Assembly: GCF_007678455.1 (NCBI RefSeq)
Contig: NZ_VEEP01000001.1
Span: forward strand, 248,001 to 312,000
Length of the DNA stretch: 64,000 bases
Origin: Cytobacillus oceanisediminis 2691
GTDB taxonomy: Bacteria > Bacillota > Bacilli > Bacillales > Cytobacillaceae
Direction of reading: 5' to 3'
Numbering within the stretch: position 1 is the first letter of the stretch; each line of letters opens with the position of its first letter. Under the pieces are notes generated by a model that made no database searches, was not told the origin of the DNA, and saw only the letters and a program-made list of their open reading frames with translations. The position numbers and the translations under genes were made by a program. This document shows, piece after piece, positions 1 to 64,000 of the stretch.

Positions 1-2
1 CC

Positions 3-1427
3 AGTTCGGACATTGAAGGTTTCATTTATGACAGCCTGGTGTCATCGGATACTGAATTCAATCCGACTATGAGCATGGCAGAGTCGATCGATATCTCTGA
101 CGATGGCCTGACCTTTACAGCGAAATTGAAAAAGGGCATTAAATGGCACGACGGAGAAGAGTTCACTGCTGATGATGTAGTGTTCACGTTCAGCATCCCG
201 AAAAACCCGGATTATAACGGCGAGCGCGGATCAGCTTTCGAATCAATGGAATCCGTCAAAAAAATTGATGATTATACGGTCGAGTTCAAACTGAGCAAGA
301 AAGATGCTTCTTTCTATCCGGTTTCACTGAGCTACTATATCCTGCCAGAACACATCCTGAAAGATGTACCGGTTGCCGAACTTGGTGAGCATGAATTCAA
401 TACGAAAAGTCCAATTGGTACTGGTCCATTCAAATTCGTTGAATGGAAAGACGGAGAGTATGTAAAGGTTGAAGCCTTCGATGATTACTTCAAAGGCCGT
501 CCATACCTTGATACGCTCACCTATAAAATCGTTCCTGATATGGATGCCATGATCGCGCAAATCCAGGCTGGAGATATTCATTTTGCAGCTGGTGTTCCTG
601 GAACTGATATTGAAACAGTCAAGTCATTCCCTGGTGTGAAGGTTGAGTCAGGCCTTGCTCTTTCCTACACATATCTGGGATACAACCAGAAGAATGATCT
701 GTTCAAAGATAAAAAAGTCCGACAGGCAATTACACACGCAATCGACAGGGAAGCAATCGTAAATTCTGTCATGAACGGTGACGGTAAAGTCGCTGATGTT
801 CCAGAGAGCCCACTTTCATTTGCATACAATGACGATGTTCCGAAATTTGGATATGACGTCGAGAAAGCAAAATCATTACTAGCCGAAGCTGGCTGGAAGG
901 ACACAGATGGTGATGGAATCCTCGATAAGGACGGCAAGAAATTCTCTTTCACGGTAAAAACAAACCAGGGTAACAAAGTAAGGGAAGATATTGTCGTGGT
1001 TCTACAAGAGCAGCTGAAGGAAGTCGGAATCGAAGCCAAGCCGGAAATTGTTGAATGGAGCGCATTCATCGAGCAAATTTCTGCGCCAAACTGGAATTAC
1101 GACGCACTTGTACTTGGATGGAGTCTGTCAACATTCCCGGATCAGTATGATATTTTCCACTCTAGCCAGATGAAAGAAGGCTTGAACTTCGTCTGGTACT
1201 CAAACCCTGAGGCAGATAAGCTGATGGAAGAAGCGAAGCAAATCCTTGACCAGGATGAGTACAAAGCAGCGTATGCCGAAATTTATAAGATGCTGGCAGA
1301 AGACCAGCCATACACATTCCTGTACTATCCAAATGTACACAGGGTCATGCCTGCGAATCTGGAAGGCTATGTATTCCACGCGAAGGATGATTTTTATGAA
1401 ATCTCCAAGTGGTGGCTGAAAAAATAG
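3..1427 (+). CDS. Peptide ABC transporter substrate-binding protein, 5'-truncated
   Basis: Extracellular solute-binding protein of family 5 (OppA/DppA type), which captures peptides outside the membrane and hands them to the permease pair. The frame is open from base 3, so the start codon and lipoprotein signal lie upstream of the window; 474 residues remain. Family features seen are the KKGIKWHDGEEFTADDVVFT block, the LGYNQKN strand, the KVRQAITHAIDREAIV helix and a C-terminal aromatic-rich tail ending in WWLKK. The two permeases that follow at 1974 and 2937 suggest one operon, although a 546-bp repeat-filled gap separates them. No ATPase genes follow, so the nucleotide-binding subunits are either upstream or shared with another system. 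The exact peptide specificity cannot be read. Confidence 0.92.
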   Translation, partial: SSDIEGFIYDSLVSSDTEFNPTMSMAESIDISDDGLTFTAKLKKGIKWHDGEEFTADDVVFTFSIPKNPDYNGERGSAFESMESVKKIDDYTVEFKLSKKDASFYPVSLSYYILPEHILKDVPVAELGEHEFNTKSPIGTGPFKFVEWKDGEYVKVEAFDDYFKGRPYLDTLTYKIVPDMDAMIAQIQAGDIHFAAGVPGTDIETVKSFPGVKVESGLALSYTYLGYNQKNDLFKDKKVRQAITHAIDREAIVNSVMNGDGKVADVPESPLSFAYNDDVPKFGYDVEKAKSLLAEAGWKDTDGDGILDKDGKKFSFTVKTNQGNKVREDIVVVLQEQLKEVGIEAKPEIVEWSAFIEQISAPNWNYDALVLGWSLSTFPDQYDIFHSSQMKEGLNFVWYSNPEADKLMEEAKQILDQDEYKAAYAEIYKMLAEDQPYTFLYYPNVHRVMPANLEGYVFHAKDDFYEISKWWLKK

Positions 1428-1504
1428 GATCAGGATGGGGGGAAGGGAGTGTCCCTTCCCTTTCAGATTTTAAGTGCCGCCAGCTTACCCAAGGCGTTTT
1501 CTTC

Positions 1505-1940
1505 CGCCCAATGAAGTCAAAGAACGACTTCACTGGTCGGCCCTCCGTGGCACACGATGTGCTAGAACCGCCAGTCACAGGACGTGGCGTTTTTAGGCGG
1601 GCAGCGCTTGTCGGGGCAGACCAAGGTGCTTGCGCTTTTCATTGTCCAGCTCCAGCGCCTTGCCCCTCGAGTCGCTTCGGTCCGCCCAATGAAGTCAAAG
1701 AACGACTTCAGTGGTCGGCCCTCCGTGGCACACGAGGTGCTAGACCCGCCAGCCACAGGACGTGGCGTTTTTAGGCGGGCAGCGCTTGTCGGGGCAGATC
1801 AAGGCGCTTGCACTTTTCATTGTCCAGCTCCAGCGCCTTGCCCCTCGAGTCGCTTCGGTCCGCCCAATGAAGTCAAAGAACGACTTCACTGATCGGCCCT
1901 CCAGCGCTTGTCGGGGCAGACCAAGGCGCTTGCGCTTTTC
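1505..1940. repeat. 178-bp intergenic tandem repeat, three copies
   Basis: Copies begin at 1505, 1683 and 1861, each opening with CGCCCAATGAAGTCAAAGAA, an exact 178-bp period. Copies 1 and 2 are nearly identical. Copy 3 lacks an internal segment of about 56 bp between GGCCCTCC and AGCGCTTGTC. Each unit contains short palindromes such as AAGCGCTTG-like arms. This resembles the GC-rich dispersed intergenic repeats common in Bacillaceae genomes (recalled, not searched). It lies between a binding-protein gene and its permeases. Open frames inside it show no protein family features and repeat with the unit, so they are not coding. Confidence 0.9.
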
Positions 1941-1973
1941 TTATAATCTCTTAATTTTTAAAGGAGAATTGCC

Positions 1974-2924
1974 ATGCTATCTTATATCATTCGCCGAATA
2001 CTGATGGCCATTCCTTTGCTGCTGGGCATTACGATTGTCTCTTTTGCCATCATGAAGCTGGCCCCCGGGGATCCTGCCAGCTTGATGATGGATCCGACCA
2101 TCAGCCCTGAGGACAAGGCCAGGTTCATGGAAAGATACGGTCTTAATGACCCTATTCATATCCAGTATTTGAAATGGCTGGGAGCCATGCTTCAAGGTGA
2201 CTTTGGTACTTCACTGATCCGCAAAGGTGTTCCTGTCATAGAAATGATCATGAACAGGATGCCGAATACCATTTTATTAATGGTCGTTTCGACATTGCTG
2301 GCATTGTTGATTTCAATTCCATTTGGAGTCATATCGGCAACCAGACCGTATTCAAAGCTCGACTATTCAGTGACCATTACATCATTCCTCGGCGTCGCAA
2401 CACCAAACTTTTTCCTCGGCTTGATCCTGATCATGGTTTTTGCCGTCCAGAATAATTGGTTCCCGACAGGAGGGGTCGCAACCCTGAATGCTCCTTTCAG
2501 TCTATGGGACAGGATCCACCACTTAATCATGCCAGCATTTGTTTTAGCCGCTGCCGATATGGCAGGGCTGACACGTTATACCAGGTCTAGCATGATGGAA
2601 GTGATCAAGCAGGATTATATGAGGACTGCGAGAGCAAAGGGCTTCAAGGAAAACAAAGTCATCTATAAACACGGGCTTCGAAATGGCCTGATCCCAGTCA
2701 TCACCATTTTTGGCCTGATGATTCCTTCCTTCATTGGGGGAGCTGTCATTGTTGAAAAAATCTTTACCTGGCCAGGGATTGGCTTGTTATTCGTGGATTC
2801 TGCATTCCAGCGGGATTACCCGGTGATTATGGGGCTCACCGTCATCTCGGCAGTGTTTGTCGTCATTGGGAATTTGATCGCCGATATCCTGTACGCAATT
2901 TTTGATCCAAGGATCGAGTATTAA
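1974..2924 (+). CDS. Peptide ABC transporter permease, OppB/DppB type
   Basis: Integral membrane permease of 316 residues with the MLSYIIRRILMAIPLLLGIT opening typical of OppB/DppB. It has about six transmembrane segments and the EAA-type cytoplasmic loop around DYMRTARAKGFKENKVIYKHGLRN that docks to the ATPase. AAAGGAG lies about seven bases before the ATG. It forms a pair with the OppC-type permease 12 bp downstream and probably serves the binding protein upstream. Family membership is certain; whether the substrate is di- or oligopeptide, or nickel, is not decidable. Confidence 0.93.
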   Translation: MLSYIIRRILMAIPLLLGITIVSFAIMKLAPGDPASLMMDPTISPEDKARFMERYGLNDPIHIQYLKWLGAMLQGDFGTSLIRKGVPVIEMIMNRMPNTILLMVVSTLLALLISIPFGVISATRPYSKLDYSVTITSFLGVATPNFFLGLILIMVFAVQNNWFPTGGVATLNAPFSLWDRIHHLIMPAFVLAAADMAGLTRYTRSSMMEVIKQDYMRTARAKGFKENKVIYKHGLRNGLIPVITIFGLMIPSFIGGAVIVEKIFTWPGIGLLFVDSAFQRDYPVIMGLTVISAVFVVIGNLIADILYAIFDPRIEY

Positions 2925-2936
2925 GGGGAGGTAAAC

Positions 2937-3851
2937 ATGGCAAATACAAATCTAGCTGGAAATAAATCTGGCAGTCTGGAAATGCACGGTGTCAACACCT
3001 CGCATGATACAATGCTTGGGATCATTGTCAGGAAGTTCATGAAAAACAAGCTAGCCATTTTCGGCGGCATTTTCCTGATCGCCATCATAACTGCTGCACT
3101 GTTAGCGCCAGTGATCGCCCCGTTTTCACCTTCCAAACAAAACCTGCTGCTAAAACTGCAGGCGCCGAACAGTGAGCACTGGCTTGGGACAGACAGGTTT
3201 GGCAGGGATGTTTTTTCAAGACTATTATTTGGAGCCAGGATCTCTTTATTGGTCGGTTTCGCCTCAGTGCTTGGATCGATTACAATCGGAACCTTCCTTG
3301 GAGCAGTAGCAGGCTATGTAGGCGGGATTGTTGATGCGATGATCATGAGATTCGTCGATATCATCCTTTCGATTCCATCCATATTCTTATTGATTACATT
3401 GGTCACGATCTTCAAGCCGGGAGTAGATAAGCTGATTCTGATCTTCGCGCTATTAGGGTGGACAACTACCGCCCGATTGGTAAGAGGTGAATTCCTTTCG
3501 TTAAGGTCGAGAGAGTTTGTACTTGCATCCAAAACAATTGGAACAAAAACGCCTTCAATCATTTTCTCCCATATCCTGCCGAATGCCATGGGACCAATCA
3601 TCGTCTCGGCCACATTGTCAGTAGGTTATGTTATCCTGGCCGAATCGGGATTGAGCTATTTGGGCCTGGGCATTCAGCCGCCGCATGCAAGCTGGGGGAA
3701 TATGCTCCAGGACGCACAGAACTTCACAATCCTCTTAAAATCATGGTGGTACCCGCTTGCACCGGGATTAATGATTCTTCTCACTGTCATTTGCTTCAAC
3801 TTTGTCGGGGATGGACTGAGGGATGCGTTAGATCCGAAGATTAATGAATAG
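2937..3851 (+). CDS. Peptide ABC transporter permease, OppC/DppC type
   Basis: Second permease subunit, 304 residues. It has the OppC N-terminal segment (a soluble tail, then the helix [20 protein letters not shown]), the [19 protein letters not shown] motif and the EAA loop near [28 protein letters not shown] precedes the ATG by about five bases, and the gene follows the OppB-type permease by 12 bp, so both are co-transcribed. A short hairpin with a T-run follows at 3897-3920. The ATPases of this system are not in the window. Confidence 0.93.
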
Positions 3852-3896
3852 TTTAAGAAAATAAGTACAACTACAATTATTTGCAAGTGTTAGCAG

Positions 3897-3920
3897 AGCC
3901 AGGATTACCCTGGTTTTTTT
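3897..3920 (+). terminator. Weak intrinsic terminator
   Basis: A five-base-pair stem, CCAGG with CCTGG, and a short loop are followed by seven T residues. It ends the transporter unit at 3851. The stem is short, so efficiency may be modest. The remaining bases up to 4010 show nothing recognisable. Confidence 0.6.
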
Positions 3921-4044
3921 GTTGGGAAAATTTTCACACCGAAATAGACGAATTCTAGAACAGCTGGCTGTGGTCTTCATAGTATAGCTGTAAAGTTGAT
4001 TTCTTCGGAGGGAGTAAGATGGGGTAGTCAGGACGGATGAATGG

Positions 4045-4803
4045 TTGGAAACAGATTTCAACAGGCCTCAGGTTATATGTGAACAACTGCTTGCTTTTTT
4101 TGAAGGTGATGCTGATGCGAAAAAAGTATACAGTTATTTAAAGAACTTTGGCATGTACAAGCCGGAGCGAAGGAGCAAAAAGATTTTTGAGGAACTAAAA
4201 TCAGGAAAATTCTGGTCAGCAACTGAAAAGATTTTTCGTAAATACCAACGGAAATGGAAAGGTCCAGATATTCCGATTTTCATTTTTCCCATGGATGTCT
4301 CCAATTCAAGGCTGATGAAAGAAGGCAAAGGGAAGTCTGGCTTGTCTTTTATTGATAAAATGTTTATTTTCCTGACTCCGTTGGAAGACGAAAAAGAACT
4401 TGAAGCATTATTTGTTCATGAATATCATCACGTATGCAGGATGCGGGCACAAAAGAAAAGTCCTGCTGATTATACCCTGCTTGATTCAATCATTTTGGAA
4501 GGGCTGGCAGAGCATGCGGTCGCCACTTATTGCGGTGAGGAATATACAGGCGATTGGAGCAGGCGATATTCGACAAAAACATTAGCGGGATTTTGGGACG
4601 AAGAGATTAAAAAAAAACTGTCACTTACCCGAAATGACCGTGAACATGATCAAATTTTATTCGGGTTGGGGAGCAAACCAAGGCTCCTCGGTTATGCCAT
4701 GGGCTATGAAATTGTAAAACAATATAAGCAGCTGGGAAATTTTACTGAAAAAGCATCCTTCTATTCTCCTGCAAATGAATTTACAAAGTTGCTAAAATTT
4801 TAA
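4045..4803 (+). CDS. yjaZ: DUF2268 predicted Zn-dependent protease YjaZ (start disrupted?)
   Basis: A 252-residue protein of the DUF2268 family, with an HExxH zinc-protease motif (HEYHH, from H125) and a downstream EGLAEHAV segment that can supply further ligands. It sits just before appD, as yjaZ does in B. subtilis. The reading frame has no ATG or GTG start; the first usable codon is TTG at 4045, without a convincing ribosome site. A good GGAGGGAG site precedes an ATG at 4019, but that ATG reads Met-Gly-stop. One extra G in the GGGG run at 4021-4024 would join it in frame to a plausible N terminus continuing VVRTDEWL. The gene may therefore be frameshifted at codon 2-3, or this may be a sequencing error. 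The substrate is unknown. Confidence 0.82.
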   Translation: METDFNRPQVICEQLLAFFEGDADAKKVYSYLKNFGMYKPERRSKKIFEELKSGKFWSATEKIFRKYQRKWKGPDIPIFIFPMDVSNSRLMKEGKGKSGLSFIDKMFIFLTPLEDEKELEALFVHEYHHVCRMRAQKKSPADYTLLDSIILEGLAEHAVATYCGEEYTGDWSRRYSTKTLAGFWDEEIKKKLSLTRNDREHDQILFGLGSKPRLLGYAMGYEIVKQYKQLGNFTEKASFYSPANEFTKLLKF

Positions 4804-4819
4804 CATTTAATTTAACTAT

Positions 4820-4847
4820 AAAAAACCCTGTTACTTTAGGGTTTTTT
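4820..4847 (+). terminator. Intrinsic terminator after yjaZ
   Basis: AAAAAACCCT and AGGGTTTTTT form a ten-base-pair stem around an eight-base loop, with the T-run in the 3' arm. It separates yjaZ from the app operon. The following 130 bases up to appD are very AT-rich and presumably hold its promoter, but no unambiguous -35/-10 pair stands out. Confidence 0.85.
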
Positions 4848-4981
4848 ATTAATTTTGAAAAGTAATAAATTTCCCAATTGAAAAATAAGTATTGCAAATG
4901 TAATAAAACTGTAATAACATTTTATTAAAATATATCGAATATGCAGAATATTTTATTATTTAAATGTGAGAAGGTGTCCTA

Positions 4982-6004
4982 ATGAGCAACTATTCAATAC
5001 ATAACGAAGCACCTTTGCTAGAGGTCAAGAACCTTGAAACAGCATTTAATATTGATGGTGAGTATTATAACGCTGTAGATAAGGTAAGTTTTGCTGTCAA
5101 ACCAAGACAGATTGTCGGGGTTGTTGGCGAATCAGGGTGCGGGAAATCGGTAATGAGTCTTTCAGTCATGCAGCTTCTTCCAAAAGGAGTTGGCAAAATC
5201 CGCGGCGGCGAAATTGTGTTTGAAGGCGTTCATCTTGAAAAGATGTCAGAAAAAGAAATGAATAAAATCCGCGGCCGTGATATTTCGATGATCTTCCAGG
5301 AACCAATGACTTCGATGAATCCAGTTTTCACGATAGGATTCCAGCTGCAGGAAGTCCTGTTCAACCATACAAAAATTTCGAAATCAGAAGCAAGGCAGAA
5401 GAGTGTAGCATTATTGAAGAGCGTCGGCATTTCACGCCCGGAAAAGATTGTTGATGAGTATCCGCATCAATTGTCCGGCGGTATGAGACAAAGGGTCATG
5501 ATCGCCATGGCGATTGCCAACCAGCCTAAGCTTTTGATTGCGGACGAGCCTACTACGGCATTGGATGTAACTGTCCAGGCGCAGATTCTTGACTTGCTCA
5601 AAAGCATCCAGGAAGTAAATGATATGTCCGTCATTATGATCACACACGATCTTGGCGTCGTCGCAGAAATGTGTGATGAGGTTATCGTTATGTATGCGGG
5701 CAGGATCGTTGAACGTGCAGATGTTGACACACTGTTCTATAACCCTAAGCATCCATACACTGAACTGATGATGGGCGCTATTCCAAAAATGGATGAGGAT
5801 AAAGAAGAATTAAGCTCAATCAAGGGAATTGTCCCATCACTTAAGAATATGCCTGCAACCGGTTGCCGTTTTGCAAACCGCTGCCCAAAAGCAATGCCAG
5901 AGTGTACAAGCATCACTCCACAGCTTGGAGAGGTTGAACAAGGTCATGAAGTGGCGTGCATTCTATATGAAGCAAGTATGCCAAAAGAAGGAGTCAAGGC
6001 ATAA
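4982..6004 (+). CDS. appD: Oligopeptide ABC transporter ATPase AppD
   Basis: ATP-hydrolysing subunit of an oligopeptide importer, 340 residues. Walker A is GESGCGKS at 49-56, the signature is LSGGMRQRV, Walker B is LLIADEPTTALDVT and the switch His is in MITHDLGVV. The C-terminal oligopeptide-transporter extension carries a cysteine cluster (CRFANRCPKAMPEC, then VAC), which in related DppD-type ATPases can hold an iron-sulfur cluster (family knowledge). AGAAGGTG precedes the ATG. Its stop overlaps the appF start by one base (TAATG), indicating translational coupling. Position after yjaZ and before appF-A-B-C matches the B. subtilis app operon. Confidence 0.95.
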   Translation: MSNYSIHNEAPLLEVKNLETAFNIDGEYYNAVDKVSFAVKPRQIVGVVGESGCGKSVMSLSVMQLLPKGVGKIRGGEIVFEGVHLEKMSEKEMNKIRGRDISMIFQEPMTSMNPVFTIGFQLQEVLFNHTKISKSEARQKSVALLKSVGISRPEKIVDEYPHQLSGGMRQRVMIAMAIANQPKLLIADEPTTALDVTVQAQILDLLKSIQEVNDMSVIMITHDLGVVAEMCDEVIVMYAGRIVERADVDTLFYNPKHPYTELMMGAIPKMDEDKEELSSIKGIVPSLKNMPATGCRFANRCPKAMPECTSITPQLGEVEQGHEVACILYEASMPKEGVKA

Positions 6005-6990
6005 TGAGCAATACAATTATAGTAGAAAAAGAGAATTTGCTGGAAATTAAGAATCTTAAAACCTACTATCCTGTAAAAGGCGGTTTCTTCAGACGTACAA
6101 TCGGCAACGTCAAGGCAGTCGATAATGTATCATTCGAAATCAAGAAGGGTGAAACACTTGGACTCGTTGGAGAATCAGGCTGCGGCAAATCAACAACAGG
6201 AAGGACAATCATCCGCCTGTTGAATGCTACAGAAGGAGAAATCCTTTTTGAAGGAAAGGATATCACCAAACTGAGAGGCAAAACTCTCCAGGCAATCCGC
6301 CAGGACATCCAAATGGTTTTCCAAGATCCATATGCTTCGCTGAATCCGATGCAAATGGTGGGCGACATCGTTTCCGAACCAATCAGGAACTTCAAGAATG
6401 TCAGCATGAAGGACTTGAAGGATGAGGTAATGGATTTATTGAACAAAGTAGGTCTTCCTGAAGATGCTTATTATAAATACGCCCACGAATTTTCGGGCGG
6501 ACAAAGACAAAGGATCGGCATTGCCAGAGCGCTTGCGTTAAGACCGAAACTCATCATTGCGGATGAGCCGGTATCAGCCCTGGACGTTTCTGTACAATCC
6601 CAGGTTCTCAATCTTTTGAAAGAACTTCAGAAGGAATTTGATCTTACTTTCTTATTTATCGCTCATGACCTTAGTGTCGTTAAACATATGAGTGACCGGA
6701 TCGGCGTAATGTATCTCGGCAATATGGTTGAAATTGCTGACCGCAACAGCATGTATGCTGAGCCGCTCCACCCATATACACAGGCTTTGATCTCAGCCAT
6801 TCCAATGCCAGACCCGCGCAGGAAAAAAGAAAGGATCGTCCTTGAGGGGGATGTGCCAAGTCCACTGAACCCGCCGACAGGATGCCCATTCCATCCGCGC
6901 TGCCCGGCTGCGATGGCAGAGTGTTCCCAAGTGAAGCCAGCTTTAAAGGAGGTGAAGCCAGGACACCGAGTTGCTTGCCACCTTTACTAG
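6004..6990 (+). CDS. appF: Oligopeptide ABC transporter ATPase AppF
   Basis: Second ATPase of the App system, 328 residues, which pairs with AppD as the asymmetric nucleotide-binding dimer. Walker A is GESGCGKS, the signature FSGGQRQRIGIARAL, Walker B LIIADEPVSALDVS, and the switch His lies in IAHDLSVV. The C-terminal extension has a CPFHPRCPAAMAEC cysteine cluster like that of AppD. The start overlaps the appD stop by one base. A 44-bp gap leads to appA. Assignment is by family and by the app gene order. Confidence 0.95.
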   Translation: MSNTIIVEKENLLEIKNLKTYYPVKGGFFRRTIGNVKAVDNVSFEIKKGETLGLVGESGCGKSTTGRTIIRLLNATEGEILFEGKDITKLRGKTLQAIRQDIQMVFQDPYASLNPMQMVGDIVSEPIRNFKNVSMKDLKDEVMDLLNKVGLPEDAYYKYAHEFSGGQRQRIGIARALALRPKLIIADEPVSALDVSVQSQVLNLLKELQKEFDLTFLFIAHDLSVVKHMSDRIGVMYLGNMVEIADRNSMYAEPLHPYTQALISAIPMPDPRRKKERIVLEGDVPSPLNPPTGCPFHPRCPAAMAECSQVKPALKEVKPGHRVACHLY

Positions 6991-7034
6991 GGCATAATTT
7001 TTACAAAAAATAAAAGAAAAACGGGGGGAAAACC

Positions 7035-8753
7035 ATGAAGAAACCATTGCTTTGGCTAGCTATGCTAGTACTGGTTTTATCAACATTCCTTGCTGCGTGC
7101 AGCGGAGGAGAAAAAGAAAAGACGACTGCTGATCCGAAAGACGGAGAAAAAGGCACTGCTGAAGAAGGAAAGCCACAGGATGGCGGTACATTGACTTACG
7201 CTCTAAGCTCTGAGTTCAAAGGCCTTTTGAACTGGAACTTCTATGATGCTGACGGAGACGATGACATCATCGCATTCTTCGATGATCCATTGATCGACTA
7301 TGATGAAAACCTTAAGGCTGAGCCAAACATTGCCAGCTGGAAAACTGATGACAATAAAGTTTTCACATTCACATTTGAAAAAGGCGTAAAATGGCACAAT
7401 GGCGAAGAATTAACAGTTAATGACTGGGTATTCGCTCTTGAAACGATCGCTAAACTTGGTGGAGAACACCAGCGCTGGTCTAACGTTAACACAATCGAAG
7501 GTGCTAAGGAATACAACGAAGGCAAGGCTGACAAAATCTCAGGTCTTGAAGTAGTTGATGACTATACTTTGAAAATCACTTTTGACAAAGCTCGCGTAAA
7601 CAACCTTGAAAATGTTTGGGCTTACCCGCTTTCTCGCAAGGAATTCGAAGGAATCGATCCTAAGGATATGGCTGCTTCTGAGCAGGTCCGCACTAAGCCT
7701 GTCGGAACAGGTGCTTACAAAGTGACAAAGGTTATCCCTGGTGAATCAGTAGAGCTTACTCGTAATGAAGACTACTGGAAAGGCAAGCCGCATATCGAAA
7801 AAATCATTGTTAAAGTTATCGATACTTCACTTACAACTGGTGAACTTAAGAATGGAACACTTGACATGACTCCATTCCACCCAACCGTTCTTCCAGAAAT
7901 TGAAGCGCTTGACAATGTTGAAGTAGTAAAATATCCTGGCTTATCTTACTACTATATTGGTTTCAAACTTGGTAAATACGATGGCAAGAAAAACGTAATG
8001 GACAAGGATAAGTACGCAAGCAAAGAATTGCGTCAGGCTATGCTGTTTGCAATTGACCGCCAAGCGTGGACAGATGCATTCTTCAGCGGATTAGGCAAGC
8101 CGCTTAACCGTCCAATCCCATCTTCTCACTGGATTGCAGCACCTAACGAAGATATGCCGATCCAATACGAATATGATCCAGAAAAAGCGAAAGAAATCCT
8201 TGATAAAGCTGGTTATGTAGATAAGGACGGAGACGGCTTCCGTGAAGATCCAAAGGGCGAGAAGTTCACTGTTAAGTTCTCTCACTACGCAACTGGCAAC
8301 CCAACTTTCGAAGCACGTGCTAAAGCTATGACTCAGTACTGGGAAGAAGTTGGCTTGAAATCTGAGCTTCAAATGACAGATGTTAACCTTTACTACGATC
8401 AACTTGAAAAAGATGACCCAGCTCTAGAAGTATTCTACGGCGGATGGGGAACTGGCGCTGATCCGGATCCACTGCCACTTTGGGGGATTGAATCTGTATG
8501 GAACTACCCTCGCTGGGTAAATGACGACGCTCAAAAGCTTCTTGAAGATGCTGTTGACCTAGAAGTTGTAGGAACTGACACTGAGAAGCGTAAGCAGCTA
8601 TATGCTGACTGGCAGAAGATTTTCAACGAAGAAGTACCAGCACTTCCAATCCTTGAACTAGAAGAAGTTATGGCTGTTTCTAAGCGTGTTCAAGGCGTTA
8701 AGTTCGACGTTTCTGGTTCTAACTCACCTCATGAATGGTGGATCAAGCAATAA
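7035..8753 (+). CDS. appA: Oligopeptide-binding lipoprotein AppA
   Basis: Family 5 solute-binding lipoprotein of 572 residues. The signal peptide (MKKPLLWLAMLVLVLSTF) ends in lipobox LAAC, so the mature protein is anchored on the outer face of the membrane by a diacylglyceryl cysteine. GGGGGGAAAACC precedes the ATG. The body has the WHNGEELTVNDWVFALET block and LRQAMLFAIDRQAW helix of the family. It delivers peptides to AppB/AppC. It is the third gene of the app operon, and codon usage looks like that of a highly expressed gene. No terminator is visible between appA and appB, unlike the opp operon at 16.6 kb. Confidence 0.95.
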   Translation: MKKPLLWLAMLVLVLSTFLAACSGGEKEKTTADPKDGEKGTAEEGKPQDGGTLTYALSSEFKGLLNWNFYDADGDDDIIAFFDDPLIDYDENLKAEPNIASWKTDDNKVFTFTFEKGVKWHNGEELTVNDWVFALETIAKLGGEHQRWSNVNTIEGAKEYNEGKADKISGLEVVDDYTLKITFDKARVNNLENVWAYPLSRKEFEGIDPKDMAASEQVRTKPVGTGAYKVTKVIPGESVELTRNEDYWKGKPHIEKIIVKVIDTSLTTGELKNGTLDMTPFHPTVLPEIEALDNVEVVKYPGLSYYYIGFKLGKYDGKKNVMDKDKYASKELRQAMLFAIDRQAWTDAFFSGLGKPLNRPIPSSHWIAAPNEDMPIQYEYDPEKAKEILDKAGYVDKDGDGFREDPKGEKFTVKFSHYATGNPTFEARAKAMTQYWEEVGLKSELQMTDVNLYYDQLEKDDPALEVFYGGWGTGADPDPLPLWGIESVWNYPRWVNDDAQKLLEDAVDLEVVGTDTEKRKQLYADWQKIFNEEVPALPILELEEVMAVSKRVQGVKFDVSGSNSPHEWWIKQ

Positions 8754-8790
8754 TTATTGAGCACCACCTATTCAGTTAAGGAGAATGCAT

Positions 8791-9756
8791 ATGCTTAAGT
8801 ACAGTTTACGACGCATACTCGGAATGATTCCTATGCTTTTCCTTATCTCCATCGTAGTGTTTTCCCTGGCGAAACTTATGCCAGGGGACTCACTCAGTGG
8901 GGAGATCGATCCGAACAACACGGATCCGGCATACATAGAAGAGATGCGCGAGAAGCTGGGTTACAATGACCCAATCCACATTCAGTATTTCACATGGATT
9001 TCAAACTTCATGCAGGGTGATTTCGGGAAATCGACCCGCTATAAAATCCCGGCGAGTGAAATCATTGGTGAACGTTTGCCTAACACTATTTTTCTAGGTT
9101 TCTCCAGTATTCTAATCACTTATATTCTAGCGTTTATCATGGGTATTTATGCCGGCAGAAAGCCGTATACAATCGGCGACAACGTCATAGGCACCGCAAA
9201 CTATATAGGGTTGGCACTGCCTTCATTCGTTGCGGGTGTGTTCGCAATCTATTTCTTTTCATTCAACTTAGGCTGGTTCCCTTCGAATGGATCGGTTGAT
9301 ATATCCACGACAGAAGGAACAGCTGCATATTGGTTAAGCAGACTACACCATGTATTTTTACCAGCACTTGTTTTAGGTCTATTGAGTACTGCAAGCTATA
9401 CGCAATTCCTGCGTAATGACATTATAGAAAACAGCCGTAAGGACTTTGTAAGAACGGCAAGAGCCAAAGGAACACCTGAAAAGAAAATCTACAATCAGCA
9501 CATCTTACGTAACTCAATCATCCCGCTGATTACCTTCCTTGGATTTGATATCGTAGCACTCGTTGGCGGTGCAATCATCACCGAGACGATCTTCACTTAT
9601 CCTGGAATAGGTCAATTATTCTTGAACTCTGTCAGTCAAAGAGACTATCCAGTCCTCATGACCTTGACCATGATGTTCTCATTCTTGACTTTGTTTGGAA
9701 ACCTGGTTGCAGACATACTATATGGAATTGTTGATCCAAGGATCAGGCTGGATTAA
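8791..9756 (+). CDS. appB: Oligopeptide ABC transporter permease AppB
   Basis: OppB-type membrane permease, 321 residues from the ATG at 8791. That start is chosen because AAGGAG at 8778-8783 is seven bases away, while the in-frame ATG at 8785 is only one base from it. The N terminus reads MLKYSLRRILGMIPMLFLIS. About six membrane helices are evident, with the EAA loop DFVRTARAKGTPEKKIYNQH for contact with the ATPases. It is followed 11 bp later by appC. Confidence 0.95.
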   Translation: MLKYSLRRILGMIPMLFLISIVVFSLAKLMPGDSLSGEIDPNNTDPAYIEEMREKLGYNDPIHIQYFTWISNFMQGDFGKSTRYKIPASEIIGERLPNTIFLGFSSILITYILAFIMGIYAGRKPYTIGDNVIGTANYIGLALPSFVAGVFAIYFFSFNLGWFPSNGSVDISTTEGTAAYWLSRLHHVFLPALVLGLLSTASYTQFLRNDIIENSRKDFVRTARAKGTPEKKIYNQHILRNSIIPLITFLGFDIVALVGGAIITETIFTYPGIGQLFLNSVSQRDYPVLMTLTMMFSFLTLFGNLVADILYGIVDPRIRLD

Positions 9757-9767
9757 GGAGGATGGCT

Positions 9768-10676
9768 ATGGAAGTTTCTACAGCAAAAAATACACAGATA
9801 AACCTGAAGCCGGAAAAAGGCTTGTCTCCTTGGGCCATTGCACGCAAGAAGTTCATTAAGAACAAGCTTGCGATGACAAGTCTGATCTTTTTGATCATCG
9901 TTACCGTTGTCTCTTTCCTGGCTCCATACATCACTACGATCGATATCACTAAAATCAATATCAGTCAAATGTCCCTTAAGCCATCCGCAGAGCACTGGCT
10001 GGGAACGGATAAAAATGGCCGGGACGTTTTCACGAGATTATTGTATGGCGGAAGGGTATCACTTTTAGTCGGAATTAGCTGTACACTATTCGTTATCATC
10101 TTTGGAACAATTGTAGGTTCAATCGCTGGATACTTCGGCGGAATCGTGGACAGCATGCTGATGCGTTTTACAGACTTTGTCCTGAACTTCCCATTCCTGG
10201 TATTCGTTATCGTATTGGCTACAATTTTCTATGGTAAAATCAATGGTCTTGTTATCCTGATCATGGTTATCAGCTTGCTGAGCTGGGGCGGGGTAGCACG
10301 TATTGTCCGAAGCAAGATTTTGGCTGAAAAAGAGAATGAATACATTCTTGCTGCGATTTCCATCGGATGTTCACCATTTAAAGTCATAACAAAGCATCTG
10401 CTTCCAAACGTCCTTTCTACCATCATCGTGCAAGCAACAATCTTGTTTGCTTCAATGATTGTCGCAGAAACAGGACTAAGCTTCCTCGGATTTGGTGTTC
10501 CATCTGAAATCCCAAGCTGGGGCAACATGCTTGCATTCGCAAATGAACCAGACGTATTACAAGGAAAGCCGTGGATTTGGATCCCGCCAGCCCTTGCCAT
10601 CACACTGACGATTTTGTCCATCAACTTCGTAGGTGAAGGCCTGAAGGACGCATTGAATCCAAGATCACGCCGTTAA
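9768..10676 (+). CDS. appC: Oligopeptide ABC transporter permease AppC
   Basis: OppC-type permease and last gene of the app operon, 302 residues from the ATG at 9768. AAGGAGG at 9755-9761 abuts an earlier in-frame ATG at 9762 but is correctly spaced (six bases) for 9768. The WLGTDKNGRDVFTRLLYGGR motif and the EAA loop with NEYILAAISIGCSPFKVITK are present, along with about six membrane helices. A strong terminator follows directly at 10675-10705, overlapping the stop codon. Confidence 0.95.
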   Translation: MEVSTAKNTQINLKPEKGLSPWAIARKKFIKNKLAMTSLIFLIIVTVVSFLAPYITTIDITKINISQMSLKPSAEHWLGTDKNGRDVFTRLLYGGRVSLLVGISCTLFVIIFGTIVGSIAGYFGGIVDSMLMRFTDFVLNFPFLVFVIVLATIFYGKINGLVILIMVISLLSWGGVARIVRSKILAEKENEYILAAISIGCSPFKVITKHLLPNVLSTIIVQATILFASMIVAETGLSFLGFGVPSEIPSWGNMLAFANEPDVLQGKPWIWIPPALAITLTILSINFVGEGLKDALNPRSRR

Positions 10677-10705
10677 AAAATCTACCATACACAGGTAGAT
10701 TTTTT
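10675..10705 (+). terminator. Intrinsic terminator of the app operon
   Basis: AAAAAATCTACC and GGTAGATTTTTT form a twelve-base-pair stem with a seven-base loop, beginning inside the appC stop codon. It is symmetrical and could work on both strands. Confidence 0.93.
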
Positions 10706-10739
10706 ATTTTGTTCTATTGTAGGAAGTTGGGTGCGGAAC

Positions 10740-11520
10740 GTGTTCTAAGTTCGGACAAAAAGACGAGCCAGAACGCTTAAAATAGCCGAAACAGCCCCAA
10801 GTTCGGACAAAAGAACAAGCCAGGTTGCTTGAAATGTCCGAAGTGGTCCCAAGTTCGGACAAAAGATCAGGCTGGAGTGGCTGAAATGTCCAAAGCAGCC
10901 CTAAGTTCGGACAAAACAACAAGCCTTGGTGCATGAAATGTCCGAAGCAGCCCCAAGTTCGGACAAAACAACAAGCCAGGATGCATGAAATGTCCGAACC
11001 AGTCCCAAATTCGGACAAAACAACAAGCCAGGATGCATGAAATGTCCGAAGTAACCCCAAGTTCGGACAAAACAACAAGCCAGGATTCGTGAAATGTCCG
11101 AAGTAATCCCGTGTTCGGACATAAGACCAGGCTTGAGCACATGAAATGTCCGAAGCAGCCCCAAGTTCGGACAAAACAACAAGCCTGGGTGCATGAAATG
11201 TCCGAAGCAGCTCCAAGTTCGGACAAAACAACAAGCCTTGGTGCATGAAATGTCCTAACCCCAAGTTCGGACAAAAGAACAAGCCAGGATGCATGGAATG
11301 TCCGAAGCAGCCCCAAGTTCGGACAAAACAGCAAGCTTGGGTGCATGAAATGTCCGAAGCTACCCTAAGTTCGGATAAAACAACAAGCCTGGGTGCATGA
11401 AATGTCGGAAGCAGCTCCAAGTTCGGACAAAACAATAAGCCAAGATGCATGAAAAGCCTGAAGCGTTCCCGTGTTCGGACAAAACACTGAGCATGGATGC
11501 TCGTAAGTTCACAAGCAGCC
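10740..11520. repeat. 52-bp tandem repeat array A, 15 units
   Basis: The core TTCGGAC recurs at 10750, 10802, 10854, 10906, 10958, 11010, 11062, 11114, 11166, 11218, 11266, 11318, 11370 (as TTCGGAT), 11422 and 11474. The period is exactly 52 bp except for one 48-bp unit. Each unit reads TTCGGACA, 25 bases, TGTCCGAA, 11 bases, so inverted arms alternate at long and short spacings. The inner 25 bases are also conserved (AACAACAAGCC, then a TGCATGAAA block). Unit-to-unit differences are substitutions. Apparent reverse-strand open frames cross it in all three frames because 52 is not a multiple of three; they are not genes. It starts about 35 bp after the app terminator. Confidence 0.95.
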
Positions 11521-11563
11521 CAGGTACAGACATCATTCTCAATTTTAGCCAGTACAATGAATA

Positions 11564-11592
11564 TTCCGACCGTGCCAACCTGTCTCTATAAT
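11564..11592 (+). promoter_or_regulatory. Possible sigma-A promoter for the small membrane protein
   Basis: A TATAAT at 11587-11592 is preceded at 17 bases by a weak -35, TTCCGA. It lies between the repeat array and the small gene at 11682. The poor -35 makes this tentative. Confidence 0.3.
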
Positions 11593-11681
11593 GAAGGCAG
11601 GTTCAAGTACTTTCTTACCGACTTCCTTCATATGTATATATAAAAATGGACAGGCAGGGGTGAGTAGGTTGCATGATCTGA

Positions 11682-11924
11682 ATGTCAATTGTGAAAAGAG
11701 CCAATTTGATGATTTTTAGGTTGTTTGTTTTGACGATTGGTTTTGGTTTGGCTGTTTCGGGGGGGATCAGCACAATCGCATATTTGAATATGATTACTGC
11801 TGGTCACGGAGTAGATGAATATTTAGCGTTTATATCGCGGAGGGTGGAGTGTTACCTTCTTCCTGCAGGAATTAGCATCATTTGGTTAAGTATATACTGG
11901 CCGCATAATCATGAGGAAAATTGA
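11682..11924 (+). CDS. Small hypothetical membrane protein
   Basis: An 80-residue protein that I cannot assign. Two hydrophobic segments, roughly residues 10-34 and 56-70, are separated by a polar stretch (NMITAGHGVDEYLAFISRRVE), which suggests a hairpin membrane protein. The start is uncertain: ATG 11682 is the first codon after an in-frame stop, with GTG 11691 and ATG 11709 as alternatives, and no ribosome site is ideally spaced. It lies between repeat array A and yjbA, in the same direction as yjbA. The orderly hydrophobic pattern supports it being real. Confidence 0.6.
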   Translation: MSIVKRANLMIFRLFVLTIGFGLAVSGGISTIAYLNMITAGHGVDEYLAFISRRVECYLLPAGISIIWLSIYWPHNHEEN

Positions 11925-12005
11925 TCTTCCTTTTAAGGAATAATTTTACTTAGTGCTGCCCATACTGATGGACAAACAGTTTCTTGAAGTGAGGGGTTAT
12001 AAATC

Positions 12006-12752
12006 ATGTTGTATCTTCATGATGTCTGGGTAAACTGGTTCGAAGGGGAAGAGAACGGCTATAATGTCTGCCACTTTCATGAGTGGCGCAAGGACGATGG
12101 AGTAGAGCTCCTTGACCAGGTGCCGCTGCTGAAAATTGACCATCTGTTATTTAATTACATTGAGAACGATTTATCAGAGTTGCCTCAACAGCTTCTGGAT
12201 GACATTTACCGCAAGGCATACTTGAGGAAGAACCATGAACGTACGCAGCTTGATTATTGTTTCGTTGTTTCTGATGGAACAGGAATTCTTGCTGTGGACA
12301 CCATCGGTTACAATATCCCGATTCGCAAAAGCCGCCTGATTCCGAGACAGGAACAGCTAGTTTATGAAATGATTGAAAATCAGGATACGATTCAGTATGG
12401 GTTCAATGACCAAACTGCTCTGAAGGATTTCCATATCTTATCGCCATCACCAGATTTAATGAGGGGATTGACCCGGAAGGAAAGACAATTGAAGCAGTTG
12501 TTGTTCATGGCGATGGACCAGTTGAACTCTTCAAAAAATGTAGCTGAAGTGCGCTACTGGTTCACTGAATGGAAACCTGAACAATATGAAGTGATTCAAC
12601 AGCTTTCCTTTGAAGATGTTTGGGAAAGACTATATGATGAGACAAAATTCGGCTGGTCAGGAAAGCATGAGAAGTTCTGTGAAAATATCATAAAAGGCCA
12701 GGCATTCTTCGAAAAATTATGGGAGATGGAGCACGGTCCGAAAGTGAATTAG
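12006..12752 (+). CDS. yjbA: UPF0736 family protein YjbA
   Basis: A 248-residue soluble protein of the uncharacterised YjbA family (DUF3603), recognised by its N terminus [20 protein letters not shown] and by its place between the app operon and trpS, as in B. subtilis. It has no signal peptide or membrane helices and is rich in aromatic and acidic residues. GTGAGGGG precedes the ATG. No function is known to me for this family. A terminator follows at 12753 and the neighbouring trpS is convergent. Confidence 0.9.
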
Positions 12753-12780
12753 GAGCTGATGTACTCAGCTCTTTTTGTTT
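12753..12780 (+). terminator. Terminator of yjbA
   Basis: GAGCTGA and TCAGCTC form a seven-base-pair stem with a five-base loop, followed by TTTTTG and further T residues. Confidence 0.85.
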
Positions 12781-12804
12781 TTTACATATAAGACGGTTGA
12801 ATTG

Positions 12805-12834
12805 AAAAGGAGCTGGTAAATGCCAGCTCCTTTT
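12805..12834 (-). terminator. Terminator of trpS
   Basis: AAAAGGAGCTGG pairs with CCAGCTCCTTTT around a six-base loop just past the trpS stop on the minus strand. The arms are symmetrical, so it also backs up the yjbA terminator on the plus strand. Confidence 0.88.
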
Positions 12835-12838
12835 CTGA

Positions 12839-13843
<1,005 letters not shown>

Positions 13844-13883
13844 CTATTATGGTTCTTCTTCCTAAGAACAAAAAGAAGAACGC

Positions 13884-14120
13884 AAAAAAGGACCATTCGT
13901 CCCCTACTTGTAGGGACGAATGGTCCGTGTTGCCACCCTAATTACTCACGAATGAGTCACTCTGCCCATGCTTGTGCTGCATGGCTTCCTTTAACGCAGG
14001 ATTTACGCCTGGATCTACTTACTGCTTAGTTTCGAACCAGAAGCTCGGAAGTCCATTCCAAATGCCAGGCTGTTTGTTTCCACCGACCACAAACTCTCTG
14101 AGAAGCCTTAAACAAATGTA
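13884..14120 (-). promoter_or_regulatory. T-box riboswitch, Trp specifier
   Basis: Reading the minus strand, the leader contains the conserved T-box AGGGTGGCAACACGG (about 13927-13941). It is followed by a terminator hairpin of GGACCATTCGTCCC with its complement and a T-run (13884-13929). Upstream, a Stem I region contains AGAGAG and the specifier context GAA-TGG-ACT, where UGG (complement of 14053-14055) is the Trp codon. Uncharged tRNA-Trp would pair with the specifier and the T-box and favour the antiterminator. The arrangement is the standard Firmicutes trpS leader. Confidence 0.93.
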
Positions 14121-14159
14121 CTATTCTTCTTCATTGCTTTTAAAGATTTATTAAAAATG

Positions 14160-14188
14160 ATTATAATCAAATTTACCATCATAAGCAA
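14160..14188 (-). promoter_or_regulatory. Sigma-A promoter of trpS
   Basis: On the minus strand, TTGCTT and TATAAT are separated by 17 bases. The predicted start near 14153 gives a leader of about 325 nucleotides that holds the whole T-box. Confidence 0.75.
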
Positions 14189-14204
14189 GTGGAACAGGAT
14201 TCTT

Positions 14205-14570
14205 TTACAAATAATAAACGTAAAGGGCTGCCAGCATGAAAGCTAAATCCAGGAGACTAATAATAAGAAGGGGGTTCGCATTGAAGGTGACCAACTCGGA
14301 CAGAGGAGTCATTTCCTCAAACGACTTCTTCTTCTCTCCTTCTTCCTTCTTGGTAAAAACAGTACGGAAAGAATAGGACATTGTGTCAAAGAAACCTGAA
14401 TTGACAGTATAGACAAGTAAGGAGATGAATAATAGTGCACTAGCAATATAAAAAGAAATATTGATATAACTCAGTAAGGTAAAACCTCTACGAACGAGGA
14501 AAGAGAGGAAGAGAACTATCAACTGCGATGAAAAAAAACCGAAAAAAATTTTCCCAACTTTATTGCGCAT
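14205..14570 (-). CDS. DUF3899 family membrane protein
   Basis: A 121-residue protein with three hydrophobic segments (about residues 9-26, 34-58 and 100-120) and a charged cytoplasmic stretch, KKEEGEKKKSFEEM, between the second and third. I recognise the pattern as the DUF3899 family of small Bacillaceae membrane proteins, whose function is unknown. It lies upstream of trpS on the same strand, but trpS has its own promoter and leader. It is divergent from the opp operon, with 273 bp of AT-rich spacer. Confidence 0.75.
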   Translation of the reverse strand: MRNKVGKIFFGFFSSQLIVLFLSFLVRRGFTLLSYINISFYIASALLFISLLVYTVNSGFFDTMSYSFRTVFTKKEEGEKKKSFEEMTPLSELVTFNANPLLIISLLDLAFMLAALYVYYL

Positions 14571-14763
14571 TTTACGGATTCTCCCTTAAATTGCTATTTC
14601 ATTAAAGTAATATTTTAAAAAAACTCTGTAAAAAACTTAAATATTACAATAGGTAACACATTGATTTCATTGAACAAAGGCTTATAAGTCACCATTATAA
14701 CATAAATCAACTAGGAAATTTATTACTATTGTTTCAAAGTTGTAAATTTTTCTCGCAAAAATA

Positions 14764-14792
14764 TTGAACATTTAATTTAATCTATGTATAAT
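14764..14792 (+). promoter_or_regulatory. Sigma-A promoter of the opp operon
   Basis: TTGAAC at 14764-14769 and TATAAT at 14787-14792 are 17 bases apart. This -10 overlaps an in-frame ATG at 14784, which is a further reason to place the oppA start at TTG 14844 instead. Confidence 0.8.
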
Positions 14793-14843
14793 AGGGAATG
14801 TAAAAAGTTTTCAGAAAACAACAAAAAAGAGGGGGCAAAACTT

Positions 14844-16547
14844 TTGAAAAAGTCTAAATTTTCATTGCTATTAGTTTTGACTCTAGTATTCTCTCTATTT
14901 CTGACTGCTTGCAGCAGCGGAGATAAGGATACTGGAAAAGACAAGCCTGCTGATGAAGGCACAAAAGGCGAAGAAACTGCTAACGTACCACAGGAATTAA
15001 GAATGTTGGATTCTTCCGAGATCCCAACTATGGACACTGTCTTAGCTGAAGGTTCTACAAGTTTCACTTACATAAACAACGTAGGTGAAGGTCTTTACCG
15101 CCTTGACCAGGACCACAAGCCGGTTCCTGCACTTGCTGATGGCGAACCAGAAATCAGCGAAGATAAGACTGTTTACACTTTCAAACTTCGCGATTCTAAA
15201 TGGTCTAACGGCGAGCCTGTAACTGCACAAGACTTCGTATTTGCTTGGCAGCGCGCAATCGACCCTGCAACTGCTTCTCCATATGGTCCTTACATGATGG
15301 GCGGCAAAATCAAGGGTGCTGCAGAAATCACTGAAGCTGGAGCAAATAAGAAAGACTACGACCTTAACACTCTTGGTGTAAAGGCAATTGACGAAAAAAC
15401 TTTGGAAGTAACTCTTGAAAAGCCAGTAGTATACTGGGCTGACCTTTTCGCTTTCCCAACATTCTATCCTCAAAACCAGAAGTTTGTTGAAGAGAAAGGC
15501 GAAGCTTTCGCAAGCAATGCTGAAAACTTACTTTACAACGGACCTTTCAAGATGACTAAGTGGGAAGGTACTGACGCCACTGAGTGGGTACTTGAAAAGA
15601 ACGAAGATTACTGGAATGCTAAAGATGTAACTCTTGAGAAAATCACTGTAAACGTAGTAAAAGATTCAAACTCTGCTGTAAACGCATTTGAAGCTGGCGA
15701 AACAGACATGACTGGATTGCTTTCTTCTGATATCGTTCCATCATACGAAGGCGATGAGCGTATGCTTAGCTGGATGGAGCCAACTGTATTCTGGATCAAG
15801 ATGAACCAGAAGAACGAAGCTCTTAAAAACGTAAACATCCGTAAAGCAATCGCAATGGGCTTCAACAAAGAAGACCTTGCTGCAAGCATCCTGAACAATG
15901 GTTCAGTAGCTGCTAACTATTTCGTACCAAAAGATTTCGTAACTCTTGACGGTGAAGATTTCCGTGAAAAGTACGGCGACATTGTTACTTTCAATGCTGA
16001 AGAAGCTAAAAAGGCTTGGGAAACTGGACTTAAGGAACTTGGCGTAGATAAGCTTGAGATTCGCTACCTTGGTGGAGACACTGAAGCAGCTAAGAAGACT
16101 GACGCTTACATCAAGAACCAATTGGAAACTAACCTTCCAGGTTTGACTGTCAAACTTGAAAGTGTTCCTTTCGCAGTACGTCTAGAGCGTGACAACGCTA
16201 TGGATTATGATCTTCAATTCGCAGGATGGGGCCCTGACTACGGTAACGCATTGTCGTTCACTGACCTTTGGATCACTGATGGCGGAAGCAACAGAATGGG
16301 ATACACTAATCCTAAATACGATCAGTTGATCAAGGACGCTCAAGGCAAGCTTGCAACTGATGAAAAAGCACAATGGGAAGCTCAGCAGGAAGCTGAAAAG
16401 ATCATGCTTGGAGAAGATTTTGGTCTAGCGCCGGTTTACCAGCGTGCAGCTAACATCCTATTGAACCCAGGAGTTAAAGGTCTTGCGATCTACAACTATG
16501 GTCCTGACTATAACTTCCAATGGGTTAAGATTACTGAAGCAGAATAA
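14844..16547 (+). CDS. oppA: Oligopeptide-binding lipoprotein OppA
   Basis: Family 5 binding lipoprotein of 567 residues from a TTG start at 14844, with GAGGGGG about eight bases upstream. Signal peptide LKKSKFSLLLVLTLVFSLF runs to lipobox LTAC. The mature part contains DSKWSNGEPVTAQDFVFAWQ and IRKAIAMGFNKEDLA, characteristic of OppA. It binds oligopeptides, including signalling peptides in related bacilli, for OppB-F. A strong palindromic terminator at 16594-16627 between oppA and oppB would leave oppA in excess over the membrane subunits, the usual stoichiometry for binding proteins. Codon use is strongly biased, suggesting high expression. Confidence 0.96.
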   Translation: MKKSKFSLLLVLTLVFSLFLTACSSGDKDTGKDKPADEGTKGEETANVPQELRMLDSSEIPTMDTVLAEGSTSFTYINNVGEGLYRLDQDHKPVPALADGEPEISEDKTVYTFKLRDSKWSNGEPVTAQDFVFAWQRAIDPATASPYGPYMMGGKIKGAAEITEAGANKKDYDLNTLGVKAIDEKTLEVTLEKPVVYWADLFAFPTFYPQNQKFVEEKGEAFASNAENLLYNGPFKMTKWEGTDATEWVLEKNEDYWNAKDVTLEKITVNVVKDSNSAVNAFEAGETDMTGLLSSDIVPSYEGDERMLSWMEPTVFWIKMNQKNEALKNVNIRKAIAMGFNKEDLAASILNNGSVAANYFVPKDFVTLDGEDFREKYGDIVTFNAEEAKKAWETGLKELGVDKLEIRYLGGDTEAAKKTDAYIKNQLETNLPGLTVKLESVPFAVRLERDNAMDYDLQFAGWGPDYGNALSFTDLWITDGGSNRMGYTNPKYDQLIKDAQGKLATDEKAQWEAQQEAEKIMLGEDFGLAPVYQRAANILLNPGVKGLAIYNYGPDYNFQWVKITEAE

Positions 16548-16593
16548 TAACTAAAGCAGTTTCTTATTTCAGAAGGTAATAATTCTGATGATA

Positions 16594-16627
16594 GAAAGAG
16601 AGTATATCTAGATATACTCTCTTTTTC
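16594..16627 (+). terminator. Intra-operon terminator between oppA and oppB
   Basis: AAAGAGAGTATATC pairs with GATATACTCTCTTT with almost no loop, followed by T residues. It sits between the binding-protein gene and the permease genes and probably reduces read-through, so OppA is made in excess. Confidence 0.88.
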
Positions 16628-16685
16628 CCTGTGAGGCATTTGTCGAATAATAGGGAAAATTAAAATAATATAGGAGGTGCACACT

Positions 16686-17615
16686 ATGGGAAAATACCTG
16701 GCTAAAAGGATTCTCTTTATGATTTTGACTCTTTTCATTATTGCGTCCATAACGTTTTTCTTAATGAAAATCATACCTGGTACGCCATTTGCGAGTGCAG
16801 CTAAATTGCCGCCTGCGCAATTGCAAATAATGAAAGCTAAGTATGGATTGGACCAGCCTGTGCCTGTACAATATGCTAAATATATTGGCAACCTGCTGCA
16901 AGGAGATCTGGGTATCTCATTTCAATTTAATAACACACCGGTAACCGACCTGATGATCAAGCGTCTTGGTCCATCTATGCAATTAGGAGCCCAGGCTATG
17001 ATTGTTGGAACCATATTAGGCATCATGCTCGGTATATTTGCCGCTCTTAGACAAAATACATGGGTGGATTATAGTGCAACATTTATTGCAGTTTTGGGTA
17101 AGGCTGTGCCAAACTTTGTTTTTGCTGGTCTTCTTCAATATTTTGTAGCTGTAAAATTAGGCTGGTTCCCAGTGCTATTCTGGAAAGGATTTGAATATAC
17201 AATCCTGCCAACCATTGCATTATCTATTTTCCCAATAGCAATTTCAGCCCGATTCATGAGAACAGAAATGATTGAAGTTTTAGGGTCGGATTACATCCTT
17301 CTAGCTAAAGCAAAAGGTGCAAGTTACTATGAAATCGCAGTAAAACATGCTTTGAGGAATGCACTTATTCCTTTGGTAACTGTACTAGGGCCTTTGGCGA
17401 TCTCTTTGATGACAGGTTCACTAGTAGTAGAAAAGATATTTGCTATTCCTGGATTAGGAGAGCAGTTTGTAAAATCTATTACTGTTAATGATTACCCTGT
17501 TATCATGGGAACAACTATTTTATTTGCTGCTTTATTTGTGTTTATCATCCTTGTAGTGGATATTTTATATGGAATCATTGATCCACGAATCAGACTGTCA
17601 GGAGGTAAAAAGTAA
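16686..17615 (+). CDS. oppB: Oligopeptide ABC transporter permease OppB
   Basis: Permease of 309 residues starting at ATG 16686. AGGAGGTG at 16672-16679 lies six bases upstream, which rules out the in-frame GTG at 16677 inside that site. It opens MGKYLAKRILFMILTLFIIA, has about six membrane helices and the EAA loop with DYILLAKAKGASYYEIAVKH. Its stop overlaps the oppC start by one base (TAATG), and the oppC ribosome site AGGAGG lies within its last codons, indicating coupled translation. Confidence 0.95.
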   Translation: MGKYLAKRILFMILTLFIIASITFFLMKIIPGTPFASAAKLPPAQLQIMKAKYGLDQPVPVQYAKYIGNLLQGDLGISFQFNNTPVTDLMIKRLGPSMQLGAQAMIVGTILGIMLGIFAALRQNTWVDYSATFIAVLGKAVPNFVFAGLLQYFVAVKLGWFPVLFWKGFEYTILPTIALSIFPIAISARFMRTEMIEVLGSDYILLAKAKGASYYEIAVKHALRNALIPLVTVLGPLAISLMTGSLVVEKIFAIPGLGEQFVKSITVNDYPVIMGTTILFAALFVFIILVVDILYGIIDPRIRLSGGKK

Positions 17616-18643
17616 TGGCTAATCTTGAAACGAAAATTTCAAAAGATCGCTTTCAGCCTGCAATCATTGATTCAGCTAAAAGCGAAGAAATTAACAAGCC
17701 GAGCTTAACCTTTTGGCAGGATGCTTGGATGCGTGTGCGTAAGAACAAAGGTGCCCTGGCAAGTTTAATTGTTATGGTTCTGCTTGTTTTAATGGCCTTC
17801 ATTGGTCCTTTAATTAGTGGAAAAGATTTTGACACACAAAAAGTCAGCCATAATAATTTGCCGCCAAGAATTCAGGGGCTTGAAAATATCAGTTGGCTCC
17901 CTTTTGATGGAGTTAAGGTAAATAAAGCCGGCAAAGAAATTAATATGTATGAAGTTAAAAAAGTAGACGAGTATTATTGGTTTGGTACTGACGCGTTAGG
18001 ACGTGACCTTTTCACACGTACTTGGAAGGGAACCCAAATCTCTTTGTATATTGCTTTGCTTGCAGCGCTGATTGATATGATTATTGGTGTTGCCTATGGG
18101 GCGGTATCAGGGTATTATGGCGGCAGACTGGACAATGTTATGCAAAGGATCACAGAAGTCCTTGTTGGTATTCCTACAATGATTGTTGTAATATTAATGA
18201 TTCTTGTGCTTCAGCCAGGTATCATCTCAATTACTGTTGCTCTGACAATAACGGGTTGGGTTGGAATGGCGCGTGTCGTCCGTGCACAGGTTTTAAAGCT
18301 TAAGGAACAAGAGTTTGTTCTTGCATCTAAGACATTAGGGAATTCTGACGGGAAGATTATTTCCAAACATTTACTCCCTAACCTTGCTGGTGTCATTATT
18401 ATTAACACAATGTTTACTATTCCAAATGCGATTTTCTTTGAAGCATTCCTAAGCTTTATTGGACTTGGTCTGCAGGACCCATTAGCTTCATTGGGTACTT
18501 TAATCGATGAAGGATTTAAAGTATTAAGATTGCATCCACATGAGATGATCATCCCAGCTATCATCATCAGTCTTATCATGATTACATTCAATATGCTGGC
18601 AGACGGATTGCGTGATGCGCTTGATCCGAAAATGCGCGATTAA
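17615..18643 (+). CDS. oppC: Oligopeptide ABC transporter permease OppC
   Basis: Permease of 342 residues. Compared with AppC it carries about 40 extra residues in the first extracytoplasmic loop (around RIQGLENISWLPFDGVKVNK), a known difference between OppC and DppC/AppC proteins. The motif FGTDALGRDLFTRTWKGTQ and the EAA loop with [20 protein letters not shown] are present. It overlaps oppB by one base and is followed 17 bp later by oppD. Confidence 0.95.
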   Translation: MANLETKISKDRFQPAIIDSAKSEEINKPSLTFWQDAWMRVRKNKGALASLIVMVLLVLMAFIGPLISGKDFDTQKVSHNNLPPRIQGLENISWLPFDGVKVNKAGKEINMYEVKKVDEYYWFGTDALGRDLFTRTWKGTQISLYIALLAALIDMIIGVAYGAVSGYYGGRLDNVMQRITEVLVGIPTMIVVILMILVLQPGIISITVALTITGWVGMARVVRAQVLKLKEQEFVLASKTLGNSDGKIISKHLLPNLAGVIIINTMFTIPNAIFFEAFLSFIGLGLQDPLASLGTLIDEGFKVLRLHPHEMIIPAIIISLIMITFNMLADGLRDALDPKMRD

Positions 18644-18660
18644 AAGGGCAGGTGAATATA

Positions 18661-19695
18661 ATGGAAAATATTTTAGAGGTTAAAGATTTAAATATCTCCT
18701 TCCATACATTTGCGGGAGAGGTTCAGGCAATCCGCGGTGTTAATTTCGATCTGAAAAAAGGAGAGACCCTGGCGATCGTAGGCGAGTCGGGTTCTGGAAA
18801 ATCAGTAACAACTAAAGCAATCATGAGATTATTGCCTCCTGGAAACTCGGAAATTAAAAATGGACAGATTCTATTTGACGGCAAGGATTTAACAAAGCTG
18901 ACTGACAGACAAATGCAAAAAATTCGTGGAAAAGACATTTCGATGATTTTCCAGGATCCGATGACATCCTTAAACCCAACAATGACTGTTGGCAAGCAAA
19001 TCATGGAACCGCTGATCAAGCATCAAAATATGAGTAAATCTACGGCAATGGAACGGGCTGTCCAGCTGTTGAAACTAGTAGGTATTCCTAAGCCGGAATT
19101 AAGGGTCAAGCAATATCCGCACCAATTTTCCGGTGGTATGAGACAAAGGGTTGTTATTGCGATTGCATTAGCATGTAACCCAAAGGTCCTGATTGCTGAT
19201 GAGCCAACAACGGCTTTGGATGTAACCATCCAGGCACAGATTCTGGAATTGATGAAGGATCTGCAGAAAAAGATTGATACATCTATTATCTTCATTACCC
19301 ATGACCTCGGTGTTGTTGCGAACGTAGCAGACAGGGTTGCCGTAATGTACGGTGGTAAGATTGTTGAAATTGGAACAGTTGATGAAGTGTTTTACAATCC
19401 GCAGCATCCTTATACATGGGGATTGATTAGTTCGATGCCAAGTCTTGATGCTAAGGAAGAAGAGCTATATGCAATTCCTGGTACACCGCCAAACTTATTG
19501 CATCCGCCAAAGGGAGATGCCTTTGCGCCACGAAATGAATATGCAATGCAAATTGATCTTGAAGAACAGCCTCCAATGTTTAAAGTGTCCGATACACATT
19601 ATGCTGCTACATGGCTGTTGCATCCGGACGCTCCAAAGGTAGAACCGCCGGAAGCTGTGAAGAGCAGAATGCGCAAATTCATGGACATGAAATAA
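18661..19695 (+). CDS. oppD: Oligopeptide ABC transporter ATPase OppD
   Basis: ATPase subunit of 344 residues from ATG 18661, with GGGCAGGTG about seven bases upstream. A GTG at 18652 is in frame but lies inside that site. Walker A is GESGSGKS, the signature FSGGMRQRVV, Walker B VLIADEPTTALDVT and the switch His IITHDLGVV. Unlike AppD at 4982, the C-terminal extension has no cysteine cluster and reads APRNEYAMQIDLEEQPPMFK instead, as in B. subtilis OppD. It works with OppF to power OppBC. Confidence 0.95.
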   Translation: MENILEVKDLNISFHTFAGEVQAIRGVNFDLKKGETLAIVGESGSGKSVTTKAIMRLLPPGNSEIKNGQILFDGKDLTKLTDRQMQKIRGKDISMIFQDPMTSLNPTMTVGKQIMEPLIKHQNMSKSTAMERAVQLLKLVGIPKPELRVKQYPHQFSGGMRQRVVIAIALACNPKVLIADEPTTALDVTIQAQILELMKDLQKKIDTSIIFITHDLGVVANVADRVAVMYGGKIVEIGTVDEVFYNPQHPYTWGLISSMPSLDAKEEELYAIPGTPPNLLHPPKGDAFAPRNEYAMQIDLEEQPPMFKVSDTHYAATWLLHPDAPKVEPPEAVKSRMRKFMDMK

Positions 19696-19717
19696 ACTGT
19701 AGGAGGAGGACTGGCTG

Positions 19718-20659
19718 ATGGAAAATAGAGAAAAACTTCTTGAAATAAAGAATCTGAAGCAATACTTCAATATTGGACAACCAAATGAAGTAAAAGCGAT
19801 TGACGGAATTACTTTTGATATCTTTAAAGGAGAGACTCTTGGACTGGTTGGAGAATCAGGCTGTGGTAAGTCCACAACCGGGCGCACAATCATCAGGCTT
19901 TACGATGCAACAGATGGAGAGGTCCTTTATAAAGGTGAAAATGTACACGGCAAGAAAAGTAAAAAAGATTTGAAGAAATTCAATAGAAGTATGCAAATGA
20001 TTTTCCAGGATCCTTATGCATCCCTGAATCCAAGGATGAAAGTATCCGATGTTATTGCTGAAGGCATCGATATTCACGGCCTGGCCAAGAGCAATAAGGA
20101 AAGAATGGAAAGGGTATATGAACTACTTGAAACTGTTGGCTTAAACAGAGAACACGCCAATCGATACCCACATGAATTTTCAGGCGGTCAAAGGCAGCGT
20201 ATCGGGATTGCCCGTGCACTTGCCGTGCAGCCGGAATTTATTATTGCAGACGAACCAATTTCCGCTCTAGACGTTTCCATTCAGGCACAGGTTGTTAACC
20301 TGATGAAGAAACTGCAGCGTGAAAAAGGGTTGACATACTTGTTTATCGCACACGACCTTTCAATGGTAAAATATATCAGTGATAGAATTGGTGTAATGTA
20401 CTTCGGTAAGCTGGTTGAGTTAACGACTGCTGAAGAATTGTACAAAAATCCACTGCATCCTTATACTCAATCATTGCTATCGGCGATTCCGCTTCCAGAT
20501 CCTGAATCTGAGCGTACACGCCGCCGCAAAACATATGATCCGAATGTACATCAGTATGCGGATGGAGAAGAAGTGAAAATGCGTGAAGTAGTACCAGGGC
20601 ATTTTGTTTATTGCTCTGAGAAAGAACTTAAACAGTATCAGCAACAATATGTAAAATAA
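19718..20659 (+). CDS. oppF: Oligopeptide ABC transporter ATPase OppF
   Basis: Last gene of the opp operon, 313 residues. Walker A is GESGCGKS, the signature FSGGQRQRIGIARAL, Walker B FIIADEPISALDVS and the switch IAHDLSMV. The C-terminal tail is short and basic with no cysteine cluster. AGGAGGAGG precedes the ATG. A strong terminator follows at 20663-20696. Gene order oppA-B-C-D-F after trpS matches B. subtilis. Confidence 0.95.
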   Translation: MENREKLLEIKNLKQYFNIGQPNEVKAIDGITFDIFKGETLGLVGESGCGKSTTGRTIIRLYDATDGEVLYKGENVHGKKSKKDLKKFNRSMQMIFQDPYASLNPRMKVSDVIAEGIDIHGLAKSNKERMERVYELLETVGLNREHANRYPHEFSGGQRQRIGIARALAVQPEFIIADEPISALDVSIQAQVVNLMKKLQREKGLTYLFIAHDLSMVKYISDRIGVMYFGKLVELTTAEELYKNPLHPYTQSLLSAIPLPDPESERTRRRKTYDPNVHQYADGEEVKMREVVPGHFVYCSEKELKQYQQQYVK

Positions 20660-20662
20660 TCA

Positions 20663-20696
20663 AAGCGATCTCTTAATTTGAGATCGCCTTTTTTTT
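20663..20696 (+). terminator. Terminator of the opp operon
   Basis: GCGATCTC pairs with GAGATCGC around a seven-base loop, followed by a run of eight T residues at 20689-20696. Confidence 0.93.
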
Positions 20697-20835
20697 GCAT
20701 GACTTTGGCGGAGGGAATAAATTCCATATGAAAATATTAATCTATAATATCTAAACCTGTCGAAAGTGGGTAAAATAGAATTAACAATAGATATATAATG
20801 AATAATTGATGTACGGTTTGAAAGGAGAGGTGTTT

Positions 20836-22035
20836 GTGCAATTTAAAAAAATCGCAGCAGCAGCACTATTGGCTGCCTCTATTTCGCAAGCAAGCGGAAC
20901 AGTTTTTGCTGAATCGAAACCATATGAAACGGAGAAACTTCCAGTCAGGGAACACCAGTCATTGGTGAGGGAAATTCCAAAACAGCTGCCCAGGTTCAAA
21001 TTTGACTCTGGCTATCAATTTGAGTACCCCGATGCAGTCAGGGGAATCTATGTTACCGGAAATTCAGCAGGAGGGGAGAAGTTTTCCAGTCTGGTGAATC
21101 TAGTCGATAAAACGGATTTAAATGCGATGGTGATCGATATAAAAGACGATCATGGATTTCTTACATACAAGCCCAGTGATGACTCTCCATTTAAAGAGAT
21201 TGGAAAGCCATATATCAAGGACCCCAAAAAAATGCTTAAGACTATGGAAGAAAAGCAAATTTATCCTATAGCGAGGGTAGTTGTTTTTAAAGATACTGCA
21301 CTGGCAAATAAGAAGCCTGAATGGTCATATAAGGATGGGAATGAAGTTTGGAAGAACGGAAGGGGAGAATCATTCGTCAATCCTTTTGTCAAAGATGTTT
21401 GGGAATACAATGTCCAAATTGCGAAAGAAGCCGCCAAAATGGGTTTCAAGGAAATCCAGTTTGACTATGTCCGTTTCCCTGAAGGATTTGAACGGAGAGA
21501 CAGCACCCTTAAATACTCAATGGGAGATTATCAGAATATCGAGATGGATAATATCCAAAAAAGAGTAAAAGCTGTGACTGATTTCGTCGCATATGCACGC
21601 GAAGAATTGAAGCCTTATGATGTAAAAGTATCTGTTGATATATTCGGTTATACAGCAACACTTCCAGAAGCTCCAGGTATAGGACAGAATTTCTCGAAAA
21701 TCTCTGAAAATGTCGATGTCATCTCTTCGATGATCTATCCTAGCCATTGGACTTCATATTTCGGTATTACAAAGCCTGATACCCAGCCATATAGGCTTGT
21801 CGAGGAATATGCCAAGCTGGAAAAAAAGAAGCTGGCTGAATTAAAGACTCCGCCCATATCACGACCATGGCTCCAGGATTTCACAGCATCGTGGCTTGGC
21901 AGCGGGAATTACATCGTGTATGGTAAAAAGGAAGTCGAGGACCAAATCAGGGCACTCAAGGATCAGGGCATCAATGAATACTTATTATGGAATGCCAGCA
22001 ACAGGTATTCCCCTAATGTTGATTACACACCATAA
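20836..22035 (+). CDS. Secreted putative glycoside hydrolase (DUF4015)
   Basis: A 399-residue exported protein from GTG 20836, with AAAGGAGAGG about six bases upstream. The signal peptide MQFKKIAAAALLAASISQAS ends near VFA-ES. From about residue 60 it shows a TIM-barrel-like domain of the DUF4015 putative glycosyl-hydrolase family: VRGIYVTGNSAGG, NAMVIDIKDDHG, YPIARVVVFKD, the FKEIQFDYVRFPEG segment with acidic residues on strand ends, and VDVISSMIYPSHW. A cell-wall or polysaccharide substrate is likely but unproven. It is monocistronic with its own terminator. Confidence 0.82.
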   Translation: MQFKKIAAAALLAASISQASGTVFAESKPYETEKLPVREHQSLVREIPKQLPRFKFDSGYQFEYPDAVRGIYVTGNSAGGEKFSSLVNLVDKTDLNAMVIDIKDDHGFLTYKPSDDSPFKEIGKPYIKDPKKMLKTMEEKQIYPIARVVVFKDTALANKKPEWSYKDGNEVWKNGRGESFVNPFVKDVWEYNVQIAKEAAKMGFKEIQFDYVRFPEGFERRDSTLKYSMGDYQNIEMDNIQKRVKAVTDFVAYAREELKPYDVKVSVDIFGYTATLPEAPGIGQNFSKISENVDVISSMIYPSHWTSYFGITKPDTQPYRLVEEYAKLEKKKLAELKTPPISRPWLQDFTASWLGSGNYIVYGKKEVEDQIRALKDQGINEYLLWNASNRYSPNVDYTP

Positions 22036-22040
22036 ACAAA

Positions 22041-22081
22041 CAAAAAGCCTGAAGGGATAATTCATCCTTTCAGGCTTTTCA
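22041..22081 (+). terminator. Bidirectional terminator
   Basis: AAAAAGCCTGAA pairs with TTTCAGGCTTTT, with an inner GGAT/ATCC extension. It serves the DUF4015 gene on the plus strand and can serve the convergent small gene at 22134 on the minus strand. Confidence 0.88.
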
Positions 22082-22133
22082 TATTGTTAGATAATCGCCA
22101 TTATAAAAGTTATAATATTAGATGTAATGTGAA

Positions 22134-22319
22134 TTACTTCTTGCTGCCGCCAACATTTTTCCAGCCGTCTTGCACTCTGGTTGATTGGTTGACGAATTCA
22201 TTTCTTTTGTTCCCACTAAAGAATCTGGTACCAACTCCATTAGTGATGACACCAATTGTTGCGGTAATACCCACGATCAGCAAAGCAACGATAGTTAAAT
22301 CCATTATGTAACCGCCCAT
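22134..22319 (-). CDS. Small single-pass membrane protein, unknown
   Basis: A 61-residue protein that I do not recognise. The start ATG at 22319 is chosen because GGTGGAGG lies about six bases upstream on the minus strand. One hydrophobic segment (about residues 7-27, DLTIVALLIVGITATIGVIT) is followed by a basic, glycine-containing tail ending GGSKK. It is convergent with the DUF4015 gene and shares its terminator. Its upstream gap to yjbC also faces away, so it is a single-gene unit. Confidence 0.65.
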   Translation of the reverse strand: MGGYIMDLTIVALLIVGITATIGVITNGVGTRFFSGNKRNEFVNQSTRVQDGWKNVGGSKK

Positions 22320-22519
22320 GATAAACCTCCACCTTTTTTTCACAATTTCATGATTGTGGTAAATATAAATGCATGATCCCTACATCTTTATTTTAAAAGA
22401 ATTGTAAGCGTATTAAAAGGACTTTATTTAGAAAAAATAATACGAGCATTTTGATCATGAGTATATAAGAAAAGCTGGGTGCTTATCGGGATGGAATAAA
22501 ATTGAAAAGGAGATAAGCA

Positions 22520-23089
22520 ATGCATTGGTATGAAAAATTAAATCAGTATTTCCCGATTGAGGAAATGAAATCAAAGGAACACATGGAAACATTATTAAAG
22601 GAAAGGCCTGAAATTTATCATAAGGATGAAGGGCCAGGTCACGTACTTATGTATGTTGAAACCGATGATTTCGTATTCATCGATTATCTCTTTGTCTCAA
22701 AAGATACTCGAGGCCAGGGGCTTGGACATAAGCTGATAGAAAAGCTCAAGGAAAAAGGGAAGCCTATCATCCTCGAAGTAGAGCCGGTTAATTATGAAGA
22801 TACAGATACCGAAAAAAGACTTCGGTTTTACAAAAGGGAAGGATTTGAACATGCACGAACGGTTGGATACAGACGCAGGTCGCTGGCAACAAAAGAAATC
22901 AATGAAATGGAAATTCTATACTGGTCGCCAAATGAATCATCAGAAGATATAGTGTATGAAGCAATGAAAAAAACCTATAATATGATCCATACTTATAAAG
23001 ATAAGACGTTCTACGGGGAGTCCTACCAGCCAGTAGAGGAAGTATTGACGGTTGAAGATAAACGGGATGACTTACTTGAAGACCTTTGA
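22520..23089 (+). CDS. yjbC: GNAT-family acetyltransferase YjbC
   Basis: A 189-residue acetyltransferase of the GNAT fold. The acetyl-CoA-binding motif A is visible as DYLFVSKDTRGQGLGHKLIE (RGQGLG), followed by an RFYKREGFE segment. AAAAGGAG precedes the ATG by about seven bases. In B. subtilis, yjbC lies directly before spx and the pair is co-transcribed under several stress promoters. Here a terminator and a 435-bp gap separate them. The substrate is unknown; a link to the Spx stress response is suggested only by position. Confidence 0.88.
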   Translation: MHWYEKLNQYFPIEEMKSKEHMETLLKERPEIYHKDEGPGHVLMYVETDDFVFIDYLFVSKDTRGQGLGHKLIEKLKEKGKPIILEVEPVNYEDTDTEKRLRFYKREGFEHARTVGYRRRSLATKEINEMEILYWSPNESSEDIVYEAMKKTYNMIHTYKDKTFYGESYQPVEEVLTVEDKRDDLLEDL

Positions 23090-23095
23090 CCATAC

Positions 23096-23130
23096 ACGCA
23101 ATCAGGTGCAATCGCCCTGGTTGCGTTTTC
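23096..23130 (+). terminator. Terminator of yjbC
   Basis: ACGCAATCAGG pairs with CCTGGTTGCGT around a nine-base loop (one G-T pair), then TTTTC. This partly separates yjbC from spx. Confidence 0.8.
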
Positions 23131-23175
23131 ATTTTGAAGACCATAATTGAGAATCAAAAAAATAAATAATAAAAT

Positions 23176-23200
23176 GTTTAAGCATATCAAAAGCGGGTAA
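23176..23200 (+). promoter_or_regulatory. Probable sigma-B promoter upstream of spx
   Basis: GTTTAA at 23176-23181 and GGGTAA at 23195-23200 are 13 bases apart, a near-perfect general-stress sigma-B promoter (consensus GTTTAA, 12-14 bases, GGGTAT). It lies about 325 bp before spx. In B. subtilis, yjbC-spx also has a sigma-B promoter, but upstream of yjbC. The rest of the 23201-23524 leader is AT-rich; a TATAAT at 23417 has no -35 at a normal distance. Confidence 0.7.
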
Positions 23201-23524
23201 ATATAATTAAATTATGAATTTGTGCGCTGACGGACAGAACCGCCTGGAATTTTACGAATATTTATATAGATTGAAATCAGAGGGAGATGAAAATTATTCA
23301 TTTTTAATGAAACTTTTTTCTATTTCATTCGTTATATATAAAGAAGGACAAAAATTCTTACATAGTCACCCGCGTGAATTTTTTTGAAAAGGATACCTTT
23401 TATCCTCTTCATGGTGTATAATAAACAATATGAATTATAAAATTAAACTTATTATTATTTAATAAATGACAGCTCATTTGAAGCAAATAATATATAAGTA
23501 AATCTTAAGGAGTGTGAATTACCA

Positions 23525-23920
23525 ATGGTCACTTTATACACTTCACCAAGTTGTACTTCATGCAGAAAAGCAAAATCATGGCTTGAAGAACATGAAATTC
23601 CATACACTGAAAGAAACATATTTTCTGAGCCTTTATCGATTGATGAAATAAAGGAAATACTTCGAATGACCGAGGATGGAACGGATGAAATCATTTCAAC
23701 TCGTTCGAAGACATTCCAAAAGTTAGATGTTAACCTGGAGACAATGCCTTTACAGGAATTGTTCGAAGTAATCAAAGAAAACCCAGGCTTACTTCGCCGC
23801 CCGATCATAATCGACGAAAAGCGCCTGCAGGTTGGTTATAATGAAGATGAAATCAGACGCTTCCTTCCGCGGAAAGTCCGCACTTTCCAATTGCGCGAAG
23901 CACAGCGCTTAGTCAATTAA
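23525..23920 (+). CDS. spx: Redox-sensing transcription regulator Spx
   Basis: Spx binds the RNA polymerase alpha C-terminal domain and redirects transcription to the thiol-stress regulon. This 131-residue protein is the standard length and has the CXXC redox switch at C10-C13 ([10 protein letters not shown]) and the LLRRPIIID segment of the ArsC-like fold. TAAGGAGTG lies upstream of the ATG. Its proteolysis adaptor SpxH is encoded at 31.4-32.3 kb in the same window. A long leader with a sigma-B promoter candidate suggests stress control. Confidence 0.97.
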
Positions 23921-23927
23921 ATTTATT

Positions 23928-23956
23928 AAGCTCCCAATTTTGGGAGCTTTTTTTGT
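23928..23956 (+). terminator. Terminator of spx
   Basis: AGCTCCCAA pairs with TTGGGAGCT around a three-base loop, followed by TTTTTTTG. Confidence 0.92.
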
Positions 23957-23979
23957 TTTGGGATTTTGTCTATTTCTAC

Positions 23980-24516
23980 TCTTACTTTAGACAGCTTTTC
24001 TTTGTATTCCACTAAAGCTGTCTGAACTCTGGCTTACTTCGGACAGCTTTTCTTGGTTTGCCACGAAAGCTGTCCGAACTTTGGCTTACTTCGGACAGCT
24101 CTTCTTGGATTGCTACTAAAGCTGTCCGAACTTGGACCTACTTCGGACAACTTTTCTTCGTTGTTCACTAAAGCTGTCCGTACTCTGGCTTACTTCGGAC
24201 AGCTTTTCATTGTTTGCCAGTAAAGTTGTCTGAACCGAGACTTACTTGGGACAGCTTTTCTTGGTTTTCCACCAAAGCTGTCCGAACTTGGATTTACTTT
24301 AGACAGCTTTTCTACGATTGCCACTAAAGCTGTCCGAACCTAGGCTTACTTCGGACAGCTTTTCTTCGATTGTCACGAAAGCTGTCGGAACTTGGACTCC
24401 CTTCGGACAGCTTTTTTGGGTTTGCCACGAAAGCCGTCCGAACTCTGGCTCACTTCAGACAGCTTTTCTTGGTTTTCCACCAAAGCTGTCCGAACCCAGG
24501 CTCACTTCAGACAGCA
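23980..24516. repeat. 52-bp tandem repeat array B, 11 units
   Basis: ACAGCTTTT-type cores recur at 23991, 24043, 24095, 24147, 24199, 24251, 24303, 24355, 24407, 24459 and 24511 (the last truncated), an exact 52-bp period. The unit has 13-bp inverted arms, TTCGGACAGCTTT and AAAGCTGTCCGAA, around 15 bases, then 11 bases to the next unit. The outer eight bases of each arm and their spacing (8-25-8-11) match array A, while the rest differs. It starts about 25 bp after the spx terminator. Short open frames here are repeat-derived and not genes. Confidence 0.95.
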
Positions 24517-24602
24517 GGACAGTAGTAAACGGTCGATAACCCAACAAAGAACGCCAATTGAAGATCGAACCTCGACTCCTTCATCAAAGACAGTCAGACA
24601 AA

Positions 24603-24631
24603 TTGAAATCAAGCCAAGTTTCTGCTAAAAT
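24603..24631 (+). promoter_or_regulatory. Candidate sigma-A promoter for mecA
   Basis: TTGAAA at 24603-24608 and TAAAAT at 24626-24631 are 17 bases apart, with TG one base before the -10 (extended -10). If used, the mecA leader would be about 295 nucleotides. Nothing else recognisable is seen between 24632 and 24934. Confidence 0.6.
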
Positions 24632-24934
24632 GTAAAGAATACTTTAATTTTATAGTTGCCTTTGTTTTGTGAAATTTCAATGGTATTAAACCAGTGAATT
24701 GCGCACAAAACTTGAAACAATAAGAAAAAAGCCTTTTATAAAAATGGGTGCATATTTTATTTCCAAAATGGCTGATGATAACATAAAATGAAAGTACAAG
24801 ATTATTCTATTTACCTTCCTTTAATAAAAACTTGGTGATTCAGACTCATTTATTAAGGGTAAAAGATATGGACCAACTGCTTTTTGGGGGTATTTAGTCC
24901 CTTCAAATCTTTGCCTGGAAGGGAGAGAAAGCGA

Positions 24935-25606
24935 ATGGAAATCGAGCGCATTAATGAGAATACGGTAAAGTTCTACATTTCATATATGGACATAGAGGAA
25001 CGCGGGTTTGACCGGGAAGAAATCTGGTATAACCGTGATCGCAGTGAGGAACTGTTCTGGGAGATGATGGATGAAGTCCATGCAGAAGAAGAGTTTACTG
25101 TTGAAGGTCCATTATGGATCCAGGTCCAGGCCCTGGAAAAAGGTCTGGAGGTATTGGTTACAAAGGCTCAATTGTCAAAGGATGGGCCGAAATTTGAACT
25201 GCCGCTTCCAAATGATAAAATGAAAGATATGCCAGTTGATGAGCGAATCGAAGAGCTGCTTGACCATCAATTTAATCCAAAAGGATTTGATGATGAAGAG
25301 AGTTCGTTCGAGGATGATCTTGAATTCTTATTACTTTTTAAGGATTTCGAGGATGTCATCTCGCTATCAAAACGGCCGGGAATCGATAATATCAAAACAA
25401 GCTTGTATAGTTATTCTGACAAGTATTATTTATATATTGAATTTCCTGAGCAAGATTTCGAGGATGAAGAGGAAATTGATAATATTCTAAGTGTCCTTCT
25501 CGAATATGGGCAGGAATCAAGCATGACGATTCATCGTCTTGATGAATATGGCAACAAGATTATCGACAATGATGTATTCAATGTCATAAGGAAGCATTTT
25601 TCCTGA
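24935..25606 (+). CDS. mecA: Adaptor protein MecA
   Basis: MecA delivers substrates such as ComK to the ClpC-ClpP protease. This copy has 223 residues from ATG 24935, with GGGAG upstream, close to the family length. It opens MEIERINENTVKFYISYMDI, typical of the N-terminal substrate-binding domain. After an acidic linker (about 110-130), a C-terminal ClpC-binding domain includes LLLFKDFEDVISLSKR. The position after spx and before coiA follows B. subtilis. Spx and ComK are both linked to MecA biology, so the neighbourhood is functionally coherent. Confidence 0.96.
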   Translation: MEIERINENTVKFYISYMDIEERGFDREEIWYNRDRSEELFWEMMDEVHAEEEFTVEGPLWIQVQALEKGLEVLVTKAQLSKDGPKFELPLPNDKMKDMPVDERIEELLDHQFNPKGFDDEESSFEDDLEFLLLFKDFEDVISLSKRPGIDNIKTSLYSYSDKYYLYIEFPEQDFEDEEEIDNILSVLLEYGQESSMTIHRLDEYGNKIIDNDVFNVIRKHFS

Positions 25607-25612
25607 TACAGG

Positions 25613-25642
25613 GCCGATTTCAGAAATGAAATCGGCTTTTTT
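25613..25642 (+). terminator. Terminator of mecA
   Basis: GCCGATTTC pairs with GAAATCGGC around a six-base loop, followed by six T residues. Confidence 0.92.
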
Positions 25643-25644
25643 AA

Positions 25645-25731
25645 TCGAGCTCCCTTCTTTCCCCTTGGCGTCGCTTCGATTTTAACAATGAAGTAAAATA
25701 TCGGCATCCCCAACCGGTTCTGCAGCGCTTG
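25645..25731. repeat. Diverged solo copy of the 178-bp repeat family
   Basis: This stretch keeps the ordered anchors of the third (short) copy at 1861-1940: GTCGCTTCG, CAATGAAGT, ATCGGC and CAGCGCTTGTC, with similar spacing but many substitutions in between. It lies between the mecA terminator and cls and is best read as a decayed member of the same dispersed element. Confidence 0.65.
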
Positions 25732-25851
25732 TCTGGTTCAAAACTGAGAGTTTGTAGTTTTTTTGATATAATTTGTATGAATCCCATTACTAAATAGAAA
25801 CGTATATATACAGTGGTTTGGAAATCAGAAGCGGGAAAACAGGTGGTTACC

Positions 25852-27363
25852 ATGAAAAATACAGTTCGAATTTTAACGTTTATATTCATTTTGGCAGGCA
25901 TTTATTATTTCTTTTATGAAAAACTTGATGCTGTTTATTTAGGATACATAAGTATTTTCATGACATTAACCGTGATCTTTATCAGCTTTGTAATCTTCCT
26001 TGAGAATCGTCATCCAGCCCAGACTTTAACCTGGATTATCGTTCTCGGTGGTTTCCCGGTTGTGGGTTTCATATTTTATTTATTATTCGGCCGGAACCAT
26101 CGGAAGGAAAAAATGTTCCGCCGTAAATACTTTCTTGATAAGCAAACTTTTACACGAATTGAAGGGGACAGCGAAAGGGCGAACAGAGCACGGATGCTTG
26201 AAATGGAAGAAGATCACCGGCGCTTGTTCAATCTTGCCCAGAAGCTCGGGAATAGCCCCATTTCCTTTGCAACATCAACAAAAGTGCTGACAAATGGTGA
26301 TGAAACTTTTAGCCATATTCTCGAAGAATTGAAAAAGGCAACCCACCATATCCACATGGAATATTATATTGTGCGCGATGATGCAATCGGCCATGAAATC
26401 AAGGATGTTCTGATTGAAAAAGCCAAAAAAGGAGTAAAGGTCCGGTTCCTGTATGATTCGGTTGGATCTTGGAAGCTTTCAAAAAAATTTATCGGCGATT
26501 TGACTGAAGCAGGTGTCGAAGTGGTTGAATTTGGTCCTGTCCGCCTTCCGTTCCTGAACAGCAAATTCAATTTCCGTAATCACCGGAAAATCATTGTGAT
26601 TGATGGTACAGTTGGCTTTGTCGGAGGATTGAATATCGGTGATGAGTACCTCGGAAGGAATAAGGATTTTGGATTTTGGCGTGACACTCACTTAATGGCA
26701 AAAGGAGAAGCAGTAAGGAGCCTGCAGCTGATCTTCCTGCAGGATTGGTATTATATGACGAATAATAGCTTTTTGACGGCAGAGTACTTATCGCCTGCAC
26801 TGGAGGTTAACACTCACGGTGGGGTTCAAATGATTGCAGGAGGCCCAGACAATGAGTGGAGTGTGATCAAGAACATCTTTTTCTCGATGATTTCGTCAGC
26901 GGATAAGTCAGTCTGGATTGCGTCTCCATATTTTATTCCGGACGAAGATATTTTCAGTGCGATCAAAGTGGCTGCCCTAAGCGGCCTTGATGTCAGGCTG
27001 CTTGTCCCAAAAAGGCCAGATAAAAGAATCGTCTTCTTCGCTTCAAGATCGTATTTTCCAGAGCTTCTTGAAGCAGGGGTAAAAATTTATGAATACGAAA
27101 AAGGGTTCATGCACAGCAAAATAGTCATTGTTGATGGCCAGCTTGCTTCAATTGGCACGTCCAATATGGACATGAGAAGCTTCCACCTGAACTTCGAGGT
27201 CAATGCTTTCCTCTATAAAACAAGCAGCACATTGAAACTGGTGGAGGAGTTCCAAAGTGATATCCAGCAATCAAAGGAAATTGATATGAATGATTTCAAT
27301 AAACGCAATATCGGTTACAGGCTTCTCGAGTCAACATCAAGACTTCTGTCGCCCATGCTTTAG
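25852..27363 (+). CDS. cls: Cardiolipin synthase
   Basis: Phospholipase-D-superfamily enzyme that joins two phosphatidylglycerols into cardiolipin at the membrane. The 503 residues start at ATG 25852 with AGGTGG upstream. Two N-terminal membrane helices (about 5-25 and 30-52) precede two HKD motifs, HRKIIVIDGTVGFVGGLN and HSKIVIVDGQLASIGTSNMD, which hold the catalytic His and Lys residues. The C terminus ends RLLSPML, as in other Cls proteins. It is monocistronic with a terminator at 27364-27394. Confidence 0.95.
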   Translation: MKNTVRILTFIFILAGIYYFFYEKLDAVYLGYISIFMTLTVIFISFVIFLENRHPAQTLTWIIVLGGFPVVGFIFYLLFGRNHRKEKMFRRKYFLDKQTFTRIEGDSERANRARMLEMEEDHRRLFNLAQKLGNSPISFATSTKVLTNGDETFSHILEELKKATHHIHMEYYIVRDDAIGHEIKDVLIEKAKKGVKVRFLYDSVGSWKLSKKFIGDLTEAGVEVVEFGPVRLPFLNSKFNFRNHRKIIVIDGTVGFVGGLNIGDEYLGRNKDFGFWRDTHLMAKGEAVRSLQLIFLQDWYYMTNNSFLTAEYLSPALEVNTHGGVQMIAGGPDNEWSVIKNIFFSMISSADKSVWIASPYFIPDEDIFSAIKVAALSGLDVRLLVPKRPDKRIVFFASRSYFPELLEAGVKIYEYEKGFMHSKIVIVDGQLASIGTSNMDMRSFHLNFEVNAFLYKTSSTLKLVEEFQSDIQQSKEIDMNDFNKRNIGYRLLESTSRLLSPML

Positions 27364-27394
27364 CAGTCCGTATTTGTTACGGGCTGTTTTTTTT
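27364..27394 (+). terminator. Terminator of cls
   Basis: CAGTCCGTA pairs with TACGGGCTG (one G-T pair) around a five-base loop, followed by eight T residues. Confidence 0.9.
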
Positions 27395-27480
27395 CTGTGA
27401 ACATTTTGTTAATTGTTTCAATTATAAGAGGTGATCACTCCTATACTCCCGAATAGAACTAGGAGAAAGGAGGTTCAATA

Positions 27481-28683
27481 ATGCTAGTGGCAAATAAGTT
27501 TAATGGGGAAGTATTTTCACTCGCAAACGGTGATACCAAGAAAGAATTGGAGAAGGTCAGGTCCCGGGAAAAGTTTTACTGTCCTGATTGTGGCGAAGAG
27601 GTAATCATGAAGCTCGGCAATAAGAAAATCTGGCATTTCTCCCATACTGCAAGCGGAAGCTGCCAATATGAGTATGATCGAGAATCTGAGTATCACCTTT
27701 CTGGCAAGCTTAAACTATATAATTGGCTGAAGAAACAGGGAATTCATGCTGAGCTGGAAAAGTTCGATCAGCAGATGAGACAAAAACCGGATATCGCATT
27801 TGATTGGAAAGGTCAGAAATATGCAATTGAGTTTCAATGTTCAGTCATTCATGCTGATATTTTCGAAAAAAGGACAAGAACCTACCTGGAGCATGATGTG
27901 ATCCCTCTATGGATTGCAGCCGAGAACCTGATCAAACGCATTTCCCATATGGTTGTATCCATGAATCATTTCCTCTATCTCTTTCTGCGAAGAACCAAAC
28001 ATGCCTGGAATTTGCCTGCTTTTTGCCCAGTCTCAGGCCAGCTCATCAACCTTCATGGTGTTATTCCTATTTCCTCAAGAAAGGCAATCACGATACTAGA
28101 AGTAAAGAGTCTGAGTCAATCTTCAATCGAGGATCTCCTCAGTCCTAAAGCAAGACAGTATCCTTTTTTAAAAATTTGGCAAACAGAAAATCAAAAGCTG
28201 AAATCCCGTTATCTGATGAATCATGGAGCGTGGCAAAGTCGTTTCCTAAAAGAATTATACCATAATCGCCTCAGCCTTCTAACTCTTCCCGCTGTCCTCG
28301 GACTGCCTGTCCACTCGAGCCCCTATATTGAAACACCGTCATTGATGTGGCAAACATACATCTATCTTGATATCTTTCGGCATCATAAATCAGGGGAATA
28401 CATTCGATATGCACGAATAAGGGCTGCATTTGCTAAAAGAGTCAAAAAAGGGGATATCAAACTCAGGACCCTGCCGGCTGCCGGGCATAGAGATGCCTGG
28501 TATGCTTTAGCAGAATATGTTTTCCTTTTAACAAAGATCGGGTACCTGGAAAAGATTGATTCGGGGACAGTTAAGGTACAAAAAGAGATTGAGTTTCCAT
28601 CTTCAGTCGACTGTCAATTGAAGGCGGAAACCAAATTTTATGCTGAGTTTGAAAATAAAATAGTGCAATCGGTCTTCCAATAA
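27481..28683 (+). CDS. coiA: Competence protein CoiA
   Basis: CoiA is needed for DNA uptake and recombination in transformation of related bacteria. The 400-residue protein has an N-terminal zinc-finger-like module (CPDCGEEVIMKLGNKK with HFSH and a later Cys, about residues 38-62). A nuclease-like core follows, with KPDIAFDWKGQKYAIEFQCS (PD-(D/E)xK pattern) near residues 100-120. The C-terminal half is helical and variable. AAAGGAGG precedes the ATG. Order mecA-cls-coiA-pepF agrees with the B. subtilis locus apart from cls. I see no clear ComK boxes upstream. Confidence 0.9.
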   Translation: MLVANKFNGEVFSLANGDTKKELEKVRSREKFYCPDCGEEVIMKLGNKKIWHFSHTASGSCQYEYDRESEYHLSGKLKLYNWLKKQGIHAELEKFDQQMRQKPDIAFDWKGQKYAIEFQCSVIHADIFEKRTRTYLEHDVIPLWIAAENLIKRISHMVVSMNHFLYLFLRRTKHAWNLPAFCPVSGQLINLHGVIPISSRKAITILEVKSLSQSSIEDLLSPKARQYPFLKIWQTENQKLKSRYLMNHGAWQSRFLKELYHNRLSLLTLPAVLGLPVHSSPYIETPSLMWQTYIYLDIFRHHKSGEYIRYARIRAAFAKRVKKGDIKLRTLPAAGHRDAWYALAEYVFLLTKIGYLEKIDSGTVKVQKEIEFPSSVDCQLKAETKFYAEFENKIVQSVFQ

Positions 28684-28833
28684 CATGAAAAAAGAAATTA
28701 AAGAGTAAAATAAGGAAGTTAACGAAAAACTTTTCATCTCTTTCTTTTTTTTGAAGGAAATAAGAACCGATTATCGAATAATATGATAGTAGAAAAGTTT
28801 TTCGAATTCCGAAATTTTGTTAGGAGGATCCAT

Positions 28834-30651
28834 ATGTCTGATGAAACAGCAGTAAAAAAATTGCCATCAAGAGATGAGGCTGCCACCGAGAATACGTGGA
28901 GACTTGAAGATATTTTCGCGAGTGATGATGCCTGGGAAAAAGAATTCAATGAAGTGAAGAGCTTAGTTCCTTCTGTCCAGGAATATCAGGGAAAACTTGG
29001 GGATAGTGCGGATCAGCTTTACGATGCACTGCAATTGCAGGATAAGCTATTAGAGCGCCTTGGCAGATTATATACATATGCACATATGCGCTATGACCAG
29101 GATACAACAAATTCTTTTTATCAAGGACTGGATGACCGCATCAAGAATCTGTATTCCCAGGCGGGAAGTGCACTGGCTTATATTGTGCCGGAAATCCTGG
29201 CTGTCGACGAAGAAAAGATTAAAGGCTTTTTGCAGGAGAAGAAAGAGCTGAAGCTTTATGAGCATGCTTTGGAGGAAATCAATCTTCAGAGACCGCATGT
29301 CCTTTCAGCCGAAGAGGAAGCGCTGCTTGCACAGGCAGGGGAGGTAATGAGTTCACCGTCAAATACTTTTGGCATGCTGAACAATGCGGATTTGGAATTC
29401 CCTTCGATTAAGGACGAGAACGGTGAAGATGTGGAAATCACCCATGGCCGTTACATCCGTTTCCTTGAAAGTGAAGATCGCAGGGTACGCGAGGATGCCT
29501 TCAAAGCGGTTTACAAAACATATGGCAGCTTCAAAAATACATTTTCAAGCACATTGAGCGGCAATATCAAGAAGGATAACTTCAATGCAAGAATCCGTAA
29601 ATATGATTCTGCGAGGCATGCTGCACTTGCTGCGAATAATATCCCTGAAAGTGTTTATGAAAACCTTGTGAATACAGTGAATGATAACCTGCACCTGCTT
29701 CATAGATACGTAAAGCTTCGAAGGAAGGTACTGGGCCTCGATAAGCTTCATATGTATGACCTTTACACACCATTGGTGAAGAACGTGAAAATGGAAATCC
29801 CATATGGAGAGGCTAAAGATTATGTCCTAAAAGGCCTAGAGCCACTTGGACAGGAATATAATCAGGTCCTTCAGGAGGGTTTTGAAAATCGCTGGGTAGA
29901 TGTGTATGAGAACAAAGGGAAGCGCAGCGGTGCCTATTCTTCGGGTGCATATGGCACAAATCCATACATCCTGATGAACTGGCAGGATAATGTGAATAAT
30001 TTATTTACGCTTGCACATGAGTTCGGACATTCGGTCCACAGCTACTACACTAGGAAAACTCAGCCATATCCATATGGAAACTACTCAATTTTTGTTGCAG
30101 AGGTAGCTTCCACATGCAATGAAGCGCTTTTGAATGACTATATGCTGAAAACGATTGATGATGAGCAGAAGCGCTTGTATTTACTGAATCACTATCTCGA
30201 GGGCTTCAGGGGAACTGTGTTCAGACAGACCATGTTCGCTGAATTTGAACATATGATTCACCAGAAAGCACAGAATAACGAAGCTTTGACAGCTGATTCT
30301 CTCACAAAGGATTATTATGAGCTCAATAAAAAATACTTCGGTGAAGAAGACATCATTATTGATGAGGAAATCGGACTGGAGTGGTCTAGGATTCCGCATT
30401 TCTATTACAATTACTATGTATACCAGTATGCGACAGGCTTCAGTGCAGCGACAGCACTGAGCAAACAGATCCTTGAGGAAGGACAGCCTGCTGTCGAACG
30501 ATATATTGAATTCCTGAAATCAGGAAGCTCTGACTATCCAATCGAAGTCCTGAAAAAGGCAGGAGTGGATATGACAAGCTCGAAGCCAATTGAGGAAGCT
30601 TTGAAGGTATTCGAAGAAAAGCTGAACGAAATGGAAGCATTGCTTTCTTAG
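28834..30651 (+). CDS. pepF: Oligoendopeptidase F
   Basis: Cytoplasmic M3-family zinc metallopeptidase that cleaves short peptides, here 605 residues, the usual length. The start ATG at 28834 follows AGGAGG by about eight bases. The catalytic motif is HEFGH at 395-399 (LAHEFGHSVHSYY), with a downstream Glu helix (AEVASTCNEALL) supplying the third zinc ligand. It follows coiA, as in B. subtilis. Together with the two oligopeptide importers, it would degrade imported peptides. A perfect terminator follows. Confidence 0.96.
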   Translation: MSDETAVKKLPSRDEAATENTWRLEDIFASDDAWEKEFNEVKSLVPSVQEYQGKLGDSADQLYDALQLQDKLLERLGRLYTYAHMRYDQDTTNSFYQGLDDRIKNLYSQAGSALAYIVPEILAVDEEKIKGFLQEKKELKLYEHALEEINLQRPHVLSAEEEALLAQAGEVMSSPSNTFGMLNNADLEFPSIKDENGEDVEITHGRYIRFLESEDRRVREDAFKAVYKTYGSFKNTFSSTLSGNIKKDNFNARIRKYDSARHAALAANNIPESVYENLVNTVNDNLHLLHRYVKLRRKVLGLDKLHMYDLYTPLVKNVKMEIPYGEAKDYVLKGLEPLGQEYNQVLQEGFENRWVDVYENKGKRSGAYSSGAYGTNPYILMNWQDNVNNLFTLAHEFGHSVHSYYTRKTQPYPYGNYSIFVAEVASTCNEALLNDYMLKTIDDEQKRLYLLNHYLEGFRGTVFRQTMFAEFEHMIHQKAQNNEALTADSLTKDYYELNKKYFGEEDIIIDEEIGLEWSRIPHFYYNYYVYQYATGFSAATALSKQILEEGQPAVERYIEFLKSGSSDYPIEVLKKAGVDMTSSKPIEEALKVFEEKLNEMEALLS

Positions 30652-30654
30652 TAC

Positions 30655-30688
30655 AAAAAACCGGCTGCATCATTGCAGCCGGTTTTTT
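30655..30688 (+). terminator. Terminator of pepF, bidirectional
   Basis: AAAAAACCGGCTGCA pairs with TGCAGCCGGTTTTTT around four bases. It also lies directly after the stop of the convergent small gene at 30692 and can terminate it. Confidence 0.95.
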
Positions 30689-30691
30689 CAA

Positions 30692-30865
30692 TTAGAATCC
30701 TTTGAACTTTTTTCGGTTATTTAAATATATCAGTAAAATAAAAAGGGAGAAGAACAGAATGGGGGAGGTCAGGTATAAAGGTAGAAGATGCATCAACCCT
30801 CCGATATGGAGAACAAATGAAAAAAGGATGAATAGTGCTATAAGAAAGAGACCTATTTTGTCCAC
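30692..30865 (-). CDS. Small two-helix membrane protein (yizD position)
   Basis: A 57-residue protein, almost entirely two hydrophobic helices (about residues 4-24 and 28-48) with a basic end, LNNRKKFKGF. GTG at 30865 is preferred because GGAG lies eight bases upstream; an ATG at 30871 is in frame but only two bases from it. It occupies the place of B. subtilis yizD between pepF and roxS, and the size agrees. Sequence identity with YizD cannot be tested here, so no symbol is given. Confidence 0.6.
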   Translation of the reverse strand: MDKIGLFLIALFILFSFVLHIGGLMHLLPLYLTSPILFFSLFILLIYLNNRKKFKGF

Positions 30866-30940
30866 GTACATCACTCCGGATCGCTTTATACATGATATAT
30901 ATGCTTCTGTCCATATATTAATGATTGGTATTTGACAATA

Positions 30941-30958
30941 TTGTGAAATAACACACAA
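30941..30958. promoter_or_regulatory. Probable Rex operator upstream of roxS
   Basis: TTGTGAA-ATAA-CACACAA matches the Rex palindrome TTGTGAA-N4-TTCACAA at 12 of 14 defined positions. Rex is an NADH-sensing repressor. In B. subtilis, roxS is reported to be Rex-controlled. Here the site ends six bases before the proposed -35. Confidence 0.75.
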
Positions 30959-30963
30959 GTGTA

Positions 30964-30993
30964 TTGTTATACTGCTAAAGCCTATGGTATATT
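30964..30993 (+). promoter_or_regulatory. Promoter of roxS
   Basis: TTGTTA at 30964-30969 and TATATT at 30988-30993 are separated by 18 bases, with an extended -10 (TGG before TATATT). Transcription would begin near 30999-31000. Confidence 0.75.
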
Positions 30994-30998
30994 TATGA

Positions 30999-31120
30999 CG
31001 TGAAGTTGATCACAAACAAACATTTACCCCTTTGTTTGACCGTGAAAAATTTCTCCCATCCCCTTTGTTCGTATAAAATAGAAAAAAGGCCTTGCAGTTG
31101 GAGAGCTGCAAGGCCTTTTT
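30999..31120 (+). ncRNA. roxS: Small regulatory RNA RoxS (RsaE family)
   Basis: About 120 nucleotides between the yizD-position gene and spxH, exactly where B. subtilis encodes RoxS. It has the two diagnostic C-rich single-stranded motifs, ACCCCTTTGTTTGA (about 31026-31039) and CCCATCCCCTTTGTT (about 31055-31069). The first lies in a small hairpin of CAAACAAA with TTTGTTTG, and GTGAAAAATTTCTCCCATCC links the two. A long terminator hairpin ends the RNA. RoxS/RsaE pairs its C-rich loops with ribosome-binding sites to down-regulate TCA-cycle and NADH-producing functions. The Rex-like operator and promoter upstream fit that role. Confidence 0.92.
31082..31120 (+). terminator. Terminator of RoxS
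   Basis: AAAAAGGCCTTGCAG pairs with CTGCAAGGCCTTTTT around a seven-base loop. This forms the 3' hairpin of the small RNA and is symmetrical enough to act on both strands. Confidence 0.93.
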
Positions 31121-31261
31121 CTGCATGCAATGATATAAATAGCCAGTTTCACGCTGATTGAAGGCTAAATCCGGCGAGATCCTTTCAATTTCAGTAATGC
31201 GTGAAGTAGTATTGGCGTTTATTATAATGGTGCGACTCCACTTTGATCTGATTTCTGCGCA

Positions 31262-31390
31262 TTTTGAATCAATTTGCCAACATTTTTGATTAATTCAACC
31301 ACTTTTAAGATTATTCGACCACATTTTGAACTAATTCGACCACATTTTAAAATTATTCGACCACATTTTGAATTAATTCGACCACTTCAA
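31262..31390. repeat. 21-bp tandem repeat array D
   Basis: TTCGACCA (first copy TTCAACCA) begins at 31294, 31314, 31335, 31356 and 31377, a period of 20-21 bp, within the unit ATTCGACCACATTTTGAAnTA. A more degenerate copy (CAATTTGCCAACATTTTTGA) precedes them. It lies between RoxS and the spxH stop. It differs from the 52-bp arrays in sequence and period. No open frame of note crosses it. Confidence 0.88.
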
Positions 31391-31448
31391 CAACAATGCC
31401 AAAAAACATGCACCGAACAGCAAAAAAAATGACCGGGCATCTGCACGG

Positions 31449-32330
31449 TCATCCTTCTAGATATCGCCAGAACATCCCGTATTTTGCAGGGATTTGTTCA
31501 ACCATTTGCTTTAACATCAGTTTTTTTAATTCCTTCTCAGCCTGAGGCACTGTGATGTCGTAAACTACAGCCACTTCCTTGGAAGCAACCATTTTGTACT
31601 GCATCAAAAATTGTTCCAGGCTTGGCGGCTGGGCTGCATCTGGTTTTTGCTGTAGCATTTCTTCAAGAATCTGGACGTATACCTCATATGGATAAAGTCC
31701 GGTAATCTTGATGCCTTCTTCTTCGACATTGGCATTGAAAAAGACAAGTGTCGGAATTTCCTGGACGTCCATTTCATTGGTGATTTTCAAATCACACTGG
31801 AACGCCTTTGCAGCTGTTTCTGAATGAATATCTGTCACGAATTCTTCAACGTCCAGCCCCACACTTCTGGCGCAATTTTTTAGCACCTCAAAATTCGAGA
31901 CATTCTGTTTTTCAAGAAACAATACTTCCTGAAGTCTTCGCAGAAAGCGGATGCCTTTCTTTTTTCCCTGAAGTTCTGCCGATTTAATAGCAATCGAAGC
32001 TAAATAAGGAGACGAAACAGGGTTTTCGAACCAAAGCGAGCCGTCACAGGACATACCTGTTCTGCTTGCTGTCTTTTCCCATAGCTCAGCAATCGTTTCG
32101 TAGCGTTTTTTTCTGTTCATGTTCAGGGTGGCAAGACGGCCGCTCAATACATGTTTGATTGAAAAATACTTGCCATATTCGACCTGCAGCTTTTTTATGA
32201 TTGGCTCTAATGCCCAGCATTCAGGACAAAGCGGATCAACGAACATATAAATTTCTATAGGCTTCTTGTCCAAACTCTGGCAGTATTCTGACGGGTCATA
32301 GCTTAAAAGATTTTCGCGGCTGAGTCTCAT
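31449..32330 (-). CDS. spxH: ClpXP adaptor SpxH (YjbH)
   Basis: SpxH (YjbH) is the DsbA-like adaptor that presents Spx to ClpXP for degradation. The 293-residue protein has a thioredoxin-fold start with CXXC at C35-C38 ([13 protein letters not shown]) and an inserted helical domain. A second strand region ([20 protein letters not shown]) is followed by a C-terminal helix-rich tail. Its ATG overlaps the stop of the upstream truncated-hemoglobin gene by four bases (ATGA), so both are translated from one message, as in the B. subtilis yjbIH operon. The target Spx is encoded 8 kb away. Confidence 0.95.
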
Positions 32331-32728
32331 GAGTTCTCACCGGTTTCATCATCTGGTGTATTGATCATATGCTGAGCGGTAAGGTAGAGCCTTGCGTAAA
32401 AATCCTCCCTGACAGAACCATCGAGAACCACTTCATCCATGGCCTCTGCCATGCATGCAAGCCAGGCTTTCGCCCTGACTGGCGTAATTTCGAAAGGCAG
32501 ATGTCTGGCACGAAGCATTGGATGGCCATGTTCGTTGGTATATAAAGGCGGCCCGCCTAAATATTGAGTCAGGAACTGCTTTTGTTTACGGGCAGTTTCT
32601 GTTAAGTCGTCCGGGAATATAGGAGCAAGATCAGGATGCATTCCAACGCGGTGGTAAAAAGCATCGACCAGCCGGTGAAGTGTCCCTTCGCCAATGGCTT
32701 CGAATGGTAAGGTCTTATTCTCAACCAT
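32327..32728 (-). CDS. yjbI: Group II truncated hemoglobin
   Basis: A 133-residue heme protein of the truncated hemoglobin group II (trHbO) family. Distal Tyr B10 is Y25 (DAFYHRV), the proximal His is H76 (RARHLPFEI) and the group II Trp G8 is W89 (AKAWLACM). It can bind oxygen or nitric oxide and is linked to nitrosative or oxidative stress in relatives. AAAGGAG precedes the ATG. It is the first gene of the operon with spxH, coupling a heme/NO protein to Spx control. Confidence 0.95.
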
Positions 32729-32790
32729 ATTGATAACTCCTTTAAAATAGATTTTAGAAATTTCATTCTGCTTTGATAGTTATGCTATTT

Positions 32791-32819
32791 ATTGTAGCAA
32801 TGCTAAATTTATATCTCAA
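32791..32819 (-). promoter_or_regulatory. Sigma-A promoter of yjbI-spxH
   Basis: On the minus strand, TTGAGA and TACAAT are 17 bases apart. The transcription start would be about 55 nucleotides before the yjbI ATG. Confidence 0.65.
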
Positions 32820-32890
32820 ACAAATCGGCTTGTGTTCTGCGAAAACTGTCTTTTGCTTTCATTAATTTCGGCTTGCTTTACTAATTTACA

Positions 32891-32925
32891 CAAAAAAGCC
32901 GCCTGTTACCACTGACAGGCGGGCG
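32891..32925 (-). terminator. Terminator of cwlQ
   Basis: On the minus strand, GCCCGCCTGTCA pairs with TAACAGGCGGC around a short loop and is followed by TTTTTTG. Confidence 0.88.
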
Positions 32926-32948
32926 AAAATAGAGGAATTATTATCCTT

Positions 32949-33593
32949 TTAACTGTAATAAACATCGGTCACTTTCCGTACATAGTTCTGTGTTTCCTTG
33001 AATGGGGGAATCCCGCCGTATTTATCAACATTTCCAGGTCCTGCATTATATGCTGCAAGTGCAAGTTCAATATTATTGTCATATCTATCAAGCATTTGCC
33101 GGAGGTATTTAGCGCCTCCAAGAATATTATCTGCGGGATCAAAGACATTTTTAACTCCGAGGCCCCTTGCTGTTGAAGGCATCAGTTGCATCAATCCGGA
33201 GGCACCGGCATGGCTTACGGCGTTAGGATTGAAATTGGATTCCTTTTGAATGACTGATTTGATCAGCTTGGCTGGTATATTGAACATAGCAGCGGCCTGA
33301 TCGATCATACCATCAAAATCTGTATTATTTTTGGCCGCTACCTTTGTCAGTTGAATGGGAGGGAGCATTTGGGCAATGTTTTGCTTGGATATATCATATG
33401 AGCCCACAGCAGCTTGAGCATTTTCGAACAGCTCTTCCAGCTTTGTTGCCGTGGCGCCAAGGGCATTGCTCTGGTCATTCAAAATGCCGGAAAGCATGTC
33501 CTGAAAAAGGTCGTTTCCCGATTGGCCCGGGGTTCGATTGAAATTTTGAAGCGCCTGCAATTCAAGCATGGCTTTTAACTGATCAACATTCAT
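32949..33593 (-). CDS. cwlQ: Lytic transglycosylase-like cell-wall hydrolase CwlQ (YjbJ)
   Basis: A 214-residue peptidoglycan hydrolase with a C-terminal SLT domain from about residue 95. The catalytic Glu is in [15 protein letters not shown], followed by [15 protein letters not shown] and [17 protein letters not shown], the standard SLT motifs. No N-terminal signal peptide is present, which is also true of B. subtilis CwlQ (YjbJ), so export is by an undefined route. AGGAG precedes the ATG. It is next to yjbK on the minus strand but ends in its own terminator. Confidence 0.92.
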
Positions 33594-33612
33594 AATGATT
33601 CTCCTGCCTGGT

Positions 33613-34200
33613 CTATTCTCTTAAAAGATTATACTTTTTAGCGTAAAAGCGTTTGATCTTATTATCGGTTTGTCGAACAGGTATTTTTAGTTCAGTGAGT
33701 AAATTGGAAAAATTTAGAAATCCTTCCGACTCATCTGTCACTTCATATTCTAGCTCAAAATCCTCTGTATTTAAATAGTAACTATGGTCTAGGACTAGTA
33801 TTCCCTCTTTATACTCAACCTCAGCGCGCACCGTTGTCAGCGACCCGAAGTATTGCAGTTCATTCATATTGGAAATTAAATCGGATACAGCGTCCTTCAC
33901 TTCACCATCAGGCAATTTGCCTGTTTTTAAGGCTTCATTTGCCTGTCCTTCAGTCAGAATCTGATTCGTTTCGAGCAATCCCTGTTTTGCAGGCTGTTTT
34001 AAAGTCAGTTCAAACTCATTGCCTTTTTCCCTGATCCGTAGTGCTGATCCTTTATCCTTCAAGGTAAAAGAAGGTGTATCGAAATAATGATTGATTTGTT
34101 TTTTGAATTGTTCCGGCTCCAGTTTGAAGTAACTTGACAGGTAGTGGAATTCTTTCTCTGTCAGCATGTTCTTGAATTCGATCTCGATATTTTGGCTCAA
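33613..34200 (-). CDS. yjbK: CYTH-domain phosphatase-like protein YjbK
   Basis: A 195-residue CYTH-superfamily protein, a tunnel-fold family acting on triphosphates or polyphosphates. The start is TTG at 34200, with AAAGGA about seven bases upstream; longer in-frame versions lack a ribosome site. The defining ExExK motif is IEIEFK near the N terminus, and the strands [20 protein letters not shown] supply the basic tunnel residues. It lies 19 bp upstream of cwlQ on the minus strand and is divergent from yjbL. The link to relQ and nadK nearby is positional. Confidence 0.88.
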
Positions 34201-34318
34201 GTCCGTCCGTCCTTTCCAATAAGCTGTCCTTATTATCTCGCGAAATCCTGTTTGCTTCAATCTTTAGTAGAAAATGGTTCGATATGATAAAATAAAAAAG
34301 ATTATGGAGGTTGAAAAA

Positions 34319-34699
34319 ATGAGCAAAAAGATTATCGTTACAAATGCAAAAGTAGAAAATGATGAGCTCCTGCTCTTGACAGACAGGGAGACAAAAATAA
34401 CAAGCCTTGCAGCAACTGGGCAAATGCTTGTGGATTCTGATCAATTATCCTTTATTTATATTGTTGATAATGAAGATGGATATCAATATGTCACCATTCC
34501 TGAAGTTGCCTGGAATGCCATACAGCAAGGTCTCCAGGGCGGGCTGGAAGTGTTTCTTGCAAATGCCGGCGGCAAGCTTAAATTGGAAAGCTTCCGTGAT
34601 GAAATGGAATATTTGATTGAAAATATAACAGGGAACAGCAATTATGGAGAGGAAATGGTCACGAAAGTGGAACAGGTTTTTGCCGCACCCTCCGCTTAA
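34319..34699 (+). CDS. yjbL: UPF0738 family protein YjbL
   Basis: A 126-residue soluble protein of the uncharacterised UPF0738 (YjbL) family. The start ATG at 34319 follows GGAGG by about eight bases; an upstream in-frame ATG is inside that site. The sequence opens MSKKIIVTNAKVENDELLLL and has a mixed strand-helix pattern with no membrane segment. It heads a probable operon with relQ and nadK (gaps of 34 and 31 bp). No function is known. Confidence 0.85.
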   Translation: MSKKIIVTNAKVENDELLLLTDRETKITSLAATGQMLVDSDQLSFIYIVDNEDGYQYVTIPEVAWNAIQQGLQGGLEVFLANAGGKLKLESFRDEMEYLIENITGNSNYGEEMVTKVEQVFAAPSA

Positions 34700-34733
34700 G
34701 CTTTCGTGAAAAGAACCGGATGAGGTGACTGAT

Positions 34734-35372
34734 GTGAAACACTGGGATCAATTTTTAGAACCTTATAAACACGCTGTGGAAGAATTGAAGGTAAAGCTTA
34801 AAGGAATCAGGAGCCAATATGAGCTTCATTCCGACCATTCCCCGATTGAATTTGTCACGGGAAGGGTAAAGCCAATTGCAAGCATACTGGACAAAGCCCA
34901 TCAAAAAGGGATTTCACTGGATAAACTCGATTCCGAAATGCAGGATATCGCAGGCTTGAGAATCATGTGCCAGTTCGTGGATGACATCAAGACAGTCGTT
35001 GAACTGTTAAGGTGCCGGAATGATTTTGAAATTATCGAGGAAAGGGATTATATCTCGCATAAAAAAGCAAGCGGTTACCGCTCTTACCATGTGGTCATCC
35101 GTTATCCCGTCCAGACGATCAGGGGAGAAAGAAAGATTCTTGCTGAAATCCAAATCAGGACGCTGGCAATGAATTTCTGGGCAACGGTGGAGCATTCATT
35201 GAACTATAAGTACAAGGGGCTTTTCCCTGAAGATATTAAAATCAGGCTGAAGCGGGCTGCAGAGGCTGCGTTCCGCTTGGATGAAGAGATGTCGACAATC
35301 AGGGGAGAAATCCAGGATGCACAGGCATTTTTTACACGGAAAAAAGAAATGCAGCAGGATGGGAAGAAATAG
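34734..35372 (+). CDS. relQ: Small alarmone synthetase RelQ (YjbM/SasB)
   Basis: Small (p)ppGpp synthetase of 212 residues, matching B. subtilis YjbM (211). It transfers pyrophosphate from ATP to GDP or GTP and contains only the synthetase domain. Key segments are VTGRVKPIASILDKA, the MQDIAGLRIMCQFVDDI core with the RelA_SpoT Asp, SGYRSYHVVI and EIQIRTLAMNFWATVEHSLNYKY. GTG 34734 is chosen because GAGGTG is six bases upstream; GTG 34725 is the alternative. It is followed at 31 bp by nadK, as in B. subtilis. Confidence 0.95.
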   Translation: MKHWDQFLEPYKHAVEELKVKLKGIRSQYELHSDHSPIEFVTGRVKPIASILDKAHQKGISLDKLDSEMQDIAGLRIMCQFVDDIKTVVELLRCRNDFEIIEERDYISHKKASGYRSYHVVIRYPVQTIRGERKILAEIQIRTLAMNFWATVEHSLNYKYKGLFPEDIKIRLKRAAEAAFRLDEEMSTIRGEIQDAQAFFTRKKEMQQDGKK

Positions 35373-35403
35373 TATAAATCCGATATGCAGGGGTGTTTGA
35401 TAC

Positions 35404-36204
35404 ATGAAATTCGCGATTACTTCAAAGGGAGACTCCCGGTCTAATACATTGATGCATAAAATGAGGACGTATCTTTTGGACTTTGATCTAGAATATGATG
35501 AAGACCAGCCGGACATCTGTATCTCTGTCGGAGGGGATGGCACGCTTTTGTATGCTTTCCATCGTTACAGCAGCAGGCTGGATAAAACAGCATTCATTGG
35601 AGTACATACAGGACACCTAGGCTTTTATGCAGACTGGGTTCCTGAAGAAATCGAAAAACTTGTCATTGCCGTGGCAAAAACACCGTACCAGGTGATTGAA
35701 TATCCGCTGCTTGAAGTCATTATCAGGTACCAGCACGGCGGCAGGGAAACCAGGTATCTTGCCCTGAATGAATCCACCGTAAAATCAGTTGAAGGTACAC
35801 TGGTCATGGATGTTGAAATCAGGGGCCAGCATTTTGAACGTTTCCGCGGAGATGGTTTATGCGTATCCACGCCATCCGGAAGCACAGCTTATAACAAAGC
35901 ACTGGGCGGGGCAATCCTTCATCCATCCCTGAGAGCGATCCAGGTAGCAGAAATGGCATCCATCAATAACCGGGTGTTCAGGACAGTGGGATCCCCGCTG
36001 ATCCTGCCTGACCACCATACTTGTACTTTGAAACCTGTCAACAGGCCTGATTTCCAGGTGACAGTGGACCATTTGACCTTATTGCATAAAGATGTGAAAT
36101 CGATCCAATTCCGGGTTGCGGATGAAAAAATCCGTTTCGCGCGATTCCGTCCCTTCCCATTCTGGAAAAGGGTGCATGATTCCTTTATCTCTGATAGTGA
36201 TTAA
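35404..36204 (+). CDS. nadK: NAD kinase
   Basis: ATP-dependent NAD kinase that makes NADP, 266 residues. The GGDGT phosphate-binding motif is at 43-47 ([16 protein letters not shown]). The NAD-binding segment [21 protein letters not shown] and the NE of LALNESTVK are conserved. It corresponds to B. subtilis NadF (YjbN). CAGGGGTG precedes the ATG. It is the last gene before repeat array C; only a weak hairpin (TTTCGG with CCGAAA, 36211-36226) lies between. Confidence 0.96.
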
Positions 36205-36239
36205 GGGTGATTTCGGCTTCCCGAAAAGGAAGAGCCTTT

Positions 36240-36616
36240 TAATGGGGCACTTCAACGATCATGGAAGTCCAAAATATCTAGGAAACCGGCTTTAATGGAC
36301 ATTTCAGAGCACGTGAAAGTCCAAAATGTCTAAGAAACTGGTTTTAATGGACATTTCCATGCACGTGGAAGTCCAAAATGTCTAAGAAACCAGCTTTAAT
36401 GGACATTTCAATGTCTGTATAAGTCCAAAATGTCTAAGAAACTGGTTTTAATGGACATTTCCATGCACGTGGAAGTCCAAAATGTCTAAGAAACCGGCTT
36501 TTATGGACATTTCAGAGCACGTGGAAGTCCAAAATGTCTAAGAAACTGGTTTTAATGGACATTTCAATGCATATGGAAGTCCCAAATGTCTAAGAAACCG
36601 AATTAATGGACAATGG
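36240..36616. repeat. 52-bp tandem repeat array C, about eight units
   Basis: GGACATTT recurs at 36297, 36349, 36401, 36453, 36505 and 36557, exactly 52 bp apart. There is a degenerate first unit at 36245 (GGGCACTT) and a broken last one near 36608. Each unit reads GGACA, 25 bases, TGTCT, 17 bases. Inner sequence such as GCACGTGGAAGTCCAAAA is shared by the units but unlike arrays A and B. The array fills the space between nadK and the pseudouridine synthase, and its last unit runs into the leader of the latter. Confidence 0.95.
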
Positions 36617-36656
36617 ACACGTAATAATCGAAACAACGAAGACAGGAGCCGCTGAT

Positions 36657-37562
36657 ATGGCGAAAAACTTCACAATGGAATTTACTGCCGGGATTTCTGA
36701 CGAGGGAAAGATGCTGAGGGAATTTCTCAAACAGATGGAAATCTCTAAATCGGCTCTTACTGATATTAAGTTCAAGGGCGGATTTATTTCCGTGAATGGT
36801 CAGGAAGTGAATGTCAGGTACATCTTAAAGCCTGATGATCGAGTCAGAATTGAATTCCCTCCTGAAATTCCTTCTGAGGGAATGAAGGGAGAAAAGTTCC
36901 CTCTTTCCATTATTTATGAGGATGATTACTTACTGGTGGTGAATAAGCCTTCAGGCATGAACACGATACCTTCCAGGGAGCATCCGTATGGCAGTCTTGC
37001 CAGCGGGCTGATCGGATATTATGAAGAAAACGGAATATCTGCTACTACCCATATCGTTACCAGGCTTGACAGGGATACGTCAGGGCTGGTGCTGATTGCG
37101 AAACATAGTCATGTTCATCATTTGCTCAGTAAGCAGCAGCGTTCTGGCGGTGTAAGCCGGAGCTATGAGGCATTAGCTGAAGGAATCATCGAGCAGGATG
37201 AGGGAACCATTGAAGCTCCGATTGCGAGGAAACCTGACAGCATCATCGAGCGGGAAGTCCATTCAAATGGACAATACGCATGTACTCTGTTTAAGGTTGC
37301 TCAACGGTATGGTGTCTTCACTCATATACACCTCAGGCTGAAGACCGGCAGGACCCATCAAATCCGAGTACACATGAGCTTTATTGGCCATCCGCTGCTT
37401 GGTGATACTTTATATGGGGGCAATAAAAATAAAATAGCAAGACAGGCATTGCATTGCCGGGAACTTCTTTTCACCCACCCTTTTTTACATAAGGAAATGC
37501 ATTTTACCGCAAGTCTCCCAAAGGATATGCAGGAAGTGCTGAAAGAAGGCAAATCGTTATAA
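36657..37562 (+). CDS. yjbO: RluA/RluD-family pseudouridine synthase YjbO
   Basis: RNA pseudouridine synthase of 301 residues from ATG 36657, with AGGAG about eight bases upstream. The catalytic Asp is D138 in HIVTRLDRDTSGLVLIAK. An S4-like N-terminal segment (SALTDIKFKGGFISVNGQEV) precedes the catalytic domain, and the C terminus has LKTGRTHQIRVHMSFIGHPL, characteristic of the RluA family. The exact target uridine in rRNA or tRNA is not deducible. It corresponds in position to B. subtilis yjbO. A terminator overlaps its stop codon. Confidence 0.93.
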   Translation: MAKNFTMEFTAGISDEGKMLREFLKQMEISKSALTDIKFKGGFISVNGQEVNVRYILKPDDRVRIEFPPEIPSEGMKGEKFPLSIIYEDDYLLVVNKPSGMNTIPSREHPYGSLASGLIGYYEENGISATTHIVTRLDRDTSGLVLIAKHSHVHHLLSKQQRSGGVSRSYEALAEGIIEQDEGTIEAPIARKPDSIIEREVHSNGQYACTLFKVAQRYGVFTHIHLRLKTGRTHQIRVHMSFIGHPLLGDTLYGGNKNKIARQALHCRELLFTHPFLHKEMHFTASLPKDMQEVLKEGKSL

Positions 37563-37579
37563 AAGCGATTTGCCTTTTT
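37547..37579 (+). terminator. Terminator of yjbO
   Basis: AAGGCAAATCG, inside the last codons, pairs with CGATTTGCCTT and is followed by TTTT, so the stop codon sits in the loop. Confidence 0.9.
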
Positions 37580-37671
37580 AACATTTCTCTCAAATATTTC
37601 ATCAGATAAATCCACTCAAAAAATCAAACGATAAAGAAGTAATAAATGAAATATGAAGGAGGAAGCAGCAC

Positions 37672-38757
37672 TTGAACATCTATAAAAACGGAAAAGTAAT
37701 AGCAGTTTCTGCTGTCATGTTATTAGGTCTTGCAGCATGCAATACCAACAATGATGAAGCGATGGATTTGCGTGATAACAGGGTGACCACCCTGGGGAAA
37801 GACCAGGCTGGTTATTGGGATAATGATGCCAACAGAATAAAGCAGCAAAGACGAAGAGCTGAAATAAATGCTGCTAAAGGAAATAAGACTGGCCCTAAGA
37901 TTAATCAGAATGGCATGAATGCAACAAGTGAAATCATGCAAATGCCTGATGGGTATATTACAGTTGACCCTAACTCTTACAGTACTGAGATTCCAAGTTC
38001 AAAATATCCTCATACCGAAATGACGGAAGGCGGATTGACATTAACAGAAGGCCAACAAGCAGATCTTAATAATATGCGTGAAGATTTGCAGCGAGGCATT
38101 GACGTTGAACTTCCTGATTTCCAAAGGGGAGGGATTCCTGCACCAACAGAGGGGGCTGCTCCTGCTCCACAGCAAGAAGCACCCGCACCTGATCAGGTAG
38201 CTCCAGCTCCACAAGAAAGACCGGCAACTGAACAAGAAGCTGCACCTGCACCTCAAGAAAGACAAGCACCTGTTCCTGAGCAAGGAGCAGCGCCAGCTCC
38301 AGCTCCACAAGAAAGACAGGCACCGGAACAGGAAGCTGCACCAGCTCCAGAGCAAAAAGCAGCGCCAAGTGGAACGGAGATCAGTGATTTTGAATCAAAA
38401 GTCATTGACCTGACAAATGAACAGCGCCGTAAAAATGGCCTGTCAAACCTGCAGCCTGATACAGCCTTAAGTAATGTTGCACAGGAAAAATCAAATGATA
38501 TGCAGGCGAAGAATTATTTTTCGCATACAAGCCCTACTTATGGTTCACCTTTCGATATGATGAGGGACTTCGGGGTTTCATATAATTCAGCTGGGGAGAA
38601 CATTGCGATGGGACAGCCGAGTCCTGAAGAAGTCGTCAATGCATGGATGAACAGTGAAGGTCATCGAAAAAATATTTTAAGTCCGAATTTCACACATATT
38701 GGTGTTGGCCATACATCACAAGGACACTATTGGACACAAATGTTTATTGGCAAATAA
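37672..38757 (+). CDS. CAP (SCP/PR1)-domain lipoprotein
   Basis: A 361-residue surface lipoprotein from TTG 37672 with AAGGAGGA upstream. The signal peptide leads to lipobox LAAC with lipidated C23. A charged region (about 24-150) is followed by a low-complexity segment rich in Pro, Ala, Gln and Glu (about 155-240, PAPQE-type repeats), probably a wall-spanning linker. The C-terminal CAP domain (about 243-361) has NEQRRKNGLSNL, NYFSHTSPTYG, GENIAMG and NAWMNSEGHRKNIL, as in YkwD-type proteins. It interrupts the yjbO-prpE order known from B. subtilis. The function is unknown; a cell-wall or spore role is common for relatives. Confidence 0.88.
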   Translation: MNIYKNGKVIAVSAVMLLGLAACNTNNDEAMDLRDNRVTTLGKDQAGYWDNDANRIKQQRRRAEINAAKGNKTGPKINQNGMNATSEIMQMPDGYITVDPNSYSTEIPSSKYPHTEMTEGGLTLTEGQQADLNNMREDLQRGIDVELPDFQRGGIPAPTEGAAPAPQQEAPAPDQVAPAPQERPATEQEAAPAPQERQAPVPEQGAAPAPAPQERQAPEQEAAPAPEQKAAPSGTEISDFESKVIDLTNEQRRKNGLSNLQPDTALSNVAQEKSNDMQAKNYFSHTSPTYGSPFDMMRDFGVSYNSAGENIAMGQPSPEEVVNAWMNSEGHRKNILSPNFTHIGVGHTSQGHYWTQMFIGK

Positions 38758-38764
38758 ACGGACA

Positions 38765-38794
38765 AAGCTAACCACTAATTCAAGTGGTTAGCTT
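38765..38794. terminator. Convergent hairpin between CAP gene and prpE
   Basis: AAGCTAACCACT pairs perfectly with AGTGGTTAGCTT around six bases. T-runs on both sides are short, so it may terminate inefficiently, but its place between convergent genes supports that role. Confidence 0.7.
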
Positions 38795-38814
38795 GTTCAT
38801 TGTATGGGTATTTA

Positions 38815-39552
38815 TTATATCTCCCTGAACTTTTCGGGAACAAAAGGCATGGTTGAGGGAACAGATATTAATTCCATTTCAGGATAACGAAGAGCTGACA
38901 GTTTGCCGCCAAAAACAGCTCCCGTATCTATATTATAGGTATTATTCAGGATTCTTGGTTCCTTCACCGGTGTATGGCCATAAACGATGACCGCCCTTCC
39001 TTGATAATTCTTCGCCCAATCACGGCGCACGGGAGTCCCGTCTGGATTGTTTTTGCCGGTGATATCACCATAAAGAACAAAGGTTTTAACTTTTGAATTG
39101 CTTTTTCCTATGTACTCTTCACGGATTCCTGCATGGGCTATGACAAGACGCCCCTCATCGAGTACATGGTACAAAGGCGCTGAATCATATAATTTAAGGA
39201 ATTTCTCACGGAAAGAATTTTTCTGTTTCGCATCCAGTGACAGAAATTCTGCAACAGTTGTCTCAAGCCCATGGGCTGTCTGTACTTTATTGCCCAATAG
39301 ATATCGATACAGCTTATTGCAGTGGTTTCCAGGAACATAATAAGCAGCCTTTTTTTTCACGGCAAGTTCCCAAACTAGCTCTGCAGTTTTCAGTGACTCT
39401 GGTCCCCGGTCTGTCAGATCTCCGACAAAAGCAAGCTTCCGGTGCTCCGGGTGGATCGGAATGCCAGAATCCCAGTCATATCCAAGAATTTTGGTGATCT
39501 CTTCAAATTCGGCAAAACAGCCGTGGATATCGCCAATAATATCTAGTTTCAT
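38815..39552 (-). CDS. prpE: Bis(5'-nucleosyl)-tetraphosphatase PrpE
   Basis: Calcineurin-like phosphoesterase of 245 residues, matching the B. subtilis PrpE length (244). That enzyme hydrolyses diadenosine tetraphosphate and is linked to spore germination. The start ATG at 39552 follows AAAGGAGGA by about seven bases. Metal-binding motifs in order are [26 protein letters not shown] and YGHTPV. It is transcribed alone on the minus strand, divergent from mgtE. Confidence 0.94.
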
Positions 39553-39772
39553 GGAGCCATCCTCCTTTTTATCGATTATCATTCCCACTCGTGAAAAAAA
39601 GAAAAGTTTAAATTAAAAAAGGGAATATTATTGAAAAGGCGAGCCTTGAAAACTTACGGTTACAAAACTTATATTACCATCTAATTTCATGGGAAAAAGA
39701 GAAGATAAAAGACAAAGATTTCATTAAATGCTAGTATAATGAAATGTACATAAAGGAAAGGGGGTAAGGTGT

Positions 39773-41152
39773 ATGTCTGAAGAACGTCAAGAATCAGCAT
39801 CCAGGCAGCAAATCAATTCTGAACTGCTGTTGGAAGCACTTTACTCTGAGAAAATTGATGATTTCCGTGCGGAATTTTTAGATTTGCATCCGTACGACCA
39901 GGCTGAATTTTTCAGTGAACTAGATGACGAAGATCGAGCTAAAGTTTATAATTTCCTCTCACCTGAAGAGATGGCTGATCTGTTCGAGAACCTGGAAGCG
40001 GATGAAGAGGATTTCAAGGATGTCTTGGCGCAGATGAATCCTAACTACGCGGCCGACATGCTGTCAAATATGTATGCCGATGACGCGGTGGATGTCCTGA
40101 ATGAGCTTGACAAAGATCAGGTTGCCAGTTATTTGACAATCATGGATGAGGAAGCTGCGCAGGAAATCAAGGATTTGCTGCATTACGAAGAATACACAGC
40201 AGGAAGTATCATGACGACAGAATTCATTGCGATTTCTGCCAACCAGACGGTCAGGTCGGCCATGTATATCCTGAAAAAAGAAGCACCCAGGGCTGAAACG
40301 ATTTACTATATTTTTGTTGTCGATGAGGAGAAGAGACTTGCTGGAGTCATTTCCTTGAGAGACTTGATCGTGGCGGATGACGAGACGATGATCGGTGAAG
40401 TGATGAATGAACGGGTGGTCTCGGTTTCGGTAGGAGAGGACCAGGAAGAAGTAGCGCGGATGATGCGGGATTATAACTTCCTCGCTCTTCCTGTCGTGGA
40501 TTTCCAAAACCATCTCCTTGGAATCATAACGGTCGATGACATCATTGATGTAATGGAAGAAGAGGCATCGGATGACTACTCCAAGCTGGCAGGTATTGCA
40601 GACCTCGACACAGTCGACCGAAATCCATTTACAGCCGCCAAGAAACGCCTGCCATGGCTGATCATTTTACTCTTTTTAGGGATGTTCACAGCAAGCCTGA
40701 TTGGAAGATTTGAGGCTACATTGGATAAGGTTGCAATTTTGGCTGTATTCATTCCTTTGATTGCCGGAATGGCTGGCAACACTGGTACCCAGGCCCTTGC
40801 CGTGGCTGTCAGGGGAATTGCCACTGGAGATCTTGAAAAAGAAAGTAAATGGAGCATTATTCTGAGGGAAGCTGGTACAGGATTGATTACCGGAGCGGTA
40901 TGCGGGATCCTGGTTGCATTTGTTGTTTACTTTTGGAAAGGTGAATTTTTTCTTGGGATTTTAGTCGGTATATCGATCTTTATAACATTAATCATCGCCA
41001 CACTGGCCGGGTCGCTTGTTCCGCTGCTTATGCACAGATTGAAAATTGACCCTGCGGTAGCATCAGGTCCATTTATCACAACGATCAATGATATTATCAG
41101 TATTTTGATTTATTTTGGGATTGCTACTGCTTTTATGAGTTATCTTATCTAA
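39773..41152 (+). CDS. mgtE: Magnesium transporter MgtE
   Basis: Mg2+ channel/transporter of 459 residues. It has an N-terminal helical domain (to about 130) and two CBS domains (about 140-260) that sense intracellular Mg2+. Five membrane helices follow from about 285, with the pore motif PLIAGMAGNTGTQALAV. GGAAAGGGGG precedes the ATG. I looked for an M-box Mg2+ riboswitch in the 220-bp upstream gap and saw none. It lies between prpE and yjbQ, which are closer neighbours in B. subtilis. Confidence 0.95.
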   Translation: MSEERQESASRQQINSELLLEALYSEKIDDFRAEFLDLHPYDQAEFFSELDDEDRAKVYNFLSPEEMADLFENLEADEEDFKDVLAQMNPNYAADMLSNMYADDAVDVLNELDKDQVASYLTIMDEEAAQEIKDLLHYEEYTAGSIMTTEFIAISANQTVRSAMYILKKEAPRAETIYYIFVVDEEKRLAGVISLRDLIVADDETMIGEVMNERVVSVSVGEDQEEVARMMRDYNFLALPVVDFQNHLLGIITVDDIIDVMEEEASDDYSKLAGIADLDTVDRNPFTAAKKRLPWLIILLFLGMFTASLIGRFEATLDKVAILAVFIPLIAGMAGNTGTQALAVAVRGIATGDLEKESKWSIILREAGTGLITGAVCGILVAFVVYFWKGEFFLGILVGISIFITLIIATLAGSLVPLLMHRLKIDPAVASGPFITTINDIISILIYFGIATAFMSYLI

Positions 41153-41217
41153 TAATATCTTTTGCAAGGCAAAACAGCATTAATTACTGTTAATTCTTAT
41201 ATAAAAGGAGGGAGCGG

Positions 41218-43077
41218 ATGGAACAGCATGCTTCGATTACATCACTTGTGATCGTCATTATTGTTGCATTTTTAACACCTATTATATTACACCGCTTAAA
41301 ATTGAGTTTCATACCTGTAGTTGTTGCTGAAATCATCATGGGTTTGATTATCGGTAAAAGTGGCTTCAACATTGTCCATGAGGATGCATGGCTCAGCACA
41401 TTGTCCACCTTGGGATTTTTATTCCTGATGTTCTTGAGTGGGTTGGAGATTGACTTCACTGCATTCTCTGGCGGGAAAAATAAAGGCAGGGCAAAACCCA
41501 ACAGCAAAAAAGAACCAAATACGTTTGTCGTGGCTTCTGTCATATTTGTCGGGATATTCATTGCCTCTCTTGGATTGTCGTATTTATTCGTGCTTGCAGG
41601 GTTTATTGAGAATGTATTTTTGATGACCTTGATCATCTCGACAATCTCTCTTGGAGTGGTAGTTCCTACTCTTAAGGACGCACATTTAATGAAAACAAAT
41701 ATTGGGCAGATCATTTTATTGGTAGCTGTCATTGCAGACCTTGCCACCATGATCCTGCTTGCTGTCTTTGTATCCCTTTATGATACTGGCGGTGGCAACA
41801 CATGGCTGCTGCTCGTGCTTTTTGCTGCTGGTGTAGCACTTTATTTCATCGGCAGATCCTTCAAAAATAGGACGTTCATTAATGCATTGTCCACTGGTAC
41901 CACACAAATTGGCACCCGTGCGGTTTTTGCCTTGATTATTTTATTGGTTGCCATCTCAGAAACAGTCGGCGCGGAAAATATCCTGGGGGCATTCCTTGCA
42001 GGTGTCCTTGTTTCCCTGCTGGCACCTGACCAGGAAATGGTCCATAAACTTGATTCATTTGGCTATGGCTTCCTGATTCCCATCTTTTTCGTGATGGTGG
42101 GGGTCGAACTCGATTTATGGTCACTGTTCAGTGAAAAAAAGCTCTTATTATTGATACCGCTATTACTTTTGGCTTTGTTTTTGTCAAAAATGGTCCCGGT
42201 ATATCTTTTGAAAAAATGGTACGACACAAAGACGGTTCTCGCTGCTGGCTTCCTGTTGACCTCCACATTGTCACTCGTCATCGCTGCAGCAACGATTGGT
42301 GAAAGAATGGAAATGATTTCACCGCAGATGAGTGGAACACTGATTCTGGTGGCAGTCATCTCCAGTGTTTTGACACCAATTTTATTTAAAAAATTGTTCC
42401 CTGAAGAAAAAGCAGAGGAAGTTAAAGTAAAGGTGGCGTTTATTGGCGCCAACCAGATGACACTTCCGGTATCAAGAGCGCTTCAATCTTCTCTTTACGA
42501 ACCAGTCATTTTTCATACAAAACAGGATAAGGCGGAAAAACTGGCGGACACTGTTTTTGAAATCATTGAAATTGACAATTATGATATTGATACACTCGAT
42601 AAGGTTGAAGTGTATGATGCGAATATCATTGTTATATCTACAGGGAATCCCGACCTAAATGCGACCATCGCGGTCAGCGCAAAGGAACGTGGAGTTGAAA
42701 GGGTCATCGCGAGGATTGAAAGTCCAGACCTTGCTGAGCAAGCCCAGGAAGAGGGAATTGAAGTATTCTCTGTTCTTCGTTCAACTGAGTCGCTGCTGCG
42801 TGCGATGATTGAATCACCAGGTGTCATGACCATCTTGACACATCAGGAAAATTCCCTGCATGAAATCAGAATGCTCAATGATCATTTTGACGGTATGACT
42901 CTCAGACGTTTCCCATTCACAGGAGATGTCATCTTTGTCAGGATCCTGCGTGAAAATGAATCAATCGTGCCTCATGGAGATACCGAGCTGAGACTGAATG
43001 ACCGTTTGATTGTCACAGGATCAAAAGAATATGTCGATGAGCTGAAAAGAGAACTCGAATTCTGTTTTTGGTGCTGA
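41218..43077 (+). CDS. yjbQ: CPA2-family cation/proton antiporter with TrkA domains (YjbQ)
   Basis: A 619-residue membrane protein. It has about twelve helices of the Na+/H+ exchanger (KefB-like) fold up to roughly 395, then a cytoplasmic TrkA-N-like domain (VKVAFIGANQMTLPVSRAL) and a TrkA-C domain (about 545-619, FPFTGDVIFVRILRENESIV). It probably exchanges K+ or Na+ for H+ under nucleotide control. The length agrees with B. subtilis YjbQ (614). AAAAGGAGG precedes the ATG. It follows mgtE by 65 bp, so a joint transcript is possible. Confidence 0.92.
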   Translation: MEQHASITSLVIVIIVAFLTPIILHRLKLSFIPVVVAEIIMGLIIGKSGFNIVHEDAWLSTLSTLGFLFLMFLSGLEIDFTAFSGGKNKGRAKPNSKKEPNTFVVASVIFVGIFIASLGLSYLFVLAGFIENVFLMTLIISTISLGVVVPTLKDAHLMKTNIGQIILLVAVIADLATMILLAVFVSLYDTGGGNTWLLLVLFAAGVALYFIGRSFKNRTFINALSTGTTQIGTRAVFALIILLVAISETVGAENILGAFLAGVLVSLLAPDQEMVHKLDSFGYGFLIPIFFVMVGVELDLWSLFSEKKLLLLIPLLLLALFLSKMVPVYLLKKWYDTKTVLAAGFLLTSTLSLVIAAATIGERMEMISPQMSGTLILVAVISSVLTPILFKKLFPEEKAEEVKVKVAFIGANQMTLPVSRALQSSLYEPVIFHTKQDKAEKLADTVFEIIEIDNYDIDTLDKVEVYDANIIVISTGNPDLNATIAVSAKERGVERVIARIESPDLAEQAQEEGIEVFSVLRSTESLLRAMIESPGVMTILTHQENSLHEIRMLNDHFDGMTLRRFPFTGDVIFVRILRENESIVPHGDTELRLNDRLIVTGSKEYVDELKRELEFCFWC

Positions 43078-43087
43078 TTTGGAACGT

Positions 43088-43116
43088 AAACCCGTCTTCC
43101 CGACGGGTTTTTCTTT
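43088..43116 (+). terminator. Terminator of yjbQ
   Basis: AAACCCGTC pairs with GACGGGTTT around five bases, followed by TTCTTTT. Confidence 0.88.
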
Positions 43117-43140
43117 TCAAATGAAAAAATATGGTGTAGA

Positions 43141-43159
43141 ATTAGCACTAGGTACTAAT
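43141..43159 (+). promoter_or_regulatory. FapR operator of fabI
   Basis: ATTAGCACTAGGTACTAAT is close to the palindromic FapR box (ATTAGTAC-N3-GTACTAAT type). FapR represses fatty-acid synthesis genes until malonyl-CoA releases it, and fabI is a known member of that regulon in B. subtilis. The box overlaps the 3' end of a -10-like TAGAAT at 43137. Confidence 0.85.
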
Positions 43160-43188
43160 AACTTGTATTAACAGGGGGATATTTTAAA

Positions 43189-43956
43189 ATGACTCTTTCA
43201 TTGAACGGAAAAACATACGTAGTAATGGGTGTAGCCAATAAAAGGAGCATCGCCTGGGGTATTGCTCAATCTCTCCACAATTCCGGGGCGAATTTGATTT
43301 TCACTTATGCCGGTGAGCGTCTGGAGAATAGTGTCAGGGAACTTGCGGAATCACTCGATCAAAATTATTTAGTTTTACCTTGCGACGTTACAAGTGACGA
43401 AGATGTCGCTAAATGCTTCAAAGAAATCAAGGAAGCAGCAGGTTCGATTTCCGGTGTTGCCCACTGTATCGCATTCGCTAACAAGGAAGAGCTGCAGGGA
43501 GACTATATGAATGTTACACGCGATGGTTTCCTGCTGGCCCATAATATCAGCGCCTACTCCCTGACAGCTGTTGCCAAGGAAGCAAAAGAGCTGATGGCGG
43601 AAGGTGGAAGCATCGTGACTTTGACTTATCTTGGCGGCGAGCGTGCGATCCCGAATTACAATGTCATGGGAGTGGCAAAAGCATCACTTGATGCAAGTGT
43701 CCGCTATCTTGCTGCGGATTTAGGAAAGCACAATATTCGTGTAAACTCGATTTCAGCCGGTCCAATCCGCACACTATCTGCTAAAGGGGTAAGTGATTTT
43801 AACTCGATTTTGAAGGAGATTGAAGAGAAAGCTCCGCTTCAACGAAATACTACTCCGGAAGAAGTCGGCGATACAGCAGTATTCCTTTTCAGCGACATGT
43901 CACGCGGGATCACTGGCGAAAACATCCACGTTGATTCAGGATTCCATATCTTATAG
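43189..43956 (+). CDS. fabI: Enoyl-[acyl-carrier-protein] reductase, NADH (FabI)
   Basis: Catalyses the last reduction of each fatty-acid elongation cycle, converting trans-2-enoyl-ACP to acyl-ACP. The 255 residues show the FabI-type glycine motif VMGVANKRSIAWGIA and the Y-x6-K catalytic pair in NYNVMGVAKASLD. The substrate-binding loop is SAGPIRTLSAKGV. AGGGGG precedes the ATG. It has its own FapR-box promoter and a terminator. In this window it directly follows yjbQ; the thiamine genes that separate them in B. subtilis are absent. Confidence 0.97.
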   Translation: MTLSLNGKTYVVMGVANKRSIAWGIAQSLHNSGANLIFTYAGERLENSVRELAESLDQNYLVLPCDVTSDEDVAKCFKEIKEAAGSISGVAHCIAFANKEELQGDYMNVTRDGFLLAHNISAYSLTAVAKEAKELMAEGGSIVTLTYLGGERAIPNYNVMGVAKASLDASVRYLAADLGKHNIRVNSISAGPIRTLSAKGVSDFNSILKEIEEKAPLQRNTTPEEVGDTAVFLFSDMSRGITGENIHVDSGFHIL

Positions 43957-43964
43957 AAACACAT

Positions 43965-43996
43965 GGCCCGCCGCCTGAGCGGGCCTTATTTATTTT
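43965..43996 (+). terminator. Terminator of fabI
   Basis: GGCCCGC pairs with GCGGGCC around seven bases, followed by TTATTTATTTT. Confidence 0.85.
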
Positions 43997-44041
43997 CAGC
44001 ATTTATGATTCCTTTCAAGCAAATTCATTCATGATTCCGGC

Positions 44042-44068
44042 ACCTATCCTGGGCGGCCGCATACATAT
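44042..44068 (+). promoter_or_regulatory. Candidate sigma-K promoter of cotO
   Basis: AC at 44042-44043, 16 bases, then CATACATAT fits the mother-cell sigma-K pattern (AC, 16-17 bases, CATANNNTA) apart from the last two positions. It is placed about 30 bp before cotO. Confidence 0.5.
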
Positions 44069-44098
44069 AGGGTGAGCGAAGTTTTGGAGGTGCCATAA

Positions 44099-44587
44099 AT
44101 GGGAAGAAAGCGAAGTCGTAAGCAATCTCCTTTGTTTTACATCAATCAGCCTGTTATTGATCTGCCCCAAGCTGATATGCAAAAAAATTATACGATTAAA
44201 AGTGAACCCGATACATCTGAGATTCTGCAAGAACAGGGTGATGTCCTTGTAACTAAAGAAATGATTTTTGAGGATAAGGAGTCATCTGAAGTGAAAGTAA
44301 ACCACCAAGTTGAAGAGAAAGAAAACATTCAATCTGACCAGTCCGATGTCCGAGGGAAGAGAAGTTTCAATGATTATACATTGGAGGAAAAAATCAAACA
44401 CTTAAAGTTTGTTCCCGCATCTGTAGCTAAGGTGAAATACGAATTCATTACGGTGGGAAGATCATATAAGGGATTTTTTATCGAAATGAAGGGAGAAGTA
44501 TTGTTCATCCAATCTGTAACTCCCAGGAAGAAAAGCGTAAGTATTCCGAAGGAGGATTTAATCGACATCAAGAGGGTTGGATTATAA
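44099..44587 (+). CDS. cotO: Spore coat protein CotO
   Basis: CotO (YjbX) is a morphogenetic protein of the outer spore coat made in the mother cell. This 162-residue protein has the CotO N terminus (MGRKRSRKQSPLFYINQP) and a poorly conserved acidic middle. A conserved C-terminal domain follows from about residue 90: YTLEEKIKHLKFVPASVAKV, then KGFFIEMKGEVLFIQ. TTGGAGGTG precedes the ATG. It is convergent with cotZ, as in the B. subtilis coat cluster. The basic start and SH3-like end fit the family; overall conservation is low. Confidence 0.87.
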   Translation: MGRKRSRKQSPLFYINQPVIDLPQADMQKNYTIKSEPDTSEILQEQGDVLVTKEMIFEDKESSEVKVNHQVEEKENIQSDQSDVRGKRSFNDYTLEEKIKHLKFVPASVAKVKYEFITVGRSYKGFFIEMKGEVLFIQSVTPRKKSVSIPKEDLIDIKRVGL

Positions 44588-44590
44588 AAA

Positions 44591-44613
44591 AGGCTTACCA
44601 TTTAGGTAAGCCT
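44591..44613. terminator. Bidirectional terminator between cotO and cotZ
   Basis: AGGCTTACC pairs with GGTAAGCCT around five bases. A six-A run upstream becomes a T-run for the minus strand, so it is strongest for cotZ. Confidence 0.88.
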
Positions 44614-44629
44614 GATTTTCCAGCCTTGG

Positions 44630-45154
44630 TTATCTTGTATTGCCAGGAAGGCTTGAAAGTGGTGAAGCTGCAACTGGGTCAAGGCATGTGACTGCACAGA
44701 AGCAATCCAGGTCTACAGTTAAGCAGATACCAGTCCTGAAGAATTCATTTCTTGATCCGCCAGTCGTGATTTGCTCGCAAGGAGTGTCGAAGCTTTCTCC
44801 TTGGTCACCGCGAGTAGCAAGAAGCTCGAGTTTAGCGCAACAGTTATCATCCACAGAAGTTACGCGGAAGAAGAAAGAGTTGAAGCAGTCAAGCATTTGT
44901 GGTCCGCCGCCATTTGTGCGGATGCGAGTTCCAAACCCTTCGAACGGCTGGCAGTCACCGCAATATAGAATTACCGGGATTGTATCCAACTCAGTAGTAG
45001 GAGTTTGTGCACCTGCAAGCAATTCCTGGATGGATTTATTGCAGCTGACATCACAATCGTTGTCTACATCCACTTCATCCTGTGCATCTGCTATCGCTCT
45101 GAGGACTTCGCACACACAGTTATCCTCACCATGGTTCTTATTTTTGCAACCCAT
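44630..45154 (-). CDS. cotZ: Spore coat/exosporium protein CotZ (CotY/ExsY family)
   Basis: A cysteine-rich structural protein of the spore crust, 174 residues, family CotY/CotZ/ExsY. It opens MGCKNKNHGEDNCVCEVLRA and has more than a dozen cysteines, including DCDVSC, CGDCQPF, DDNCCAK and LDCFCAVTC, used for disulfide cross-linking of two-dimensional crust lattices. AAAGGAGATG lies upstream of the ATG, and a well-placed sigma-K promoter lies at 45199-45225. It is convergent with cotO. CotY and CotZ are similar, so the choice of symbol rests on context. Confidence 0.88.
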   Translation of the reverse strand: MGCKNKNHGEDNCVCEVLRAIADAQDEVDVDNDCDVSCNKSIQELLAGAQTPTTELDTIPVILYCGDCQPFEGFGTRIRTNGGGPQMLDCFNSFFFRVTSVDDNCCAKLELLATRGDQGESFDTPCEQITTGGSRNEFFRTGICLTVDLDCFCAVTCLDPVAASPLSSLPGNTR

Positions 45155-45198
45155 AATAAGTTCATCTCCTTTTTGTTGATATGACCTATTGTCCTTAA

Positions 45199-45225
45199 TA
45201 GAATATGAATCGCCATCCTAATGGT
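45199..45225 (-). promoter_or_regulatory. Sigma-K promoter of cotZ
   Basis: On the minus strand, AC, 16 bases, then CATATTCTA fits AC-N16/17-CATANNNTA exactly. It lies about 45 bases upstream of the cotZ ATG. Confidence 0.75.
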
Positions 45226-45358
45226 GTGGGTGTTTGTCTAATTTTCAATATGTTTCAACAAAAATTAATGACAAAAGTGGACAGGCTCGTGCCTATCCAT
45301 AGGAAATTGCCCAGCATAAGCTGTATTGAATCCAACAAAAACAAAAGTGGGTGAGATT

Positions 45359-45703
45359 ATGGTAAGTTGGCTGGATTTATTTCTTCTGGGGATGGCGAGC
45401 TTCCGCTTGACGAGACTGATTGTATATGATGTGATTACTGAATTTCTCCGTCAGCCATTTCATGAGACAGTGGTGGAGACCCTTGAGGATGGGAGCACGG
45501 AAACCTATATAGAAATTAAAGGTACTGGTTTGAAATATTGGATCGGTGAGTTGTTAAGCTGCCATTGGTGCACTGGCATTTGGTCAGCGGCATTTTTGTA
45601 TTTTGGATATGTGTTGTATCCTCCGCTGGCGATTCCGGCCATCACCATACTGGCAATTGCGGGTATTGCCTCCTTAATCCAGCATGTCCTCATTAAGGAT
45701 TAA
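45359..45703 (+). CDS. yjcA: DUF1360 sporulation protein YjcA
   Basis: A 114-residue membrane protein of the DUF1360 family. The start ATG at 45359 follows GGGTGAG by about five bases. It has a short helix with the conserved FRLTRLIVYD segment and a polar middle. The conserved LLSCHWCTGIWSAAFLYFGY stretch contains two cysteines, and a final hydrophobic helix follows. B. subtilis YjcA is expressed in the mother cell during sporulation (family knowledge). It lies between cotZ and other spore genes. The molecular role is unknown. Confidence 0.85.
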   Translation: MVSWLDLFLLGMASFRLTRLIVYDVITEFLRQPFHETVVETLEDGSTETYIEIKGTGLKYWIGELLSCHWCTGIWSAAFLYFGYVLYPPLAIPAITILAIAGIASLIQHVLIKD

Positions 45704-45731
45704 CCAGCTGGATTTAATGAAATCGTCCAGA

Positions 45732-45759
45732 ACCCCTAAGTAGACTTGTTCATAAGCTA
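45732..45759 (+). promoter_or_regulatory. Sigma-K promoter of the 42-residue gene
   Basis: AC at 45732-45733, 17 bases, then CATAAGCTA at 45751-45759 matches the sigma-K consensus fully. The small gene starts about 33 bp downstream. Confidence 0.75.
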
Positions 45760-45791
45760 CCATATGGACTCTAAATGAAGGGGTTGTCATC

Positions 45792-45920
45792 ATGGAGGAA
45801 AAACAAAAGAAGGATAGCAGCAATCCAAGCGAAGAAAGCCAAAATAGTAAAACAGCCTCAACCAGACGCGTACGCAGAAAACGCGGCTGTGGCTGCGGGA
45901 AAAAGAGAAAGAAAGCATAA
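45792..45920 (+). CDS. Small basic Cys/Gly-containing spore-associated protein, unknown
   Basis: A 42-residue protein read from ATG 45792, with AAGGGG about nine bases upstream. It starts with an acidic, serine-rich half (MEEKQKKDSSNPSEESQNSK) and ends strongly basic with RRKRGCGCGKKRKK, including two cysteines in a GCGCG element. It has its own sigma-K-type promoter and a clean terminator (45925-45957), which makes a sporulation gene likely. A longer open frame overlapping it in another phase is not supported by a ribosome site. I do not recognise a named family. Confidence 0.7.
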   Translation: MEEKQKKDSSNPSEESQNSKTASTRRVRRKRGCGCGKKRKKA

Positions 45921-45924
45921 ATTC

Positions 45925-45957
45925 ATCGTCTGCCAAACAACTGGCAGGCGATTTTTG
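45925..45957 (+). terminator. Terminator of the 42-residue gene
   Basis: ATCGTCTGCCA pairs with TGGCAGGCGAT (one G-T pair) around six bases, followed by five T residues. Confidence 0.9.
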
Positions 45958-46102
45958 TATTCAGGGAGTGAAAGCTGGGGGATATTAAAGTTGTTCTTAC
46001 AATGATATGGAAATAAAACCCGAAATAAAAAATTCATAAATTAGGTTTTGGACGTGGAAAATAATTTTAACCAATCAGATGAATCATAGAAGGGGATTAA
46101 GG

Positions 46103-46588
46103 ATGAATATAAAACAGACAATAAAAACAATCGCAGTACTGACGATGCTTGTAGTCGGTATTGCTGGATGTTCTTTTGGGAAGACATCCCCAGAGAGCAG
46201 GGCTTCCATGATCCAATCGGTCAATCCTGATCCGGGTGCGACTAATGATCTTGAGGAAAAGGATCTCGAGCTTGCTGAGAAGGTAAAAAAAGATATAGCT
46301 GGACTTGATGCGATTTTTGACGTCGCTGTGATTGCCGGGAAAAAAGATACACTGGTTGCTTACAAAGTAAAGCACATGAAGCGTTTCAACATGAAAGCGA
46401 TTGAAAAAGAAATCAATAAGAAGCTGGAAAAAAATTATCCTGGTGAAAATTTCATTGTTTCAAGTGATTTCAAGATCTTTATTGAGGCGGTCGAGCTTCG
46501 TGAAAGAATGAAAGATCCTGCCTATCCTGATAAGAAAGCAGAAAAAGAATTGCAGCGGATAATTTCATTGAAAAAAGAAATGACTTAA
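46103..46588 (+). CDS. YhcN/YlaJ-family sporulation lipoprotein
   Basis: A 161-residue lipoprotein from ATG 46103, with AAGGGG about nine bases upstream. The signal peptide MNIKQTIKTIAVLTMLVVG leads to lipobox IAGC. The mature domain is the YhcN/YlaJ type: ALAEKV-like helix, GLDAIFDVAVIAGKKDTLVAYK strand pair, KEINKKLEKNYPGENFIVSSD. YhcN-like proteins are inner-spore-membrane lipoproteins. It heads the operon spoVAC-spoVAD-spoVAEb-DUF421, the order found in the mobile spoVA2mob operons linked with spore heat resistance in Bacillus. Confidence 0.86.
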   Translation: MNIKQTIKTIAVLTMLVVGIAGCSFGKTSPESRASMIQSVNPDPGATNDLEEKDLELAEKVKKDIAGLDAIFDVAVIAGKKDTLVAYKVKHMKRFNMKAIEKEINKKLEKNYPGENFIVSSDFKIFIEAVELRERMKDPAYPDKKAEKELQRIISLKKEMT

Positions 46589-46603
46589 GAAAGGATGGGT
46601 GAG

Positions 46604-47083
46604 ATGGGGGACAAAAAGAAGCAAAAGATGACTCCAGAACAGCAGCAATATCAGCAGCTTGAACAAAAGCACGAGCTCAAGCGGCCAGTATTGAAGAATT
46701 GCATAAAGGCTTTTTTGGTTGGCGGTCTGATCTGCACTATTGGACAAGCGATCACTTATTTTTATATATATTTCTTTGATTTTACCGAACAGACAGCCGG
46801 GAACCCGACGGTAGCCACGATGATATTCCTTTCGATGCTGTTGACCGGGTTTGGGGTTTATGACCATATCGGCCAATTTGCCGGGGCAGGCAGTGCTGTT
46901 CCGGTGACTGGATTTGGGAACTCGGTGATATCGGCAGCGATTGAACACCGAACAGAGGGCTTTGTCCTTGGTGTTGGGGGAAATATGTTCAAGCTGGCAG
47001 GAAGCGTCATATTGTTTGGCGTATTTGCAGCATTTGTCGTTGCACTGATCAAGACTTTATTGACAATGATGGGGGTGCTTTAA
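46604..47083 (+). CDS. spoVAC: Stage V sporulation protein AC
   Basis: Membrane subunit of the SpoVA channel that moves dipicolinic acid into the spore and releases it in germination. It has 159 residues from ATG 46604, with AAGGATGG about seven bases upstream; ATG 46595 is in frame but too close to the site. An N-terminal charged region (KKQKMTPEQQQYQQLEQKHE) precedes about four helices, with the conserved GFGVYDHIGQFAGAGSAVPVT and SFGN-like TGFGNSVISAAIEHRTEG segments. Its stop codon is immediately followed by the spoVAD ATG. Confidence 0.92.
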   Translation: MGDKKKQKMTPEQQQYQQLEQKHELKRPVLKNCIKAFLVGGLICTIGQAITYFYIYFFDFTEQTAGNPTVATMIFLSMLLTGFGVYDHIGQFAGAGSAVPVTGFGNSVISAAIEHRTEGFVLGVGGNMFKLAGSVILFGVFAAFVVALIKTLLTMMGVL

Positions 47084-48097
47084 ATGTTGATTGGAACGCA
47101 GTCATGGCAATTCAACAATAGCCCGGTCATTGAATCATGGGGGTCATCTGGAGGTCCCTTTGAGTCGGAAGGGAAGCTTGCAGCGGATTTCGATGTCCTT
47201 CATGACGATCTATGGATGGGGGAAGAATCCTATGAGAAAGCTCATCGAGTTTTGCTTGAAGAGGCCATCAATTCGGCATTGCAAAAAGGGGAATTCCAAA
47301 AAGAAGATATGCAATTCATGCTGGCTGGTGATTTGATTAACCAAATCACGCCTACCAGCTTTGCTGCAAGGACGATGGCAATCCCATATTTCGGACTTTT
47401 TGGCGCATGCTCTACCTCAATGGAGGGTCTAGCGCTTGCATCCTTTATCATCAACTATCAGGGAGCAAAAAAGGTGGTAACTGGCGCGTCCAGCCACAAC
47501 TCAGCGGCGGAAAAGCAATTCAGATACCCAACAGAATATGGCGGGCAAAAGCCTCCTACCGCACAGTGGACAGTCACAGGAGCAGGAGCGGCAGTGCTGA
47601 CAGATAACTCAGATAAGCGGGGGAAAATCGTCACAACGTCAGCCACCATTGGGAAGGTGGTCGATATGGGGATATCCGATCCGTTTAATATGGGGGGAGC
47701 GATGGCGCCAGCAGCTGCAGATACGATCATCGCCCATTTCAAGGATTTGAATCGTCAGCCGTCCTATTATGATTTAATCGTAACAGGAGATCTCGGAAGG
47801 ATTGGCCAGGCTACTACATATGACCTATTGCAGCAGGCCGGCCTTGAAATTACGAGAGAGCAGTTTCAGGATTGCGGACTGTTGATCTATAAAGAGGATC
47901 AGCCAGTTCAGTCTGGCGGCAGCGGTGCTGGTTGTTCGGCTTCGGTCTTGTATGGCCACTTATTGAATCAGATGAAAAATGGCATCTATAGGAAGATACT
48001 TGTTGTAGCGACAGGTGCATTGCTTTCGCCGCTTTCATTCCAACAGAAGGAAACCATACCTTGTATTGCACACGCTGTTGCGATTGAAATGAAATAG
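47084..48097 (+). CDS. spoVAD: Stage V sporulation protein AD
   Basis: Soluble, thiolase-fold SpoVAD, which binds dipicolinic acid at the inner spore membrane. It has 337 residues, the family length. Conserved pieces are the start with GTQSWQFNNSPVIESWGSSG, the pseudo-active-site region FGLFGACSTSMEGLALAS, and VTGASSHNSAAEKQFRYP. GGGGGTG lies just upstream of the ATG, inside the end of spoVAC. It is 16 bp before spoVAEb. Confidence 0.94.
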   Translation: MLIGTQSWQFNNSPVIESWGSSGGPFESEGKLAADFDVLHDDLWMGEESYEKAHRVLLEEAINSALQKGEFQKEDMQFMLAGDLINQITPTSFAARTMAIPYFGLFGACSTSMEGLALASFIINYQGAKKVVTGASSHNSAAEKQFRYPTEYGGQKPPTAQWTVTGAGAAVLTDNSDKRGKIVTTSATIGKVVDMGISDPFNMGGAMAPAAADTIIAHFKDLNRQPSYYDLIVTGDLGRIGQATTYDLLQQAGLEITREQFQDCGLLIYKEDQPVQSGGSGAGCSASVLYGHLLNQMKNGIYRKILVVATGALLSPLSFQQKETIPCIAHAVAIEMK

Positions 48098-48113
48098 AAA
48101 GGAGGAATCGTAA

Positions 48114-48470
48114 ATGCTGCCAATGTTTTTCTGGGCTTTTGTTGTTGGAGGTTTGATTTGTGTATTTGGCCAGCTGCTGTTCGATATAGCAAAATTGACA
48201 CCGGGCCATACGATGAGTTTGCTTGTAGTGATTGGAGCGATACTTGATGGCTTTGGTCTTTATGAGCCTCTAATCGACTTTGCAGGCGCCGGTGCAACAA
48301 TTCCAATCACCAGCTTTGGAAACTCGCTGGTCCACGGTGCGTTACAGGAGGCCGAGCAGCATGGGCTGGTAGGTGTTTTGACCGGGATGTTCGAAATTAC
48401 AAGTTCTGGTATATCAGCTGCTGTCATTTTCGGTTTCATCGGGGCACTGATTTTTAAACCTAAAGGCTGA
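48114..48470 (+). CDS. spoVAE: Stage V sporulation protein AE (SpoVAEb type)
   Basis: A 118-residue membrane protein with about three helices, corresponding to SpoVAEb. Conserved parts are [36 protein letters not shown] and [19 protein letters not shown], homologous to SpoVAC. AAAGGAGG precedes the ATG. No separate SpoVAEa gene is present, again like the spoVA2mob arrangement. It joins SpoVAC and SpoVAD in the dipicolinate channel. Confidence 0.92.
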
Positions 48471-48489
48471 TTCTATAAGGGATGATCTA

Positions 48490-49206
48490 ATGCCGGATAT
48501 CTTTGGTACAATCATACGTTCCATATTGTTGATCATTGGTTTATTCGTAATTACAAAGCTTCTTGGCAAAAAGCAGTTATCAAGCCTGTCATTTTTTGAA
48601 TATATCGTTGGAATTACTGTTGGTGATATTGCTGGAACATTGTCAATGGATCCAGATTTGAGTCTTAGGGACGGAATTGCCAGCCTGATTATCTGGTCAT
48701 TCGTCCCGTTCGCCATTTCATTGATTTCCTTAAGAAGCAGGGCGTTTCGCAGAGTCGTCGAGGGAAAGTCAACAACATTTATTGAACATGGCAACATCAT
48801 TGAAAAAAATATGCGTAACGAAAAATACAGTCTTGATGAACTCCTTGAGCAGCTCCGCAAAAAAAGTGTTTTCAAGGTGGCGGATGTTGAATTTGCATCG
48901 CTTGATTCAAACGGAGAACTGAGTGTTCTTTTGAAAAAGGAAAAACAGCCTTTGAAGTATGAGGACATCAGTCACATGACAGAGGATGACAATGTTCCGG
49001 TCACCTTGATCATGGATGGGGAAATAATTAAGGAAAATCTTGAAAAGGCAAAATTGGATAAAAAACAGGCTGTAAAACTTATTAAAGATAAAGGCTATGA
49101 ACAAGACAATGTATTTTATGCAGAAATCGACACAAACGGAGATATTAATATCGATCTTTATGATGAGTATTTAAGATCCCACTTTCCGGACTTTGACCAA
49201 ATTTAA
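48490..49206 (+). CDS. DUF421 (YetF-like) membrane protein
   Basis: A 238-residue protein with three N-terminal membrane helices (within about 1-85) and a cytoplasmic DUF421 domain containing the conserved VVEGKSTTFIEHGNIIEKNMRN-type segment and LDELLEQLRKKSVF. A second alpha/beta portion follows to the end. It comes 19 bp after spoVAE and closes the operon. In the spoVA2mob operon, a DUF421-containing protein (2Duf) contributes to spore heat and chemical resistance. Whether this shorter single protein is an orthologue needs alignment. Confidence 0.87.
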   Translation: MPDIFGTIIRSILLIIGLFVITKLLGKKQLSSLSFFEYIVGITVGDIAGTLSMDPDLSLRDGIASLIIWSFVPFAISLISLRSRAFRRVVEGKSTTFIEHGNIIEKNMRNEKYSLDELLEQLRKKSVFKVADVEFASLDSNGELSVLLKKEKQPLKYEDISHMTEDDNVPVTLIMDGEIIKENLEKAKLDKKQAVKLIKDKGYEQDNVFYAEIDTNGDINIDLYDEYLRSHFPDFDQI

Positions 49207-49241
49207 TCCAGTTCTTTAAAATTGGGTAGGGGCTCGCCCAT

Positions 49242-49269
49242 ACATATCCCAATCACCTCTCATATAGTG
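49242..49269 (+). promoter_or_regulatory. Candidate sigma-K promoter of the YjcZ-like gene
   Basis: AC at 49242-49243, 17 bases, then CATATAGTG at 49261-49269 fits the sigma-K pattern except for the final base. The gene starts 33 bp downstream. Confidence 0.6.
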
Positions 49270-49301
49270 TTATTGAGTAATCAAAAGTGAGGTGAAGAAG
49301 A

Positions 49302-49439
49302 ATGGGCTACGGTTTTGGCGGCTTTTGCGGCGGTGGCTACGGCTATGGCTATGGCGGTGGATACTATGGTTCTACATTCGTTTTAATCGTCGTATTGTTC
49401 ATTTTGTTGATTATTGTAGGAGCAAGTTTCTACAACTAA
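49302..49439 (+). CDS. YjcZ-family sporulation micropeptide
   Basis: A 45-residue protein with a Gly/Tyr-rich head ([20 protein letters not shown]) and one C-terminal membrane helix (about 23-43, [19 protein letters not shown]). This is the typical layout of YjcZ-family sporulation peptides. GAGGTGAAG lies about six bases before the ATG. A sigma-K-type promoter and a terminator at 49454-49483 make it a single-gene unit. It lies next to spoVIF, as yjcZ does in B. subtilis. Confidence 0.88.
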
Positions 49440-49453
49440 TTGAAAACACTGGC

Positions 49454-49483
49454 GAAAGCTGTTCCGCGTCGGAGCAGCTTTTG
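49454..49483 (+). terminator. Terminator of the YjcZ-like gene
   Basis: AAAGCTG pairs with CAGCTTT, extended by TTCCG with CGGA, followed by a short T-run. Confidence 0.75.
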
Positions 49484-49526
49484 CTGCATCATGAAGGAAT
49501 AATAAATCATCCAGGCATTGTCTTTC

Positions 49527-49553
49527 ACCATTTTCGCCTAGCTTCATACTATA
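49527..49553 (+). promoter_or_regulatory. Sigma-K promoter of spoVIF
   Basis: AC at 49527-49528, 16 bases, then CATACTATA at 49545-49553, a full match to AC-N16/17-CATANNNTA, 30 bp before spoVIF. Confidence 0.78.
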
Positions 49554-49582
49554 GAGTAGTTAAAGAAGGAGGCGTGATTTAT

Positions 49583-49837
49583 ATGGATAATAATTTTTTC
49601 AAGAATATAGAAAAAAAGACTGGCGTCAATATGAAAGATGTATTTGAGCTGGCTAATTCATTACAAAATGCGAACTTTAAAGATGAGAAAACTGTAAGAG
49701 GGGTAATCCGCCGTGTTTCCCAATTGGCCAATAAGCCAGTTAACAAAGAAATGGAAGACAAGATTGTTGAATCGATCGTAAAGGATGGAAAGCAGCTTGA
49801 TTTCAGCCAGATTTCCAAAATGATCAACAAGAAATAG
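49583..49837 (+). CDS. spoVIF: Stage VI sporulation protein F (YjcC)
   Basis: SpoVIF (YjcC) is a small mother-cell protein needed for proper coat assembly through GerE. This 84-residue protein starts at ATG 49583 with AAGGAGG upstream. It is helical and charged, with TGVNMKDVFELANSLQNANF and LDFSQISKMINKK. A sigma-K promoter precedes it, and a long hairpin ends it before the convergent helicase gene. The order spoVIF then yjcD matches B. subtilis. Confidence 0.9.
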   Translation: MDNNFFKNIEKKTGVNMKDVFELANSLQNANFKDEKTVRGVIRRVSQLANKPVNKEMEDKIVESIVKDGKQLDFSQISKMINKK

Positions 49838-49849
49838 TCACATCTTGAA

Positions 49850-49900
49850 TGCCAAATCAGGACCTGAGTTTTGTTACCCGGGTCCTGATTTGGCATTTTT
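49850..49900. terminator. Bidirectional terminator between spoVIF and the helicase
   Basis: TGCCAAATCAGGACC pairs with GGTCCTGATTTGGCA around an inner hairpin and is followed by TTTTT. It separates two convergent units. Confidence 0.92.
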
Positions 49901-49962
49901 ATTTGAACATGATCACAAAGCAGTTAACCTTACGCATTTGCCTGATTACATAAAGTCCTGCT

Positions 49963-52248
49963 TCAAATTCTTCCCAGGAAACGGGAAGGGTTAGCTTTCC
50001 GGCCACGTCTCCGATGCGGGACTGAAATGAAAAGCCTTTTTTCTGCTCTTGTTACCGCTACATAAAGCAGGCGCCGTTCTTCTTCAAGTGGGTGGCGGTC
50101 TCCATTCCGGTAGGCATCCAAAGCATAGTCATGCGGAATGCTTCCGTCCACTGTACCAATTATATAGACATTCCCATATTCCAGACCCTTGGATCGGTGG
50201 ATGGTACTCAGTGTTATGGCGTCAGATATTGTTTTGCTGGTCCGTTTGATTTCTGCATTCATAGCAATCATATGGTCAGCATGCTCAATGAACTCTGCAA
50301 TAGATTTAAAGTTTCGGGCTGCTACTTTCAGGTCACGTACGTCATCAGAGCCTTTTTCCAGCTGATTGCCTTCATTGCCGCGCTTTTTAATGAAATCCTG
50401 ATACCCCAGGTCCTTTTCAACAATATCAATGGCGGCAACAGGGGACAGGGATGAAAGTGAACTGACTACCGGGATCAGCCTCTTCAATTTTTGTTCCTGG
50501 AAGGTGAAGCCTGTTTTTACGTAGGTAAGGGCTTCAAGCATAGAACAATCATTCAGGATGCTATTCGCTTGTAAATCCCTAAAGGTCGACTGTTTCAAAA
50601 ACAGCGATGGAAGGATATTCTTGATCGCATCCGAATCATCGGGATTCAAACTAAGCCGCAAAAAAGAGAGCATTCCTTTTACCATGAATCGCTCGTAGAA
50701 GGATTCAATGTCCTGGTCAAGCCGGAAAGGAAGGCTTGAATTCGCCAGCCTCTCGAATACCGCACGGCTCGCAGCATTGGTCCTGAACAAAATCGCAAAA
50801 TCACCGGGACGTTCTCCTTGTTCAATCCGCTCTTTAATGTCTGTCAGGATCATCGTCGCTTCCTCTTCTTCGTCATAAGGGTGGAAGATGACTGGCGGGC
50901 ACTCATCTGAATATTGGGCGCGCATTTCTTTTTCATGTCGGATCAGATTTGCTGAAATCAGTGTGTTAGCCGTTTCAACAATCTCGTGTGGCGAACGATA
51001 ATTTTGGTTAAGGATGATCACTTCTGTATTATTAAAATCCGCCTTGAAGTTGATCAGGTAGGCAGGGTCGCTTCCGCGAAAAGAGTAGATTGACTGGTCA
51101 TCATCGCCAACCGCGCAAACATTTCCGTGTTTACTCGAGAGCATTTTCACGAGTTCATACTGCACTTTATTAATATCCTGGAACTCATCGATCAATAGAT
51201 ATTGAAAACGATTCTGATAGATTTCGAGTATAGAAGGCTGATCTGAAAATAGCTTATAACATCCAATGAGCATGTCATCAAAATCAAATAACCTCTGCCT
51301 GTCCTTAGTTGATTCATAGTCTTTATAAAGCAATGCAACCTTCTCTTCCCATGGTGATTCCGGCTTCACTTCATTGGGCATGATCAAGGTGTTTTTCCAT
51401 AAACCGATCTGCTGGAGAGCGAGGTCATAGGCAAACTCTTTTTCGTCCAGCTGAAGCTTTCTCCCTGCTTCCTTCAGGATTTGTTCCCGTTGCCATTCTT
51501 TTTTCATTAGCTTGTCTGATGACCATTTCTCACGTTCATGAAAACAAAGAATCCGGTAGAAAATGCTGTGGAACGTACCGGAAATCAGCCTATTGACTTT
51601 AGATGGTGACATATTCGGGTATTGGGAAATCCGTTTTTTCATCTCAGCGGCAGCCTTTGCCGTAAATGTAACAAGCATGATGGAACCTGGATCTATTTTC
51701 TGTTCTTCAAGCATGAAGGCGGTCCTGGCGGTAAGAACCCTCGTCTTTCCGCTTCCAGCTCCTGCCAAAATCAATAATGGGCCGTCTGTGGACACAACCG
51801 CTTTTTCCTGGTTTCCGTCAAAATGAATTCCGGCCTCTTTAAGCTGTTTTATGTAATCCAACTTGATTCCTGGGTTAACCGGCGGATGCGAGGTAAAGGG
51901 GGAGGTTACTTTCACTTCCCGTGGAAATATGAATTTATCTTCTTTCTCTGCCTCAGCTGTGATCGAACGCGATTTTGGTATTTTGAAACCATTTCGCTCT
52001 ATATATTCCGTTTTTTCAAAAGGCGGAGACGAAGGTGTTGGCAAACTCTCTTCCTGACAATCATCTTTACTGGAAAGATGATGATAGAAATGGGGCTGTT
52101 CCTGAATGCCGAGGTAAAGACGGACAGGACCTCCGCATACTGTACAGGCAAGCATTCCTTTCTTTCCGTCGTCATAAAGCTTTTGATAGTCACTGCGATC
52201 ATATTGGTTAAGGCTTATTATCTGCTGGTTATACTTAGCTGTTTTCAT
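49963..52248 (-). CDS. yjcD: UvrD/Rep-family ATP-dependent helicase YjcD
   Basis: Superfamily 1A DNA helicase of 761 residues, close to B. subtilis YjcD. The start ATG at 52248 follows GAGGG by six bases. Motif I is LAGAGSGKTRVLTARTA; then DEFQDIN (motif II), GDDDQSIYSFRGSD (III), NYRSP (IV) and the late HRSKGLEYGNVYIIG and RRLLYVAVTRAE motifs. Unusually, the first 70 residues hold a CTVCGG...HFYHH...C module that resembles the zinc-finger start of CoiA. Its job is probably repair or recombination; the exact role is unknown. Confidence 0.93.
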   Translation of the reverse strand: MKTAKYNQQIISLNQYDRSDYQKLYDDGKKGMLACTVCGGPVRLYLGIQEQPHFYHHLSSKDDCQEESLPTPSSPPFEKTEYIERNGFKIPKSRSITAEAEKEDKFIFPREVKVTSPFTSHPPVNPGIKLDYIKQLKEAGIHFDGNQEKAVVSTDGPLLILAGAGSGKTRVLTARTAFMLEEQKIDPGSIMLVTFTAKAAAEMKKRISQYPNMSPSKVNRLISGTFHSIFYRILCFHEREKWSSDKLMKKEWQREQILKEAGRKLQLDEKEFAYDLALQQIGLWKNTLIMPNEVKPESPWEEKVALLYKDYESTKDRQRLFDFDDMLIGCYKLFSDQPSILEIYQNRFQYLLIDEFQDINKVQYELVKMLSSKHGNVCAVGDDDQSIYSFRGSDPAYLINFKADFNNTEVIILNQNYRSPHEIVETANTLISANLIRHEKEMRAQYSDECPPVIFHPYDEEEEATMILTDIKERIEQGERPGDFAILFRTNAASRAVFERLANSSLPFRLDQDIESFYERFMVKGMLSFLRLSLNPDDSDAIKNILPSLFLKQSTFRDLQANSILNDCSMLEALTYVKTGFTFQEQKLKRLIPVVSSLSSLSPVAAIDIVEKDLGYQDFIKKRGNEGNQLEKGSDDVRDLKVAARNFKSIAEFIEHADHMIAMNAEIKRTSKTISDAITLSTIHRSKGLEYGNVYIIGTVDGSIPHDYALDAYRNGDRHPLEEERRLLYVAVTRAEKRLFISVPHRRRGRKANPSRFLGRI

Positions 52249-52479
52249 GTTTTCCCTCATCTCCGGCCAAAAAATAGCACAATCTTTATCATACCAGAAT
52301 AGAATTTCTAACAAAAGATGTTATCCGCTGAGGAGAAGCAGCAAATCCAGGTTTATTAATGGTTTCAGGCAACGGAAAAAAGATTAAAAAATAGCAGTTT
52401 ACTACGGTCATAAACAGGGAAAAGGAATAGAAGATTATAGTAAGAAATTTAATAATCGTAAAATTGGGGGATAACAAAA

Positions 52480-52812
52480 ATGGGATACATTCTTCCAGTG
52501 ACAAATTATCAATATATTCAATATGCTGAGCGGGAAATTGGATTGGATTATGACCCGTTTATGATTAATAGCGTTAATAGGATTCGAAAAGAAGACCCGG
52601 TGTTGAAGGGACAGGAACAATATGAGCAGGCAACAGCGCCTCTGCAGAAGCAGAAGGAGCAGCAGCCTGTGTCACGCATGCAGCTCGCAGCATCCGATTC
52701 AAGTTTCCCTCGCATGGACCGTGTTTATAAGAAAAAGGTAAATCCATTGGTTGTCAACCAGGCGTATGCTGAAATTACCGGTAAAGGAAGGCACTACAGC
52801 GAGTCGATTTGA
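52480..52812 (+). CDS. Hypothetical protein, 110 residues
   Basis: A soluble protein that I cannot assign. GGGGGATAA precedes the ATG. It opens MGYILPVTNYQYIQYAEREI, has a Gln/Glu-rich middle (about 45-65, GQEQYEQATAPLQKQKEQQP) and a basic end, DRVYKKKVNPLVVNQAYAEI. No signal peptide or membrane segment is visible. It stands alone between the helicase (divergent) and the convergent yjcF, and a perfect palindromic terminator lies 150 bp downstream. Its coding bias resembles its neighbours, so I consider it real. Confidence 0.7.
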   Translation: MGYILPVTNYQYIQYAEREIGLDYDPFMINSVNRIRKEDPVLKGQEQYEQATAPLQKQKEQQPVSRMQLAASDSSFPRMDRVYKKKVNPLVVNQAYAEITGKGRHYSESI

Positions 52813-52958
52813 ACTGGCTGCAGTGCTTTTTTCTTTGCTGTTTTTCGCGGTGAATTTTGCTATTCAAACACTGGTCTCAAAGTTCCTTCAAATATCTTTC
52901 TGAAAAATTTAAGGCAATAGAGTGTGGAACCACCAAGGTACGAAATAGCCATACATAC

Positions 52959-52990
52959 AAAACCCCCATTCAAATTTGAATGGGGGTTTT
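52959..52990. terminator. Perfect palindromic terminator
   Basis: AAAACCCCCATTCAAA is followed directly by TTTGAATGGGGGTTTT, a 16-base-pair perfect palindrome without a spacer. It terminates yjcF on the minus strand and the 52480 gene on the plus strand. Confidence 0.93.
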
Positions 52991-52993
52991 GAC

Positions 52994-53419
52994 TCATATG
53001 GATTTTTTCATTGTCTTATGTGGGATACCGGCATCCATGAACTCCTCTGAAACCGTTTCATACCCAAGCCTGCTGTAAAAGGGGATGGCGTGTGTCTGTG
53101 CATTTAATTTCAAGGTTGAAATGCCCTGAGACTTTGCATATTCCTCGATTTTATTCATGACGGCGACACCAGCTCCGGTTTTGCGGTTTTCTTTTAGTAC
53201 ACAAATCCGCTCAACCTTGCCTACTCCATCCAGGACACGGAACCTGCCGGCCCCTGCTGCTTTTTTGTGATCATCATATAATACGAAGTGAACAGAGTCG
53301 GACTCGTATTGATCAATTTCTTCTTCTTCCGGAACGTTTTGTTCATGAATGAAAACGGTCTTGCGCACATCGAATGCGTCTGCTAATTCTTGATCGCTAT
53401 TTACGATTTTTACTTCCAC
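52994..53419 (-). CDS. yjcF: GNAT-family acetyltransferase YjcF
   Basis: A 141-residue GNAT protein, closely like B. subtilis YjcF (140). The start is GTG at 53419. It shows DVRKTVFIHEQNVPEEEEID-type N-terminal motif, the acetyl-CoA-binding helix VLKENRKTGAGVAVMNKIEE and the closing NAQTHAIPFYSRLGYETVSE. The substrate is unknown. It is the last gene of the minus-strand group yjcH-yjcG-yjcF, six bases after yjcG. Confidence 0.9.
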   Translation of the reverse strand: MEVKIVNSDQELADAFDVRKTVFIHEQNVPEEEEIDQYESDSVHFVLYDDHKKAAGAGRFRVLDGVGKVERICVLKENRKTGAGVAVMNKIEEYAKSQGISTLKLNAQTHAIPFYSRLGYETVSEEFMDAGIPHKTMKKSI

Positions 53420-53425
53420 GATTAT

Positions 53426-53935
53426 TTATTCCTTTCCAAGCCTGAATGTTTCATATACAGTCCATGAACCGTTGTCCAGCTGGTACAGCAAATGAATCCG
53501 ATCGGCTGTATCTTCAAATTGGACCTTTGTCATCCCTAATGATCCATAGACATCCGAGTGCTCATCGTCGGACATTTTTTGACCGATGGTGATATGCGGT
53601 ACAAAGTTATATTCCTGATTGCCTTCGAATGTTGAATTGAGTTCATTATGAAGTGAGTCTAACTCTTCAGGTGATTCGACTTTCAGGTATATCACGTTAT
53701 TTACGGGTTTAAATGAACTAATCTTCTTGATGTTCAGTTTGACTGGTTTGAAATTCCTGGCAATTGAATCAATCTTATTGGCGATTTCCTTGATTTCTTC
53801 TTCTGTTGCTTCAAATGGAGATTTTAAAGTGATATGTGGCGGGATTAACGCATAATGTGGGTCATAACGCCTTCTCAACGAATTAGCATAATCCTGGATT
53901 TTCTTTGATGGAAAAATGACAATACCGAATTTCAT
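53426..53935 (-). CDS. yjcG: 2H phosphoesterase / RNA ligase-like protein YjcG
   Basis: A 169-residue member of the 2H phosphoesterase superfamily (2'-5' RNA ligase-like). The two HxT motifs are HITL ([10 protein letters not shown]) and HITI ([10 protein letters not shown]), which form a symmetrical active site for 2',3'-cyclic phosphate-type bonds. GGGGG precedes the ATG by about seven bases. It forms an operon with yjcF, and yjcH lies upstream at 115 bp. The natural RNA or nucleotide substrate is unknown. Confidence 0.93.
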
Positions 53936-54050
53936 CTGAATACCCCCGTTTCATAATATTGTTGCATTTCGTTCAGTTTAAAAAACTGAAAATTATGATT
54001 TACCATTCATTATAACAAATTTTTGATATATATAATATAAAGAAGCATAA

Positions 54051-54776
54051 TCATGAAAACATTCTATTCATTGCCCGTTTAAGGTCGGGCTGCCAATAGG
54101 TCCATGTATGGTCTCCGCTGAATTCTTCGTAAAAATAGCCAAAGCCTTTTTCTTTAAAAATCTTTGAAAGATCCCTGTTTGGCGTCAGGAAATCTTTGTT
54201 TTTGGATGAGGTCGTCTTAACGGTTGTCTCCTGTTCGCCGACCGTGTGGTATATATTCAGCAATTCAGGCTGACTGAAGTTCTTAACCGCGGAAAATACT
54301 TCCTTATTCACATATGGTGATTGAAGCAGAACTTTTCCAAAAGTATGAGGATACTGGATAGCGGCAAGCAACGAAACTGTTGCTGCAAGCGAATCCCCGA
54401 CCAAAGCGCGTCCCATGCCCATTTGGTATGTTGGATAACGTTCATCCAGGTAAGGGACAAGCTCATGAGCAAGAAAGCGGATATAGGCCTGGTGCTGCTC
54501 TCCTTTTGGATGGTATTTTCGGCGCCGGTCTTCGACGGAATCATATGGGATTCCAACGATGATGACGTTTTCAATTTCTTTTTTGGCAAGGAATTCATCC
54601 GCAATCCTGCCTATCCTCCCTAATTGGAAATAATCGCGGCCATCCTGTGCGATCAGCAAGGAGTATTTATACAGCGGGGAATAATTGGCAGGCAGGTAGA
54701 CCAGCATTGTGATATCTTCACCCAGCTCCTTGCTTTGGAGTGTGATTTCTTCAATTTTGCCCATAGGATAATCCAT
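54051..54776 (-). CDS. yjcH: Esterase-family protein YjcH
   Basis: An alpha/beta-hydrolase of the esterase D-like family, 241 residues. The nucleophile elbow is GDSLAA (MGRALVGDSLAATVSLLAA), with an oxyanion region near LLIAQDGRDYF and the likely catalytic His in EFSGDHTWTYW near the C terminus. TTGGAGG precedes the ATG. There is no signal peptide, so it acts in the cytoplasm. It corresponds to B. subtilis YjcH, upstream of yjcG. The substrate is not known; siderophore esterases share this fold. Confidence 0.9.
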   Translation of the reverse strand: MDYPMGKIEEITLQSKELGEDITMLVYLPANYSPLYKYSLLIAQDGRDYFQLGRIGRIADEFLAKKEIENVIIVGIPYDSVEDRRRKYHPKGEQHQAYIRFLAHELVPYLDERYPTYQMGMGRALVGDSLAATVSLLAAIQYPHTFGKVLLQSPYVNKEVFSAVKNFSQPELLNIYHTVGEQETTVKTTSSKNKDFLTPNRDLSKIFKEKGFGYFYEEFSGDHTWTYWQPDLKRAMNRMFS

Positions 54777-54909
54777 ATATTTACCTCCAAATCCTTCGAT
54801 TTGCTATTTTACTTTTTACCGTCAAAACGATTTTAGCATATGTATTTTTAAAAAGCTTTTCAGGTAATGTATTATAAGCCGGCATGAAATTAGTAAGCAA
54901 GTAAGATGT

Positions 54910-54940
54910 TTGACAATTGTGTGAAGTCTTATGGTAGAAT
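54910..54940 (+). promoter_or_regulatory. Candidate sigma-A promoter of the TRAP operon
   Basis: TTGACA at 54910-54915 and TAGAAT at 54935-54940 are 19 bases apart, with an extended -10 (TGG). The binding-protein gene begins 37 bp downstream. Confidence 0.6.
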
Positions 54941-54976
54941 TATGGTGAACATTTATATATCAAAGGGGGAAATCTG

Positions 54977-55969
54977 ATGAAAAAAAGAAAGTTTCTTTTA
55001 TTCACTGCTCTTGTGCTAGTGCTTTCGATGGTGCTATCAGCTTGTGGCGGCGGCTCTGACGAAAAGGGTGGAGAAGGAAAATCACAAGAAAAACCTAAAT
55101 TCATGAGCATCCTTACTGGCGGTACGGGTGGTACATACTTCCCGCTTGGCGGAGCTTTCGCCAAGATTGTGTCTGATGCAACGGGTATCGATACAAATGC
55201 GGAAACAACAGGAGCATCTGCTGAAAACATGCAGAGCATTAAGGATGGAAAAGGTGAAATCGCCTTCACTCAAACAGATATCGCTTCTTATGCAACTGAA
55301 GGAAAGCTGATGTTTGATGGAAACAAAATCGATAATATTAAAGCGATCGGTACTCTTTATCCTGAAACAATCCAAATCGTTACAACTGAAAAATCAGGCA
55401 TCAAATCCGTTGGAGACCTGAAAGGTAAAAAGGTATCGATAGGTGCACCAGGGTCTGGAACTGCAGCGAATGCAGAACAAATCCTTGAGGCTTATGGAAT
55501 GTCAGTTGATGATATCAAGAAGCAGGATTTAAGCTTTGATGAATCAGTAAATGGCATTAAAGACGGAAATATCGATGCTGCATTCGTTACGGCGGGACAT
55601 CCGACTGCAGCTGTTGAAGAGCTTTCTGCGACAGAAAAAGTTGTAATCGTTCCTATTGAGGCTGATAAGGCTGATAAACTAATTGAAAAGTATCCATACT
55701 ACGCAAAAGAAGTAGTACCTTCAGGAACTTATAAGTTGGGTTCCGATGTGCCAACTGTTGCTGTTCTGGCAATGCTGGTAGTAAAGTCTGATCTTTCAGA
55801 TGAAGTTGTTTACGATATCACTAAATCAATTTTTGAAAACCTTGACCAGGTACAACATGCAAAAGCTAAGCAAATTAAGCTTGAAAATGCTTTGAATGGT
55901 GTAGGTATTGACGTACACCCAGGAGCACAGAAGTATTTTGATGAAAAAGGAATCAAAGCTGCTGAGTAA
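54977..55969 (+). CDS. TRAP transporter substrate-binding lipoprotein, TAXI family
   Basis: TAXI-family binding protein of 330 residues. The signal peptide MKKRKFLLFTALVLVLSMV leads to lipobox LSAC. The mature protein has the TAXI hallmark SILTGGTGGTYFPLGGAFA, then AETTGASAENMQSIKDGKGE and GKKVSIGAPGSGTAANA. It captures an unknown carboxylate or amino acid and passes it to the fused permease at 56670. GGGGG lies eight bases before the ATG. Two hairpins in the 180-bp gap before the next gene may reduce downstream expression. Confidence 0.95.
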   Translation: MKKRKFLLFTALVLVLSMVLSACGGGSDEKGGEGKSQEKPKFMSILTGGTGGTYFPLGGAFAKIVSDATGIDTNAETTGASAENMQSIKDGKGEIAFTQTDIASYATEGKLMFDGNKIDNIKAIGTLYPETIQIVTTEKSGIKSVGDLKGKKVSIGAPGSGTAANAEQILEAYGMSVDDIKKQDLSFDESVNGIKDGNIDAAFVTAGHPTAAVEELSATEKVVIVPIEADKADKLIEKYPYYAKEVVPSGTYKLGSDVPTVAVLAMLVVKSDLSDEVVYDITKSIFENLDQVQHAKAKQIKLENALNGVGIDVHPGAQKYFDEKGIKAAE

Positions 55970-55980
55970 TATTCAAAACC

Positions 55981-56018
55981 CGACCGGACAAAATCCTTTT
56001 GTGGATTTTGCCCGGTCA
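55981..56018 (+). terminator. Hairpin after the TAXI gene
   Basis: GACCGGACAAAATCC pairs with GGATTTTGCCCGGTC (one mismatch). No T-run follows, so it may be a message-stabilising hairpin more than a terminator. Confidence 0.6.
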
Positions 56019-56066
56019 ATAAATATTTCTGGACTGCATTTGTACTCCGGAGGTTCCACTAAAGAA

Positions 56067-56095
56067 CAGACCGAACTCTATTCCGGTCTTTTTTT
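56067..56095 (+). terminator. Intra-operon terminator before DUF1850
   Basis: GACCG pairs with CGGTC around ten bases and is followed by seven T residues. Lying between the binding protein and the permease genes, it could limit read-through, as in the opp operon. Confidence 0.7.
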
Positions 56096-56149
56096 ACTGA
56101 ATATTTATCAAACCTCTTTGAGCGATATCAGACAGGCGAGGAATGGATA

Positions 56150-56686
56150 ATGAAATCAATAAAATTCAATAAAAAGATCTTCGTTCTGTTGCTCCTCATT
56201 ATGTTAATTTTAATTATCTCAATCAATATTCCATATAAACAAGCTCTTGTTTTTCTTCAACCTGAAGAAGAAGATATACTATGCTATGTACCTATTGCAC
56301 AAGGGGACAAGTTTAAGATAAAGTATACACATTCCATCCATTTGTCCGATGTAATTGAAAGCTATAAAATTACCGAACAAAATGAGATTCAGCAATACGA
56401 ATTGGAGTATGAAGATTTTGCCATTGGTATGCCATCAGAAATTGCAGAAGGGGAACATTTTGAAATGCAGGATGGCAAGTACCGTATAAAGAATATGGAA
56501 AGAAGGTTTAAGCACTTCGACCTGCGAGTCGGCAAGGTGAGGGCTAATCACACGTTTATGCAAGGTAAAGTCTCCTTTCCACTTTCCAAGGCAATTGAAC
56601 CAGGAACGAGAGTAAGGATACAAGTAATGAAAATTAATGTTATTCAGCAAATGAAAGGAGTGAATATCCTTGAGCATGAAGAATGA
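56150..56686 (+). CDS. DUF1850 protein associated with TAXI TRAP transporters
   Basis: A 178-residue protein with one N-terminal membrane anchor (about 10-28) and an extracytoplasmic DUF1850 domain. Its signature is the region FKIKYTHSIHLSDVIESYKI with the YTHS-type motif, then AIGMPSEIAEGEHFEMQDGK. DUF1850 genes are regularly found between TAXI binding proteins and fused TRAP permeases, so an accessory role in that transporter is likely. Its end overlaps the permease start by 17 bases. Confidence 0.85.
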   Translation: MKSIKFNKKIFVLLLLIMLILIISINIPYKQALVFLQPEEEDILCYVPIAQGDKFKIKYTHSIHLSDVIESYKITEQNEIQQYELEYEDFAIGMPSEIAEGEHFEMQDGKYRIKNMERRFKHFDLRVGKVRANHTFMQGKVSFPLSKAIEPGTRVRIQVMKINVIQQMKGVNILEHEE

Positions 56687-58628
56687 AACTTTATCTGAAC
56701 AGGAACAGCAGGAGCTGCTGGAAAAATACGATCCTGAAGCTGCCTCAAGGAAATTAAATGGAATTATGGGCATGATTGCATTCATTATGCTGCTGTCATT
56801 CTCACTATTCCAGTTGTACACATCCATCTTTGGGGTTTTGACGGCACAGTTGCAGAGGTCCATCCATTTGGGGTTTGCGCTTGCACTGATTTTTATTTTA
56901 TTTCCTGCACGCAAAAAAGACCGTGTACATAATAAAGTCGCATGGTACGATATTTTACTGGCGATTATCGCAATAGCTGTAGGTGCCTATTGGCCATTAA
57001 TGATTGATGAACTGGTAAACAGGGTTGGGCGTCTTACTCCGGTTGATTTTTACATTGGTCTTGCTGCTGTTTTACTCGTCCTCGAAGCGACCAGGAGAAC
57101 GGTAGGACTGCCGATTACGGTTATTGCGGTTCTGTTTTTGGGTTATGCATTGTATGGTCCATATATGCCGGGTTTCCTCGCACACAGAGGACTTGAACTT
57201 GACAGCTTGATCCAGACAATGTTCTTCACAACTGAAGGTATCTTAGGAACACCATTAGGGGTTTCTTCTACGTTTATCTTCTTATTCTTGTTATTTGGCG
57301 CGTTTCTAGTGAAAACAGGCGTTGGCCAATATTTTAACGATCTTGCTGTTTCTATCGCTGGAAAAAGAGTTGGTGGTCCGGCAAAGGTAGCGATTTTTTC
57401 TAGTGCATTGCAAGGAACAATCAGCGGCAGTTCCGTGGCTAACGTAGTCACGTCAGGCTCATTTACGATTCCTATGATGAAAAAGCTCGGATATCGTAAA
57501 GAATTTGCTGGAGCAGTAGAAGCAGCTGCTTCTACCGGTGGCCAGCTTATGCCGCCTATCATGGGTGCAGCTGCTTTCTTGATGGTGGAATTCATTGGCG
57601 GCGGCATCACATACTGGGATATCGCTAAGGCTGCAGCCATTCCAGCGCTGCTTTATTTTACCGGGATTTGGATCATGACACATTTTGAAGCAAAACGGGT
57701 CGGCCTGCGCGGATTGAAGGATGAAGAAATGCCTGACCGCAAAGAAGTTCTGGCTAAAATCTATTTGCTATTGCCAATATTGGCTGTAATTGTCCTGATG
57801 GTAAGCGGAATGAGTGTTATGAGAGCCGCTCTATGGAGTATTGTTATTACTGTGGTGGTTAGTGCGATAAAGAAAGAAACCCGGATTGGTTTCAGAGATG
57901 TAATTGATGCGCTTGTCGATGGGGCACGCACGGCGTTAGGTGTTGCGGCTGCAACTGCTGCTGCTGGTATTATCGTAGGGGTTGTAACCAAAACCGGCCT
58001 TGGCCTGAAGCTAGCCAATGGATTGTTGGATCTTGCCGGAGGACATTTACTCCTCACCCTGGCGTTTACAATGGTTGCATCCCTGGTATTAGGAATGGGG
58101 TCACCGACAACAGCAAACTATGTCATTACGTCAACCATTGCAGCACCGGCCATCATTTTGCTGGGAGTACCTGATTTATCTGCACATTTATTTGTATTCT
58201 ATTTCGGGATCATCGCTGATATTACACCTCCAGTAGCGCTGGCGGCATTTGCGGCAGCTGGTGTATCAGGCGGTGAACCAATAAAAACAGGGGTTAACTC
58301 AGCAAAGCTGGCAATAGCAGCGTTCATCATCCCTTATATGTTCGTATTGTCTCCAGAATTACTAATGATTGATACAACATGGTATTACCTTATCTGGGTG
58401 GTGTTTACGGCACTTGCCGGCATGATGCTGATTGGTGCAGGTATTATTGGTTTCTGGCTGAGGAAATTGTTCTGGTACGAGAGAATAATTGGAGTTGTAA
58501 GCGGCTTAATGCTGATTTATCCTGAAAAAATTACTGATATAATCGGACTTGGTTCCTTTGTTCTACTCATTGCATTGCAAATTCTGATCAAGAGACACAA
58601 TACACCTGAGCCAAATACAGTTAGTTAA
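56670..58628 (+). CDS. TRAP transporter fused permease (DctQM)
   Basis: A 652-residue membrane protein that joins the small (DctQ-like, about 25-130) and large (DctM-like, about 140-620) TRAP permease subunits in one chain. Conserved DctM segments are SGSSVANVVTSGSFTIPMMKK, AAASTGGQLMPPIMGAAAFLM and GMGSPTTANYVITSTIAAPA. The start is TTG 56670, with AAAGGAG about nine bases upstream. It uses an ion gradient to import the ligand held by the TAXI protein. A terminator follows at 58634. Confidence 0.94.
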   Translation: MSMKNETLSEQEQQELLEKYDPEAASRKLNGIMGMIAFIMLLSFSLFQLYTSIFGVLTAQLQRSIHLGFALALIFILFPARKKDRVHNKVAWYDILLAIIAIAVGAYWPLMIDELVNRVGRLTPVDFYIGLAAVLLVLEATRRTVGLPITVIAVLFLGYALYGPYMPGFLAHRGLELDSLIQTMFFTTEGILGTPLGVSSTFIFLFLLFGAFLVKTGVGQYFNDLAVSIAGKRVGGPAKVAIFSSALQGTISGSSVANVVTSGSFTIPMMKKLGYRKEFAGAVEAAASTGGQLMPPIMGAAAFLMVEFIGGGITYWDIAKAAAIPALLYFTGIWIMTHFEAKRVGLRGLKDEEMPDRKEVLAKIYLLLPILAVIVLMVSGMSVMRAALWSIVITVVVSAIKKETRIGFRDVIDALVDGARTALGVAAATAAAGIIVGVVTKTGLGLKLANGLLDLAGGHLLLTLAFTMVASLVLGMGSPTTANYVITSTIAAPAIILLGVPDLSAHLFVFYFGIIADITPPVALAAFAAAGVSGGEPIKTGVNSAKLAIAAFIIPYMFVLSPELLMIDTTWYYLIWVVFTALAGMMLIGAGIIGFWLRKLFWYERIIGVVSGLMLIYPEKITDIIGLGSFVLLIALQILIKRHNTPEPNTVS

Positions 58629-58633
58629 TTTTT

Positions 58634-58664
58634 AGAAGTCCTCATTCCGGGGGCTTCTTTTTTA
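58634..58664 (+). terminator. Terminator of the TRAP operon
   Basis: AGAAGTCC pairs with GGGCTTCT (one G-T pair), then six T residues. It overlaps the stop codon of the convergent WYL gene. Confidence 0.8.
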
Positions 58665-58883
58665 ACTGGTTTTAAGAAAGTGCCGTTTTTCTGGCATGAT
58701 GGATAGGATGTTTTCAACCTTGAATAAACGTTCATCGTTTCTAAGGAAACAAAATGCTTTAAAGTAATCCCCACTGATCTCTTTTACAATAATCCTACGC
58801 TGTGTAATCTGGTTATCGACTGCAAAATAAATCATTTCAACAGGCTGGTTTTCTTTTAGTGATTTTTCCAAAAGGAAATTCAT
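58662..58883 (-). CDS. Small WYL-like domain protein
   Basis: A 73-residue protein from ATG 58883, with AAAGGAGTG six bases upstream. The whole chain looks like a minimal WYL domain: PVEMIYFAVDNQITQRRIIV, then DYFKAFCFLRNDERLFKVEN and ILSIMP. WYL domains bind ligands or nucleic acid in regulators linked with DNA damage and phage defence, but here there is no DNA-binding partner domain. Its promoter (TTGAAT and TATAAT, 18 bases apart, 58913-58942 on the minus strand) has a LexA-like box in the spacer, so SOS control is likely. Confidence 0.78.
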   Translation of the reverse strand: MNFLLEKSLKENQPVEMIYFAVDNQITQRRIIVKEISGDYFKAFCFLRNDERLFKVENILSIMPEKRHFLKTS

Positions 58884-58912
58884 GTGATTCACTCCTTTTC
58901 TTTTATAATTAT

Positions 58913-58942
58913 ATTATACCCGAACATTCGTTCTTTATTCAA
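58913..58942 (-). promoter_or_regulatory. Promoter of the WYL gene
   Basis: On the minus strand, TTGAAT (58942-58937) and TATAAT (58918-58913) are 18 bases apart. The LexA-like box at 58921-58934 fills the spacer. Confidence 0.7.
58921..58934. promoter_or_regulatory. LexA/DinR-like box 1
   Basis: CGAACATTCGTTCT matches the Gram-positive SOS box CGAAC-N4-GTTCG at nine of ten defined positions. It lies inside the promoter spacer of the WYL gene, where a bound repressor would block polymerase. Confidence 0.72.
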
Positions 58943-58949
58943 TTATTTC

Positions 58950-58963
58950 AGAACAAATGTTCG
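58950..58963. promoter_or_regulatory. LexA/DinR-like box 2
   Basis: AGAACAAATGTTCG matches CGAAC-N4-GTTCG at nine of ten positions, with the mismatch on the opposite end from box 1. It abuts the -35 element of the NUDIX gene (58964). The two boxes are 29 bp apart, centre to centre. Confidence 0.72.
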
Positions 58964-58992
58964 TTGTTTTGGCGGATGGGTAGTGGTATAAT
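58964..58992 (+). promoter_or_regulatory. Promoter of the NUDIX gene
   Basis: TTGTTT at 58964-58969 and TATAAT at 58987-58992 are 17 bases apart, with TGG making an extended -10. The gene starts 20 bp downstream. Confidence 0.75.
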
Positions 58993-59012
58993 CTGGAATG
59001 GAGGTGTTATGG

Positions 59013-59630
59013 ATGGAGAGCGAAATGCTTAGGATTTTTGATCAACATGGGACCTGCCTGGGAACAGCACCGAGGTCCCGTGTACATAAAGCTGGCCACT
59101 GGCATGAGACATTCCATTGCTGGTTTGCAGAGCGGATAAACGGAGATGACTTTCTTTATTTTCAAGTTCGCAGTTCCGCTAAGAAAGATTATTCCGGTTT
59201 GCTGGATATCACTGCAGCGGGGCATATTCTGGCTAATGAAAGCCCTCTTGATGGCTTGAGGGAAGTAAAGGAAGAACTCGGAATCGACGTGACTGTTGAA
59301 GATTTACAATCTTTAGGTACCATCAAAGATTCACTGATCAGTCCAGAATTCATTGACCGAGAGCTATGCCATGTTTTCTTGTACAAGGAACATCAGCCTT
59401 TTGAAAAATTCCAGCTGCAAAAGGATGAGGTCTCAGGGATCATGGTGGCAAGCATGACCGATTTTGAAGATCTATGGTTTGCTAAATCCAGTGAAATAAG
59501 GCTCAAAGGTTTCAAGGTAAGTGAGGAAGGCGAAAAGAAACCAAAAGAGATGCTGGCCTCCAAAAAGGATTTTGTGCCTCATGAAGATGAGTATATTAAA
59601 AGGGTCATCCAAAGTATAAGAAATTCATAA
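59013..59630 (+). CDS. NUDIX hydrolase
   Basis: A 205-residue NUDIX-family protein from ATG 59013, with GGAGGTG six bases upstream. The NUDIX helix is GHILANESPLDGLREVKEELGI; the REVKEELG core is intact, but the spacing from the first Glu is one residue shorter than the textbook motif, as seen in IPP-isomerase-like NUDIX proteins. The flanking FHCWFAERINGDDFLYFQ also fits that subgroup. The substrate is not deducible. It is divergent from the WYL gene, and a LexA-like box touches its promoter. Confidence 0.85.
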   Translation: MESEMLRIFDQHGTCLGTAPRSRVHKAGHWHETFHCWFAERINGDDFLYFQVRSSAKKDYSGLLDITAAGHILANESPLDGLREVKEELGIDVTVEDLQSLGTIKDSLISPEFIDRELCHVFLYKEHQPFEKFQLQKDEVSGIMVASMTDFEDLWFAKSSEIRLKGFKVSEEGEKKPKEMLASKKDFVPHEDEYIKRVIQSIRNS

Positions 59631-59658
59631 TCCAGATAATTTTTATGGGGAAAAATTA

Positions 59659-59687
59659 TTGACTTTATACTGAATCCAGTATATATT
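59659..59687 (+). promoter_or_regulatory. Promoter of tRNA-Val
   Basis: TTGACT at 59659-59664 and TATATT at 59682-59687 are separated by 17 bases, about 35 bp before the tRNA. Confidence 0.8.
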
Positions 59688-59722
59688 AATTAATGTCCTC
59701 ATTAAATAGGACAACTTAGAAC

Positions 59723-59795
59723 GATTCCTTAGCTCAGCTGGGAGAGCGCTACCTTGACAGGGTAGAGGTCGCTGGTTCGAACCCAGTAGGAATCA
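59723..59795 (+). tRNA. tRNA-Val (GAC)
   Basis: A 73-nucleotide cloverleaf. The acceptor stem is GATTCCT with AGGAATC, the D-arm has AGCTCAGCTGGGAGAGC, and the anticodon stem is CTACC with GGTAG around loop TTGACAG. The T-arm contains GGTTCGAACC. The anticodon GAC is at 59756-59758, reading Val codons GUC and GUU. CCA is not encoded. It is a single-tRNA unit with its own promoter and terminator. Confidence 0.97.
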
Positions 59796-59803
59796 TACTT
59801 TTG

Positions 59804-59847
59804 AAAAAGCCCCCATCTCTTATATAACAAGGGATGGAGGCTTTTTT
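59804..59847 (+). terminator. Terminator of tRNA-Val
   Basis: AAAAAGCCCCCATC pairs with GGATGGAGGCTTTTT (one mismatch) around a long loop, with the T-run in the 3' arm. Confidence 0.88.
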
Positions 59848-59944
59848 GTTTTGCCAACACTTCTTTTACCAGACAAGCAGGCGGAATCAATCAGCCACTA
59901 CTTTTTCAAAACTTATTGCCGTTTTCCCTTCAAAATGTTCAGTT

Positions 59945-59972
59945 AAGCTCAATGCCTAACTGAGCTTTTTTA
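59945..59972 (+). terminator. Orphan terminator-like hairpin
   Basis: AAGCTCA pairs with TGAGCTT around nine bases and is followed by TTTT. No gene precedes it after the tRNA terminator. The rest of 59848-60077 shows nothing else I can support. Confidence 0.55.
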
Positions 59973-60077
59973 TTATTAGCTGCTGATAATATACCTTCTT
60001 CCTGCTTCCCGTTAATTTAGAGTGATAATTTCATTTAACTTAGAAAAAAATAAGGATTAGGAAAGGAGGGATAGCAA

Positions 60078-60467
60078 ATGCCTGTGAAAAAGTTGGTTAC
60101 AGGATTGATTTTGTTTGTAGCATTGTTCACGGTTGTGACAACAATAGGCTTACATAGTAGTTTTGCCGAAACTGGTGTTGCAACTAAACCAATGGAGAAT
60201 GTTAATATGATTGAGGTAGAGTTGAATGATAATTACTTTAATCCAAAAGTTATCAGCATTCCAAACGGAATCACTACAACCTTGAAATTGAGAAACAAAG
60301 GGAAGAAAGAGCATACATTTACAGTGGAAAAGCTTGGGATTGACATCGAGCTCCAGCCAGGAAAAGAAAAAAACATTTCCGTGAAACCAGAACAGAAGGG
60401 TACTTATGAATTGATATGCCGGTATCACTTCCAGGAAGGTATGGTTGGGAAGGTAAATGTTAATTAA
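60078..60467 (+). CDS. Secreted cupredoxin-domain protein
   Basis: A 129-residue exported protein. An N-terminal hydrophobic segment (about 5-27) ends near SSFA-ET, a probable signal peptidase site, so it is released or anchored outside the membrane. The remainder is a small plastocyanin-like cupredoxin domain. Likely copper ligands are His in KKEHTFTV, then Cys, His and Met in CRYHFQEGM. AAAGGAGGG precedes the ATG. A perfect terminator follows. It could carry electrons or bind copper; partners are not visible nearby. Confidence 0.87.
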   Translation: MPVKKLVTGLILFVALFTVVTTIGLHSSFAETGVATKPMENVNMIEVELNDNYFNPKVISIPNGITTTLKLRNKGKKEHTFTVEKLGIDIELQPGKEKNISVKPEQKGTYELICRYHFQEGMVGKVNVN

Positions 60468-60493
60468 AAAGCAGTGCAAATAATGTATTGAGT

Positions 60494-60529
60494 ACCCAAA
60501 AAGTTAGAGTGAAATCTAACTTTTTGGGT
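60494..60529 (+). terminator. Terminator of the cupredoxin gene
   Basis: ACCCAAAAAGTTAGA pairs perfectly with TCTAACTTTTTGGGT around six bases; the internal T-run lies in the 3' arm. Confidence 0.88.
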
Positions 60530-60644
60530 GTCTCATCAATGCTCCTTTTTATTTTCGAAACAATAAGAGTAGTTCCACTTCTAATAATGATAAATATAAT
60601 GTACGGTACGGTGAGCCATATATCATTTAAGATGAGGTGGAAAG

Positions 60645-61205
60645 TTGTATTTTTTTAAGCCTATTTCTAATGAAGTGCGTTTATCTAAACTGATATTCAA
60701 AAAACGCAATAAAACGATGAAGCTCATTTTGGGGTCTTTTTTTGCCTGTATATCAGTTATGCTACAGGCAGCTGGAGGCTTTTTGCCAGGTATAGGATTA
60801 TTTTTTAGTCCGCTCGCCACTGCACCTATTTTGTTATGTTCAATGTTTTCCATTCCACTTGGAGTAATGTCCTACTTTCTGACCATTATATTGTTATTTA
60901 TTCTGCAGCCAAGTGAATTAATTGTATTCGCCTTTACAACAGGACTGTTGGGACTGGGCATAGGAGCAGCATTTTGGTTTTTTAGGAAGAGATTAAGCAT
61001 TATTGCGGCAGGGACTATTTTTTTAATGCTGGGAATTATCATTTTGCTATTTATCTTCGACTTTCCCGTTTTAGGACCAGTCGTTTCAGGTTCCTTTTCA
61101 TTTCTTACAACCGCGGGGATCCTTTTATTTGCTTTACTTTATAGCTGGTTATGGGTTGAAATTGCTTTAAACATTTTTAATAGACTAAAAAGGTTAATCA
61201 TTTAG
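60645..61205 (+). CDS. Multi-pass membrane protein, unknown
   Basis: A 186-residue integral membrane protein that I cannot assign. The start is TTG 60645, with GAGGTGG about six bases upstream. A basic N-terminal region (ISNEVRLSKLIFKKRNKT) precedes about five hydrophobic helices, including the glycine-rich AAGGFLPGIGLFFSPLATAP. The C terminus is basic (NRLKRLII). The hydrophobic substrate-component-like look of the first two helices hints at an ECF or small-molecule transporter, but this is not firm. It stands alone between the cupredoxin gene and the convergent sugar dehydrogenase gene. Confidence 0.72.
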   Translation: MYFFKPISNEVRLSKLIFKKRNKTMKLILGSFFACISVMLQAAGGFLPGIGLFFSPLATAPILLCSMFSIPLGVMSYFLTIILLFILQPSELIVFAFTTGLLGLGIGAAFWFFRKRLSIIAAGTIFLMLGIIILLFIFDFPVLGPVVSGSFSFLTTAGILLFALLYSWLWVEIALNIFNRLKRLII

Positions 61206-61271
61206 TGTCTCCTAAATCCACTCACTATTGCCTGGCAGATAAAGCCCTCAGAAATCAGATAGGCTCAAGAT

Positions 61272-62675
61272 TCAAGGAATGATTTCAAAAATAGTACCCT
61301 TGTTAAAGTCAGTCACTTTCATCGAGCCATAAACCCCCAAATATAATCTGGTTTGGTCCAGATTCGCTCCCAAACTAACATAATAAGCAGATTCAGATCC
61401 GAAATTATAGTCAGTTTCAATAATACTATAATCATTTAGTTTACAGTCTGGCCTTACCTTAGAATAAGCTAATACTCCTTTAACTGAAGTTGCCGATTCA
61501 TCCTTGCGGGCTAAATCGGTAAACAAAATGTTTCCCGTTAAAGCCGGTATCCCTTTCCCCATATATGGTTGGACTCCTGTAAGGGAAGTGCCGCCAAACT
61601 TATCTGGTCGTGGATCTTTATGATAATAACTAGTTAATGGCTGAATCCGCCTGACTGATGTTTCAATTGCTTCATCGTAATAAACAATGGTTTTCTTATC
61701 CGAATTCGAATTAGCAGAGCAGACATTCATAATTGAAGTAGGAAAAGCACCTTCCCAGCCACGCCAGCCAAAGTTAATATACATTTCCTGAGTGGTCCCG
61801 GAGTTCATGACAAGTTCAGGGACCGGTATCGGTCTATACTGAATGAATGAATAAATCGATTCTGTCAAATCCTGTCCGACATTCCCCACATATTTAATAT
61901 AATGATTATAATTCCTTTGAAATGAAATCCCTGGTATATTGCGAACTCCTTTGGCAATTACCGTAAGTATTTGCTGAACTTGTGCAGGCAGTTCATTAAA
62001 ACGACTGGCAACATGTGGATTATTGAAAGATGTATTTTTAACTACATCAATTTCAATTACTTTACCGGCGATTTCCATATCATCCTGACTCAAATTAAAT
62101 GGATCATAGCCTAAACCGCCATCTCCTGTTGTTAAAACCAGTTTTCCTGTTTCAGGTGAAAAGTTTAAGCTATTGACACCATTATGATTAAAAAAGGGCC
62201 TTCTTAAGTTCAGCAATGTTCGTCTCTTTTGAGGCTGTCCATTCATTTGGAGAATCCATTCTTCTACTGTATCAATATGATCAAATTGAACTTCTCTATT
62301 ATCCCATTTTCGATTTAGGGTGTTTGGGTCACAGGGGTCAGGCATAGAAGTTTCAGGAAGTGCACCTGGACCTTGTGTTCCAGCTACTGAATAATGAAGA
62401 TAGAATAGACCGTTGTAATAAAACTGAGGGTGAAACGCAAGCCCTAATAATCCCCGCTCATCATATCCGCCACCTTGATCACCAAGTTTAAGGACTTGCG
62501 GTCGAATATCTAAAAAAGTTTTAATGTCTCCGTTACCTATATAAAAAATTTCTCCTATTTGGGTTGCAATAAATAATCTTTCAATTGAGTCTCCCGGTAA
62601 AATGGCTGTTTTCATAATGGTGGGTAAATTGATCTTGCTTACTACAGGGCGTAAACTTACCTTAACTTTTTCCAA
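61272..62675 (-). CDS. PQQ-dependent sugar dehydrogenase-like beta-propeller protein
   Basis: A 467-residue protein of the glucose/sorbosone dehydrogenase (GSDH, HHIP-like) family, a six-bladed propeller that in studied members holds PQQ and oxidises sugars. Family marks are ERLFIATQIGEIFYI, GGGYDERGLLGLAFHPQF with the catalytic-type His, FNHNGVNSLNFSPETGKLVLTTGDGG and FGWRGWEGAFPTS. The start is TTG with GAGGTG upstream. No signal peptide is visible, which is odd for a family normally exported. It may be a spore or cytosolic form, or the substrate may differ. Confidence 0.83.
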   Translation of the reverse strand: MEKVKVSLRPVVSKINLPTIMKTAILPGDSIERLFIATQIGEIFYIGNGDIKTFLDIRPQVLKLGDQGGGYDERGLLGLAFHPQFYYNGLFYLHYSVAGTQGPGALPETSMPDPCDPNTLNRKWDNREVQFDHIDTVEEWILQMNGQPQKRRTLLNLRRPFFNHNGVNSLNFSPETGKLVLTTGDGGLGYDPFNLSQDDMEIAGKVIEIDVVKNTSFNNPHVASRFNELPAQVQQILTVIAKGVRNIPGISFQRNYNHYIKYVGNVGQDLTESIYSFIQYRPIPVPELVMNSGTTQEMYINFGWRGWEGAFPTSIMNVCSANSNSDKKTIVYYDEAIETSVRRIQPLTSYYHKDPRPDKFGGTSLTGVQPYMGKGIPALTGNILFTDLARKDESATSVKGVLAYSKVRPDCKLNDYSIIETDYNFGSESAYYVSLGANLDQTRLYLGVYGSMKVTDFNKGTIFEIIP

Positions 62676-63071
62676 TTAAATATTCACCTCGGCTTATTGT
62701 TTTCTTTTATAAGAATATGGTCAGGAATCCTCTAACAGTACCTGATTAGGGTCATGGATCAGGTGAAGCCTTTTCTCAGCTATAAAGCAGCAGAACCAGG
62801 TAAGTTAGCACATATGAGAAAAGCTTTTCCACATTCCATTTCATTATTTATAAATGCAGGCGGCCTATATAAGCTTTCCTGTGAGTGAATTGAGTGTGAA
62901 ACAATATGAACGAGAAATAAGAAACAATTCATCAGCATTTTCGATTTTCTCCGCAAAGCTGTGATGAATGACTTATACTGCTTTTTAGTTTTTAAAAATT
63001 TATCATTTCCCCTGAATGAATCAGTAATCAAAGGAAACCATTAAATTAGTACATTTTTTTGGAGGGAAACG
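62676..63071. other. Intergenic region, no supported gene
   Basis: The 395-bp gap lies between divergent genes and presumably holds both promoters. An open frame on the minus strand (62780-63031) has no ribosome site or family features. I see no repeat, riboswitch or strong hairpin; GGAGGG at the right end is the ribosome site of the next gene. Confidence 0.6.
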
Positions 63072-64000
63072 ATGAAAACTTCTGATTTGCTTGTTCAATG
63101 TTTGGAAACGGAAGGAGTGAAGTACGTTTTTGGGATATTCGGCAAGGAAGTATTAGATCTAGCAGACTCGTTGTCCAGATCAACTTCGATCCAATATGTT
63201 CCTGTTCGCCACGAGCAAGGGGCAGCATTTATGGCGGATGTATATGGGAGGGTAGCGGGGAAACCTGGAGTTTGCCTGGCTACCCTGGGCCCTGGTGCCA
63301 CAAATTTATTAACAGGAGTTGCAAGTGCCACATTGGATGGCTCACCTGTTGTAGCGATAACTGGACAAGCCGGCATGGAAAGACAGCATAAACAGTCTCA
63401 TCAATTTATTGATGTAGAGAAAATCTTTGAACCAGCAACGAAATGGTCCGTTCAAATTAAACAGTCAGAAACGGTTCCAGAAATTATCCATAACGCTTTT
63501 TGGAGAGCAGCAAGTGAAAAGCCTGGAGCAGTGCTGGTAGAGTTACCAGAGAACCTGGCTTCAGAGGCGATTTCCAGAAAAGCAATGCCTAAAAGAGCTG
63601 CGCCAAGTGTCGTCCCTTCGATGGAGGAAATTGATGAAACAGAAGTAATTTTTAAACAGTGTCAAAAACCCTTTATCCTGATTGGGAACGGCGTAATTAG
63701 GCAAGGGGCTGGCGAAGCATTCCAAACCTTTGCTGAACTGCTTAGGGTACCAGTGGCAAACAGTTTTATGTCCAAAGGGGTCTTACCAAAAAATCATCCT
63801 CTTAACTACTTTACCTTTGGATTCAAAGACCATGATTTAGTACCAGAGGGAATAGCCGAGGCAGACTTACTGATTGTGATTGGTTTCGATCTGATTGAAA
63901 GCTTACCGAAAAACTGGAATAAAAACAAAGTTCCAGTTGTGCATATTCATTCTCAAGAAGCAGAGTATGATGAATATTATCCAGTTCGCAGTCAATTAAT
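63072..64000 (+). CDS. Acetolactate-synthase-like thiamine-diphosphate enzyme, 3'-truncated
   Basis: The first 309 residues of a ThDP-dependent enzyme; the gene runs off the window. TTGGAGGG lies about five bases before the ATG. The catalytic Glu of the ThDP site is E48 (VRHEQGAAFMADVYGR). Further marks are CLATLGPGATNLLTGVASATLDGSPVVAITGQ, the FIDVEKIFEPATKWS segment and the start of the central domain, IGNGVIRQGAGEA. It resembles catabolic AlsS-type synthases making acetolactate from pyruvate. The usual GIPGAKID motif is replaced by GIFGKEVLDL, so the substrate could differ. The ThDP-binding C-terminal domain is outside the window. Confidence 0.85.
   Translation, partial: MKTSDLLVQCLETEGVKYVFGIFGKEVLDLADSLSRSTSIQYVPVRHEQGAAFMADVYGRVAGKPGVCLATLGPGATNLLTGVASATLDGSPVVAITGQAGMERQHKQSHQFIDVEKIFEPATKWSVQIKQSETVPEIIHNAFWRAASEKPGAVLVELPENLASEAISRKAMPKRAAPSVVPSMEEIDETEVIFKQCQKPFILIGNGVIRQGAGEAFQTFAELLRVPVANSFMSKGVLPKNHPLNYFTFGFKDHDLVPEGIAEADLLIVIGFDLIESLPKNWNKNKVPVVHIHSQEAEYDEYYPVRSQL

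Follow-up and report, generated by a model that had tools for sequence, protein, structure and literature searches.

Intergenic 52-bp tandem arrays of Cytobacillus oceanisediminis share an inverted half-site geometry that suggests phased DNA-binding scaffolds

Tandem repeats with a 52-nt unit were reportedly treated in a 2020 paper of Subirana and Messeguer in J Bacteriol. Such repeats were described by these authors in Bacillus and other Firmicutes as having a constant size, a variable sequence and an enigmatic function (PMC8161180). Each genome carries many sequence families, the repeats are non-coding, and short signals are found together with their reverse in each repeat (PMC8161180). No 51-53-nt repeats occur in B. 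subtilis (PMC8161180, Table 4). Structured-RNA roles have already been proposed in print for this class. Neither an arm geometry nor a replication polarity is given in the main text of PMC8161180.

The window analyzed here is a stretch of 64,000 nucleotides from C. oceanisediminis 2691 and contains three arrays, A, B and C (Table 1). These arrays belong to the 52-nt class: they show the period of 52 (51-53), several unlike families, an intergenic position, and short signals with their reverse inside one repeat, as seen in the host arrays. An earlier note on this DNA knew of no described system with this geometry, but the class itself is in print. On balance, we favor the reading that the arrays are 52-nt bacterial satellites acting as tandem, helically phased DNA-binding scaffolds for a putative dimeric protein.

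Table 1 Arrays and neighboring signals in the window
Feature	Position	Strand	Description	Basis
Intrinsic-terminator-like hairpin with T run	10676..10710	+	between oligopeptide permease gene and array A	by eye and script
Array A	10747..11486	+ (purine-rich strand)	14.3 copies of 52 bp; arms TTCGGACA / TGTCCGAA; purine 0.60 on +	TRF, arm positions, sequence
Intrinsic terminator of spx	23927..23954	+	ahead of array B	read and script
Array B	23981..24515	- (purine-rich strand)	10.3 copies of 52 bp; arms ACTTCGGACAGCTTT / AAAGCTGTCCGAA; purine 0.40 on +	TRF
Promoter-like TTGAAA-N17-TAAAAT	24603..24631	+	between array B and mecA	by eye
Terminator-like hairpin, imperfect	36215..36240	+	between nadK and array C	by eye; missed by script
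Array C	36262..36612	+	6.8 copies of 52 bp; arms AAATGTCYAAGAA / TTAATRGACATTT, kept at the nadK site in 12 genomes of the genus (11 species); purine 0.56 on +	TRF

A period of 52 was returned by TRF for all three arrays, and the arm spacing is fixed with few departures, in agreement with the shared geometry claimed before. The offset from RGACA to TGTCY, which had been given as exactly 30 bp for GGACA, is 30 in 11/12 (A), 8/10 (B) and 5/6 (C) of the RGACA that have a TGTCY after them. Similarly, the return offset from TGTCY to the next RGACA is 22 in 9/11, 8/8 and 5/7, respectively. The departures are mutated arms, stray matches and one 48-bp unit in array A, whose degenerate terminal units extend to about 11530. 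Shuffling inside 200-bp blocks removed the three-arm pattern: the window has 22 occurrences, and every one of 20 shuffles has 0. The description of the arrays as unrelated-looking in the earlier note was not upheld for the arms of A and B, which are TTCGGACA / TGTCCGAA in both. Five full turns in 52 bp require 10.4 bp per turn, and spacings of 22 and 30 bp make about 2.1 and 2.9 turns; the proposed placement of all arms on one helix face is therefore approximate.

Matches to the geometry number 436 on the forward strand of the host genome and 2 in the control. In the family, 153 of 193 genomes contain it, while controls give 0-3 matches per strand. Within 1.58 Mb of the host, the counts of TGTCC-N-GGACA are highest at N=17 (87) and N=69 (73), with a median of 1 over spacings 0-80, and those of GGACA-N-TGTCC at N=25 (96) and N=77 (77). 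In the same 1.58 Mb, 47 of the 97 tandem arrays have a period of 51-53, and 42 of these have a period of 52. Their arms are of unlike sequence; the consensuses, read by eye, include TTCGGACA, TTGACAG, ATGACGGACA, ATGTGCCC, ATTGGTGAC, CATAAGGG and TTAGACATTT. Matching dyads were found 102 times inside arrays and once outside. The role of the arrays cannot be essential because their presence is patchy: 40 of the 193 family genomes, G080 of genus g1 among them, are without the motif, and the array is absent in 16 of 19 spx loci, one of which (L108) stops soon after the gene. At the spx site, most of the array-free relatives, read by eye, show similar flanks without an array. Between two assemblies of one species, the length of array C differs by 104 bp, which is two units.

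Each 52-bp unit consists of two inverted half-sites of about 10-15 bp, usually with a TGTC core, placed 22 and 30 bp apart; the remainder is a variable 7-bp spacer and a linker of about 15 bp. At the nadK site, the half-sites of 12 genomes (11 species) have an identity of 0.93, compared with 0.48 for the spacer and 0.36-0.38 for the linker. This footprint used 12 of 20 loci; the other 8 had too few units, a different arm type or no array at all, and no nadK orthologue was obtained from the genus member G084. In 12/12 of the footprint genomes, the same A.A mispair is present without change. Among 29 host arrays, the most conserved positions form two blocks of about 13 bp centered on the arms, in a set where the TGTC/GACA letters helped to place the units and 2/29 (C11 54364 and 89366) were out of register. 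With these two excluded, the TGTC-type host arrays have conserved TGTC/GACA ends. The inner five bp of the arms are array-specific yet symmetric: among 355 cells of inner arm pairs, a fraction of 0.75 is Watson-Crick, and sliding by 1-4 lowers this fraction to 0.34 or less. For single array consensuses, a loosely defined palindrome score gave a weak signal (p <0.05 in 19/47), and register-based tests took its place.

The arrays occupy gaps between called ORFs and are thus intergenic and non-coding; a small number of called ORFs extend into an array edge, by at most 39 bp, in a gene set of the longest ORFs of at least 70 aa from which ORFs at least 30% inside arrays were excluded by construction. 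The genes ahead of the arrays had been named as appC, spx and nadK. The latter two names stand for B and C, while the gene ahead of A is an oligopeptide permease with Opp4C as the best family. Array B is followed by mecA and array C by an RluA-family pseudouridine synthase gene; a family search gave no match for the ORF behind array A. The arrays do not as a rule follow a gene end and precede a co-directional gene, since 11 of the 47 host arrays lie between convergent genes and 6 between divergent genes, classes that are approximate because the gene caller is crude. Terminators show no clear enrichment beside the arrays, with 26/52 array-facing gene ends compared with 300/656 controls.

In 42 of the 47 host arrays, the leading strand is the purine-rich one, compared with 51% of control DNA. 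The purine bias is 0.584 in the arrays and 0.512 in control intergenic DNA. The same polarity was found for 9/11 arrays in four other genomes and for 84/102 arrays in public records, where 14/116 were dropped for low skew. The leading strand was inferred from GC skew and gene strand, in the public records from at most 8 kb per locus. The polarity holds where both neighboring genes oppose replication (4/4 in the host, 4/4 in the four other genomes and 7/9 in public records). The arrays are mostly oriented with chromosome copying and not with transcription. Intergenic arrays with periods of 19-22 and 38-43 bp show a weaker polarity as well (15/19), so the polarity may be partly mutational. Array B is one of the five exceptions to the leading-strand rule.

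These data fit best with the phased protein-binding scaffold under selection that was proposed before: the half-sites are kept while the spacer and linker are not, and the geometry is family-wide. The proposal as a whole is partly supported. In each unit, inverted half-sites lie 22 bp apart over the spacer and 30 bp apart over the linker, and a putative sequence-specific dimeric protein would most likely fill them side by side along the array. The arrays lengthen and shorten by whole units. A role in chromosome organization, replication or segregation, and not in control of the next gene, would be most likely because the arrays follow the fork and not transcription. The earlier note also looked for a co-occurring protein gene; no such gene or binding protein was found among the families searched (Y1 transposase, resolvase and RTP). 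This negative result speaks against a scaffold, as do the patchy presence of the arrays, a G.T count in the 29-array set that leans toward a hairpin and the weaker polarity of other tandem repeats. In addition, the half-sites vary between arrays of one genome, a variation that a single protein would not need, and 5/47 arrays, array B included, break the leading-strand rule.

Neutral or selfish satellites are possible, if rather unlikely. Slippage and unequal exchange would amplify a seed, and concerted evolution would freeze the period; template switching at quasi-palindromes would maintain the arm symmetry, and strand-biased replication errors would produce the polarity. The whole-unit length difference between assemblies and the patchy presence are consistent with this reading, as are the polarity that follows replication and its weaker form in other tandem repeats. 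DNA-level correction would also yield arm symmetry without a G.T bias. However, half-sites were kept over 12 genomes at one site and the spacer and linker were not, and the A.A mispair was conserved, not corrected. A comparable purine bias is lacking in control intergenic DNA, and solitary or otherwise-spaced copies are almost absent. Spread from a common ancestor, the other explanation of the earlier note, may account for the geometry but leaves unexplained that conservation between species is confined to the arms.

It is improbable, though conceivable, that the arrays are tandem recombinase sites. Crossover would take place at the 10+7+10 dyad, and arrays would be gained, lost and swapped through recombination in the spacer. 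The satellites would then be chromosomal arrays of crossover sites, with arms of 10-15 bp around the 7-bp spacer, for a candidate resident site-specific recombinase, which we consider doubtful. Spacer recombination would let unlike arrays join or invade in register and would alter the unit number, and a uniform orientation per chromosome arm would keep inter-arm recombination harmless. Several joints between arm types point this way. The nadK array of G089 holds an inserted array of another arm type, both joints being hybrid dyads (26 and 28 bp) broken in the spacer at AACC, and G072 has the same right joint. In L239 (Bacillus marasmi), three arm types follow one another; one of the two junctions is an exact 27-bp hybrid and the other a degenerate one. 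G162 has one hybrid joint. However, the arm type changes in the linker at L304, L293 and one side of G162. Of the eight joints read by eye, five lie in the spacer and three in the linker. An array-limited table of 184 regions, of which 15 were listed and classified by eye, was used in place of an unrestricted scan, which gave mostly chance pairs. Matches to the resolvase family (PF00239), to which YneB-like recombinases were assigned here, occur in 62/62 genomes, chosen with and without arrays, and are uninformative. The hybrid dyads at the array joints of G089 and L239 leave room for site-specific recombination.

Transcribed arrays working as structured RNA, in the form of hairpin arrays, sponges or small RNAs, are quite improbable. 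Folding of the 27-nt dyad can give a 10-bp stem closed by 7 nt of loop, and RNA-seq reads from such repeats are reported in B. coagulans (PMC8625621; PMC8161180). Among one-sided changes in the 29-array set, G.T exceeds A.C (73 vs 50), which leans toward a hairpin. However, G.T is not above A.C in two other counts, namely 166 vs 170 in stems chosen for at least 7/10 pairs and 10 vs 12 in the inner arm pairs, nor on the purine strand (15 vs 13). Compensatory changes in single units of the 29-array set are few (13, compared with 250 one-sided and 14 double non-compensatory changes), and the A.A mispair is invariant. Covariation of arms between arrays is also expected from DNA dyads. The array orientation is independent of transcription, and array B is flanked by the spx terminator on one side and a promoter-like site on the other. 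At Rfam gathering thresholds, nothing was found in the window arrays, in contrast to T-box, RsaE, tRNA and Bacillaceae-1 RNA elsewhere in the window. The half-site conservation with spacer and linker turnover, the symmetry without consistent G.T excess and the polarity together favor a double-stranded DNA scaffold for a protein over RNA.

Mobilization of REP-like elements by a RAYT (Y1 transposase) is highly improbable: the repeats are palindromic and intergenic and the host has one Y1 match, but the 3.3-kb locus of that gene has no tandem array, and no Y1 match was found in the array-rich single-contig genomes G089 (400 forward matches) and G035 (73) or in the array-rich G085 (387) and G061 (173). 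A RAYT as a present requirement is thus disfavored by array-rich genomes without Y1, and past mobilization is possible. An RTP fork trap was rejected, as the RTP family was above the cut-off in 0/13 genomes, with weak sub-cut-off matches in 4/13, and B. subtilis, among 14 controls, was above the cut-off.

The 52-nt enigma becomes testable through the geometry, the conserved half-sites, the double-stranded DNA symmetry, the polarity and the scarcity of solitary copies. The function can be tested because a strict layout and an orientation with replication were found. If the protein is found, a chromosome-organizing or recombination system would be widespread in Bacillota. Such a system would have escaped notice in B. 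subtilis, where such arrays are absent (PMC8161180). If the arrays are recombinase sites, a replication-aligned, genome-wide recombination landscape would exist in Bacillota.

The arrays can be compared with four further systems. CIRCE is the solitary, conserved operator of HrcA, a 27-bp inverted repeat with a central spacer. The present dyads are also 27-bp inverted repeats with the spacer mid-way, but they occur almost only in tandem arrays (102 inside, 1 outside), and their inner halves are array-specific. Tyrosine recombinase core sites and Tn3-type res half-sites (TGTCYGATAA) have inverted arms and a short spacer. The present units share the inverted arms around a 7-bp spacer, the hybrid dyads at joints and, in some arrays, TGTCCGATAA arms. 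They differ in that the resolvase-family search pointed to no enzyme, in having hundreds of sites per genome and in joints lying partly outside the spacer. The Ter sites of B. subtilis are bound by RTP; they are dimer-binding and polar relative to the fork. The present arrays are likewise DNA sites with fork-relative polarity, but they are on contigs of both replication directions, in a set of genomes with RTP in 0/13. REP/BIME elements with RAYT are also intergenic palindromic repeats, often in inverted pairs (PMC3733652); the present arrays differ in lacking a GTAG or CGTC tag, in their strict 52-bp tandem layout and in not requiring a RAYT. To the description of the 52-nt satellites, the present analysis adds the fixed geometry of the half-sites, their footprint across species, the absence of an RNA signature and the polarity relative to replication.

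The arrays are considered, on balance, to be tandem half-sites under selection. Selection would maintain their helical phasing, a putative dimeric DNA-binding protein would most likely bind the half-sites, and the role of the arrays would be linked to the replication fork or to chromosome segregation. The 52-bp period that an earlier note had claimed for the window's arrays A, B and C was borne out, all three being tandem repeats of 52 bp, and its arm spacing proved correct when arm positions were measured. In the whole-genome scan proposed there, the geometry recurred throughout the host. The pattern GGACA-N25-TGTCY-N17-GGACA-N25-TGTCY, with up to 3 mismatches, was found 436 times forward and 410 times reverse; the same two-unit pattern read backwards gave 2 and 2.

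The period was also recovered without any motif. In a 1.58 Mb sample, about a third of the host genome, 47 of the 97 tandem arrays detected de novo had a period of 51-53 bp (exactly 52 in 42), on average one such array per about 34 kb. The second-largest class was 20-21 bp (18 arrays: 13 with a 21-bp and 5 with a 20-bp period), which is the second published satellite size class and has a weaker purine polarity. In an unbiased spacing count on this sample, TGTCC-N17-GGACA occurred 87 times and the N69 form, one period more, 73 times; the background median was 1 across spacings 0-80. Two long stretches without 52-bp arrays were seen, with coding mostly on the leading strand.

The in-register unit consists of a half-site, a 7-bp spacer, an inverted half-site and a linker. 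The half-site centres are 22 bp apart over the spacer and 30 bp apart over the linker. Among 29 host TGTC-type arrays, whose units were located via TGTC/GACA letters and of which 2 were out of register, within-array conservation was highest (0.86-0.98) in two arm-centred blocks, each about 13 bp long, and was 0.74-0.83 in spacer and linker. Some host arrays have other cores, such as GTCACCAAT, ATGTGCCC and CATAAGGG. The arm's inner half varies freely in sequence yet stays symmetric. Across 100 arrays of many species, which yielded 71 distinct inner-arm combinations, Watson-Crick pairing filled 0.75 of the 355 cells formed by the five inner pairs; with the partner slid by 1-4 bases, the fraction was 0.34 or less. 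In 70 distinct 27-mers, every inner position but one of the five showed all four pair types, the exception showing three, with no spacer symmetry above shuffles; in both sets the outer TGTCC/GGACA was imposed by the search pattern.

The main rival is that the arrays are neutral satellites, which is regarded as rather improbable. Array C differs by two units (104 bp) between two assemblies of its own species. At the nadK 3' site, a 52-bp array was present in 15 of 20 genus loci. Twelve genomes of the same arm type, representing 11 species since G000 and G075 are conspecific, were compared; of the eight loci left out, two carry another arm type inside the array and the rest have too few in-register units or no array. 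Pairwise consensus identity was 0.93 in both 10-bp arms (AAATGTCYAAGAA and TTAATRGACATTT) and 0.79-0.85 in the flanks outside them; it was 0.48 for the spacer and 0.36-0.38 for the linker. An A facing A within the dyad was invariant (12/12). At the spx site, 16 of 19 loci are array-less, and the array occurs only in the host's own species (two assemblies) and in G081. Most array-less loci have the spx terminator close to a promoter-like site.

The favoured reading from base pairing is that the dyad acts as DNA rather than RNA. A dyad acting as an RNA or single-strand hairpin would be expected to show more G.T than A.C on the acting strand. The counts were 166 G.T against 170 A.C in host array stems chosen for at least 7/10 pairs, 10 against 12 in a between-array comparison of many species, and 15 against 13 when arrays of many species were oriented by purine strand. 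Counter to the DNA reading, one-sided changes in the 29-array host set comprised 73 G.T and 50 A.C, an imbalance in favour of a hairpin. Within-array changes in this set were one-sided in 250 cases, compensatory in 13 and double non-pairing in 14.

Replication polarity was assessed, with the leading strand assigned from GC skew and gene strand. The leading-strand purine fraction was 0.584 in arrays against 0.512 in 2,407 intergenic control 52-mers, and exceeded 0.5 in 42 of 47 arrays against 51% of controls (p = 3.5e-8). In the host, this polarity was followed by 22/26 arrays whose neighbours are co-directional with replication, 16/17 with convergent or divergent neighbours, and 4/4 with both neighbours against replication. 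Stretches of 200 kb from four further genomes, one a member of the genus and three from other genera, showed it in 9/11 arrays and in 4/4 of the against-replication class. A set of 114 public records selected by pattern held 116 arrays, of which 14 were dropped for low skew; 84 of the remaining 102 agreed with local GC skew, and by class 7/9 against replication and 26/33 convergent or divergent did so. A motif-based reading by eye, GACAGGTT against GACAGCTT ends, gave 10 versus 2 in the host, other arrays being uninformative for it. The polarity reading is tempered because intergenic arrays of 19-22 and 38-43 bp also lean toward purine on the leading strand (15/19), and because array B is an exception. 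Literature searches on 52-bp palindromic intergenic repeats and on leading-strand orientation found no paper.

Candidate partner proteins were searched. Y1 transposases (RAYT family and IS200-like pooled) were found in 165 of 193 family genomes, but several array-rich genomes, single-contig ones included, had none. Resolvase-type recombinases occurred in all 62 genomes picked from both array-bearing and array-free groups. Replication terminator protein was above cut-off in 0 of 13 genomes.

Site-specific recombination at the dyads is the boldest remaining reading and is held to be quite unlikely. The nadK array of G089 encloses an array whose arm type differs (12.4 copies by TRF). A hybrid dyad stands at each joint, the first combining the old left and new right arms, the second the new left and old right arms; these dyads are 26 and 28 bp long and have their break in the spacer, at AACC. 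The right joint is also present in G072. L239 (Bacillus marasmi) has three consecutive arm types, with TGAACTCATG joined to CATACGGACA by an exact 27-bp hybrid and a degenerate hybrid at the other border. G162 has one hybrid dyad. Three other arm-type changes are located in the linker (L304, L293 and one side in G162). Classed by eye, 5 of 8 joints lie in the spacer, which is suggestive of crossover at the dyad centre, short of proof. In L304, the linkers on either side of the switch are alike, as if the dyad were a cassette replaceable separately from the linker. In L028, a 52-bp array adjoins a terminator-like hairpin that shares its stem and has its Ts on the facing gene's strand, as if an array unit were acting as a terminator, or vice versa.

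Coordinates of other elements and of individual arrays in the window, host contigs and compared loci
Feature	Location	Strand	Source
178-bp repeat, 2.2 copies, overlapping the Bacillaceae-1 RNA match	window 1503-1902		
Bacillaceae-1 RNA match	window 1727-1790	minus	Rfam
T-box leader	window 13909-14143	minus	Rfam
RsaE/RoxS sRNA	window 31000-31120	plus	Rfam
21-bp tandem array, ATTCGACCA type	window 31260-31385		
122-bp repeat, looks related to the 178-bp repeat	same contig 564427-564665		
Stretch without 52-bp arrays	C111 521.7-707.5 kb		
Stretch without 52-bp arrays (280 kb is the sample end)	C444 55.3-280 kb		
52-bp array adjoining terminator-like hairpin of identical stem, GTCCGATAG...CTATCGGAC	L028 10752-10830 (C111 210752-210830)		
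Arm type switch within one array, TGTCCTTCAT to TGTCCAATAG	L304 6580-7048		

The four-arm pattern, with up to 2 mismatches, was present in 153 of the 193 family genomes, and in 118 of 156 good-quality genomes and 19 of 25 genera; controls gave 0-3 per strand. An exact scan of species genomes gave at least 114 stretches, 80 of them listed, and the matches listed include Mesobacillus, Neobacillus, Cytobacillus, Robertmurraya, Evansella, Texcoconibacillus, Ureibacillus, Heyndrickxia coagulans, Caldibacillus and Trichococcus. Among L200 (noted with L245), L229, L234 and L278, L200 is labelled Chryseobacterium sp. ISL-80 and matches the host contig at about 92% identity across as much as 3.6 kb; by this identity, the label is probably wrong. 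Arrays in Sedimentibacter sp. SX930 records closely resemble Trichococcus arrays.

Arrays A, B and C belong to the known 52-nt class. Subirana and Messeguer described repeats of constant 52-nt size and variable sequence in Bacillus and other Firmicutes, noted short common signals and their reverse, and proposed a nucleoid protein or small RNAs for them (PMC8161180). According to a companion paper, B. coagulans repeats yield reads (PMC8625621). Of the TGTC-N19-GACA dyads with at least 4/5 inner pairs in 1.58 Mb, 102 were inside or close to arrays and a single one lay elsewhere. Being almost confined to arrays, the array dyads differ from an ordinary operator.
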